From Adineta steineri (taxonomy: Eukaryota; Rotifera; Eurotatoria; Adinetida; Adinetidae), in the NCBI GenBank assembly GCA_905250115.1, contig CAJNOI010000302.1, positions 1 through 64,000 of the forward strand: DNA of 64,000 bases. The letters are read 5' to 3'. Shown piece by piece: positions 1-64,000 of this stretch. The notes beneath the pieces were generated by a model, which was not told where the DNA came from, searched no databases, and worked only from the letters and a program-made list of their open reading frames with translations. The translations under genes were made by a program, and so were the position numbers. Numbering within the stretch: position 1 is the stretch's first letter; each line of letters starts with the position of its first letter.

Positions 1-345
1 GAATCCGTTCAAGAAAAAGGCGAATCCGTGTCCAGGATATCCTACGTAAAATCTGACTAAATATCTTGAAATATCAATGTTTTCTAGATTAAGATAGTTC
101 AAGTGATTATATTTACATTTGATTTACACTGATAAGATCATAATACACTATGTTAGAAAAAGATTAAGAATAGATTTCATATCTTGAAATTCAAATAAAA
201 CAACTTTTGATAGAAGCTTTGATAAAACTATTCACTGTATCACGAACATACGATACAGAATAGGTGATATACAAAGAAAAATCGAAAATTTTGTGATTTT
301 TCTGATGTACAAGTCATGATTGAAATATTTTGTTTTATTTTCTAG

Positions 346-984
346 GTTGTTGCAAATATGACATTAACAGATCAGAATGTCCTTGAAATCAACTGTGGCA
401 GAGGTGCTGGTGCTGCATGGTGTGTTCATACTCATGCATCTCACTCTTATATTGGAATAGATCCTTCTCAAGATGTCATTAATCTATGCCAACGACTTTA
501 TTCGACAATTCCTCGACTTTTTTTCGTAGTAGCTGATGCAACAAAACATTTACCATTTGAAAATGAGTCAATTGATATTATTCTTTGTATTGAAGCAACG
601 CATGCTTTTGGCGAACCAGTAGCAATCGCACAGTTTGTCAATGGAGTCGTTCGTGTACTTCGTCTAAATGGATATCTTCTATGGTGTGATTTTTGTTACA
701 TGAATGGATCAGATACATCAATTTATGATCTAATAGCAAATGATGAATTAATTATTTAAGAAAAGATTAATATTACAAGGAACGTTCTTCATGCGCTTGA
801 CATTCAAAATAAATCTCGTACTGATTTCATTCGACGTTATGTTCAACAAGAAGAACAAGAATATTTTCGTCTGTTTGCTGGATTACCCGGTACTCAAATT
901 TATGAAGATATGAGCCAAGAACGTTCCCAATATTGGCGGGCTGTATTTCGAAAGAAGATAACAAAAAATATACCCGTTATCTGA
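346..984 (+). pseudogene. SAM-dependent class I methyltransferase, interrupted by an in-frame stop
   Basis: An open frame begins after a TTTTATTTTCTAG acceptor at 344-345 and carries the SAM-binding glycine motif (VLEINCGRGAG) near its start, then an acidic loop (GIDPS), motif II (DATKHLPFENESIDII) and an FCIEATHAF-like motif IV region (CIEATHAF). It resembles small-molecule C/O-methyltransferases of the phthiotriolone-methyltransferase type, which work in the cytosol. A TAA at 757-759 stops the frame after 133 residues from the ATG at 358, yet the same frame stays open to a TGA at 982-984 and still reads like the family's C-terminus (INITRNVLHALDI, then a FAGLPGTQIYEDM segment). A single base change from a sense codon explains it best. 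A phase-0 upstream exon ending at a GT donor at 46-47 (bases 1-45) fits, so the 5' end lies outside. It could be a pseudogene, a nonsense allele or an assembly error. Confidence 0.65.
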
Positions 985-2398
985 AAACAAATTTTAACTT
1001 AACAATAGAAACACTTTATTTTTATCCTTACTTACTAATATTATATTATTCTACTTCATACTAATATCTCATTTTTATTTCTTAACTAATAAATTATCTT
1101 TTTATTTTTGACACAAATGTTGTATTGGATCTAGAATCATTCGATTAGTTTTAGTTGATATGTTCAGAATAAAAATAGAATATGATTTGGATTTAATAAT
1201 ATGTATTTAAACTGACAACAGAATGTCTTCAAATTCACTCTAATTATTATTTAATTCAATCATAATACCATTCAATATACTGATGTAGTACTTTTACAAT
1301 TTAATCATGATTAACCATTCATCCGTACATTAATTAATCGAAAGTAGTGTTGAGTCGACCATGGAAATCGTTTATACAAGTGAACAATACGACATTGATA
1401 TGAATAGATTTCAGTGTGAATATAGGTATGAGTAAAGAAAAGACGCATCTGCACTCCCCACACCCTCAAGATGGTGAATGCATGTGTGCGTGAATTAAAT
1501 GAAATGCAGTGGAATAAGAAAATAGATTGTGACTGTGAATTTTCATTTTTTTCTTCTTGTTCTCTTCTATCCATAGGTTATCCTTATTGTCAAATTGTAT
1601 GTCTTGATCTTCTACTATTATAAACTATTATTCTTTCATAAAAAAAAGAGTTCACTTCGGTACAAATAAATTTTTCTATTACTTCTATATTCTTATTCTC
1701 TCTTTTTTATCCGTACTTGTTAAACATATGATTGTGAGCTTATCCGTTTTATTTCTTTTTTTCCTTTGTCAATCTATGTATAAAGCGACAATAAAAACTA
1801 AATGTAAAAAAGAAAATTGGAAGCGAAATCTGATGAAAAAAAAATAATAATATATTTCCTGTCGTCATATAGTTGATGATATTGTTCGGCAACTAAAGCG
1901 GCTGGGAACCTGATTTGTGTTTCAGAAGTGAATAGCCATGTTCAGAGAAGTAAAATTATGAAAACTGATTGAGCAGAACTGGAGCTATCAATATTTTTCT
2001 GTTTAGAATCCAACAATACAATTGGCTCGCCTGTAAGTGAAAATATCTTAAGGGTGAGAGCGTGAGTAGCGAGTTGAGTAAAATTAGAATAGTATCATAT
2101 TTATACAGAGTTTTGATATAGTGTAAATGTTTATTAAATTGGATAGTTCAATAATGCTGCCTTTCATAGAAAATATAAACTGTAATTCAAAGTGATAAAA
2201 ATCAGAAGATCTCTGTGTATTTTACGTCTTTATGTTTTACATGTGAAAGCAAAAGATGAGTTTAACATCAGCAAACGACGTTCAAATCGATTTTATTATT
2301 ATTCACATAGACAGAACAATATATTAGGTTTAATTGAAATCTTTTTAAATAATTTTGTACTTCTATGAATATAAAAAAAATATGTGATAATATTTATA
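985..2398. other. gene-free AT-rich stretch
   Basis: No coding signal that I trust. An 87-codon minus-strand frame at 1311-1574 crosses a CACACCCTCAAGATG hairpin arm (about 1455-1475) of the dispersed repeat family and shows no family features. The stretch also holds poly-T/poly-A tracts. Confidence 0.5.
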
Positions 2399-3436
2399 TT
2401 AAAGTTCAGGTGCAACTTGATTAATGTCATTTGTTGGCTTGCACCATCGCTGAAAATACATCGTGTAAAGTACATGAAAGAATTGTTGTCGATATCGCTT
2501 TGATACACAAATATAAATGTAGAAAGGTACCTGTCAATGAAAGTAACTATAGAATTGATAAAAAATTTCAAATGAGATAATTACCGTATAGTATGAATAA
2601 TAGATACATATTGTTATACCTAAGACTAATTGTATATGAGCATTAATGATAGGATCAATACTGAATTGTATATTACTTGTAAGTGTAGTTAATATAAAGA
2701 ACGGTGAAATTAATAAAACACTAATCAAAGCTTGTATAAGAACCATTGATGTTATTTGAATTTCATGTTGACGACGAACAAGAGGTACTGCTGTTCGATA
2801 AGATATTTGTTTCATATTTCTATAAAGTAATAATCCAAAAATAATGATAAATAAAAGAGGAAATGCATCTAATAAAATCGGAGTATAAAAATGATTGACA
2901 TAACTTTGATAATTGCCATTTGTAATTGTACAAATCGATGAATTTGTTGCTGGTGAGAATACTGCATTATAATATATTAAATGAGGAGAACAATATATTA
3001 TCCAAAAGAGACTAATTATTGCACATAAACGATAAGCAATCTTTCGATGACTCCATTGTTGTAATCGAATATATTTTGATGTTGCCATATATTGATCAAC
3101 TAAAGCCATACAAATACATGACATGGAAATAAGTGCACAAATTTGAACAGTATATACTCTTATTGTACAACTACCTACGTTTACACTTATTCCATTGATT
3201 AATAATCCTTTAACAAGAATAAGATAGAAAAAACCACTCAATAATTGAATAATATTGACTAATGACATTATTATTAAATAAACTCCACATGAGTTTTCTC
3301 GGAATATTCGAAGACTAAGAAAAATAATTATATTTAATATTCCACCTAAAACTCCAATAATGACAATTGGTAAACCAGCATAAACATAGATTTGACTTGA
3401 AATATAATTTATTGATGAAACTATTGCAGAAGACAT
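2399..3436 (-). CDS. orphan rhodopsin-class 7TM G-protein-coupled receptor
   Basis: Two exons, 3436-2585 and 2530-2399, joined in phase 0 across a 54-bp GT/AG intron, give 327 residues. Exon 1 encodes six hydrophobic segments and part of the seventh; the spliced sequence reads IYYSYYTVPFYIYICVSKRY, which completes TM7 and enters a basic helix-8-like tail ending NQVAPEL. Without the splice, TM7 would run into a nonsense tail. A short N-terminus, GxLxNxxxFL-type TM1 (GGILNIIIFLSL) and ALVDQYMATS after TM3 in place of DRY fit divergent class A receptors, which signal at the plasma membrane through G proteins. The ligand cannot be predicted. Bdelloids have large expansions of such peptide-receptor-like genes. 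The start is the first ATG with a short upstream AG (CTGCTAG). Neighbours give no functional clue. Confidence 0.85.
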
Positions 3437-4493
3437 TGGTGATTGAAATCTAGCAGATGATTTTCTTATCTGAAATTAGATCTACATCCATAATATACGT
3501 GTTCATAAATGAATGCACTGAGAATGCAACTTCAATGTCATCTTGTAATCCTGAAAAAATAATTAGATAATAAAGATTTAATTCTAAATCCATCTAGTTA
3601 ATGATTTTTGAAATATTCTTCAAATTAATTTCTTTAAGTGAGAAAAATTATATCATTCAATCGACTCTTTTTTAAAATATTTCAAAATAATTATTAAAAA
3701 GAAGAACTCACTAAGAAAAAATCCTTGCTGATGTACCTAAATGGCAATCTGACACGCTTTCCTTTCTAGAGATATTTATTAAAAGAAATTAAAAAATTAA
3801 TAGAAAAATCTTTTATATTTTTTTAAATTAATTTCTGTCAATCATCATAATAAATAAGGATTTTTCTATTAAGTAATTGTCATAAACAGATAAGATTAAT
3901 AAATTTTGAAGGACATCAAGCTTTTATAATTTCTCACTTTATTGTATCGCTGCTCAGCTTGTATGAGCGTGATGCGATGACGTTTTGCCACACTTTTAGA
4001 ATAACATCAACTAAAACACTCTCTTTTTTCCAGAAACGTATATAGATCTCTATTACCTTCATATCTCCTAAAAATATCAGCTTACAGGAGTGAATGGTTT
4101 AGGAATAGATGAAAAAATTGTGGATTGTATTCAAGGAAATGTTCTAAGCACGTTTTGTAGTCAACAGTTTCAAATATCTAATGAAGAAAAAATATCCTTC
4201 GAACAGATTTATTATTTTGAAAACAGATCGGTTGGATTAACGTAATGTGATGATGATGACTTTTGTAACCATTTTTTCTATGCTTATCGTTTTATAATAT
4301 AAACAACTCTGTCAAGACAAGATATTATTTTTATTTTACCGTTTAGAGTAAATTTACCTTTTTTTCTTTAGCCATGCCAAATTTTATAATTTCCTCTGTG
4401 ATGGTCATAAAGACTGAATAAAATAGAAAAAAAATTTATTTCTAATGACTAAGCTAAGTGTAGATTTATTGAGAAAAAAAATGTCTATTTTTT
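3437..4493. other. gene-free stretch with one possible orphan exon
   Basis: Mostly AT-rich and non-coding. One segment stands out: after an acceptor-like ATCAGCTTACAG (ending at 4087) a plus-strand frame stays open to a TAA at 4241-4243 and uses ordinary codons (…GLGIDEKIVDCIQG…). It could be a last exon of about 50 codons or a relic. I found no upstream exon and do not recognise the sequence. Confidence 0.35.
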
Positions 4494-5292
4494 TTATCCA
4501 TTCTGTATGTCCATAAACCATTTTTCCATCGTTGGATGTTCAGAAAGATCAATAGTCAGATTTCTGCCAATTTTTTTCCATAATTCTGCGTATTGATAAA
4601 AATGCTGTATAATAATAGAAAAATTTCCTTCGCCAACGGTATATTCAACCGTCCGCACACAACATGTGTTACGTTCCTCCGATTCTGTATCATCGATATA
4701 TTCAATTGTATATTTGCCATATGGTAGTGGATAACCAAGTGCACGTCCAATATCGACCTTATTGATCGATAAAGAGGTAGTCGCGAAAACTTGTTTTACA
4801 AGTGAATATTGTTCGTGTTTCTAAACATATCAAATATAAGAAAAGATCTTTGGCAAAACAAATCGTTGTGCTTACTTTATTCGCGAAGATCCAACCACCT
4901 TTGTAAAGTTCTGTCACTGGTGATTTCAATTGCCATAATTCAAATCCTTCTTTTTCTAATTGAAACTCATCAAACAATGGTTTTAATGCTTTTTCAACAA
5001 GACCTGTTGCATACTCATGCATTACGTAATGTGCTAATAGAGTACACGGTTTGAGACCGCATAATGTAGCAAAAATTTCACCATCTAAAGTATAAATAAT
5101 AATTAGCATTTATCTTTAGATACAATCAAACTTACATTCAAGTATATGACATGGATTATAATTTTTTAATCGACGTTTGTGGCTCAGAAGTTTCTTCTTG
5201 TCATTTGATAATGATTGTAAATATTCCCATTCCAACGATTTAAATTTGTGAAAAAATGCTATTTTAAAATCGTCTATATCACTGTCGGCCAT
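4494..5292 (-). CDS. unrecognised 230-residue protein, three exons
   Basis: Exons 5292-5136, 5084-4876 and 4820-4494 are joined by two short introns (51 and 55 bp, both GTAAG…TTTAG) and stay in phase (1, then 0), giving 230 residues from an ATG (MADSDIDDFKIAFFHK) to a TAA. The start codon directly follows an AG acceptor-like site (CAAGTTAG). The N-terminal quarter is charged and probably helical; the middle (FATLCGLKPCTLLAHYVMHE) is hydrophobic but not convincingly membrane-spanning; the C-terminal half is rich in beta-type residues and ends near WKKIGRNLTIDLSEHP. There is no signal peptide and no motif I recognise, so it is probably an intracellular soluble protein of a rotifer-restricted family. 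The exon structure and codon regularity make it a real gene; the function is unknown. Confidence 0.75.
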
Positions 5293-6231
5293 CTAACTTG
5301 TTTTTTATTTTGATTGACTTTATACCGTACGAGTTAATTAATGATCAAGTATTTCGCGCCATTCTTTTGTCACAATAAATGAAAGTGATGGAGGAGGATA
5401 TTTTAATCTTTCGACAAGCTAAGACCTATATATGTCTTAGAAGATGGCGCTCTTGAATGTCATATACATAGAATATAAAAATTAGATAATTATGAATTTG
5501 ATGGATCATTGTATAGGTTGATTTTTGCAAGATAATAATATAACTACAGTTTTTATTGCAGATGAAATTATTCAAATTGACATTAATAATTGGGCATAGA
5601 TATTTCAGGTTTGATAAATAGTAGTTTCTCGGGTATATTAATAAATCGGCTAATGCATATGTCCCCGAAAAGACTGTTTTTGACCAGATGAAACAATATC
5701 ATGTCATTGTTTTCTTAGTTTCTTTTATTTGACAACAAAAATAGAAAGGGTGTGAGTGTGAATGAAGAAGAGGCACTCAGATTCATACCCATCCTCACCC
5801 ACACCTTCGAGAGCGACTGAGGGTTTCGGTGAAGATACGTGTGGATGAAAGCAATACGTAGAAATACCACCTCCGCATAAACACCCACACTCTACTAAAA
5901 AGTATCTTAATAGATCATAATTATAGCAAATTCATATAAATATTTAGATTTTACAGAGTTAAAAGTAAATTTTATAATTACAATGTTACTTGAGATATTG
6001 ATAAATAAGCAATAGAATAAAAGATAAAGCATACTAAAGAAGTATACAATAGAATAAGAACATAGAAATATTCAAGAGAACTTCGCAAATTACATGTCAT
6101 GTTAGTATGTTATTTTTTCTCTACAATATTTTGTACAGTGTTGATTAACAAATATTTTTGAGAATACAAATAATAAAACTTAATAACTACAATAATTTAA
6201 GGTAAGATAAAAATTATGAAAGAATAGACAT
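5293..6231. other. gene-free stretch with telomere-like hairpin repeat
   Basis: No coding signal. Bases about 5745-5895 hold GGGTGTGAGTGTG followed by CATCCTCACCCACACC and CACCCACACTCTAC, so the G-rich and C-rich arms are inverted; it belongs to the dispersed hairpin family described in the findings. Confidence 0.55.
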
Positions 6232-9200
6232 TTATCTCTTGAGAATTCCATGAGCATAACATTCACAGATGTTTAAAAGAATATCTATAGAACCATAGCG
6301 AGGATGTGTAATGATTATATCTTGATAAGTATCATTATTAAAATCATAAACACCAATAATAGAGTCATAACTGATCAGTTTATCCGATAATATGTTTTGC
6401 GTGTCAAAATGACCATCTCCATATCCAAGTAGTACATCTATACTATATTGATCGTTCGTAGCAGCAACAATATCTAAATGTCCATCACCGTTAAAATCAC
6501 CTACAGCAATTGTAGATGCTGCGCCGTTAGATTTCATGATAAACTTCTTCTTGACGGTGAAAAATCCATTTCTATATTTAGATAACACAGTGACTATGTT
6601 TACCTTTTCATTAGAAATAACGATATCTGGTTGACCATCACCATCAAAATCACCGCTTACAATATGGCTCGGATTAGAACCAATAAAAGTAAAAGATCGC
6701 TTCTGTGCTTCAAAAGTTCCATTACCGAATCCAAGAAATATACCAACATTCAGAGCTCTATTATTGGTAACAGCAATATCTACGTGTCTATCACTATTAA
6801 AGTCACTGACCGTCAGGGATTTAGGCTTACTATTATGTCCAGTAGAAAACATCAGCTGCGATGAAAAAGTGTCGTTTACATTTCCAAGAAACACACAAAC
6901 ATTAGCATTCTCAGTATTAATGACAGCAATATCTGAATAATTGTCATGATTGAAGTCGGCTACAGCGATGTCGTTAGGTATACATTTCGTTGTCCCTAAT
7001 GTTATATTCCGGATTCTAAAAGTTCCGTTCCCATTTCCAAAAAGAATATTTACATATTCTGAATTTCCAATGGTAAAGACGAGATCGGCTCGATTATCAT
7101 TATTGAAATCACCAACTTCCATAATGTACACAGACTTAAAACTTCCTTTTGGAAAAATAGTTTCTGCTGTAAAAGTTTCGTGACCATTTTCAAGCAGTAA
7201 AATCGCACTTTCGAGATGTTCAGAAAAAACCACAGTATCAAGTCGACTGTCCTCGTTGAAATCAGCAACAACAAACATTAGACCACCATAATCAATAGTC
7301 GATATATTTATTGATATTGGTCGAAAATCTAATTTACAAAATGGCCCTAACGAAAAGAAAATAATGAATGAGTCTTTCATATTCTTAGAGTAAAAGCATC
7401 TGGAAAGAGATTTATCCAAGTTAATATTAGAACAGATATTACATTTTTAGTTTTAGCAATCAGCAAATAACAAGTTTTAAAATACATGTTACTGTCATCA
7501 AATCAAAACATGGAAAAGAACTTCTTCAAACTGTATCATCAGCCGTCAAAATATAATCTTTTGTTCTTCTAATAGAAGTGAAAATCCTTGTTAAGATCTA
7601 ATTCGTGAATAGGAATAAGTTTCTAGTTATTCAAATTTAAGAAACAGTTTCATTTAACTATTATAGAGATAAAACATATAGTGTTATTCACAGTAATCAG
7701 AAAGTTCGTGACGATTTTATTTTGTATAAACTCTGAAGAAAACCTTGCTTTGTACTTTCATCATCTAGCTTCGATCACTGTAATATAGAAAAGTAGACAG
7801 AATAAAAGGTCAGTTCGAGTAATTCTAGGTGAATCTATAGTTAAAAGAGATCCACTAAGTTTTGGGACAGTAACTTCTTTTCTCGTATAATCAAATTATA
7901 AGAATTTATCTCAACAATAACTTTATAAGAACTGAAGTCCGTCAATTTCCCACTTTAATTCACTGACCTGCTGTGCTTGACAATGTTGCTGTTGTTGTGT
8001 TTATTGTTAAGTTCAAATTAGTAGTATCAATTGTTGTACTGATCGACGAAACTAGTAAAAATACAGATGATAAACACTCTTTTATAAAAACTTTATTAGC
8101 TTAAATATTAAGAAAATTCAAAGTAAAATTGCATATCAAAGAACATCAAGAATAATCAGTGACTATCACATTTACATTTCTTTCGTCTTTCTGAGGTTAA
8201 TTTATTTTAAATTTCGAAATGAATTTGAAGTGATTTACCACGGCAAAAAATAACACTTGTTGAGAGAATCCGATGCTTACCTTGTTGGGCGACACAAAAT
8301 GAAAAAATAGTTAGAACTACTATGGCCGAAATCAGTAGTAGACATCCGAGGAGGATCTTCCAAGAGCATCGAATTGATGTAGTGACAATTGTTCTAATAA
8401 AGAGATACTTTAGATTACAATTTGAATGAAAAGAAAAGAAAAGAAACATACTGAGATGTTATATGCGTTGGTGTTGGTTCTGAATTACAAGCAGGATTAT
8501 GTATGGTTGTGCTAAGAGTAACATTCGGTGTTATTTCAATAGAGTTGACAGGATGAATAGTACTTGTTCGTTTTTTTCGATAATCATTTACTTTAGATGC
8601 AATTCGAACTATTTTAGGACAAAGCCATTTAAGAACAATAGATAAACCACCTTGAAGACCAAGTAAGATAGTTATTGTATAGATAAAGCTGCTTTTTTTT
8701 TGAATATAAGTATATGAACAATGCAATGGAGAACATTTATGAAAGTAAGATGAATAATTCATCTTTGTGTTCCATTTTTCGATGAATAGATTATCGATAA
8801 GTTCAGCTATTGTAGTGTTTATTGAGAAACGACTCGTATTGGCCAAGAGAGGATTATGAGATTTCGTGTAGTTAGTATATTCATGAATAAGATCAATACA
8901 TGAACGATCATAAAAACATTCAAGAGTCGAAGCACGAAATGATTCGCTTGGAGTACAACCTATTTTTAAGCCTTTGACTGGAATCAGTTTAGATGAATTT
9001 GATTCGATAAAATTTGCTTGACTTGTACAATTTAAATATAGTCCACAAGAACATCCATCATATATTATAGCTCGAGTGAATGCATAAGTATATGTAGGTG
9101 CATTCGGAGCACCAATATATTCGAAATTTGTTGTATATGTTGACATGTAAGCATTTCCATGATTGATATTTCGAATTAAGAAGAGAAGTTGACGGAATGT

Positions 9201-10032
9201 AGTAGGAACATTTGATTTAGTTTGCTCGATTAACGAATTAAGTTGATCACGAAAATTTTTTTCAGATAGAAGTTGAAAAGTTACAAAAAGCGAAGTACGA
9301 AACTGATTAATAGAATCGTATACTGATGTTTTAGAGAGTTCACATAATCCTTGCAGAGCTTGTAAATGAGCAGAAAGAAAACGACGATAATCTCTTGTTA
9401 CATAAATAGATAAGTTAGAAACTAGACCAGCTATAAGCTCATTTCGGTATTGTTTTGTTGCAAATGCACTCGAACAGATCTATAAATAACAAAAGAAATA
9501 AAAAGAGGGAAAACTCTATTCTCAATTTTCATATAAAGCGTCTACAACAAAATTCTCACAGAATAAACATCTTTTTTTAGTCACCTATCAACATACTTAT
9601 TCATGTCGGTTGTCAACATTTACAATAGAGACGAAGAGAAGAATCGCTACTATATCAGCTGTCATTTATATTGAGCAGATTAGTATAATTTTGTCTTACC
9701 TCATGAAATATTGGTTCAATTTCGACAAATTGATCATAAATCGATGCAATCACTGAACACGGACATTTTAATTCATCTCCATATTTTTTTTGTGAATCGT
9801 TGTAAATACTAAAAGATGATATATCAAACGTTTTTGTCACTGCATGTGGCTGAACTATAGTATAGATGGTGAGAACACAAAGACCACCGATGAATAAAAC
9901 AATGTAGAGACGAGTCGCCCATCGACCAAGACGTTTAGCTGTTATTCGATCCATACCACTGCTCATATCACGTAATGAGAATATGTTTAGCTCGATCAGA
10001 GTGGTACCCAAAAATTTAATTAGGCTTCGCAT
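6232..10032 (-). CDS. three-TM membrane protein: Cys-rich ectodomain fused to a seven-bladed FG-GAP/VCBS ectodomain
   Basis: Exons 10032-9700, 9479-8452, 8393-8281, 8051-7968 and 7346-6232 join with agreeing phases (0, 2, 1, 1) into 890 residues. Residues 41-61 are TM1; a CPCS motif lies at 90-93, FHEICSS spans the first junction, further Cys pairs follow (CSCGLYLNC), and TM2 is at about 377-397 with a basic cytosolic segment after it. Exon 3 supplies TM3 (WKILLGCLLLISAIVVL), exon 4 a Thr/Ser-rich stalk, and exon 5 seven FG-GAP-type repeats with Ca-binding loops such as DFDGDGQPD and DFNGDGHLD, which would form an extracellular beta-propeller as in integrins. Alternative: two genes, with the FG-GAP part starting at the ATG at 8447-8449 inside the 58-bp intron 8394-8451. 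That intron has excellent GTATGT…CTCTTTATTAG signals, so I favour fusion. The ligand is unknown. Confidence 0.6.
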
Positions 10033-10067
10033 GATCGCTCTGAATCGTTCACACCAATTTTGATGAA

Positions 10068-10069
10068 CT
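10068..10069 (-). promoter_or_regulatory. possible spliced-leader acceptor before the 10032 start
   Basis: TTGTTTTTGTGTGTATAG precedes the start codon by 35 bases and no coding exon is visible upstream before the neighbouring gene. Bdelloids are known to trans-splice a leader RNA, so this AG may be the trans-splice site. A cis-intron in the 5' UTR would look the same. Confidence 0.35.
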
Positions 10070-10184
10070 ATACACACAAAAACAAATTATACATCTTCTT
10101 CGTTCATATAAAGCCTACTATTTCTCAACCGAATAAGGTGGTTGAAACAAATTCAAATATTGCTCTATATGAGATAACAAATAT

Positions 10185-10240
10185 TTGAGGGTGTGAGTGT
10201 GTAGTCATTCGATTTCATTTACACCCACACTCACACCTTA
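10185..10240. repeat. telomere-like inverted repeat (hairpin), clearest copy
   Basis: GAGGGTGTGAGTGTG is followed after a loop of about 20 bases by ACACCCACACTCACACCTT, its near-perfect reverse complement. It lies in the 240-bp space between two tandem genes. Confidence 0.7.
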
Positions 10241-10271
10241 CTCCATATTTATTTTTTTTATAGATATCTAA

Positions 10272-12832
10272 TCAATGATTACCTTGCTGTTCTTGTTGTT
10301 CTTGTTGTTTTTGTTTTCTTTTACGTATCATTGTCCATAATTTGAAGAGCAATTTGACAAAATAAGGAGTGATAAAACGTAGAGAAACAGCAAGACCACC
10401 GATCGTGGACAATAATGTTATAAATATTCCCATGATAGTCTTCGTACGCATTTTCTTATAATAAGTACAATAGTTCGGTGCACATGATTCGTAAAAGTCC
10501 TTATACGATAGAGATGGATTCCATTGTTCCACCATCATTTCTTTGATGATAGTTGATATTAAAGTATTTGGAGAAAAATGACTCCGTTCTGGGTTATAAA
10601 CAAGAGGATGCAGATCAAACATGGATCTATTTAGTTTAAGCATCGAGTCCGAATCTGATGAGTAAGTCAGTAGATTTGCAAAACAATCTGAATCCGAATT
10701 TGGTTCTGAATGTAAACATTGAAGGGTCGATCTTAGAAGAGAATCACCAGCGAGACAGCCTCTAATAAAACCTGGTATTCTTTGAATAAGATTAACGTAG
10801 TCAATATCATGAACATGGTAGCTAAAATCGTAAACAACAGCCGCAGCTTGACAATCAGGATTAGTGGCACAAACACAGATGATAGATGTCGAATTAGTTT
10901 GAATTTCAGGCAATTTAAATAATAACTAGGAAAATAAAGAGAAACCTATGTTCTACTATCAATTAATTTTGAGCGATTAATACTTCTCTATCTTAGAAAC
11001 GGAGAGTTTTTCAAGAAAAAAATTCATAAGAACATCTTTCATATGAAAAAGACTTGTGAAAAGTACAATGCGATTATATACAATGAATTATCAGTTAATA
11101 TTCTGATACCATATTGTTCTGCTCTTTTAGATATGGATAAATGTGTTCTCGAAAAACGGCTTCATAGAGTTTATTTTGACTCTAGTCGTTTATCTCGATA
11201 AGCTAAATATTAAGAGTTAGATCGGATCGACTTATCATTTGATAGCTCATAGACTAACTTTTCCTAGGTTGGCTCAATCAATCCATTTAATATTATGATA
11301 CCGTCATTCACTTAAATCGATTCTCATATTCAAAACGTTATGTAACATTACTTTTGTAAAACTAACTTTTTGAACTATTCTTTTAGACTGTTTTCACTAA
11401 ATATTATCATATATTTGAAGTTATTATTTTGAAAAGAAGTTAGCATATATGAGAAAAGCATGTAGCAACGTATACTGTAGAATATTTATATAAAAAAAGT
11501 GTTATATGAATAATGCTTTAATGAATATATCGTGTATGATAATTCATCTATTAGTTACCAGCTGCCCTAGTAAGTTTTAGCTGCACACAGTTTTGCTTGC
11601 TTCTGTTGTTATATGCGCAATGTTTTCTTCTGACTGTTTGTGTCAACAAAGAATAATACACTTCTAACAAAAAGAGTAAACTTTTATAACTATATTGTTG
11701 AGTTTCTCGTCGAAGTCGATTGGGATTCGATAATCGACTATCATTTCTCAAAGGAAATAGAAGACTTTTTTTAATTTTGAATATTAACATACCGGTACTG
11801 AATGTTGACTGCTCTTTTCATCTCTGATGTCGTTCATGATCAGATTATTCCTTTCAATAATGTTATAATGCTTAGCTGGTATCATATATGGCTGATCGAC
11901 CTGTATAAAAAGGCGCACAACATCGTTCTGAAGATTAAAGTAAGAAATTGTCGATTCATAAAATTGCTTAAGAGTCACATTTAGTTGTGTATTGAAATCG
12001 ATTTCATGGAACACAGTTGAAGTGATCAAGAACTGCGTCAAAAAGCGGTCGACAGCATCATGAACTGTTTTATTAGCTAGGAGACAAAGGTCGGACAACA
12101 ATCGGAATTGTAACGAAGTCGACTGAAGCCAGTCATCATAATTATAGTAAATTTGGTTTGGTATCCATAATGAAATCCATTCATCAGTGATAAAAATACT
12201 TGAACATACTTGATGTAAGGTCGGAGATAATAGAACAAATGAACGATACGAGATTATTTGCGTTGAACAAGGACAAGTGAGTGTAGTGGAGTGCAAAATT
12301 TGCAACTCTTTATAAGTAATATATGACGGATTCGAAATAGTTATTGTAACTGTTTGAGTACTCAATGTAGTGAAGAGAAGAAGAATAATAATTGAACCTA
12401 ATGAGAAAAATAAAGAAATGAACATGCTATGATAGACATGCCTTAGATAGAAGGATCTTGACAAAAATTGAACAATAGAAATTTATCATTTATTAATGAT
12501 AAAAGACATTAAATGAGGAATTTGAGAAGTTCACTAACATAGATCTCAATATCTTCTAGAAGAATCAGTAGTGTTACATTTGAAAGATGTATTTAATTCT
12601 CATAATTTCATTAAGAAAATCAAATATTCAACTATTAATAAGAGAGATAACCTATATATGTATTCCGCAAAAAACAAAGTTATGCACAGCAAAATATAAC
12701 TATACCAGTTAGTATAATCAAATAGATATATGTGGTAATCTTTTGTTGTTTAATACTGTTTTCTGTCCGATCATTAGCCTTCTTAAATAAGTTTAATCGT
12801 TTCATCGATTGAGTAAATCTACTCCAACGCAT
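10272..12832 (-). CDS. two-TM Cys-rich ectodomain protein, family member 2
   Basis: Exons 12832-12706, 12397-11793 and 10925-10272 join in phase 1 and phase 0 (introns 308 and 867 bp) into 461 residues. TM1 is split by the first intron: …TTYIYLIILT joins GSIIILLLFTTL, a whole membrane helix only after splicing. The ectodomain then shows CPCS and LHQVCSS as in its two neighbours, more Cys (ICVCATNPDC, GCLAG, YESCAPNYCTYY), and TM2 (IMGIFITLLSTIGGLAVSL) followed by a basic Gln-rich tail (KQKQQEQQEQQGNH). Both termini should face the cytosol with a disulfide-rich loop of about 350 residues outside. I know no function for the family; it looks rotifer-specific and tandemly duplicated. An acceptor-like TTTGTAG sits 11 bases before the ATG, only 66 bases after the upstream gene's stop. 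Confidence 0.75.
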
Positions 12833-12843
12833 GTTTTGACACA

Positions 12844-12845
12844 CT
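12844..12845 (-). promoter_or_regulatory. possible spliced-leader acceptor before the 12832 start
   Basis: ATATTTAATTTGTAG ends 11 bases before the ATG. The upstream gene's stop codon is at 12898-12900, leaving no room for a separate promoter plus exon, so trans-splicing of a shared or read-through transcript is the simplest reading. This is inference. Confidence 0.4.
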
Positions 12846-12897
12846 ACAAATTAAATATATAAATTTTATTTACTATGTAATATTTTTTTTATTTCTT

Positions 12898-15213
12898 TTA
12901 AAACATACCAAAATTGATATTTCTGTTTCTTAAACGACGTCTCATTTTCGATGAGGTATTTACTATAAACGATGTCGTTAAACGAAGTATCATAATGAGA
13001 CCACCATAGAGACTAATGAAAAGAGTAATTCCATAAATGAATTTAGCTCGATGTGCCGTCGTATATGTGCAGAATGAAGGATGACATTGATCAAAATACT
13101 TTGAATAATTTATTTTTGGTAACCATTCGTCAATCAAGAGTTCATTTAAATAATCATTAAATGAAAGATTTTGTTGCTTCGAAGTTAGAACAGAATCGGT
13201 CCAATTGATGTGCGACTATATAAAATAAATACATATGAAAGTTAAGATAGTCTCATACATACATGATTCAAACGTGGAAAATAATCGAACAATAGCTGCA
13301 AGCATTCGATTTCATACAAACAATCGAATGTACTTTGAAGAAGAGCTTCAAGAGGAGTACACCCTGCGAAGAATCCACTGACATTTGTAGAATCTGGCAG
13401 ATATTCAAAGTTAAATCTTTCAAAGACAGGCTCAGATTCATTTATTACTGAATTAAGAGTAGCCGCAATCATTGGATTATGTTCACCACAGTTCAATCTG
13501 TTTCCAGATGCATGAGTGTACGCCGTTGAATATATATATGAATATTGATCCGCGATAAAATGCGGTACTAGTGTAACTATTAAATTCGTATTAAGAGCTG
13601 AAATTAAGTAGTTTCCTCGAATCGTTGATCGGAAGTACTCCAAGAACATAATCATTCGAGCAGATGCACTGTTCTTAAAAGATTCAACGATAGCATTCAC
13701 TTCGCGTTGTACGTGTATATCAGGAAGAAGATATATAGTAACAAATTCGTTACTACTAACATCATTTTCAGTATGATTAACTATGTCTTGAGCCAATGAA
13801 CAAAAACTGGACAAAATTTCAAACTAAATAAAAACAAAATCAATCTTGAGAGTGGATGTGCGTGTGCCTGAATTCATCTTTTCTGGACACAGTTTTTAGC
13901 TTTTTCATCTGCAGTATTTCTTATTTTTGAATGGGATAAATTCTTTTGTTTGTCCTCATATGATATAAATCAATTCTGAAACTAGAATATTAAATCTCTT
14001 ATGAAAAACCGCGACAATCAGCTCAATGTTTTTTTTTCAGAAAAACCTAGCAATTTACCTGAGAACTAGCTGTTGCTCGAAAATCCGATACTCTATATCG
14101 ACTTGCATTTGATAAATATAACGCATGAATCCATTCTTGACTAACGAAACGACTTGAGCAAACAGGATGAAGTTTGATTGTATTGGAAACAAAATCTTTA
14201 TAAGATATGCTGGTTGCTGAACATGGACATGAAAGAGTTTCCTTATATTTTGAGTAAAGTTCATTGAATTTGACAGGTGTAATATCAGAGACAGTAACTG
14301 TTGAAGATTCTGTCTTCATCAAAGTAGCGTAGAAAATAATATATAAAGACACTGTAATAAATAAGAAAAATTATGCAACTACTTATATTTAATGTTGAAA
14401 TTCACCTATAAATACAACTAAAAAATATGTCATACCATTCTTCTTCAGTCATTTCAGGCAAAGATCAATCACATAAAAATGATATTTAACATTTCCTACG
14501 ACTAATTAGTATCATTTTAGATATCTTTAATTCTCAATTTGTTCATATTTAAGGCTAAGAAAAATTATAAATTTCAACTAACATCTAGTTCACTTATATT
14601 TGTTAATGTATTATAGACACTCCTAAAAGTCATATTGACTGTTCTGCCTTAGCTTTCGACTTGAGTTATTTCTGATATAACGGTCGAGCTTTTTTAGTAA
14701 AAGGTGTTATCTTCGGGATATATACTATCATTTCCATAGACAAACTCCCAGAATAATACTTAGAAAGGTGCAGATCTATGTGTGTGTGTGTGTATAAATT
14801 AGGTTATTATGCTGATCTCTTACCATCACTCACTGTATTCTCAACAGTATCAGAGTAAATATCTGATTTCTGCTTTTCTAATAGTTTTTTTTCATAAATT
14901 TGTCTAAAATTAGTATCCATGGAAAATATACTACATCAATTTTCTTCAAGCAATTTGAATAAGTTTGTAGACGAGGAAATAGGAAATCAGTTAATGATTC
15001 AAACACAAATATGCGTTTAAAGAACGAAAGACGTGTGTGTGACTTACCCATGAGAAGAAGAACATATAGCCAAGTTTTATATTTTTGGTGTTTAAGAACA
15101 ATTGCTGGATCTTGTGGTTCATCATCGTCATCATAATCATCTTCTTCAAGCATAAAGAGATTATAATTGAATAGTTTTCGAATGAACCAATGAAACAAAG
15201 ACTTGAGATTCAT
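12898..15213 (-). CDS. two-TM Cys-rich ectodomain protein, family member 1
   Basis: Four exons, 15213-15048, 14351-14059, 13823-13263 and 13215-12898, join in phases 1, 0, 0 into 445 residues. The N-terminus (true ATG) carries an acidic cytosolic patch (EEDDYDDDDEP); TM1 is rebuilt across the first junction (TWLYVLLLM then VSLYIIFYATLM). CPCS and LHPVCSS open the ectodomain, FEILSSFCSLAQ begins exon 3, a GCTPLE…CLYEIECL Cys cluster follows, and TM2 (FIYGITLFISLYGGLIMIL) leads into a short basic tail. The last intron is only 47 bp. Same family and orientation as the two genes downstream, which suggests tandem duplication. Role unknown; surface exposure is inferred from topology. Confidence 0.78.
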
Positions 15214-15423
15214 CTTTCAAAGAATCAACCTTTTGAAGAGTGTAATATTTGTTTTTGATTACTTCAAACGTCACAAGACTAGTTTACTATAAAAATGAAA
15301 ATTTATTATGCAAAGTCGTCGTTAACGAATAGATAGCAAAATAACGAAATAACTAAAAATATTTGTAAGATTAACCAAGGGCACGTATTCTCGATCAGTG
15401 AAATATATGCTGAGTCAGATATC

Positions 15424-15526
15424 AGGGTGTGGGTGTTGGTATGAGTGAGCGTGGGTGTGAGTGTGAGTGTGAGTAAGCGTGGGTGTGGTTATTGTATTTA
15501 TCTTATAATCACTTCCACACCCAGTT
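15424..15526. repeat. telomere-like hairpin repeat
   Basis: A long G-rich arm (GGTGTGGGTGTTGG, then repeated GAGTGTGAGTGTG) is followed by a short C-rich arm, CTTCCACACCCAG. The arms are unequal. Confidence 0.5.
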
Positions 15527-15764
15527 TAGATTTGGGTTAGAGATCCAGACTTGACTAACAGTTCATGTTTCAATTTGCACGCGCTATAAACACATTATGA
15601 CGCGTAGAAGTCTTTTTCTGCTTGGGTTTTATATGTGGAGGATTTTAATTGTAGATATAAATGAAAACTGAAAAAATGTCCAAGCTAGGCATGTATCGAG
15701 CCCGAGCTTTGACTGAGCCTCGGGCTCGGGTTTGGTCATACTGCGGCTCGGACTCGTTAAGGAC

Positions 15765-15860
15765 TCGGGTGTGAGGATGAGTGCGGGTACTATTCTTTTC
15801 ACTCTTACTCACACTTTCACCGACGCTCTCACCCACACTCTCACCACACCCTCAAGATGT
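15765..15860. repeat. telomere-like hairpin repeat with AAGATG end
   Basis: CTCGGGTGTGAGGATGAG faces CTCTCACCCACACTC and CACACCCTCAAGATG. The CTCAAGATG end recurs at 1466, 19914 (inverted) and 25376. Confidence 0.55.
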
Positions 15861-16657
15861 ACAAGTATACGAACCTAGAAAAACTGTCAATATATTTAGA
15901 TTAGTAGACACAAAAAAAATCGACCAAACATCATCAAACCCTGAAGATGGCGAATATTGTCTGAAGGTGAAAAACCTGACAAATCGAGCAATATCACTCC
16001 ACTGATATGTCATAGAAAATCTTTGAATGGTTCGATGATGTGTAGGAATGGTACGATGTTGTATTCCACAGATATCCAATTAACAATACAAGTTTAGATA
16101 AAAATGATACTGTGAAATAGAAAATGAACTGTTGAATCTTCGCTATCAAAACAACTTTAGAGTTGATTGATATTTTATTTTATATACTGGAACATTGTAG
16201 CACTACTATGGAAAGTCTTGATATGTATCCACGAACTGGGTTTCGTTTATCATTCCTTTATTGCATGAAATTTGAACAAAATACTCACAGAAATAAATCG
16301 AAGAATACTGTTGAAATATGAGACACAACACGATCAACACTGAATTTGAATAGAATGAGCATTCTCTTGAACACTCATATAACGACAAACTGTGATCGAT
16401 CGTATTCATATAACTTATTTTTTATTTTAATAAATAAAAAAAAAGTTTACGAGACTACATGATATTTTTTATTATTTGATAATAAATGATGATCGATGAC
16501 AAAGTTGTTTTCAGTTATGGCATGCATATTATTATTATAATATGTTCTAATATGAAAATTTGTCTGTGGAATACAATTTTTAAATGAATGTAGGAAGAAA
16601 CCTAAGGATATTTCCTTGTAGAGTTACAATGTAAACTATGCAATACCTATTATAGTT

Positions 16658-16750
16658 AGTGGGTGCCAGTGCGAATGAGGGATGGGTGCAGGAGTGATCA
16701 AGCATATTCTGCTCGTATTCTATCCACACCCACTCGCTCGCACCCTGAAG
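16658..16750. repeat. telomere-like hairpin repeat
   Basis: GTGGGTGCCAGTGCGAATGAG is opposed by CCACACCCACTCGCTCGC and CACCCTGAAGAT, another diverged copy of the family. Confidence 0.5.
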
Positions 16751-17703
16751 ATATTATTTAATAATCAATGTATTTCATTATATAACACCAATTACTATTA
16801 TTATTATAAAAACATAAAAAAGAAAATTACTATATAAAAAACAAAAATATTTTGAAATATTAAAAGAACAAACTGAGCAATGTAAAAACCAGAGTATGGG
16901 TGTGAATATTAAGTTAATCATCCACACCCACACACACACGCTCGATACACAAAAAAGTATTGTAAATTATCGAAAATTCCAATAGAGTTTACATAATAAT
17001 TTTTCATTTTCGATATAACGAGTCTTCTTTCTCAGGACTCGTTTGATTAAATTTATATTGAATTGAAGAATCAAATTATTTCGAAAGTTTATTTTAAATA
17101 GAAAAAGGATAATAAGTAATATGAAGTATTCATACTGAATTTGATGATTATTTTTGTCTTTTGACCATTACTCATACCAAATAAAATTATAGATAAGAAC
17201 ATTTTTTTTCTCATGCTGTGTTTCATATATATGATTCAAATCAAACTTACAAAGAATCAAGTGAAGAAGAAAAGAAATGCTTTAGTTTATTCATAATGTA
17301 CAAACCTTAAAGTAAAATAAAAGAGAACTCACAGACTCAACAGTTTCCAAGAAGCATATGAGTCTATCTAATTAATCCTCACCCAGATCATCTTCAAGAT
17401 TAAGATCATTCTCAAAGTTTATAGTGCATGTAGAAATTTAAACTATCATTTAGTTTTGTTAATCTATATAAAAAGAAAAATGATTCTCTTAATGTCAGAA
17501 CAAAAGAGATAATGATAGATAAAGTAAGAAATCAAAAAAACTAATTTCACATCATTACTGAATTATCGAATTTCCTCTGACCTTTTCTCTTTATCTGAGT
17601 TAAGCATGCGCAATATGATAAGAGCAGCACACACTATTTACGAAAATGTACATGATATTTTATATTCATTAGTCTTTCATTTTAACAATATAACATACAT
17701 AAA

Positions 17704-18192
17704 ATGAAGTTAACAACGACTTTAACATTTTCGTTTATAAGTCTATTTTTATTTAATACAATGTTCAAATTAACAAGTACCAAAGTGATTGACTTAACAC
17801 ACAGTATGTTGAAGAAACAATCACCAGATCTTGCCTTAGAGACCATCGATACAAATCCAGATAATAATAAGATCGAACACATCGTGCAGAAAAGATCCGC
17901 TTATAGATTTCGACCTTCTCGTCATCATCATCATCATCGTCCTTTGTATAATCCAAACGTTATTCCTGGACAAAATCCATATATTGGCCCTTTGTATAAT
18001 CCAAATGTTATTCCCGGGCAAAATCCATATATTGGTGGTCCTTTGTATAACCCAAACGTTATTCCTGGGCAAAATTTATACCCTGGTTCTTGGCCAAATG
18101 TAAATCCAATGGGAATTCCACCATATCAACCACGTTATCGTCGATCATTATCGATATTTGATAATAAACGAAGAAATGAAAATTTCATTTAA
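17704..18192 (+). CDS. small secreted precursor with three Pro/Asn-rich repeats
   Basis: A single exon of 162 codons. Residues 1-26 form a signal peptide (hydrophobic FSFISLFLF core), followed by an acidic/polar pro-region. KR at 63-64, RR at 146-147 and KRR at 155-157 are candidate prohormone-convertase sites. Between the first two lie a His run (HHHHH, 74-78) and three near-identical copies of PLYNPNVIPGQNPYIG, also clear at DNA level (units of about 48-51 bases, 17938-18090). This layout, secretory signal, dibasic sites and tandem peptide, is that of neuropeptide or antimicrobial-peptide precursors, but the copies themselves are not separated by dibasic sites and carry no obvious amidation glycine before a basic site. 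A secreted structural or metal-binding (His-rich) peptide is the alternative. AATAAT/AATAAA-like signals lie downstream near 18280. Confidence 0.75.
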   Translation: MKLTTTLTFSFISLFLFNTMFKLTSTKVIDLTHSMLKKQSPDLALETIDTNPDNNKIEHIVQKRSAYRFRPSRHHHHHRPLYNPNVIPGQNPYIGPLYNPNVIPGQNPYIGGPLYNPNVIPGQNLYPGSWPNVNPMGIPPYQPRYRRSLSIFDNKRRNENFI

Positions 18193-20162
18193 GATATAAA
18201 ACATTAAATATTCTTCTTCTTAATGAGTATATTTTGCACAGGCTTTACTATACGCTCTTCACCAATTTTTTGTTGTACAATAATAATAAAAAGATATATT
18301 TATTTCATTCGTTTCTGTCGGATGATCAAATCGTACAGGATTCAACGCTGTATTCGTGCACATCGATAAACATTATTGAATCCTAAAAATGTCATTCAAT
18401 AAAAATCTGAAAGATATGATAACTGTTACTGAAGGCATAGTTCAACAGTAAATCAAATAATAAAGTTCATTGTAATAGATGTTGATGAGTAACAATAACG
18501 AGTTTGATGACAAATAATATGATTAAAGATTAAAAGATGAAATGAATTTGAGCTCCAATATGCTTTACTAATAAAAAAGCAGACGTAAAAAGATTTATGA
18601 TTTACTTATCTATATCCATTTAACAAAAAAAAGAAAAATATACTGTTTTCTTTTTTCAGCAATAGATTATTTGAATGCATATAAAATCTCGATTTCATCT
18701 CATTTTGTGATTACTCACTCCTTAAGATGGTTATTTATTTTACCGTGAACTGTTGATAGACAAGCTCTTAGAAATTCTATTGATCATTATAAATATATTC
18801 TGATAAGACGTTCAAAAAATTCAGATTGATTGATCAATATACATAATTTTCTTAGAAATAAAACTGCTTTATCTTTTACTTTAAATGTTATTTTTTAAAA
18901 CGACAACAATTTCAAAATGAACATATTACGAAATATAGAAATTATTTCTCCAATACATAACGGGACTTGATGGAAAAGTGATTGCATAATTTCTATATTT
19001 TCCATCTCTAATAATATTACACGAAAACTTCAAAATCTTTTAATAGATCGAATAGTTTTCTTAAAAATTCTATTAAATTTTATATATTAAAGACGAGTAA
19101 ATACTGATACAAATTATATTGTGGATTTTACTATGAAATATATGTATATAAAATACACGCTTCGATGATTATATGTTACTCTCGTATGATCCTACGATAT
19201 AACTATGTATCGCCATCTATATTTATGTATTTAGTCGAAAACCATGTACTGTCATGTATTAAGTTTAATAAAAAAATCATGCTGATCATCCTTTTCTTCG
19301 TAGTCGAGTATAGTGGTAATTGGATTGCTTTTCGAAATAAATTTGAAAATACAAAGACAAATATCGATCATATGAATATGTAAATATAACATGATAAAAT
19401 CAATAATTTTTTTTATGACACATATCATATAATAGTGGGACGGAGGAAGAACAATAACAAGCTCTCCAACCAGAGTGTGGGTATGGATTTCTTCATATTA
19501 CCAACATGCCAACTCACGATGTCGGCTATAATGAAACTTGATGAAAAATATTTTCCGCCTTCTTTGAGACGGTCGATGTATATATGGAATATATAGTTTG
19601 CCCATACAGTGATGACCTATCGTCAATGAAATATGAAATGTTTGCAAGATATCTGTTAGCTATCACGAGAAGATGTATTAAATAACTTTAATTTGATTCA
19701 TTTCGTATCTCTGAAGGTATTTACAGCATATCTGATATGTAGAATATATGACACTTCTCAATTTTAGATAAATATATTTCGGTTAATGATGATATATTCA
19801 GTCAGTTGTCGATTTGATTTATTCATCGAGATGCATCTAAAATATTTATTTCATTGACTCTATGAACAGTTTCATCATTACGATTTGTTCGCGTCCGAAA
19901 CGGATGTTCAACCATCTTGAGGGTGTGTGTGTGAGCATACACAGAAAATACACTTTTCTCACTCCCACACCGTCATACACAACAAATGTGTGTGGAAACT
20001 TGATCTGGATAGGAAGAGGATTCTCAAGACATTATACTTTATTAGAAAGTGATCAAATCAAACGATTGTGTAAGAGTTAAAAAGAAAGGAAATATTGGGT
20101 CGCGAAGCTTTTTTTGTATAGTTATTAAATAGACTTAAACCAAATGAAGAGTCTTTTCAAGG
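18193..20162. other. gene-free AT-rich stretch
   Basis: I see no gene. Short frames at 19165-19383 and 19862-20080 lack family features. A half hairpin arm (GAGTGTGGGTATGG) is at about 19464, and a full hairpin copy starting CATCTTGAGGGTGTG is at about 19912-19975. Confidence 0.5.
19912..19975. repeat. telomere-like hairpin repeat
   Basis: CATCTTGAGGGTGTGTGTGTG is opposed by CTCACTCCCACACCGTC. It carries the CATCTTGAG end, the inverse of CTCAAGATG found on other copies. Confidence 0.55.
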
Positions 20163-23100
20163 TTAAGTGGAGTATGGTGGATATTGGGCCTTGAAATATG
20201 GGGGAAGTGATTCATACGATGGAGGTTCTTCTTCCATATGAGAGGGATACATCGACGGACTTGAAATTGTATAAGGTGGTTGAGAGATATTTCCGTTGAT
20301 GTTTGTCATGGGATACATCTGTGGGTGCATTGTTTGGTTACGTGGCGCTGAGCGGATGTCTCGATTCGAAATCGCTTTTCGTTTTTGTCGATATACACAA
20401 ACACTAAGAAGACCAGCAAATAATATCACACAAGGTACCACTATACACACAGTTTTCCATGTTGCCCATTCAGAAGCACCTGTATCTGCGCCTACACAAA
20501 AATAAAAAACTAGATAGATACAATGGTGTAATGTTTGCTTGTTTTGCTATGGAAAGTTAAAAAAAATAAGATTTTTTCAAGAATAGTTTTCAGTAATATA
20601 TTTTCTTTATTTGATTATCATATCATCCAGTAGAAAACCATAAACTAACTGTTTCTATCTTCAAAAGTGTTTGATTGAGGAGTTGTCACGAAACTCAAAT
20701 ATTTTCTTAGCAACTGATCATAGTAATAGCTTGTCTTGCAACGCACACTTAAAGTTGAATCTATTGAGAAATAGGTAAAGACTTGTATTTATCGTCGTGT
20801 TGAGTAGTTTTCGCTTAGGACCTAACAGTTTTACGCAGCGATATTTTTCTTTAATAGAACAGGCTTTAAGTTTTGTGCGACTTTTCAATCTTGTTACATC
20901 GAGCAGTGAAAAGATAAATAATTTCCACATCATGATATTTCATCAGGCTTTGTAAATCCTGGCATTGCTCTACTCTTTATTATCGCTAGAATTCGACTCG
21001 AAAACTAGTCACTATAAAACTCTTCACAAATGAGACAAACACCTTTGCTCTTTATTCTATGCACCTATGATAAACTATAGCACTTACTTGAGGGTGTATA
21101 TGATGATAGAGTAACCGGCGCTGGACCAGTGGCAGCGATCCGAAAACTGCCTGTCTGCCATGTGCTGAGGGTGGTGAAAACCAAAACATACGTGCTACCA
21201 GATTGAAGAGTTGCATTAATTCGAAATTGGTGACTATTACCACTGTCATCATCAGATGCAATTAAATTGCGAGAAGGTTTCGATGGATTGAAAGGATCAT
21301 TGTATAAGTAACCATAAGTATCATAAGAACTAATGCTGGTAAAACTGTATCTACCACTCGTACGAACGGTCACTTGAATTGCTTCGTAATAATAGCTTGT
21401 TGATGAATAATCAGGTCGGGCAAACGATTGACTGCTCGATAATAAATAGCCAGAGTAAGATGATATAGTAGAAGCTGGACTGCTCGCTAAACAAGTGGCA
21501 AAAGAAAACCATCACTAGAGGGCATCGTATGACGATTCGCAGAGCAAAACAGATCTTTCTAGGGCACGGACTACATGTATTGTAAGATCATCTGATGAAA
21601 ACAATTAAGCAGATGGTTTAGAAAACTATGTCTGAGCATTTTCGTTAAATGTTCCTTCGCTGCCAAAAACTTTCACTTGTCGTATCGTATGGTTACTCGC
21701 AAAACAACAGAAACTCAACTGTGGAGAGATCAGTACACGCAATCTAATCTGAGGCAATCTTTTACTGTACTTTTAAGATTTGGCATAATTGCGTACTATG
21801 AGTATACATAGTCGATAGCGAAGCTTATTTTAGATCTGATACATATTCATAAACGCTACAGAGGTCTTCGAAGGTGATGAAGAATTGCTCGAAGTAAATA
21901 GAAAGTTGATCAGTCATTCTCTGCTATGCCTACTCAAATCAATGGCAGTCATCATTCAAACTATTGTATTCGCTGGTCAATAGTTGTGAAATCTTTGCTG
22001 TCTTGAAGTACGTTGAGTTAGTGTCAACTTACTATGTATTCAGTCGTATGAGAATTAAATCTAGAAACTGTTATATAGTAGTTTGATTAGCTCACTTATT
22101 GGTCTGCTCGTTGATGGTGGAACATTGACTGTGATCATGTAAGCTCCAATTGTGTTCTCTGCGAAGGTGGTGACAATCAAAACATATGTTCTTGTGGATT
22201 GAAGAGTGGTGCTGATTCGAAATTGCCCGCTATCAGCGCCGTCGTCATCAATTGTTATCAAATTCCGAGATGGATCCGATGGATCAAAAGAATCAAAATA
22301 GAAACAGCCAAACGTGTCGACTGAACTAGAGCTTGTAAAAACGTATGTACCAGATGTGGGCACGGTCATTCGAATCGCCTGGTAATAGTAGTATCCTGAA
22401 CTTTTACCAGGTCGAACAAAGACGGGACTATTGTATGATAAAGAGCCAGCTGTAGTGGTGTCTAAATGTATCGAGTAAAAGCATCATTTTATCGCGTGAC
22501 GTAGAGAATATCCAAGCAATCAAGGATAATCAATGTCTGAGATGTATTTTAAGATGAATATGAGTCTTAGTACTATTACGACGTGTTGAAAAGTTCCTGT
22601 CTATGTTATTGTATTTCTCACTGTTCTTCGAAAACGATAGGCTACTACGAATCCCAGTATCAAAGGTAGCACTATCATATACTGTAGTATTATTATTTTA
22701 CATCTACGAAGAATGGACTGTTCACATTTATTTACTAACCTAACGCTGTTGATAGAATAAAAGCTGACAGTGCCACTGATGCTGGCCCATTGACTGTAAT
22801 TACGAAACTTCCTATTGTATTCGTATCATAGGTAGTGACGATCAAGATATATGTTCTTGAGGATTGAAGAGTGGTGCTGATTCGAAATTGACTATTACTA
22901 GCGCCGTCGTCATCAGTTGTTATTAAATTCTGAGATGGATAAGATGGATCAAAAGAATCAGAATAGAAACAGCCATAAGTGTCTTTTGAACTAGTGCTTG
23001 TAAAAATGTATGTGCCAGATGTGGACACGGTCACTCGAATAGCTTGGTAATAGTAGTCTCCTGAACTTTTATCAGGTCGAACAAAGCCGGGACTATTGAA

Positions 23101-23789
23101 TGATAAAGAGCCAGAATATGTCGTTGAAGCAATATTCGATGTCGTGCCTAGAACAAGTGGAACACACATTATTTATTCTTTCTGAGATTTATTTACGAAC
23201 AGATCTGCATCGTAAGTCTTCATGGTAAGTTATTCATCAGCAGAATCAATACAGTTCGTCAGCTAGCAATTAAGTCGTTTCGAAGTCACTATCAGTTGTT
23301 CAAGGAAGATCTGATGAGCATTCAGCTATCTTAACCTTCCGTTGGTCCAGTTGAGGAGAAGTGAAACTGCTAGTATATTCTATGTTTCTACGGTTTTATT
23401 TGGCTTTCAATTTCGAACTCTGATGCTAGATAATGATATGACTTTGAAAAAATAAGACCCAAACTCAAGCAGAATAAATCTAATGGTCGAGACTGATAAA
23501 CAGCATTTCGAAAAACGTTTGGTGAGACCATCGTGACTTACGGACACGATGCTAAATGGGATCAATCTCCATAACCGGTACAGAATTCTAAACATGTTCT
23601 AAGTGTCTTACTTGGAATCAAGTTCAACATCAATCCTAATATGAAAATGCACATTAAATCAGAACCATTCCATAATTTATGAAACACACGAGAATATTTG
23701 GGCGATAATCGTTGTGTGGCATTCGTTCTTTTCGCGTGTATCTGCATGTTGATAGATGAATCATTCATTTGAGCACTGGTATCTTCCAT
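20163..23789 (-). CDS. receptor-like protein with three PPC-type ectodomains, one TM and a PPxY cytosolic tail
   Basis: Exons 23789-23612, 23147-22740, 22461-22096, 21486-21088 and 20491-20163 all join in phase 1 and give 559 residues. Exon 1 (MEDTSAQMNDSS…) ends in a hydrophobic stretch (LMCIFILGLMLNLIP), a late signal or signal anchor. Each of exons 2-4 encodes one copy of the same domain of about 125 residues: YYYQAIRVTVSTSGTYIFTS, then SFDP…NLIT.DDD and QFRISTTLQSSRTYILIVTT. This matches the beta-sandwich of bacterial pre-peptidase C-terminal (PPC)-like domains, used for binding or secretion. Exon 5 gives a TM segment (VCIVVPCVILFAGLLSVCVY), a KRK stop-transfer and a Pro/Tyr tail with PPSY, a WW-domain-type PPxY. 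One exon per domain in symmetrical phase suggests exon duplication. The ligand is unknown; exon 1 is the least certain part. Confidence 0.75.
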
Positions 23790-24285
23790 ATGTTGAAATG
23801 CGCTCAAGTTTAAAGACTCTTATGGTACGGCTAGAAGTCTTTCGTTGTTCGCTTGCTGCTTTACGAAGTAGTGAAAGAAAAACAACGAAAGAAGATAGTC
23901 TTTAAAGCGTTATCAAACTGGTCTTATCTCACTTATTCATATATATTTGTTGACGTGAAAATGATTCATACCAACACATGTCGTCACATTCCAGACTGTT
24001 TCTAACGTCGTTTGCAATATTCTAAATGGTTGTTCCGCGAATATTACTTTTTGTGTTTAAACTGAAAAGTAAATATATCTTTCTTTCATCTGTCCGTAAA
24101 CGACATCTAGCCTGTCATTTGATGCGCTGTTATTTTAACTAGAACATCATATTCAAAGAGTAATTCGAAATATTTTCAGACAGATAAAATTTCATCTTAA
24201 TTTTCACTTCTCGCCTGCAACGTAGCCTTATCGTTGCTCTTTTATTCTAGTCACATATTTCAAACTGTCTCATTAGACTCCCATT
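23790..24285. other. gene-free spacer
   Basis: No gene or repeat seen in these 496 bases upstream of the PPC receptor; its promoter should be here, but I recognise no element. Confidence 0.4.
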
Positions 24286-24287
24286 TA

Positions 24288-24827
24288 GGGGTAGGACAGT
24301 TCCATATTATTTCCGTTCTTAGGAACTGTATTAACAGTTCTTTTGAATAGAACTGAACTGAACTAACAGTTCTTTGAATAGAACTCAACTGAACGAATAG
24401 TTCTTTGAATAGAACCGAACTGTACTAACAGTTCTTTGAAAGGAACTGAACTGTATTAACAGTTCTTTGAATAGAACTGAACTGAACCAACAGTTCTTTG
24501 AATAGAACTGAACTGTACCGACAAGTTCAGTTCCTTTCAAAGAACTGTTATTTCAGTTCAGTTCTTTTCAGAGAACTGTTGTGAAAACTATTTTTTTGGA
24601 AATAAAAACAAATTTGAAACAAAACAGTTCTTTTAAAAGAACTGTTGAAACTGACCAGTTCCTCTGAAAGAACTGTTGATACAGTTCAGTTCCTTTCAAA
24701 GAACTGTTAATACAGTTCAGTTCTATTCAAAGAACTGTTAATACAGTTCAGTTCCTATCAGAAGAACTGAACTGGTAGTTCTTTTGACCAGTTCATCCGA
24801 ACTTGGAACTATGAACTGTCCTACCCC
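24288..24827. mobile_element. non-autonomous foldback element flanked by TA, with internal tandem repeats
   Basis: Ends are GGGGTAGGACAGTTC and its exact inverse GAACTGTCCTACCCC, each flanked by TA (24286-24287 and 24828-24829), which fits a TA target duplication. The left interior is a tandem array of about 30-35-bp units built on ACAGTTCTTTGAATAGAACTG; the right interior is the same array inverted, so the 540-bp whole can fold on itself. No coding capacity. TA duplication is Tc1/mariner-like, but a family cannot be assigned from the ends alone. Confidence 0.7.
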
Positions 24828-24830
24828 TAC

Positions 24831-25022
24831 CAGGGGCGTAAGTCAGGTGTCGGAGCAGGGGGGGTATAGGGGGGGCGTAAGCCTAGTTTTTCTATTTTAA
24901 TGGTAAAAAAAAGTGAATTTTCTAGAAGCAGGGGGGGCGCAAACCCCTTTTTCCTATTAGTTTTTGGAAGCAGGGGGGGTTATGCGCCCCACGCGCTCCC
25001 CCCCCCCCTATTTACGCCACTG
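24831..25022. mobile_element. hAT-type MITE (192 bp) with 8-bp target-site duplication
   Basis: The element begins CAGGGGCGTAA and ends TTTACGCCACTG, imperfect inverted ends of the CAGKGGCGTAA type, and both sides carry the identical 8-mer ACCCCTAC (24823-24830 and 25023-25030). An 8-bp duplication with CAG…CTG ends is typical of the hAT superfamily. The interior is G/C-tract rich (GGGGGGG, CCCCCCCCC) without an open frame. It is inserted into the right edge of the foldback element, so it is the younger of the two. Confidence 0.8.
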
Positions 25023-25030
25023 ACCCCTAC

Positions 25031-25879
25031 TCCCATTACTATTTACAAAGGCAAATATGTTTTCTTTTGTTGCCATTATTAGTTGGTCGAATATATTCAC
25101 CTACGTAAAAAACATGATCGTATAATGCATTTTTATTATCTTCTCACTCTTATTTAAGGTTTTCTTTTCTTCTTGATTGTATAGATAAGAGTTCGTCGTT
25201 CTCATATGACTCAGCAGGTATCCATTAACATTAAACGAATGTTAAGTTTTCAATCGTATCCTAGATGTCATTATTTTCGTTCTTGAATTCTTATACACGA
25301 AAATGATTTTGTTGTGTAAAACTAGGGTGTGGGTAACAGACTAGTATATACTCTCACTCACATCCACACCCACACCCTCAAGATGAAGTGAATAGTAATA
25401 GTTGACCATGAAAGACTGTCCTTTTTCTAGTGTGATTATCTTCTATATATTCGCATTTACCCGACAATCAACGATTGAATTCAAAGTAGAAAACGTGAAT
25501 AAGATTTTTTTTCTTTAATAAAAAGAAGACGTTGAGAACATTTCAAATGTTGGACGAATCAGATGAAGTTTTATAAATTATTGATTGTGAAATTATCTCC
25601 AATACACTTTGTGTCAATCAATGTGGTAGTATATTTTTGAAATGAATTCAAGATATCGCGTAAATATGATATACAACATAAATTATGTCATTTGTTTTAA
25701 CTATTATTGATGAATAGATTTTAGTTTTTAAATTCATTTATATATACATAGAACATTTGTACATAAACTATGACAAACAATTCTATTAACAATATGTTTG
25801 ACTTATTTATCTGACAAAAACTACCTATGTGCAGTAAGTATAAACAATTTACAAATTTTGTTTTCTTAAATCAATGGAA
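25031..25879. other. gene-free stretch next to an assembly gap
   Basis: AT-rich, no NRPS-like or other coding signal on either strand, although the NRPS reading frame enters the gap from the other side. Includes a hairpin-family copy at about 25325-25386. Confidence 0.5.
25325..25386. repeat. telomere-like hairpin repeat
   Basis: AGGGTGTGGGTAAC is opposed by CTCACATCCACACCCACACC and the end CTCAAGATG. Confidence 0.6.
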
Positions 25880-25979
25880 NNNNNNNNNNNNNNNNNNNNN
25901 NNNNNNNNNNNNNNNNNNNNNNNNNNNNNNNNNNNNNNNNNNNNNNNNNNNNNNNNNNNNNNNNNNNNNNNNNNNNNNN
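25880..25979. other. assembly gap (100 N)
   Basis: Exactly 100 N, the usual placeholder for unknown size. It cuts the fifth adenylation domain of the NRPS. Confidence 0.95.
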
Positions 25980-28900
25980 AGAGCTTTTGCAGTTAAATCA
26001 TCACGACCAAGATAACCAGCAAAGACACCTACTCCACCTACAAATAGTTCACCTTCTTCGCCAATAGAAACATATTGTAAATATACATCAAACACTTTGC
26101 ATTGGTAATTAACAAGAAGACTACCTATAGGAACATCCAAATGACCAGAGATGGAATCAATAAGATAAAATGTCGCTAGCATTGTTGTTTCAGCTGGTCC
26201 GTATACGTCCCAAATGTAGCATGTTCTCGCCACGTAGTGCTTGAGATGATATACTAACTTTTGAGAGACAATTTCACCTAGAAATTTAGGAAAGGGTTAT
26301 ATAATTGTTTTTTTTTGTGTATTCTACTAACCTCCAATTGAAAGCGATTGCAGTGTAACTAAAGGATTACCATTAAAACTCTTTCCAATAAAATCACAGA
26401 AACTATACAAAAAACTAGGAACAGATGCCATATACGTAATTTGTTTGGATTGCAGTGTATTTGCGAAATATAAAAAATCCATATTCCCGTAAGAATGTAA
26501 CATGACAACAGTCGCGCCTGAAAGTAAAGTACCAACGATTTCCAGAATATGTGCATCAAATGTAGAAGCAAAAACTTGCATCACAGTGTCGTTTTCGTTA
26601 ATAAAATCAATGTACTGAAGGGAATATATGAAACTTAGGAGATTTTTATGTCTCGTCTGAGTCTAAAACAAAGAGAAGAAATGAAGCATATATTTTAGAA
26701 TGCAGCAAAGACAAACCGCTTTAGGAACACCAGTTGAACCACTTGTAAAAATAATGTAAGCGATGTTGTCAGATGTAACATTTATACTTGATAGTTGATC
26801 AACGTCAGTATCACTTTTCATATCGTTGTTAGCCGATACTAAATCAATATTGACTGAAATTATCTTATCATTAACCTTATTTATTGTAAAACGATGAATA
26901 AGAAGGAGCCGACTTCTTGTTTGTTGTATGAGTGTATGTAAACGATATTCTGGATCTCGAGGTGATAATGAACAATAAACACAACCACTCATTTCTATTG
27001 CCATTATACCAATCACCTATACAAGATGAAAATCTCAGTCACACTAAACATCGGTCTCAAACAACAACTCACCATCGACAAACTTCTCTCCACACATTGA
27101 CATACAATTTCACCTGGAAGAATAACATAGTTGTTTATAAGATATAGAGATAATACTTGGACATAATGTAACAGTTCAGCATATGTTAGAGATTGTTCAT
27201 CTAGTTCAACAGCTAGTTTTTGTGGATATTTCATTACTTGACTTACAAATTCATGATGAATACAAGTGACAGGAGATGACAATGATACTTGGGTATTGTT
27301 TATTGATTGCATGAGTAATCTTTCATTTGGTAATGTTAATGATATTTCATAGATTGATTTATTCATCTGATTATCAAGAGATATAAATAATTGATTCAAC
27401 ATTGAATGAAATCGTTGAGATATGTTATCAATTGTTTCTACATTGAATAAATCAAGTGATGCATCGATTGTGCAGGAGAGCTGATTGAAATTGAGATTGT
27501 GTTGGATTAGAAGTGAGAAATCATACTTATTTCTTATCACATTATCATTAATGTTCATTGTGAAAGGTATCGACGAAAGATGACTATCACCAATCATTAT
27601 TAGTTTATTGTCACTTCTTGTCATAGATGATAGAAATTCAAATGATATATCAAGAAATGCTGGTTTCGAAACATTTGGATGTTGATTGAGAATGCGTTGT
27701 AGTGGAAAATAAGAATATTTCATACTATTGGTTGTTGTCTCTCGAACATAATTGAGTAGATATTGAAACGACGAAGAAGGATCGAGTTGATATCTTAATG
27801 GAATGACATTCTCAAACAGTCCAATGATAGATTTCAGTTCATTTCTATAACGATTGTCTATATTCATTGAAACACATAAATCTTTTTCAGCATTCGTTAA
27901 TTTAAATAAGAAGATAAAGTAAGTAGCAAGTGCTAGATGTTCATGTTTGATATTGTTTGATAATGCATAGAGAAGAAAATGATGTGATAGATCTTGACCA
28001 AAATCAAAGGAGATGGATGTTGTTCGATTAGTTCGATGTTCATTCATAAGACGATATCGATCATATGGTAATGATAAAGATTGATCGAGATGACAATCAT
28101 GTAGAACATCAAGCCAAAACATACTTGCACCAGTCATGGACATTTGTTGTTCAATAACAGCGTCTAAATAAGAAGAAAGAAGCAATTTAAATAGAACAAG
28201 GAATTGAATATACTTACAATCGACATAACGTAGAGCAGCATTATTATCAGTTGTTAGTTGACCTGTTGTATATGCTTGATCGAGATCATGGAGAAAGATA
28301 TTCATTGATGGATAATCAAAGAAAGCATGATGAAAATTGAAGATAATTATATCTTTATCGGAAAGGATGTTATTTGAAGATATTTGTTTGTAATGAATAA
28401 TATGACATCGAAGGACAAGACCTTTAGTGAGACCGAAAAGTTGAGTATTACATTTCTCATTTTTGGTGATAGTATTGAGTTGTTCATCTGTTTCATACTT
28501 GCTTTCATTAATTACAAGGATGTCATTGCTGATATCTTGTTGAGTGAGAAGTCGTTGAATGAGTATATTTTTTTTTGAATCGTAGACGAGTGATGTATGA
28601 AGTGATTCATGTTTGGTTACAACGAGTTGAAGAGCACGACGAAGTTGTTCTACAGATAAAATATCTCCTCTGTAGAGACGATAGAAAAATGGCATATTAT
28701 GGGTCATTAAAGATGATTGATCAGTATCGGTATCTCTTTGATTTTCGGACCATATTCGACATTGTGCAAAGGACGCTGGTGCTGTAAAATTTTAAGTTTA
28801 GCTTGTTACAGTGAGTAATCTAGATAATCAATTGTTCGGTCATAATATTATAGTCACTTTTGTGTATCTATTTTCTAACTGAATTAAGTCAATATTGTTG

Positions 28901-30971
28901 CTATAGTAGTTATATGAGTGAAGAATACAATATTTAACGATTTGACTCATCAAGATTTGCATCAAAACTAACAATAATTACCAAAAGTGATTGGTAATAA
29001 AGTTTCGAAACATTACAAGAATACTTGCACGAAGAAAGGCCCTAATGAATCTAATACTATATCCTTTAATTTCGCTCTCATCAGTATACATCAATGTGTG
29101 CAACGCACGTTACACATATTACCTAAGATTAGAACAATAAACTTTCTAGAAAAGAAGTATAAAGTAAATTAAAAAAGTAAGACTGAGATCTGAAATACAG
29201 CTAGGTTTCCAAATAATCTTGTTATCATATACATGTGCGAGAGTAGAGAGCATACTATAAATAGATGAACGAGAAAGAAGACACCTGATTTTGCAAGATC
29301 ATCGTAATAGTGAGATGTTGCTTCTTCTCATTTTCAATTCAACAAACAAGAAAAAACTCGTATAGCTAGAACATAATAAATCATGCTGTTTTGTCGTATG
29401 CTTTCTTAACGCTAATCTTTTTCATCAATATAAGTATTATAACCTTAAAAACATTTTAAAAATGGGTATACCTTCATTGACAATATTTTCCAGTTTATAA
29501 AACGCTATTGTGTATATCTCTGCACTTTCTTCATGTAAAATAAGAGAAAATTTGCTGATCGATATATTATATCCATTCATCAAAGTATTACTTGATTTAC
29601 TATCAAAAATCTGCTCACAAAGATATTTAAATTTTTGACCTATTATGGCAGCCGTTGTTGTATCAAATATATCACGTGAACAAATAAAAGAGCAAGACAG
29701 TTGATTGCCATCTGAAGATGAATTGTATATAAAGTTCAATGAAAAATCAAATTTAGCCATTTTATATGAATCATTTAACGATACTTCTTCTAGATTGACA
29801 CCATTCAAACATAAGTCATTATCTTCATTTGATATAGTGATGAAATCAAACATTGTCTCAAGAAATGATACATTTGACCGAGTGAGATGTAAATTAGCAA
29901 GAATATGTTGAAGTGGATAATGAGAATGTTCAAGAATTGATAAGCATTTTTCTTGGACATATTTAACTACTTCATCAAATGACCAATGAGAGTCAAGCTC
30001 AACACGATACGGTAATGTTGATACGAACATTCCTATCATATTCACTAATTCACTTCGGTATCGATTAGCATTAATAGAACCAATACATAAATCAGTCTCA
30101 CCATGAGATACTTTGAATAGGAAGACATAAAATATGGATAATCCAAGTTGAAAAAGTGTGAGATGATGTGATGATGCATAGTTTAGAAATGATGTGCATA
30201 ATTCATTATCAAAAGTGATTTCAGCTATGGATGTTAAACCTGATCGTTGTTGATTAGTTGATGAACGTTGTCGATCAACAGGTAATGATAACTGACGTCC
30301 AAGATTATATCCTTTGAGTTCTAATTGCCAAAATTCTTGAGATATTGTCATATTCATCATGTGTTCATGAACAGAATAGTCAATATATTGTAATAAATTG
30401 CCATCTATAGGAAGCAAATCATTAGATTGATAAGCAAGAGAAAGATCACGAAGGAAGATTGATGTCGATGCTCCATCAAAACAAGCATGGTGAATGGTAA
30501 ATAATACCAGATCATCTTTATTCAATAGATCATCGTTATTCTGAGTGAATGAATGATTTGAATGATCACGACGAAGAATATGACAATTAATAACATATCC
30601 TATTGATAAATCAAATAAATCTGATTGATTTAAAATCTTCTTTACAATTTCATTCTGCTCATGTTCATTATCAGGAAGATTAACCGTCGAAAATCTAGAT
30701 GCTTTCTTGTCATTGATAATAGCATCAGCATCTAAACAATGTTGTATAATAGTACCATTTGTGTCGAGATAGAGTGCTGTTCGAAGAATTTGATGTTTTC
30801 TTATAATAGATTGAAATGCATGTTGTAATTGTGAAATAGATATATGATCATTCATAGTTGAAATTCGATAAATTAATGGAATAGCATACATATTGTTAGT
30901 ATTATTATCTGTTGCTGAAAATCGAATTTGTTCATCTAAATAGATTCGTTCCTGAGCATAAGATGCTGAAG
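25980..30971 (-). other. NRPS unit 5: C-C-A, cut by the gap
   Basis: Exons 30971-29472, 28781-28218, 28163-27073, 27016-26717, 26662-26332 and 26277 to the gap. C motifs are HHACFDG and HHAFFDY. The A domain reads TFDAHILE and A5 VYGPAETT, then is lost at GRDDLTAKA, just before A7. The carrier and everything after it are not in the assembly: the sequence beyond the gap (below 25880) shows no NRPS coding. Confidence 0.85.
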
Positions 30972-33900
30972 CTGAAAGAAAAAAGTAAAAGATTATTTTT
31001 AACAGTAACTATGAAAAGTTGTTTCACCTTGAGTGATATGTAGCGGAAGCCACTGATAATCATGAATATCCTGTTTGATACCTTTGATTTGCTGAATAAG
31101 GTGAGCATGATGAATAATTGTTGGCTGTTGAAATAGATTCGAAATAGAAAGAGAATTTGCTTCTAAATGAAATTGGATCTTGTATCGATGAAAAAGTTGC
31201 ATCATAAGTAATGAATGACCACCAATAGTAAAAATATTTGTATCAATTGAGATTTGATTTTGTTTGAATATCTCACACCAAATAAGATGAATACTAACTT
31301 CAATATCATTTGTTGGCAGTAATATTTCTATACTGTTTGTGAGATGTATAGATGAGAAGTGAGGTGAAGGAAGAAGTTTTCGATCTATTTTTCCATTTTG
31401 ATTCAGAGGTAGTTTATCAAGTACAATGAATATGGATGGTATCATATGTGGTGGAAGATGAGATTGACAATGTTGACGCAGTTGTTCTTCATTGATATCG
31501 GAACTTTGAATATATGCAACTAAATAATCATCATTCCATTTGATAACAGTACACGCAGATACAAGTGTAGATGTATACATAAGACATTTCTCAATTTCAG
31601 CTAATTCAATACGTTGTCCTCGCAATTTTATTTGATGGTCTTTTCTACCTTTGAAATAAAGAAAACCTTGATGATCATATCGAACAAGATCACCACTTCG
31701 ATAAAAGATATTATTATTAATCTCAACCAATACTTTTGCCGTCAAATCATTACGACCAAAATATCCAGCAAACACACATGCACCACCAACAAATAATTCA
31801 CCTTCTTGATTAACAGCAGCAAGTTGAAAATATTCATCCATAATTGTACAATGATAATTAGGAAGGGGTTTTCCAATTGACATCACTTGTTTTTCACAAT
31901 CAAAATCGAATTTTATTTGAAAGTATGTTGTAGTAATTGTTACTTCAGCTTGCCCATACATATTCCATAGTTGGCAGCCATCCACCGATGACGATGATGA
32001 TGGTATAGATACATAGTTTTTTAAACGAGACATTATTTGATTTGTTAAAACATCACCTAGAAATGAAATAAATCCTTTTATTTCTCAACCAAAATATTCG
32101 ATTCAGACAGATTTACCTCCACTACACAATATTCGCAATTTCTTTAAACATTCGTTTTCATTTTGCATTTCAAGATGTTGACATAATGTATCAAGATAAC
32201 TTGGTACAGCATCCATAAAAGTCACATCTTTATCCATTAGTTCATGAATAAGATAAGTTAAATCTTTATTACCATGAGGATGTAACATAACTAAACCAGC
32301 ACCAATCATCAATGTTCCTAAAGTTTCTTGAAAATGAATATCAAAAGAGCAACTTGCCATTTGTATTACGTTGTCGCTTTTTTTCAATGTTGTCATTTCA
32401 GCAAAACTTTGCATATAAGCAGTTAAATTACGATGTCGTACTTGAACCTAGATATATATACAGATATACAAATGAAGAATTCAAAGAATTATATTAAACA
32501 AACCGCTTTTGGTATTCCTGTCGACCCACTTGTAAAAACAATATATGATATATTATCTGGAGTTATTGAAATATTTGATAATCGATAAAGATCATCATTT
32601 GTAATTTTACTATTAATACTTATAGTTGTATCAATATCATATGTAACAAAACTGTTTTTAAATATTCGATTTGTTAATGGATGAACAAGTATAAGACGAG
32701 CTTGTGTTTGTTGTACAAGATTCTGAAGACGTTGTTCGGGATTTTCTGGTGATAGTGGACAATAAACACCACCAGCCATTTCAATTCCCATAATACCAAT
32801 CACCTAATCAAAAAATCAATCTCAGACTCGCATTAATTGTTACTTATCTTAATTAACTTACCATGGACAAACTTCGCTCAACACATTGACACACGACCTC
32901 ACCTGAAAACACATGATATTCATTAAGAAGAGTGAAGGATAAGACTTGAACATAATGTAGAAGTTCACAATATGTCAATGATTGTTCATCTAGTTCAACA
33001 GCTAGTTTTTGTGGATGTTTCATTACTTGATATGCAAATTCATGATGAATACAAGTGACAGGAGATGAAGATGATACTTGTGTATTATTTAATGATCGCA
33101 TCAGATATTGTTCATTTGATAATGTTGATGATAATTCATAGATAGGTTTGTTTATTTGATTATCAACAACAGATGTAGATAATTGATGTAAGATGAAATG
33201 AAATCGTTGTGATATCTTCTCTACTATCTCTATATTGAACAAGTCAAGTGATGCATTGATAGTGCACGATAGTTGATTGATATTCATATTATGATGGAAC
33301 GAAAAAGAAAAGTCAGATACACTTAGTGTTTCATCTTCATTATCGTTGAATAAGAAAGATGCTGGAACAATTTGAGAATCACTAATCATTATTGCATTGT
33401 TGTCATTGTTCTTAGCACATGATAAAAATTCCAAAGATGTATTCAAAAATGCATGTTTGGAAATATGTGGATATTGATCGAGAATACGTTGAAGTGGAAA
33501 ATATGAATATTTCATACTATTTGTTGTTATTTCTTGAATATGTTTGAGTAGTTGATGAAAACACCAATGAGGATCTAATTGACATCGTAATGGAATGATA
33601 TTCTCAAACAATCCAATGATTGATTTGAGTTCATCTCTATATCGATTATTACTGATGTTCATCGCCAGACATAGATCTGTTTGTCCATTAGTTAATTTAA
33701 ATAGAAAGATGAAATAAATAGTAAATGTGAGGTGTTCAAGTGATATGTTGTTTGATGATGCATGAGTAAGGAAGTCATGTGAGAGATCTTGACCAAAATC
33801 AAATGAAATAGATGTTGTATGACCAGTTCGATGTTCATTTGCAAGACGATATCGATCGTAAGGTAATGACAAAGGTTGATCGAGTTTACAATCATGAAGA

Positions 33901-36900
33901 GTATCAAGCCAAAACATGCTTGCACCAGTCATTGACATTTGTTGTTCAATAACAGCATCTATCAATCAATTAAAGAAAATAATGTATTAAGAAGAAGACA
34001 AAAATATGGGAACTAATTGTATTTACAGTCGAGATAACGAAGATTAGTTCTGTCATCATATAATAATTGACCTGTTGTATATGCTTGATTCAGATCATGA
34101 AGAAAGATATTCATCGATGCAAAATCAAATAGAACATGATGAAAATTAACGATGATTATATCTTTCTCAGAAAGATGATGATTTGAAGATATGTCTTTAT
34201 AATAAACAATATGACACCGAAAGACAAGACCTTGAGTAAGATCAAAAAGATGAGGATTATATTTTTCTTCATGTATGATGTGATTGAGTTGTTCATGTGT
34301 TGTATAAGTACTTTCAATAAATGAAAATAAGGTATTGTTGTTTTGGTGGAAAGCGGCGATTTGTTGTATGAGTCGATTGTTTTCTGTGTAAAAGGTGAGT
34401 GATGTTCGAAGAGGTTCATGTTTTGTAACGATTAGTTGAAGAGCATGACGAAGATGTTGTGCCGATAAAGTATGATGTGAGTACAGAGAATAAACAAAAG
34501 GGATGTTGTAGATTGGTATTTGTGATATTTGAGGAATGAAATGCACACATCCATTATGCCATAGTCGAGTTTGTGCAAATGATGCTGGTGCTATATAAAA
34601 GAGAAGGTAATGAAATATGATTAATAATATTGGTTGTGACATTTATTGAGAGTTATACAAAAGTTTCACTAGTGACATGAATCCATATTGTAAGCGAAAA
34701 AATGACGCTCGAGTCAGAAATGCTATTTTTCAAAATTTACAGAACACAAATCGTAGGAGATTTTACCCTATGGCATAGTCATCTACCGGAAAACCATCTG
34801 AAACAATAGATTCATGTTGGTACATATGAGAAAAATCTTGAGGATAGCTGTAGGTATGGATACGAATATGAACAAATAATCCACATCCATCCATAGTCAC
34901 ACACTTACCCTATAGTTGAGTACCGCTTCTCGGATAATCCAAGCGATATAAAAAACAAATCCTCGATGATATCTCTGTACAATTTATTCATTCTCAGTAT
35001 TAATGTTCATTAAGGAAAACTTTATGTCTAGATAAATATACCTTCGTTTACAATGTGTGATTGTCGACAAAACATAATATCTTCCATTTCTTGAGTTTCT
35101 TCTGGTAGAATAAGATTAAATTTCGATATAGATGTAACACATGTATCAATTCGAGTGATAGTTTCGTTTGATGAAAAAAGTTGTTGAAAGCAGTATTCCA
35201 ATCTTCGACCTATATTTGTAACTGTAATCTCATCAAATAAATCATGTGAACAAGTTAACCGGAATGATAATCTATGATTTTCCAACAGTGGATCAAAGAT
35301 AAATGTTAACATAAAATCAAACTTAGCCACTTCAGACGATTGTTCAAATGACACTTGTTTGAGACTTGTTCCATCCAAAGATAATTCATCGCTCTGTGAC
35401 GATATAGTAATAAAGTCATACATTGTTTCGAGAAATGAAATACTCGACTGATTAATATGTAAATTAGCAAGGATATGTTGGAGTGGATAATGTGAATGTT
35501 CAAGAATTGATAAACATTTCTCTCGTACATATTTAACATGATCATCAAATGAACAATGAGGATCAATTTGCATACGATATGGCAATATTGACACAAACAT
35601 TCCCATTATATTCTGCAGTTCCGTTTTGTGTCGATTAGCATTAAGACAAGAAATACATAAATCATTTTCACCGTGTGTTAACTTGAAAAGAAAAACATAT
35701 AATATACTCAAACCCAGCTGAAATGGCGTCACATGATGTATAGAAGCATAATCAAGAAATGATTGTGAAATTTCGTTGTCGCAAGAGGTTTGAAAGACAG
35801 AAGCAGAACTCGACCGATGACCATTAGATAAACGACGTCGATCAACTGGTAATAACAATGGAGAGTCGAAATTGTATTCTTCTAATTGTAAATACCAAAA
35901 TTCACGAGATGTTGTCATATCGATTAGACGCTCATGTATACTATAATCAATATATTGCAATGATTCATCATCTTCTATTGGTACTGCATTAGTATTATAA
36001 GCTGAACATAGATCATTGAAAAAGATCGAAGAACTTGCTCGATCAAATGCTGCATGATGAAAAGCAATGAGAAGAACATCAGAATTCATTATGAATTCAT
36101 TCCTATTGTTTTCATTGAATGATGTTTGATGTTTCAGAATTTCAGCATGAAAAACATGACCAGTTGATAAATCGAAGAGACTAGGATTAATAGTTGTTCG
36201 ATGAACGATGTTTTGAAGTTCATTATCATTTTCGAATGTTTCATACATAGTTATTGTGAATGTTTTATGTATATCCGTGATGCATTGTTTCAAAATACTA
36301 TCATCACCATTAAATATAAGAGATGTACGTAATACCTTCTGTTTATTCAACACAAATCGAAATGCTTGCAATAAACGACTGAATGATAATGATCCTTGAA
36401 CGATTTGTAAAGTAATCAGTTCATTATAGATAGCAATATCACTCGAGAAACGAACTTGTTCATCAAGAAATATACGCTCTTGAGCAAAAGAAGCAATACC
36501 TGTGAAATAAATAATAGAAGTTATTCTAATAATTTCCTAGTGAATATTTCTACCTTCATTTATATGTAATGTGTACCATTGTGTTGCCTTTACATTATTT
36601 ATTATAACTGTTTGAAGTAATTGTGAATGTTGAAATATAGTTGGTTGTTGAAGAAATGGAGCAATGGAAAGTGAACGAGTATCAAAGTTAAATACTGATT
36701 GATAATGATGATAAAGTTCAATAAAACATAGTGAATGGCCACCGATACTAAAAAAACTGGTAGTTCCAGAAATGTTATTTTCATTTGAATGAAGAACTTG
36801 ACACCAGATAGTGTGTATACGTTCTTCGAACTGATTAAGAGGAGTGTTAGATTTATCAGACGATAACAAAGTCGACAGAGAAAAGTCAGGTGAAGGAAGT

Positions 36901-39900
36901 TGTTTTCTATCTACTTTCCCATTTTGATTCAGAGGTAATTTGTCAAGTATAATGAATATAGATGGAATCATATGTGATGGAAGATGAGATTGACAGTGTT
37001 CACGCAATTTCTGCTCACTAATATCAGAACTTTGAATATATGCAACTAAATAATCATCATTCCATTTCATGACAACACAAGCAGAGATGGATGTAATGTT
37101 GAGCAAACATCGTTCGATTTCACCAAGTTCAATTCTTTGTCCATGTAGTTTGATTTGATGATCTTTTCTTCCTTGATAATGAAGAAGACCATTGTTATCC
37201 ATTGTAACAAGATCACCTGTTCGATAAAATAGTTTACCATCTACTTCAACAAGAGCTTTTGCAGTTAAATCATCACGACCAAGATAACCAGCAAAGACAC
37301 CCACTCCTGCTACAAACAATTCTCCTTCTGCGCCAGCTGAAATCGGTTGTACGTATACATCAAGCACTTTGCATTGGTAATTAGCAAGAGGACTACCTAC
37401 AGGAACATCTAAATGGCTAGAGAGGGAGTCAATAAGATAAATTGTCGATAGCATTGTTGTTTCAGCTGGTCCGTATACATCCCACATGTAGCATGTCTTC
37501 TCCACATAGTGATTGAGATGAGATACCAACTTGTGAGAAACAACTTCACCTAGAAATTTAGCAAAAGATTGCATAATTGTTTCTTTTTGTGTGTATTCTA
37601 CTAACCACCAATTGCTAGCGATCGCATTGTAACTAAAGGATTTCTATCAAAATCCTTTTCAAGAAAATCACAGAAACTATACAAAAAACTGGGAACAGAT
37701 GCCATATACGTAATTCGCTTGTTTTCCAGTGTATTTGCAAAATAAAAAAAATCCATATTTCCATCAGAATGTAACATGACAACAGTCGCACTTGAAAGTA
37801 AAGCACTGACGATTTCATAAATATGCGCATCAAATGTAGAAGCAAAAACTTGAATCACAATGTCCTTTTCGTTAATATAGTCAATGTACTGAACGGAGTG
37901 TATGAAACTTAGAAGATTTTTATGTGTCGTTTGAGTCTAAAACAAAGAGAAATAATGAAGCATATATTTTAGAATGCAACAAAGACAAACCGCTTTAGGA
38001 ACGCCAGTTGAACCACTTGTGAAGATGATGTAAGATATATTGTCTGGCCTAACTATGACGTTTGATAGTTGATCAACATCAGCACTACCATCCACATCCT
38101 TGTTAACCAATGTGAAATTAATATCAAATATCCGAATATCGTCATCAAACTGTTTTCTCGTTAACCAATGAACAAGAACAAGACGACATTGTGTTTGTTG
38201 TATGAGTGCATTTAAACGATGTTGTGGATCTCGAGGTGATAACGGACAATACACACCACCAGCCATTTCAATTCCCATAATACCAATCACCTAATCAAAA
38301 TTAATCTCATATTCACATTAATTGTTACTCATCTTAATTAACTCACCATTGATAAACTTCTCTCAACACATTGACACACGATCTCACCTGGAAACACATG
38401 ATATTCATTTAGAAGAGTTAAAGATAATACTTGAACATAATATAGAAGTTCACAATATGTCAATGATTGTTCATCTAGTTCAACAGCTAGTTTTTGTGGA
38501 TGTTTCATTACTTGACACACAAATGCATGATGAATACAAGTGAGAGAAGATGGAAAGGATATTTGTGTACTATTCATTGATTGCATTAGATATTGCTCGT
38601 TTGGTAATAGTAATGATAATTCATAGATTGGTTTGTTTATTTTACAATGAGCAGATGTGAATTGTTGATGTAACATTGTGTGTAATCTTTGTGCCATTAT
38701 ACAAACTGTTTCAGCATTAAATAAATCAAGCGATGCATTAATAGTACATGAGAGTTCATTTAGATTCAGATCATGTTCAAAACTAAGAATGAAATCAAAT
38801 TTACTCATTATTTCATCTTCACTAATCTTAATTGAAAAAGGTAGTAAAGAAAGTCGACTATCACCAATCATTATTTCATTTTTCTCATCTTTTGTCATCG
38901 ATGATATAAATTCAAATGATGTATCAAGAAATACAGGATTTGATATATTAGGATGTTGATTGAGAATACGTTGAAGAGGAAAATATGAATATTTAATGCA
39001 GTTTATCATATTATCTTGAATGTGCTTAGTAACTTCATGAAATGATAAATGAGGATCGAATTGACATCGCAAAGGTATAGCATTCACAAACATTCCAATG
39101 ATAGAGTTAAGTTCGTCTCTATATCGACCATGTGTATTTGCACCAATGCATAAATCTTTGTCTCCATTCGTTAATTTGAATAAAAACACATAATATGTAG
39201 CAAGTGCAAGTTGTTCCAGTGATATGTTATTTGATGATGCATGAATGAGAAAGTCATGTGAAAACTCTTGACCAAAATCAAAAGAAGCAGACGTTCCACG
39301 ACCAGTTCGATTTTCATTTGCAAGACGATATCGATCAAATGGCAATGACAAAGGTTGATCAAGTTTACAGTCATGAAGAGCATCAAGCCAAAACATACTT
39401 GCACCAGTCATTGACATTTGTTGTTCAATAACAGCATCTATTATATAATCGAACAAAACAATATATTAGGAAAGGCAGAAGTAAAACAACTAATTATATT
39501 TACAATCGAGATAACGCAGAGTAGTGTTGTCATCATATAATAATTGACCTGTTGTATATGATTGATCGAGATCATGAAGAAAGATATTCATTGATGGAAA
39601 GTCGAATAAAGCATGATGAAAGTTGAAAATAAGTAGATCTCTGTGAGAAAGAAGATGATTTGAGGAGATTTGTTCGTAATAAATAATGTGACATCGAAAG
39701 GCGAGACCTTGAGCAAGATTAAAAAGATGAGGATTACGTCTCTCGTCGTGTAAAATTTGATTCAGCTGTTCATCAGTTTGATAAGTGCTTTCAATGAATG
39801 AAAACATATCAGCGTACTTATCTTTTCGTGTAATAACTCGTTGCATAAGTAGATTCTTTTCGATATCAAAATAAAGTGATGTATGAAGTGCGGAATTTTT

Positions 39901-42900
39901 GTTAACAGTAAGATGAAGAGCACGACGAAGTTGTTTAATTGATAAAGTATGACCTAGTTGCAGATGATAAACAAAAGGCATATTATAGATTGCTACCTGT
40001 GGCTTCTCTGGGTCGAATCGAATTCGTTCATCAAGCCAAATGCGAGCTTGTGCAAACGATGCTGGTGCTAGAATGAGGAGAGTATAGTTAGTTATAATGT
40101 AAAAGATGGATAGTCAAATGATGCTTGATATCAATATTCTAATCACTTTTCACCTTATTGATTTTCTGATTGAGCAGAAGCTGTATTAAGAATATTGTCT
40201 TAGTATTAATGTTAAAAATGCGTTAATATTTTGCAACGGTAGTAAAAAAGAGTATTTTAATATCCTCAGGACAACAGGTCTAACACCGAATCCACTGTTT
40301 AACAATTTTTACAATCTACACACGTGTATTTAAGCAGTGAATAAAACAAAAATATCTTTGTACAAGCTTTACTATATAACATTGGAGGAAAACAAAAGTA
40401 AACAAAAATGTTTGATGGTGGAGAACTATGTGATGTAGGTGTTTATGATAATACAATCCGACTATGACTCCGAAAAGCTTTGACCCTGTGATTCTGAATC
40501 CGATTGCATGAGTTTTTATTTTTTCACCTCGACTCCAGTTTGGATACCCAAAATCTTCGACAGTTTGTTACTGATTAGTACTTAGTTTACGTAGAAGTCA
40601 AAGAAGACTAGTCTCGCCAATGACAAACTCTGGATTTTACCAATTCCGTTTAACAGTCTGAGTAACTTAAGTGTGATTTGTTTTGTAGCATGAAATCTAC
40701 GAGTGTATCTTAATTCTAACAGAGTGCCAGTTTATACATAAACAGGCTTATGAAAGATTCTACTATCATAGTTGTTCAGCTTCTCACAAAGAAATATACA
40801 ATTTTCGACCAATGCCAGGTGTTAAATTTTTTAGATTAATATAAAAATACAAGACTATTGACATGTTCAAAGCAGATATTCATCAGCGATCTCTCCTTAA
40901 AAGTCACAGAACTATAACACCAGAAAAAAATAACCTCAGTCATTGACGATCACAACTCATTCGAATCCCTATTTTTTTCATTATTGATTTAACTAAGTGC
41001 TACGCTTATAAAACAATCGAACAAGCTGCATACAATCATACCTTCATTCACAATATTCTCCAGTCGATGAAACACGACTAATTTCATTTCTTCAGCTTCC
41101 TCAGGAAGAATAAGAGAAAGTTTGTTAATCGATAAACTCATATCGATCATAGAAATGTTGCTTGATTGTGTTGGAAACAGTTGCTCGAACATGTATTCAA
41201 ATCTCTGAGCTATTTGTGAAATAGTTGATTTTTCAAACAGATCACGTGAACAAACAAAACTACATGATAATCTGTTATTGTCTGAGGATGGATTGTATTC
41301 AAATGTTAACGAGAAGTCAAATTTAGACACTTCGATTGATCGATCCAATAACATTTGCTCTAAATTTGCATCATTCAAACATAAATGTCCCATATCTTTT
41401 GACACACTAACAAAGTCAAACATTGTCTCAAGAAATGATACATTCGATTGATTTAATCGATTATCACCAAGAATATGTTGTAAAGGATAATGAGAATGTC
41501 CAAGAATTGATAAGCATTTTTCTTGTACATATTTAACTACTTCATCAAATGACCAATGAGGATTAAGTTCAACACGAAATGGTAATGTTGATACAAACAT
41601 TCCTATCATATTCACTAATTCACTTCGATATCGATTAGCATTAATAGAACCAATACATAAATCATTTTCACCATGAGTTAACTTGAATAGGAAGACATAA
41701 AATATGGATAATCCAAGTTGAAACAGTGTGAGGTGATGCGATGATGCATAGTTTAGAAATGACGTGCATAATTCATTATCGAAAGTGATTTCAGCTATGG
41801 ATGCTAAACCTGATCGTTGTTGATTTGTTGATGAGCGTTGTCGATCAAATGGTAATGATAATGAACATTCGATATTATATCCTTCAAGTTGAGAATGCCA
41901 GAATTCTCGAGATAATGACATATCCATGATATGTTCATGAACAGAATACTCGATATAATTCAATGTGTCTTCATCCATACGTAAAGAGTCATCAGATTGG
42001 TAAGCAAGAGAAATATCACGAAGAAAGATTGATGTTGATGTTCCATCAAACATTGCATGATGAATACTAATCAATATATGATCATTTTCAGTCAATAGAT
42101 CATCATTCTCATATGATCTACTATCTTGAGATTGGTGATAATGGCGAAGAATATGACAACGAATAACACGTCCTTTTGATAAATCAAATAAATCAGCTTG
42201 ATTTAATATTTCATCGATAATTTCATTCATATGACGGCGATTGTCATTGTAACGATCAATAATTATCAGTCCATATGATTTCACATGATCATCGTTGAGA
42301 ATGATATTTGAATCTAAACATTGTTGTGTAATATTACCATTTACATCAAGAGAGAGTGCTGTTCGAAGAATATTATGTTTTGTGATAATACTTTGAAATG
42401 TATGATGTAATCGAGTAATTGATATATTATCATTCGTACATGATATTCGATAAAGTAATGGAATAACATACATATTATTCATCGTTGTTTTGTTAGATGA
42501 AAACCGAATTTGTTCATCTAAATAGATTCGTTCTTGTGCAAACGATGCTCTAGCTAGAATGAGAAAATAAAGATAAAAATGTTAGTTTATGATAATCTCA
42601 TGTACAAATTGTTTTGTTTACCTTGAATGAGATATAATGAAGACCAAGGATAATCATGAAGATTGTGGATGATATTTAGAGATTGTTGAATGAGTTGAGC
42701 ATGATGAATAATTGTTGGCTGTTGAAATAGATTCGAAATAGAAAGAGTGTTTATTTCTAAATGAAATTGGATCTTGTATCGCTGACAAAGTTGCATGATA
42801 AGTAATGAATGACCACCAATAGTAAAGATATTTGTGTTAGTTGAGATTTGATTTCGTTTGAATATGTCACACCAAATACGATGAATATTAACTTCAATAT

Positions 42901-45900
42901 CATTTGTTGGTAGTAGTATTTCTATACTGTTTCGGGGCTGTATAGATGAAAAATGAGGTGAAGGAAGTTGTTTTCGGTCTACTTTTCCATTTAGATTCAA
43001 AGGTAACTTGTCAAGAATAATAAATATTGATGGAATCATATGTGATGGAAGATGAGATTGACAGTGTTCACGCAACTCCTGTTCAATAATATTAGAACTT
43101 TGAACATAAGCAACTAAATAATCATCATTCCATTTCATGGCAACACAAGTAGAGATGGATGTAATATTAAGTAAACATCGTTCTATTTCACCAAGTTCAA
43201 TTCTTTGTCCATGTAGTTTGATTTGATGATCTTTTCTTCCTTGATAATGAAGAAGACCATTGTTATCCATTGTAACAAGATCACCTGTTCGATAAAATAG
43301 TTTACCATCTACTTCAACAAGAACTTTTGTAGTTAAATCATCACGACCAAGGTAACCAGCAAAGACACCCACTCCTCCCACAAGCAGTTCACCTTCTTGA
43401 CCGGTGACAGACGTTTGTAAATATTGATTTATAATTATACATCGATAGTTCGGTAGTGGACCTCCAATCGGGATGTTGATCATATTTAGATTTCTACCTA
43501 TGACATAACCTGTGCAATCGACAGTTGTTTCTGCAGGTCCATAGGTGTTCCATACGGTACATACTTGTGGCAGATATGTATACAACTTATCAATAAGTTG
43601 AACTGTGCTTATTTCTCCTGGAAAGTTTCAAGAATAAGTAGATAAAAATTAAAATGCGAGACGTACCACCAATATCAACAGTACGCAAACTGCTCAACTT
43701 TGGAATGCTGTGAGTTTGTAAGAATTCCAACAAAAGATTGGCATATGTTGGTACACATTGCAGATATGATACTTGTTTTCCATTTAACGTCTTCGTCATA
43801 TACTTTAAATCCATATTTCCATGAGGACGAAGCATTATAATCGTGGAACCATTGATTAAAGTTCCAATGATTTCTTGACCATGCACATCATATGAACAAC
43901 TTGCCATTTGTATCATAATATCTTTATTTGTGAATAAATTCAATCGAACAAGAGAATCAATACAAGCCAACAAATTTCGATGACGGATTTGGACCTAAAA
44001 AGCAAAACTCAAATAAAACTATTATTTAGACAAGATTTCAACCTACTCCTTTAGATGTTCCTGTTGAACCACTAGTAAAAACAATATATGCAATACTGTC
44101 TACCGTTACTATAATATTCGAAAGGCGATCCATAGTTGTAGAACAGTTAATACGACCGACAGCCCATATTAAATCTATGTCACATAAAACGATTTCTCTA
44201 GAAAATTTCAACGTTGTAGAGTAGTGAATAAGAACAACGCGACTATGAGTTTGTTGTGTAAGTGCATGTAAACGATTTTGCGGATCTCGAGGTGATAATG
44301 GACAATAAACACCACCACTTATTTCAATTGCCATTATACCAATCACCTATACAATATGAAAACATCAATCAGGCTACACATCAGTCTCAAAGATCAACTT
44401 ACCATCGACAAACTTCTCTCGACACATTGACAAATGATATCACCTGGAACAATATAATATTTATTCAACAAATGGCAAGATAAAACTTGTGCATAATATA
44501 GAAGTTCAGCATACGTTAATGATTGTTCATCTAGTTCAACTGCTAGTTTTTGTGGATGTTTCATTACTTGATATACAAACTCATGATGAATACAAGTGAC
44601 AGGAGATGAAGATGATACTTGTGTATTACTCAATGATTGCATTAGATATTGTTCATTTGATAATGTTGATGATAATTCATAGATAGGTTTATTTATTTGA
44701 TTATCAACAACAGATGTAGATAATTGATGTAAGATGAAATGAAATCGTTGTGAGATCTTCTCCACTGTTTCTCTATTGAACAAGTCAAGTGATGCATTGA
44801 TCTTGCATGACACTTGATTCATATTCAAATCATGATAAATAGAAAGAGAGAAGTCGGATGCATTTAGTATTCCATCTTCATTATCGTTGAATAAGAATGA
44901 TCCTGGAACAAGTTGAGAATCACCAATAATCATTGCATTATTATTCTTGTATGATATAAACTGCAGAGATGTATTCAAAAATGCATGTTTGGAAATATGT
45001 GGATGTTGATCGAGAATACGTTGAAGTGGAAAATATGAATATTTCATACTATTTGTTGTTATTTCTCGGACATGTCCGAGTAATTGCTGAAAAGACCGAT
45101 GAGGGTCTAATGGACATCGTAATGGCATAACATTCTCAAACAGTCCAATGATTGATTTGAGCTCATCTCTATATCGATTATTATTAATGTTCACAGCGAT
45201 ACATAAGTCTGTTTGTCCATTAGTTACTTTAAATAGAAAGATGAAATAAAAAGCAAATGTGAGGTGTTCAAGTGATATATTATTCGATGATGCATGAGTG
45301 CGAAAGTCATGTGAGAGGTCTTGATCAAAATCAAATGAAATAGATGTTGTATGACAAGTTCGATGTTCATTTGAGAGACGATATCGATCGTAAGGTAATG
45401 ACAAAGGTTGATCAAGTTTACAATGGTGAAGAGTATCAAGCCAAAACATACTTGCACCAGTCATTGACATTTGTTGTTCAATAACAGCATCTATACAATC
45501 AGAGAAGATAATGTATTAGAAAAGAGAAAAGTAGAAGTAGTATTTATATTTACAATCGATATAACGCAGAGTAGTGCTGTCATCATATAATAATTGACCT
45601 GTTGTATATGCTTGATTAAGATCGTGAAGAAACACTTCCATCGATAGAAAATCAAACAAAGCATGGTGAAAATTAAAGATAAGTAGATCTTTGTCAGAAA
45701 GAAGGTGATTTGAAGAGATTTGTTTGTAATAAACAAGATGACATCGAAACACAAGACCTTGATCAAGATGGAATAGATGAGGATTACGTTTCTCGTCATG
45801 TAAAATCTCATTCATTTGTTCATCTTTTTCATAAGTAGTTTGGATGATTGAAAACATATTATTACTATTCTTGTCTTCATGAGTAATAACTCGTTGCATA

Positions 45901-48900
45901 AGTAAATTCTTTTCGATATCAAAATAAAGTGATGTATGAAGTGAGGGATGTTTGTTAACAGTGAGCTGAAGAGCATGACAAAGTTGTTTAATTGATAAAG
46001 TATGACCTGGTTGCAGACGATAAACAAAAGGCATATTATAGATTGCTGTTTGGGGCTTATCTAGAGCGAATCGAATGCGTTTGTCAAGCCATATATGAGC
46101 TTGTGCAAATGATGCTGGTGCTAGAATGATGAGAGCTTAGTGAATTATAATGTGAAATCTGGATGTTCAAATGATGTTTGACAACAATATTCTGTTCATT
46201 TTCAGCGAATCGCTTTTCCAGTTGAACAGAATCTGTATTAATGATACTGTCTTAGTATTAATGCTAAGAATGCATGAATATTTTGCAGTAGTAGTAAAAA
46301 AAGTTTTTTAATATCTTCCACGACGAAAAGTCTAACACCAAATCCTGTCGAATTCTACTATAAAAACTAGTGGATGTTGCCAGCCGCATCTGGATTCGAT
46401 CAGACGATATTGTTCTGAAAGTTTTATGCACATTGATAGCATTATATAACAATTTTATGTTGATGTTGATATCAAAAACAATAGTTTTGCACTCTTATGA
46501 AATTAGCATTAGCATAATACAATTACTGACGACTTGCTTTGAAAAAAAGACAAAATTTGTTCACTTTTGGGAATTCATACTTTAGAAAAAGAAAAGTATT
46601 GTTTTTTATGGATATCATCAACATTCGCGTCGTGCTAATACAAATTTAATGTAAATGGCGAACTATTGTTTCTTTTATCAGCTACTAATATAAGTTTCAT
46701 GCGAGTTTATACAGTTCTAACAGAAAATATCAGTATTTTCTAGTACGAATACTTAAGCGATAGTCTTAGTGAATATTCTTGTTAGTGCTATATAAATCTA
46801 CACTATTCATGTAACCGATAAAACATATTCATCTGATTCATAGAAATTCACCTAAATAATTAATAAATTTGTCTATGATAATATGATATTTTTATCTATC
46901 TATCGATTTTATCTTTCTTTTTCTTTCTTTCTTTTGTAGTTCTTTTTATCATATATGTATATGCTTGTGCTATCAAGGTTTCTAATTTAACTGGATACAC
47001 AGAAACTGATGTACTTTGTAAGGGACTTCGTCTTTACCTTCAAGACCATACTCTTGCAGGAAGGGAACGTAACATTGACGGAATTTTTTTCCAGATCCTC
47101 TAAATGCTAAAATGGGATTAAAGTTGGAAGAAAACTACAGAATCTGGAAACGAGTGATGGATGAAAAACACCTCTCTACGAACAGTATATCATTCTCTTT
47201 TATACTATTACTATTGTTATGCTACAAACTTGTCGTTGCTGTCGTTCAAATAGGATGTAACTTGTTGTCAAGTAACGCGATAATCGTACTAAGTGAAGAG
47301 CATATTCTGAAAAATCTCAGCCACCCTGACAACGAATGAAAACTCATCAAGGTGTCCTAGTTATATGATAAAGTACTCTAACATTGTACTCTACAAAGTG
47401 TGTGAGTGTGGGTGTGCATATTGTATTAATCATACACTCTCACTCGCTCCCACAACTCGATCCACACTCAAATTTTTCTATTGGACATGTTTTTAATATG
47501 TGTATGTGGTTATCGTTATCAAATTCGTCGTTTGCTATATCTTTATGTTCTTCGCTTTTCTTATATGATGTTCTTACACAACTAGAGAATCTTTTCATAC
47601 GAAAAAAGAATAGTCATACCTTCTGTAGTGACGCCTGCCAGGCGACTTAATGTTAATGCATATATTTCGTTCGCTTCTTCAGGCAATATCAAAGACAATT
47701 TTTTGATAGACTTAGTAGATAGGTCTTTTTCCGTGTCATTTGAGTTTGTCAGAAATAATTGTGATAGGAGATGCTGAAATCGTTGCGCTATTGTTTTAAC
47801 AGTAGTGTTGTCAAATAAATCATGCGAACAAGAGAATTGACAGGAAAGTTTATGATCATCTGATGTCGGATTGTAAAGGAACATTGTTGAGAAGTCAAAC
47901 TGAGAAATTTCATCCGATTGTTCGACTGACACTTTTTCTAAGCACACATCATCTGTAGAATATTGATCACTATTTGCAGACACCGGTAAGAAATTAAATA
48001 GTATCTCAAGAAATGGAACATCCAATTGACTAAGTCGAAAATCAGTAAGTATATGCTGAAGTGGATAATGAGAATGTTCAAGAATTGATAAGCACTTTTC
48101 TCGAACATGTTTCACAAGTTCATCAAATGACCAATGCGAATTAAGATGTACACAATATGGTAACGTTGAAACAAACATGCCGATCATATTTTCTAATTCA
48201 CTTCGATATCGATTAGCATTAATAGATGCAATGCATAAATCAGTTCCTCCATGAGTTAGTTTGAATAGAAATACATAAAATGCAGTCAAACCAAGCTGAA
48301 AAGGTGTAATTTGATGTAAGGAAGCATAATTGAGAAACATCATCGACAGCTCCTTATCAAAAGAGATTTGAGCTATCGACGCCAAGCTAGATCGTTGAAC
48401 AGCTAGCAAACGGTGCCTATCAACTGGTAGCTTTAATGCACGTTTCAGATTAAATCTTTCTAGTTGAGAATACCAGAAGCTACGAGATAATGTCATATCC
48501 ATAATTCGTTCATAAACAGCATAATCAATATATTTCACTGATTGTTCATCAAGTGAAACTGTCATGTTATTACTATAAGCATTATAGAAATCACTCAACA
48601 GGATTGCAATAGAAGTTCCATCAACTGCTGCATGATGGAAATATAATACAAGAACATTAGACTTTTCGAGAAAGTCTGTGTGAGCAGTATCATTCATAGT
48701 CTTCTGCTGTTGAAGTATCTGACAACTAAAAACTCGGCCACTGGACAAATCAAATAAATCAGAATTGATAACCGTTTGATAAATAATATTTTGAAGTTCA
48801 TTGTCATTCTCGAAAGTTTGCTGATCAAGAAATGTAAATGTCTTGTGATTGTCAGTGACATATTGCTGTAGAGTACTATCATCATTATTAAACACGAGTG

Positions 48901-51900
48901 AAGTACGCAATATTTCATGTTTCGTCAAAACCAATTGGAGAGCTTGTAGTACTCGATTTATTGATAAGATGCCTTCAGTAACTCGTAGTGCAACAAAATT
49001 ATTATAGAAAATATGTTTAGTAGAGAATCGAATTTGTTCATCCAGAAATATACGTTCTTGAGCAAATGATGCCATACCTGAAAATGCAATAACAAAACAT
49101 TTTAGTTTATTTTAATAGTTAATATTAGAGATTTTTACTTTGATTAATGTGCAGAGTATACCATTGTTCCCTTCGTATATCATCAGTCGCGACTGTCTTT
49201 AATAACTTTGCATGCTGTTGAATAGTTGGTTGTTCAAGAAACGGACTAACAGATAATGTACGACTATCGAAACCAAAGATAGTTTGATAACGATGATAAA
49301 GCTCAATAAACAAACGAGAATGACCTCCGATAGTAAAGAAGTTTGTAGTTGTAGATATATGTCGTCCGTTGCACTCCAGCACTTGGCACCAAATATCATA
49401 CACACTTTTTTCTGCTTGATTGACTGGTGTATCAAGTTCAATTAACGATGGCATAGTTGGCGATGAATAGTGAGGTGATGGAAGTATTTTTCGATCTATT
49501 TTTCCATTTGGATTCAAAGGTAACTTATCAAGAATAATAAAAAAAGATGGAATCATATGTGGTGGAAGATGAGATTGACAATGTTGACGTAGTCGTTCTT
49601 CATGAATATCAGAACTTTGAACATAAGCAACTAGATGATCATCGTTGTATTTAATGACCACACACGCAGAGATGGATGTAATGTTAAGTAAACATCGTTC
49701 GATTTCACCAAGTTCAATTCTTTGTCCACGAAGTTTGATTTGATGATCTTTTCTTCCTTGAAAATGGAGAAGACCATTGTTATCTATTCTAACAAGATCA
49801 CCTGTTCGATAAAATAGTTGACCATCTATTTCGATAAGAGCTTTTGCAGTTAAATCATCACGTCTAAGATAACCAGCAAAGACACCAATACCTCCTATAA
49901 ATAATTCGCTATCTTGATTAGTAATTGATTGTTGTGAATATTCATTTATAACCATACATCGGTAATTAGGAAGTGGTGTACCAATTGGAATACTTTGAGT
50001 ATTAGCCATAGGATGTACCCTATAGAAGGTAGAAACTATAGTAGCTTCAGCTGGACCATATAAATTCCATAAAATACAATTGGGAATATTGCACTCTTCG
50101 ATCAGATCAATCAGTTTGGAAGTCAGTGCTTCTCCTATCGAAACAAAAGTGTAGTGCGGAGAAAATCATGAAAAGTGTCTGTTTTCACTTACCTGCACTA
50201 CAAAGTAATCGGATATACTTTGCAGCATATATTTTATTCGATTGAATGAGGAAACGGAAAAAACTTTGAATTAAAACTGGTACAGTACTAAAATGTGTAA
50301 TCTGTTTATTGTATAACACATCAGCTAGATACTCAAAATCAGTCATTCCTCTTGGACGTAGCATGACACATGTAGCGCCAATTAATAAAATACCAACTAT
50401 TTGTCGAAGATGACCGTCATAAGTACATCGGACGATTTGAACAATCACATCATCGCTCCTCAATGTTGTAACACTCCCAATTGAATATATAAAACGAATG
50501 AAGTTTTCATGGCGATACTGAATCTGTTAGAATGAAGAGAAATAAGAACAGAAAACAAAAATTCTAGTATTCACTTACCGCTTTCGGTACTCCCGTTGAA
50601 CCACTTGTGAAAATGATAAAAGCAATATCATTAGGTGTGACTGTAATACTTGACAGTCGATCAAGATCAGCATCGCCTATTACATCATTATTAGCAAGTA
50701 TCGAATGAATGCCAACTGAAAGAATATCATTATTAAATTTCATTTTTGTTAGCCAATGAACAAGAACAAGACGAGTTTGTGTTTGTTGTATGAATGCATG
50801 CAAACGATGTTGTGGATCTCGAGGTGACAATGAGCAATAAACACCACCAGCCATTTCAATCGACATAATACCAATCACCTAATCAAAATTAATTTATACT
50901 TACATCAGTATTCATTACTCCTAACCAACTTACCATTGACAAACTTCGCTCAACACATTGACAAACTATTTCACCTGGAAACACATGATATTTATTAAGA
51001 AGAGTGAAAGATAAGATTTGAACATAATACAACAGCTCACAATATGTCAATGATTGTTCATCTAGTTCAACAGCTAATTTCTGTGAATGTTTCATTACTT
51101 GATATACGAATCCATGATGAATACAAGTGGGAGCAGATGGAAATGATGTTTGTGTATTATTTAACGACTGCATTATATATTGTTCATTTGATAATACTAA
51201 TGATAATTCATTGATTGGTTTGTTTATTTGACTGTCAATAATAGATGTAGATAATTGATGTAAGATGGAATGAAATCGTTGTGAAATCTTCTCCACTGTC
51301 TCTATATTGAACAAGTCAAGTGATGCATTGATTGTACACGAGAGTTGATTCATATCGAAATCATGCTGAATACTAAGAATGAAGTCAAATTTGCTCATGA
51401 TATCATCTTCACTAATCTTGATCGAAATAGGTATCGCAAAGAGATGACTGTCACCTATAATGATGTCTTTGCCGGGATCTTGTGGTGAATATTGCATAAA
51501 CTCGAATGATGTATCGAGAAATGCAGATTTCGAAGCATGCGGATGTTGATCTAAAAGACGTCGAAGAGGAAAATAAGAGTATTTGCGACTGTTTGTTAGT
51601 ATCTCTTGAACATGTTTAACAAGTGTATGTAGAAACCATTGTGGATCTAGTTGACATCGCAAGGGAATAGCATTGGCAAACATACCAATCACTGATCTAA
51701 GTTCATCTCTGTATCGACCATCTACATACATTCCAATGCACAGATCTGTTTGTCCATTCGTTAGTTTAAATAGAAAAATAAAATACATAGACAACGCCAG
51801 ATGTTCAATTGAGATGTTTTGTGAAGATGTGTAGTAAAGGAAAGTGTCATAAAGATCTTGATCTAAATCGAATGAAATAGATGTTCGAAAACCAGATCGA

Positions 51901-54518
51901 TATTCATTCGTATGTCGATACCGATCATATGGCAATGGGAGAGATTGATCTAGTTTGCAATCATGCAGAGCATCATGCCAGAACATGGTTGCACCAATCA
52001 TAGGCATGTGTTGTTCAATGACAGCATCTATAGAAGAGAGAAAGACATGATATGATTATAAAGAGAGAAGTATGAATATTTACAGTCGAGATAGCGAAGT
52101 GTGTTGATGCTGTCATCGTTGGGTAGTTGACTTGTGGTATATGCTTGATGAAGATCATGGAAAAATATCTTTATCGATGGGCAGTCGAACGTGGCATGAT
52201 GAAAGTTGAAGATGATGATATCTCTATCGGAGATAAGATCATTGGTAGAAACCTGTTTATAACGAACGAGATGCCATCGGAAGACAAGACCCTGAGTAAG
52301 ATCGAAAACATGAGGATTATGTGTCTCATTGTGTATAATCTCATCCAATTGTTCATCTGTTTCATAAATGCTTTCGATTATATAAAACCGATTGTTTCTA
52401 TGATTCTGTTGGTCAACAATTCGTTGTGTAAGAATGTTTTTTGTAGTATCAAAAATAAATGACGTTCTCAGAGATTGATGTTTATCAACAACAAGATCGA
52501 GTGCGTGACGAAGCTGCTGAACAGATAAGGTATGATCAGCTGAAAGGCGATAGCAGAATATCATATTGTAAGTTGCCAATTGTAATCCATCCAAATGCAA
52601 ACGACGTTCTTCATCGAACCATATTTGTTGTTGAGCATATGAAGCTGGTTCTATGATAGTCAGACATTATTCTTACAGTTAAATACTCGAATCTCTCGCA
52701 AATAGCAATATATTGCTTTTGTAATGAAACAGTCATCCTATATTAAACTACTTTCACAAAGAATTCTTTTGTTGAGATGCTGTGTCTCAAACTGATGACA
52801 TTCTTTTATCGAACTTACTATTTTTTATGTTCGAAGGGTTTTAAACTATTTCTACAAGTTACTCATTATGTACGAGTTTTAGTTCATGCAGATATGTAAA
52901 GAGGAATTAGAAACGAGCTTTCTTGGAAGCACTTACTTATTTCAGAGAAATGTCGTAGTGATTCGATGACGTTTGATAAATTTTCAACGTTCATTGGTAA
53001 AAGAGAAAGGTTTCCAATTTTTTCAAAAACTGGATCGAACCCAATCGTTTTCGTGTTTTCAGTAAAGATATGTAAAAGTAGATTCTGAAAATATCGACCA
53101 ATGTTGGACACCGCCATTTCATCGTAACAATCAGCACTACATTCCAAAACACAAAGAGTTGTTTGGCTGAGCTGATTGTGAATCATTTTTAAATTAATAT
53201 CATGAGAAGCAATACCATTGTCATGTAGCCAAGGTTGTTCAGTATATAAACTTAATGTCGCATCATTTGTCTTGGCTATCGATTTCATTTCACTAGTTGA
53301 AGAAGAGTGAATCTCTTCATATTGAAAATGAAACGGGATCTTGTTTGAACATAACTCCCTATTACCCCTGATGATCTGCTGATAAGGTAGTTGATAGTGA
53401 TCAAGGATGTCCATGTCCAGTTGACAAATTCGCTGCACCAAGTTAATAAAACTTTCATTTGCATTAATTTTGATACGATATGGTAATAAATTCGCAAACG
53501 TACCGATCATGCATTTTGTATCAACCAATGATCGCTTTTCTGTTGGATAGGTCACACACAAGTCACTAATAGTACCATCATTGAGTTCATAAATAAAGAG
53601 AAAGAAGCACGCTAATGCTGTATGAGACATAGCCAAATTATGCAGCGATGCAAATTCCATCTGAGCTTCGACAAGTATCGAATCCAGTATAAACGATGTA
53701 CTATGCCCTTCTCCAGAACGCTTTTTTGTGTCGAATGGGCGCGTAAATGGTGTCGGATAGTTTGCATTAAGACTGTAGTCATCCATCATTTTTGACCAAA
53801 ACTGTTGGGCTCTTCGTACTTGAGAGTCTTCGGGAATATTAACGAATTGTTGATGCTCATGCAGACTGAAACTGATATATTGTAACCTTTCAACATCCAC
53901 TTCCATTTGATCGTATGCTTTTGTAAATGCAACAAGAAACGGACTAATAGAATTATAATCGAATGCTACACCATGAATTATGAAAATAACTAGATCTTGC
54001 GGATATAATTTGTCCATATCATCGTCAGATCTCACCTTAACTAGATGACAACGAACAACTAAACCATGTTCCAATTCAGCAAAATGCCTGACTGATTCAT
54101 TTCTGAGTAGATCAGCAATTTCATCGAGACTTTGTGTATCGTCTGCTGTTATTTCAAAGGAATAAGCACCATTGTTGACCACAGATCGTACTGCTTGGAC
54201 CAAGATATTACGATTTTCATCGAAGTAAATTGCTGTTCGAAGTATTTCATGTTGTTCAAGAACAGCAACAACCGCCGAACGAATACGCTCGATTGACATT
54301 GAGCCATGTTTAATTACCAAAGGGAGAACAAAATTGTGCATGGCGGGTGATATTGATGGATCGTGATGAATCTTTTCATCGAGCCATATCCGTTCTTGTG
54401 CGAAAGATGCAGCACCTTGTGAACACCCAGCAGTAGGAATAGCTGATGATGCTGATGAAAGCATCATTTCTTGCTCTTGAATCTTTTGTAATAAAGCCAT
54501 TTCCTTCATTATTTTCAT
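25980..54518 (-). CDS. giant nonribosomal peptide synthetase, five C-C-A-T units, 3' end in the gap
   Basis: At least 30 exons, all joined by GT/AG introns whose phases agree, give more than 7,750 codons. Domain order is (C-C-A-T)x4, then C-C-A cut by the gap. NRPSs load amino acids on carrier domains as thioesters (A domain, ATP), and C domains form the peptide bonds in the cytosol. All four complete A domains keep A3 (FTSGSTG), A7 (YR[TS]GDLV), A8 (GRKDHQIKL) and A10 (NGKxDRK), and all four carrier domains keep the phosphopantetheine serine in GGHS, so the enzyme looks functional. The likely start is the ATG at 54518 (MKIMKEMALLQK); 54509 and 54500 are in-frame alternatives. A phosphopantetheinyl transferase and any thioesterase or reductase lie outside the window. 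Introns are host-like; the domains are bacterial/fungal-like, as expected for a transferred gene long resident in a bdelloid. The alternative is several genes, but phase 1+2 agreement at every unit junction argues against it. Confidence 0.85.
31028..36499 (-). other. NRPS unit 4: C-C-A-T
   Basis: Exons 36499-35042, 34590-34027, 33958-32862, 32803-32504, 32447-32117 and 32056-31028. C motifs are HHAAFDR and HHVLFDF, so the Gly/Asp-Gly position of the first domain is replaced by Arg. The A domain shows SFDIHFQE, A5 MYGQAEVT (Gln for the usual Pro/Thr), A7 YRSGDLV, A10 NQNGKIDRK; the carrier IFTIGGHSLLM. The last exon is 33 nt longer than in units 1-3 because of an 11-residue Ser-rich insertion (PSSSSSVDG) just before A5. 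Substrate probably differs from units 3 and 5. Confidence 0.85.
36554..42553 (-). other. NRPS unit 3: C-C-A-T
   Basis: Exons 42553-41042, 40067-39504, 39437-38347, 38290-37991, 37936-37606 and 37549-36554. C motifs are HHAMFDG and HHALFDF. The A domain shows TFDAHIYE, A5 VYGPAETT, A7 YRTGDLV, A10 NQNGKVDRK; the carrier FFSIGGHSLCF. Its A domain closely matches the one in unit 5 (TFDAHILE, same VPSFLYSFCDF and WDVYGPAETTML segments), which predicts the same amino acid at both steps. Confidence 0.85.
42622..49077 (-). other. NRPS unit 2: C-C-A-T
   Basis: Exons 49077-47620, 46120-45554, 45490-44403, 44346-44047, 43994-43667 and 43617-42622. The first C has HHAAVDG, the canonical motif; the second HHALFDF. 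The A domain has SYDVHGQE in the A4 region, A3 FTSGSTGTSKG, A5 TYGPAETT, A10 NLNGKVDRK; the carrier has IFTIGGHSLLI. The intron between the two C domains is the longest of the gene (1,499 bp) and contains a telomere-like hairpin at about 47396-47470. Confidence 0.85.
47396..47470. repeat. telomere-like hairpin repeat inside an NRPS intron
   Basis: GTGTGTGAGTGTGGGTGTG is opposed by CACTCTCACTCGCTCCCACA. It lies within the 1,499-bp intron between the two C domains of unit 2. Confidence 0.55.
49139..54518 (-). other. NRPS unit 1: C1-C2-A-T
   Basis: Exons 54518-52937, 52650-52084, 52027-50934, 50878-50579, 50523-50193 and 50134-49139. C1 is the most divergent C domain: its core reads IIHGVAFDY where HHxxxDG is expected, so the first His is lost and Gly replaced by Tyr; it may be a starter-type or inactive domain. 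C2 has HHATFDC. The A domain has A4-region CTYDGHLRQ, A5 LYGPAEAT, A7 YRTGDLV and A10 NPNGKIDRK; the Asp that binds the substrate amino group appears kept. The carrier has TIGGHSRLF. A preceding N-terminal stretch of about 40 residues is Met/Gln/Ser-rich and resembles no docking domain I know. Confidence 0.8.
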
Positions 54519-54549
54519 TTTGTTTTCGAATTTGTTAAGTAACAGAAGC

Positions 54550-54551
54550 CT
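54550..54551 (-). promoter_or_regulatory. possible spliced-leader acceptor of the NRPS gene
   Basis: GTACTTGTTTATTAG ends 31 bases before the ATG at 54518 and no upstream coding exon is visible. As with two other genes here, this AG could receive a trans-spliced leader; a 5'-UTR intron is the alternative. Confidence 0.35.
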
Positions 54552-54735
54552 AATAAACAAGTACTTTGAGAAATAGAATTATCTGAAAAGAATAAAGCAA
54601 ATATGATCGGTCCCGTCGACACTCGTATCGAATCAAACAAAGAAATCAGAACTGCACAATATTCTGTCACGAAATTACATTAAAAATAAAATTAATGCAA
54701 AATATTTTGCATTACCCATGCTGTGATGATCCTAG

Positions 54736-55191
54736 TTACTTCATCCGATGAAAACTTTCATAGTTATTGTTGGTGATTGTTTCGCACTTTTCCATATAAA
54801 TATCAAAGCCTCCTACATAAGGTATAAAGACTCGTGGTTTTCCAGGAATATTTGCCCCGTTGTAGATTGACTTGGATGGTCGAAAAAAAGTATTTTCGAC
54901 TACATCATTTACATGTTTAACCCAAGTATTCTCTAAGTCTAGAGTAGGTTGTATCATATTGATATGTTGCGTTCGTAGATATTCCAAACATTTTATTATC
55001 CATTTAACATGTTGTTCGATATGTGGAACCATATTAGCTAAGTCAGATAGAGCACCGGGGCCACTAATTGTAAGTAAGTTTGGAAAGTCAGTGATCATCA
55101 GACCTTGATAATCATGCCATAATTTATTTAATTGTTTTGTAAAAAAGATAAAATTGATGTTGAAGAATTTTTTGTTTTGATGGATAATCAT
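54736..55191 (-). pseudogene. C-terminal fragment of a Baeyer-Villiger (FAD/NADPH) monooxygenase
   Basis: From about base 55110 down, the frame matches the C-terminal third of Baeyer-Villiger monooxygenases: YQGLMITDFPNLLTISGPG, then NMVPHIEQHVKWI, WVKHVNDVVENTF, and NGANIPGKPRVFIPYVGGF near the end. Family members are about 500-550 residues and need an N-terminal FAD-binding GxGxxG and a FxGxxxHxxxW fingerprint, neither of which is present here or upstream, so only about 130 conserved residues survive. These enzymes insert oxygen next to ketones and are often tailoring enzymes in bacterial and fungal clusters. The fragment lies between the live NRPS and a decayed NRPS segment, on the same strand; it is best read as a relic of a transferred gene. 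A truncated but transcribed gene cannot be excluded. Confidence 0.75.
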
Positions 55192-58070
55192 TAAAATGAA
55201 AATTTATTTTTGAATGTTATTTTGATAAAAACCATCGAAGATTAAATTGACTTGAATTTTGCGGAATTTCAAATTGATATTTATTTAATTTAATTTAATT
55301 TAATTTTTTTATGATATTTGTTAAAATAATTCGCTTAATAATTTTGTTACTGATGGTGAATGTGTTGGAAATGTCATTTCAATTAAATTTTTTATTGTAT
55401 TTTGATTTTTATTAGTTTTAATTATATTTAAAATGAATTATGGAAAATTTCTTGTCCATTGAAGTGTAAATGAGCTTTGTTCAAATATTTGTTGAATTAA
55501 TATTGAACCATAAATAATTGCAAGTTCATCAGCTTGACGTTGATTAAGTACATATGAATTATTTGAAATTAATTAACCAATTAGTTCTCGAATATAATGA
55601 TTAGAATTTTTATATAATAAATTTGATAAACAAACTTTTCCTTCAAATAAACAATCATAATGATGAAGACGAACACCGCATGTTGTAAAGCTTGACGAAG
55701 TTTAGATATTGATAGAGTACTACCTGATGACAGTCGATAAAGAAAAGGCATATTATATATGGCAACTTGCGAATTTTTTGAATCAAAACGAATTCGTTCA
55801 GCAAGTCAAATACGTGCTTGAGTATAAGAAACTAATCCTTACCAGAACAAAGACTATATAAGATACAATTAAAAATCGAAAAACATATTAATTGAAGAAT
55901 TATAATTATAAGTCTTTACAAGTAATCATACCTTCATTGTTAACATTAGATAATCGATGAAAGATTGTTTGTTGTATTTCTTTAGATTTATTTTGTAGAT
56001 AAAAAGATAATTTCGATATTGATTGATTAACTAAATCAAATGAAGATGAATTTTTAACAAACAATTGTGAAAGAAGATGTTGAAATTGTTTTGATAGTTC
56101 TTCTACTGTTTCTACATCAAAGACATCTTGTGAACAAATTAGAGAACATGATATTATTTGATTTTGAACTGTTGGATCGTGAAAAAATAATAGTTTCATA
56201 TCAAATTTAACAATATTTTACATTTGTTTCAATGGTACTAGTTGAAATTGTGTTTGGTTTACAGAGAGAAGATCAGTATCCGTTGAATAAGTAATGAAAT
56301 CAAATAATATATTGAGAAAACCAGCAGATGAATGTTTATGATCTAGATCTTGAAGTATTTGTTGAAGAGGATAATGTGTATGTTCAATAATTAAAATAAA
56401 TTGATTTTGAACTTGTTTGATAAGGTGATTGAATGAATAAGTAGGATGAATTTGAATTCTATGTGGTAATGTTGCAACAAACATACCAATTAGATTTTAT
56501 AATTCTGTTCTACATCGATTAGCATGAATACATGAAATGCATGGGTCATTTTGATTGTGACTTAATTTATATAAAAATGTATAAAATATGGTAAGACCTA
56601 ATTGAAATGGTGTAATATCTTGTGAAGAAGCATTATCCAATGGAATATCAATAAGATGAGCAAAACCTGAATGTTGATCAGTTAATAAACGATGTGGATC
56701 AAAAGGTAACATGATACGACGTTCTAAATTCAATCCATCAAGATGTGATTGCCAAAAATGATAAGATGATATTATATCCATTTGTTTTTCATAAACTCAA
56801 TTATCAATATATTGAAATTGATTTTCATTATTTAATAATGTACTATCATTTTCTAAATTATATTTAAGATCACGAAAAAATATTCGTCGAGAAGCACTAT
56901 CAAATGCAATATGATGAAAATTAAAAACATTTCTTCATCTTTTCTCTTACAATTATATTTAATTATGTGACATCGTAATATAATGCCTCGATTAATATCA
57001 AATAATTTTGAACTTGTAATTTCTTGATTAATTATTTTGTTATTTTTTCATCATTTTCAGCATAACTAATTACAAATTCATATTGATTTCTAGAAGTAAA
57101 TTGTTGAATAGATTGAACTAAAACATTCGTATTTATATTCCAATCTAATGATGTTCGAAGTATGGCATGTTTAGCAATAATTCCATCAATAGCTTGATGT
57201 AATCAATCAATTGTAATCTTTTGAATGTTAGAGTTAGATATAATACGACAAACTAAAGGAACATTATAAACAGATGTTTCATTCGAAGAACGAATAGTTT
57301 GATCAACAAAAATACGTTGTTGACCATAATTGAGTTCGATAAGAAGTATGATTAAGCCATTGTTGAAAAATTTGAGTATGTTCAGCAATAGTTCGTTGAC
57401 GAAATAAAGAAGCAATATTAAACGATGATGAAGATTTAGTATCAAGAGAAAATTTTATTTGATATTGTGAAAAGAGACGCATTATAGCTAATGAATTACT
57501 ACCCAGTGAGAAAAACGAAAGATTAATAGATATTTTTGAATTTACATCAAATTGTAATATAAGACACCAAAGATCATGTACAAGTTAGTGTTTATTTGTC
57601 ATTAATATTTCATCAATATTTATTAATAAAAGTAATTATGATAGATTAGGTTTAGAAAGTGCTGCTTTATCCAATTTTCCATTAGAATTAAATGGTAATT
57701 GATCAACTACAATAAAAAAGTGATGGAACCATATATTGTGATGGATGATCTTGACAATTAGTATGAATTAATTTTTCATCAAATGGAACTGATGTAGATG
57801 CTTTATTTAATTGTATATATGCAATCAAATGGTCTCGTCCACGTTCAACTACTTTAATAACTACTCAGTTAGAAATAGATGAATTAGATTGATAAATAAT
57901 TGCTTGAATTTCTTCTAATTCTACTCGTTGTCGATTTACTTTAACTTGAAAATCATTACGACCCAATAATTGAATTTACCATTTGAAGGTATTAATCGAA
58001 CTAAATCACTTGTTCTATAACTTTTACCAGGTTCATCTGAACATTGAACTAATACTTTGTTATTAAAGTC
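55192..58070 (-). pseudogene. decayed NRPS segment (A end, T, C, partial C)
   Basis: Broken stretches of NRPS homology lie in the order expected of one unit of the neighbouring gene: an adenylation C-terminus (58070-57660), a carrier domain whose GGHS region has drifted (SLGSNSLAI), a first-class C domain (about 57330-55910, with YPLQQIL and PFQLGLTIFYTFLYKL segments), and the start of a second-class C domain (about 55840-55650, IYNMPFLYRL). It is interrupted by numerous breaks and is clearly dead. It is more AT-rich than the live gene. Below it, at about 55560-55320, a further unrecognised coding-like remnant (LNQRQADELAIIYGS) is followed by TTTAATTTAA simple sequence. The relic shows that the ancestral locus had at least one more unit in the 5' direction. 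Confidence 0.75.
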
Positions 58071-59035
58071 GAACCTTTTGTTGCTGCACTGCTGCTATTC
58101 GTTTGCGTGAATACACCTCTTATGTTAAACGACAGATAAATATCAATAGATTAATAATGTAAAGAAATTAACTAATTAAAATCTAAAAAATTTATATAAG
58201 ATAAGAATTCAAAATTTAATACATGAAAACAGGAATGAATTGATTGATCGTGACAAAAACATAAAATATTTTTCAATAACAATAATAAATTATAATTAGA
58301 AAAAAAACAATAGCTGGTTGGCAATAATAAGCATGGCAAATAATAAGTACACTTAAATAAATAGAAAAGTAATATTTGAAAATAAGGGCAATTTAGAAAA
58401 ATGAAATAAATAGAGAAAAATTATTCTTAATGTTCATAGGAAAAAAGCTTTGTTTTTTCTTTAATTAAATTTTACTCAGCCAAGTAACAAATAAATCTAA
58501 TATTCAGTTCATACTTAATTTTTAATTCATATTAATCCTTTCGCGGAGGTGGTATATATATATATACGTCTCACCTTTTCTCTTTCTGTTCTCCTTCCTA
58601 TCTCCCACGCTGCTTCATTGAAAAGTCGCTCGTTAAACGGTTAATGTATCTATATATCTTTTTGAGTTAGTACAAAAAGTATGTCTAAAATTTTTTAAAC
58701 TTATTCAAAAAGAAATTATGAGACTATGATTACGAAGTCTTTTAAATTCTATTATCTCTTTATTAGAATACATTTTCTAATCATTACAATCAAAAATTAG
58801 ATAAAGTTTAACTAACAACTATCTTAAACAAAGAGTTTCAATTCAAAATTAGTCGATCACTTGAAAATGCTCCGTTCTCAATACTCTATTGAGTATTACT
58901 CTTTTGTATTCTTTACAAATTAATCTACATAATCTTTCTATCATTTTAATAATTAATTACTTACTCGAAGTTGTGTATTCACTAATATCGTCTTATTTAA
59001 AAGATGTCAGATATGAGTGACCAGAGAAAATTAAA
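58071..59035. other. gene-free AT-rich stretch
   Basis: Nothing coding. A short (TA)n run is at about 58552-58566, followed by a C/T-rich tract. Confidence 0.5.
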
Positions 59036-59039
59036 CCAA

Positions 59040-60620
59040 CATTCTGTTTCTTTCCATAACAATCAATCCTCACCATAATAGTAAGTATTAGACTCTTTGT
59101 ACTATCACCTTCTGAAATAAATCAGAATATGTTCAATACACACAAACCAACATGTTGATTGACTTAATACCATTGAGTATTTATATGATAATAATCATTT
59201 TTGTGCATTTTAATATCTGATTATTTGAAATAAAGAAAAGTATACTAAATAAATCAAATAGATAAAAAAAAATAACGCGACATTTTCATTCATTTCTAAC
59301 CATTGTTTGTTGTCATAATCATTATCGTTGGTCTCTTTAGCGTAAGTTGATCTTGAATGAACAATGATAAATTCAATAGACATGATAGAGGAAAAAATTA
59401 AAAAGCAATCATATTCATTTGATAACATCAAATCTTTTTATCACCATACTCGTTGCTCTATTCTTTAGAATATGATGATCTTGAGCGAATAAATATCCAT
59501 TAAACATATTTAACAAACACACTTAAAACTATACCTTAATTTTTATTCTTACCATAGCAACCATCACATTATTCTTTAGTACATGCCATCCCAAAATAAA
59601 AAACGATCCGTACAGTGCATTGCATATATCCAATCACAACGATATTTTGGGTCATTTGTAGATAAATTTTATTTTCACCACGATAACTATTGCCATTCTC
59701 TGTAATATATGCCGACCTACAATAAACAAAAACAGAATTCATACTTTAATTCATTCCATAAATGTTGTTTACTTTCATCATGATATTAATAACTCAACTC
59801 TTTCAAACATAACTTGCATTCAAACGAATACTAAATAACTCAATAAACAAAATAAAAAAATATTTAAAAGAACACTCACTTTTACATGATAATATTATTC
59901 TTTTTTAATATCACTGCTTTGGATAAATGCTTCAGATTAATCTGACCTTCAAAGAATAAATATATATTCCGATTCAATTCATAGTCATTGTTGAATTCTT
60001 CATATCAACTCAACCTTCAATACGTAATAAATATATTCGATAAAAAAATAAAGAGAAATACTCAAATTCATTTTTCAATAACTTCCATTTTTACCATAAT
60101 ATCCATTACTAGTTTCGTTGGATTAGAATGAACTTCCATGAATAATAATATATTCAATTAATGAAATCAAGAATAGTAATAAAAAAAGATATTCAGATCT
60201 ATTTCATTATACGATATGTTAATTTTTCATAATACTTTTTGTTGAATTCTTTTTATTAACTGCTCCTTGAACAAATAGTAATATACTCAATAAGTCTAGC
60301 AGAGTAAAGATTAAATATCATTGCCATATGCTTTACAATATGTTGATCATGAATCAAGAAGTACATATGAAATACATTTCGTATACGCAATTGAAAGAAG
60401 ACGCGTATTTATTCATAAAAGAATTGATCTTCGCCATAATAAATATTGCTGTATCATTTAGAAGATGATGACCTTGAATCAACAAAAAAATATACTAAAT
60501 ACGTATAATATATATCAATCAAAATAATACTGTTCATTTTCACTATAATTACCATGACTTTAGTTTTTAGGATATTGTGATTCTGTATGAAGAAGAAGAT
60601 ACTAAATACGTAGAAGAATT
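59040..60620. repeat. strongly diverged tandem repeat, period about 110-120 bp
   Basis: A motif resembling TTCACCATAATAACCATTGC, then ATTCTTTAG-ATATG, then TGATCTTGAAT-AACAAATA recurs with drift at about 59310, 59432, 59550, 59674, 60105, 60319, 60432 and 60541, with weaker copies between. Spacing is near 110-125 bases. No coding potential. It looks like an old satellite. Confidence 0.6.
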
Positions 60621-62379
60621 AACAAATAAAGAATAGTACATTACGTTACATGGTATTCATCGGTTGTAGTGCATATACTATTGCTGCAGGTTTTAGGGTA
60701 TTTTTCATCTTAGACCAACAGAAATAAAACGTTAACTTGATACATTGTATAGCATCTTGTTTTTGAGTTGTAGCAACGGACACTGAACTGTTCACAGTAA
60801 GATGAATTTGAATAAACTAAAGATACTTGAGGATATTAGATAAAAATTATTTGGATGAATGAAAGAGTGTATAAGACAATGCGAAAAATAAATATTTTTT
60901 TTAATGACGACCTGCTTAAGCTAACCACAACTTGTATAAGTAATATTAACATACGATTGAAGAGTATGAGAACGACATACCTGTGCTTAATTATATGAAA
61001 AGAAAAGCACATGTAGATGTACAGAAAGGTGTATTTGAAAAAAAAACAGTATAGGTTAAATATGGATTAAGAATATCGATAAAAAAGTATTTAAAATAAA
61101 TTAAGATTGTGTTATCTACATTAATTTAAATATCTATATCATTCTAATATTATCCAGTTCATACGATGTTTTTTTTTGACGATAAAATATAGAATTATTT
61201 ATTTAAAAATGTGTAGTTTTATTGAAAAAAAATGTTTGTTTTAGGTATGAAATGTCTATTCTATTCCGTTAAAAATCAATTGATAGCGTTAGTTAACATG
61301 AAAACAATCAGTGTAAAAGTAATACTTAATTTGATTAAAGAGTATATAGTGTAGCTTTCCAATTAAGATACCAAAAAATTCATTTAAATACTTAAGTTGT
61401 CATTTTTTTGCTAGATCTTATAAATTTTTCGGGTTGACATTTGTTTCGATTATATTATATAGTGAACATAGAACGAAATGCTTTTACAATCCTGTTAAAA
61501 TCAATTTTATATACAAGATCATTATAAATTCCGATATTCAAATGATTTATCATTGGTATAAAGTAAAAAATATATATATCCTACCAACCTCATATGTAAT
61601 ATAACAAAAAAAAGTATGTTTGAATTACTATATAATCGTAAGAATTGATTTTTTACTGTCAAATGTAGCACATTCATTTGAACTTTTTTACATATAAATA
61701 TATTTGTTAAGTATCGCCTACGTCAACATATATCTTAATTGTAACTTAAAAATTATTTAGTTTCATTATTGTTCATTGACAATGAATATAAATTAAAGAG
61801 ACAAAGGAGTGACAATATAAAAGATATAAAAAGAAATAAAATCCAATAGTATAGGTGAATAATGAAAGCAAGATACAAACGAAAGAATATCCTTCATCGA
61901 TCATCATTTTATCTTTGTCACATACTTTATATCATTACAATTATATTCGAAGGATAAATTACTCAAACAAAAGAGCAACGATAAATAAGAAAAAAATATA
62001 TCCGAACAATACAAGGCAAATAAAGCAAGGACAGTGTTTATGGCATTGTATTAATAACCAGAAAGAAAAGAATCTAACAAGTATTACCTTGTAGAATATC
62101 TTCTCGATACATCAATGATATCTTTTTTTTGTTATTTTCTCATTATACCATAATCAGTTCAAGATGATATTTCTATCGGTATTCAACTATAATCGACGTA
62201 TAATAAGAAAAAAATATTTATTTTAATTATAAATATAATCTACAACTGATTTTTCTATCACAGTAATAAAATGTAGTTTTTTTTTACTATAATAGTAGTT
62301 TTGCGGCTTGAGTTCTTCTACAAATAAAATAAAATAAAGAGAAAGAAATTGACTTCAATTATAAATATAAATTAAAATA
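60621..62379. other. gene-free AT-rich stretch
   Basis: No gene or clear repeat seen. The frame at 61855-62094 (+) has Lys/Asn/Ile-biased composition typical of random AT-rich sequence. Confidence 0.45.
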
Positions 62380-62479
62380 NNNNNNNNNNNNNNNNNNNNN
62401 NNNNNNNNNNNNNNNNNNNNNNNNNNNNNNNNNNNNNNNNNNNNNNNNNNNNNNNNNNNNNNNNNNNNNNNNNNNNNNN
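62380..62479. other. assembly gap (100 N)
   Basis: A second placeholder gap of exactly 100 N, between the satellite region and the kynureninase. Confidence 0.95.
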
Positions 62480-63516
62480 AAAAAAAGGTGATTTCGTTTA
62501 TGGAGTCAAGAATTAGTATATATAAATTTAGTTCTTACATCTTATTCCGTAGCTGATTATAGACCGTTGTGTTGAAAAGCGTTGGTTATTTGAAACTATT
62601 ATAAAATAGAAAACATTCGTACTACAATAATAAGTATCAATTATCTTATACGACGTGTTTTGCGAGTAACGACCACCCTCGTATTAAGCAAAGCTCCACA
62701 GAAAAGAGATCGTTACTTATGAAACATCATTTATATTCAATGGGTATCCTATTTTTGGATCAGTATTAACTTAATCTCAGTCTCAGTATATCAAAATACT
62801 ATTCATCGATTCGGGTTCTTCTGTCTCGAAAATTTTTGATGAAAGGTGCATCTTGAATTTATGGCGGGAGGTGTTTTTTTATTTTTGACTCATTAAATAC
62901 AAAGAAATTCATTTTAGTTTTTTCGTTACGACTATCCCGTCCGGAAGGATCGACAGGTTTAGTTTTCATGTTTTTATGTCGTTAACTATTATACTTAAAT
63001 GAAACATATTAACAATATCTTTGAATTTCTAACACGAATGACTATAAATCACGGTTAACTAATCAGATTATCATAGACCTACGATTTTATATGAAGGAAT
63101 AATTCACCTTCGAACTCTATACTAACGAATCGCTGTACATTTCGATGGATTATCTTAGATCCTCTGGTATCCAAAAAGACCCGCTTCTCTTCCCCCACTC
63201 TCTTAAGATTTGCTCTATCTGTTCCGACTGAGACTAGTTTATTACACATTTCGTTTTTTATAGTGGTTACATAAACTTTACTGCTTTCTTGAAGCAAAAA
63301 ATTACTGGTATAGGAAGACAAGATTTCTCTGATTATCAACGAGTATATTTCATGGGAATCAGTTAAAATCCGTCTGAATTTATTGGACTAATTCACAATG
63401 TGGGTTTACTTCTTGATTGTTATTTTAGAAAATTTGTTGAAATCAATTAGTCTCTTCTGAAGAAATCATAAGCAATAATCGAATTACAATAGTAAATTTC
63501 TTTGGTATATCATAAA
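62480..63516. other. gene-free stretch upstream of kynureninase
   Basis: A minus-strand frame at 63079-63339 (86 codons, SVGTDRANLKRVGEEKR) has balanced composition and could be an exon or relic, but I do not recognise it and found no partner exons. The kynureninase promoter, and any missing first exon, should lie here. Confidence 0.4.
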
Positions 63517-64000
63517 ATGCTTAGGGAAGATTTCATTTATCCTGAAGGAATCTACTTGGATGGAAATTCTTTAGGACTCGCTAGTCGATCGAGTATAAAG
63601 ACGATTGAAAATCGTTTGAAAGAATGGCAGACTTTAGCTGTAAATGGTTGGGCGTCCTGGTTTGGGCTATCAGAAAGCTTAAGTACAGATTTGGCACAGC
63701 TGGTGGGGGCTATGCCTGAAGAAGTCATTACTACAGGCAGTATTACGACGAATTTACATGCTCTACTTGCTACCTTCTATAAACCTACTGATACTAAAAA
63801 ATATATTGTTGCAACCACTTTGGATTTTCCAAGTGACTTATATGCATTACAATCCTGGACACAACATTATGGTACAGAACTGCGTTTGATTTCATCACGA
63901 GATAAATATACGTTAACTGATGAAGATATTGAGGAAGCTTTTCAAGACGATGTAGCTCTTATACTACTTCCTACTGTGCTCTATGGAAGTGGTCAGCTTC
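63517..64000 (+). CDS. kynU: kynureninase, bacterial type, 5' part (runs off the window)
   Basis: An uninterrupted frame of 161 codons reaches the window end. It opens MLREDFIYPEGIYLDGNSLG, the signature start of kynureninase, followed by WASWFG, LVGAMPEEVITTGSITTNLH (the phosphate-binding region for pyridoxal phosphate) and LDFPSDLYALQSW, all in family order. The enzyme cleaves kynurenine or 3-hydroxykynurenine to (hydroxy)anthranilate and alanine in tryptophan catabolism, in the cytosol. Family members are about 410-430 residues, so roughly the last 60% lies beyond 64000. The ATG at 63517 makes the N-terminus about 20-25 residues shorter than usual; a short upstream exon is possible but I could not find it. 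The text is closer in style to Bacillus-type enzymes than to animal ones, which suggests transfer. No intron is seen so far. Confidence 0.85.
   Translation, partial: MLREDFIYPEGIYLDGNSLGLASRSSIKTIENRLKEWQTLAVNGWASWFGLSESLSTDLAQLVGAMPEEVITTGSITTNLHALLATFYKPTDTKKYIVATTLDFPSDLYALQSWTQHYGTELRLISSRDKYTLTDEDIEEAFQDDVALILLPTVLYGSGQL

Follow-up and report, generated by a model that had tools for sequence, protein, structure and literature searches.

Two condensation domains in each of the five units of an intron-bearing NRPS gene

An NRPS module normally has one condensation (C) domain. Two C-superfamily domains in a row are known from the tandem heterocyclisation domains of siderophore synthetases (PMC12971057), and this arrangement recurs in the gene described here; heterocyclisation domains have a DxxxxD motif in place of HHxxxDG (PMC1894796), whereas the present domains carry the His motif and no DxxxxD, and a reading of them as heterocyclases was rejected. 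In C-A-T-E and T-E-C-A-T lines, a domain of the same superfamily, the epimerisation (E) domain, likewise lies between T and the next C domain; judged by tree, motif and profile, the domain in this place here, C1, is no E domain. Bacterial tandem C domains of the icosalide type (PMC8949500; loci L051 and L083 of our comparison) have the same C-C-A-T order and no epimerase, and in L051 the arrangement is repeated three times. NRPS genes are known to be abundant in bdelloids (PMC11258130, PMC10531068), and the bdelloid NRPS/PKS family treated there (Nowell et al. 2024, PMC11258130; PMC10531068) is, like the present gene, animal, intron-bearing and multimodular, with a C clade apart from the bacterial domains.

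Gene model, repeated units and selection

The window, that is, the whole 64,000-nucleotide stretch of DNA that was analysed, has a GC content of about 30%. Its NRPS gene was modelled by joining minus-strand stop-to-stop frames at frame-keeping GT-AG sites, and the spliced model opens with an ATG at 54518 and runs for 7,754 codons, in 30 exons separated by 29 introns, with 0 stops. At the other end the frame runs into a run of N (25880-25979), an assembly gap, so that neither a T domain of unit 4 nor the end of the gene is visible. An earlier note on this DNA had placed an animal NRPS at 25980-54518. Both limits are exact, the first being the gap edge and the second the ATG, and the introns, together with an animal-type 7TM receptor ORF in the same window, point to an animal host and bear out that attribution. 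The receptor, the GC content, the short introns and the abundance of NRPS genes in bdelloids make a bdelloid rotifer the probable host.

The gene consists of five units with the order C1-C2-A-T, and all introns lie at the same place and in the same phase in every copy. The six exons of a unit hold C1, C2a, C2b-A, A, A and A-T, and the introns after them are in phases 1, 1, 0, 0, 1 and 1, respectively. The repeated C-C-A-T unit of the earlier note is thus seen as a six-exon repeat in five copies, with matches to PF00668 in 10/10 C domains; its retention in all five units, also claimed there, can be followed through four complete units, the fifth being cut by the gap within A. The A domains match PF00501 and PF13193 and the T domains PF00550, motifs A3, A5, A7, A10 and GGHS are present in the four complete units, and C, A and T follow each other in the order and with the core motifs of an NRPS elongation module. 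The features are as follows.

25980..54518, minus strand: NRPS gene, 30 exons, 7,754 codons, 3' incomplete at the gap (spliced model)
52944..54413, minus strand: unit 0 C1, divergent, HGVAFDY, second His lost, no T upstream (motif, domain match)
51153..52648, minus strand: unit 0 C2, HHATFDC, 56-base intron spliced (motif, domain match)
49467..51128, minus strand: unit 0 A, code DGRSCALIVK, anchor-based and tentative (Pfam, motifs)
49197..49466, minus strand: unit 0 T, GGHS (Pfam, motif)
47627..49075, minus strand: unit 1 C1, HHAAVDG, one exon (PF00668, motif)
46121..47619, minus strand: longest C1/C2 intron, 1,499 bases, in unit 1 (phase 1 GT-AG)
44622..46118, minus strand: unit 1 C2, HHALFDF (PF00668, motif)
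42956..44597, minus strand: unit 1 A, tentative code DVQQDGTVDK (Pfam, motifs)
42686..42955, minus strand: unit 1 T (Pfam, motif)
41049..42551, minus strand: unit 2 C1, HHAMFDG, one exon (PF00668, motif)
38566..40065, minus strand: unit 2 C2, HHALFDF (PF00668, motif)
36882..38541, minus strand: unit 2 A, tentative code DAYAAGVMLK (Pfam, motifs)
36612..36881, minus strand: unit 2 T (Pfam, motif)
35049..36497, minus strand: unit 3 C1, HHAAFDR, one exon (PF00668, motif)
33081..34588, minus strand: unit 3 C2, HHVLFDF (PF00668, motif)
31362..33056, minus strand: unit 3 A, tentative code DIQDCGMITK (Pfam, motifs)
31092..31361, minus strand: unit 3 T (Pfam, motif)
29479..30969, minus strand: unit 4 C1, HHACFDG, one exon (PF00668, motif)
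27292..28779, minus strand: unit 4 C2, HHAFFDY, 54-base intron by chance open in frame (PF00668, motif)
25982..27267, minus strand: unit 4 A, truncated by the gap, tentative code DALASGVMLK (Pfam, motifs)
25880..25979, no strand: assembly gap, a run of N behind which the remainder of unit 4 and the gene end lie (sequence)
55683..57963, minus strand: remnant from the same family, decayed, with stops and frame changes; A end, T, C1, C2 start

The introns within the units are 49-68 bases long, except for those between C1 and C2, which measure 286, 1499, 974, 451 and 690 bases in the order of the units and are all phase-1 GT-AG introns. Introns of this length could pass for intergenic DNA, and a reading of separate genes as one, or of the doubled C as a tandem-duplication relic on its way to decay, can also point to the lost catalytic His of unit 0 C1 and to the decayed relative just upstream. 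However, the phase-1 donor of the C1 exon matches C2 in 5/5 units, with an identical splice in each, and upstream of the C2 exon a stop occurs within 4-16 codons, without an ATG, in 4/5 units. Lacking an in-frame start there, C2 must be spliced to the upstream exon, and with 7,754 codons free of stops and dN/dS well below 1 we consider decay or separate genes very unlikely.

Between units, NG86 dN/dS is 0.29-0.48 for C1 (units 1-4), 0.21-0.44 for C2, 0.33-0.42 for A and 0.17-0.43 for T, with some dS values above 1 and a possible bias from inter-unit exchange; no domain class stands out as relaxed. C1 and C2 are both under purifying selection; between units 1 and 3, C1 is the faster-evolving of the two. 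The view that the doubled C is functionally retained rather than decaying thus agrees with the open frame and with dN/dS of 0.2-0.5, but since the first C1 lacks the catalytic His, conventional activity cannot be assumed for all ten domains.

The pocket codes of the A domains were read via anchor motifs and are hence tentative, with the final K assumed from the A10 motif, not seen in A4; those of A2 and A4 are alike, and those of A0, A1 and A3 differ. Identity across all units is 78-91% in the first part of A; in the pocket exon it is 31-42%, except between units 2 and 4 (78%). The pocket part of each A is an exon of its own (26332-26662, 32117-32447, 37606-37936, 43667-43994 and 50193-50523, minus strand), and no other exon has diverged as much from unit to unit, as if pockets had been diversified exon by exon.

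The remnant just upstream (55683-57963, minus strand) runs from an A end through T and C1 into C2, of which it has the first 50 residues. Interrupted by stops and frame changes, it presents the T-C1-C2 order for a sixth time and shows what decay looks like. An ORF at 54739-55203 had been read as a monooxygenase tail, a reading that was withdrawn since it has no Pfam match. Elsewhere in the window, several ORFs (8418-14370, minus strand) look related, carrying a CPCS motif as well as hydrophobic stretches; they perhaps form a local membrane-protein family, whose one scanned member (8418-9479) has no Pfam match. The repeats TVxTSGxYxFTSxSSxDTYG... at 21068-23172 (minus strand) resemble a gene for a secreted or surface protein, and the repeat copy that was scanned has no Pfam match either.

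Origin of the two condensation domains

The ten C domains are distinct sequences with full domain matches, and C1 and C2 are 31-37% identical outside unit 0; the doubling is therefore neither a chance similarity nor an echo of the assembly. They were compared with 47 bacterial reference domains in IQ-TREE (57 rows), the references being drawn from 12 plasmid NRPS regions and 79 bacterial genome loci and their subtypes set by context and motifs, not by annotated labels. The genome loci came from a scan with a mixed profile, the C1 profile alone having given 0 matches; a scan of viral contigs found no relative. The ten domains form a single clade (100/100), which has full support also in FastTree. 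Within it, C1 of units 1-4 (100/99) and C2 (100/100) each form a clade, and unit 0 C1 branches first (93/67). Since all ten form one clade against the bacterial references, C1 and C2 are products of one C duplication, which took place in this lineage or in a donor outside the sample. This duplication preceded the five-fold amplification, because C1 (units 1-4) and C2 are separately monophyletic and because an internal intron is present in 5/5 C2 domains and in no C1.

Profile matches to PDB structures and the tree both place the clade beside the LCL domains, at a weak node (81/37) and with C2 lacking the Gly of HHxxxDG. The best profile matches of C1 and C2 alike are condensing C domains of known structure; structures predicted from the window's own sequences (mean pLDDT 46.6 for C1 and 36.3 for C2) were too poor for a structure search. 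Among other readings, an X domain was rejected (4tx2 ranks below condensing C domains, and the His motif is kept in 9/10 domains), as was a dual E/C domain, since the two dual references group in the tree with DCL, apart from C1 and C2.

C1 occupies the exact position of an E domain, and in motif C5 it has Ser (units 1-4), as do 16/25 of the E reference domains; C2 has Asn, as do 314/344 of the references not flagged as E. The C-C order might thus be a misreading of an ordinary C-A-T-E line, a danger that the earlier note had itself pointed out. However, a clade of C1 and E domains costs 58 log units (AU p = 1e-4), and INANRY stands in place of LEGHGRE, so that the EGHGRE motif and its catalytic Glu are absent. 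The score for TIGR01720, which is associated with E domains, is 17.5 against a cut-off of 74.2, and a gramicidin epimerase was matched by the C1 profile only, at just 1e-4. An epimerising C1 is hardly credible on these results, and the doubled-C interpretation came through them intact.

Active sites and a possible division of work

The second His is kept in 9/10 C domains and the Asp in 10/10. The domain after T had been described as HHxxxDG-like, which is true of C1 in three units (HHAAVDG, HHAMFDG, HHACFDG); unit 3 has HHAAFDR, with Arg for Gly, and unit 0, where C2 keeps HH, has HG in C1 (HGVAFDY) and has lost the second His. The C2 motifs are of the form HHxxFDF/Y/C, as claimed (HHATFDC, HHALFDF twice, HHVLFDF, HHAFFDY). 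The Gly of HHxxxDG is thereby replaced by Cys, Phe or Tyr in 5/5 units, and an aromatic residue or Cys at this position is rare among the 344 bacterial domains not flagged as E. The Arg of core motif C2 is His in three of the C2 domains, and C2 has the usual linker into A. Of 85 LCL-conserved columns, 44-48 are kept in C1 (units 1-4), 42-45 in C2 and 33 in unit 0 C1, and because retention is alike in C1 and C2, sequence does not tell which copy condenses.

The X domain of glycopeptide synthetases is a docking platform for a tailoring enzyme. One of the two C domains, either C1 or C2, could similarly be catalytically idle and serve as a spacer, a folding partner or such a platform. Each class departs at a usually fixed position (Asn to Ser in C1; Gly to Phe, Tyr or Cys in C2), the faster evolution of C1 between units 1 and 3 points the same way, and fungal synthetases are known to contain N-terminal C domains without catalytic activity (PMC11546977). 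However, His-His and Asp in 9/10 domains are more than a pure scaffold needs, and the solved structures that come closest are those of condensing C domains and not of X; we regard an idle copy as rather unlikely.

The hypothesis that we tentatively prefer, and would call possible rather than probable, starts from a probably horizontally derived NRPS of an animal, most likely a bdelloid rotifer, which now bears introns. An LCL-like C domain was duplicated in tandem inside one module, and the doubled module C1-C2-A-T was then amplified to at least five. C2, in its normal fusion with A, would make the peptide bond, and C1, in the E-domain slot of T-E-C-A-T lines, may present, gate or process the donor, the peptide carried by the upstream T, before C2 uses it. 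Unit 0 C1, with no upstream T, would have been free to lose its catalytic His while unit 0 C2 stayed intact. This division of roles is suggested by the position of C1, its E-like Ser, the loss of His in the sole C1 without an upstream T, and the shared grouping of T with the following C1. The groupings agree in that T domains pair as 0-2 and 1-3 and the following C1 domains as 1-3 and 2-4, a pattern that a duplicated two-unit block would also give. T-E-C-A-T lines (23/28 tandem pairs) show that an intervening C-fold domain does not keep T from reaching the C domain behind it. Against C2 as the bond-former stand the loss of Gly in 5/5 C2 domains and of the Arg in three, the cleaner HHxxxDG of C1 in 3/4 downstream units, and the need of unit 0 C2 for a donor in trans; the role of the second His is debated (review, PMC11546977).

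The nearest chemical competitor of this division between a bond-forming C2 and a donor-handling C1 is an icosalide-like logic, in which C1 would join the upstream chain and C2 would acylate the module's own amino acid from acyl-CoA, giving two building blocks per module. It would account for the dead unit 0 C1, without upstream T, and the intact unit 0 C2, and fits the HHxxxDG kept by C1 in 3/4 downstream units. In bacteria, C-C-A-T modules occur whose second C is divergent and possibly starter-like (three in L051, one in L083), and an icosalide synthetase with internal starter C domains has been described (PMC8949500). However, C2 lies outside the starter-type domains in the tree, its grouping with the second C domains of L051 and L083 was rejected (p-AU 0.03), acyl donors would be needed at all five modules, and an acyl-supply gene was not recognised within the window. 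We therefore consider this logic unlikely.

Comparison with known systems

The bacterial loci, a sample chosen by similarity to C1 and not a census, contain 28 tandem C-family pairs, 23 of which are E-C and five non-E C-C-A (three in L051 and one each in L083 and L061). In all five, an LCL domain is followed by a C domain that is not its sister. L051 is a Pseudomonadales MAG (PAPM01000024.1) with three C-C-A-T modules. L061, from Pseudomonas cichorii ICMP 3353, has one such module, whose second C lies next to the LCL group and carries an HHLLADRAS motif. The pairs of L051 and L083 combine LCL with a divergent, possibly starter-like C, whereas both C domains here stem from one duplication; the icosalide synthetase itself lies outside the compared set.

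A literature search on tandem or consecutive condensation domains or the C-C-A-T order found no relevant description, and a doubled C, as present here, is not mentioned in the accessible text of the bdelloid articles (PMC11258130, PMC10531068). The gene family is already known from bdelloids; what is new, relative to that portion of text, is the origin of both C domains from one duplication and their presence in every unit.

We suggest, again as a possibility short of a probable one, that an animal lineage has built a new elongation module, in which one C domain was duplicated, its work divided (C1 for the donor and C2 for the bond, or the reverse) and the module multiplied, with several A pockets. 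The gene illustrates assembly-line evolution in a eukaryote, with module amplification after intron gain and a diversified pocket exon, and serves as a natural experiment on which features a condensing C domain cannot lose and on donor versus acceptor roles. Known doubled C modules add a second type of C domain; here, in an animal, a single domain was duplicated, and both copies have diverged and been retained.
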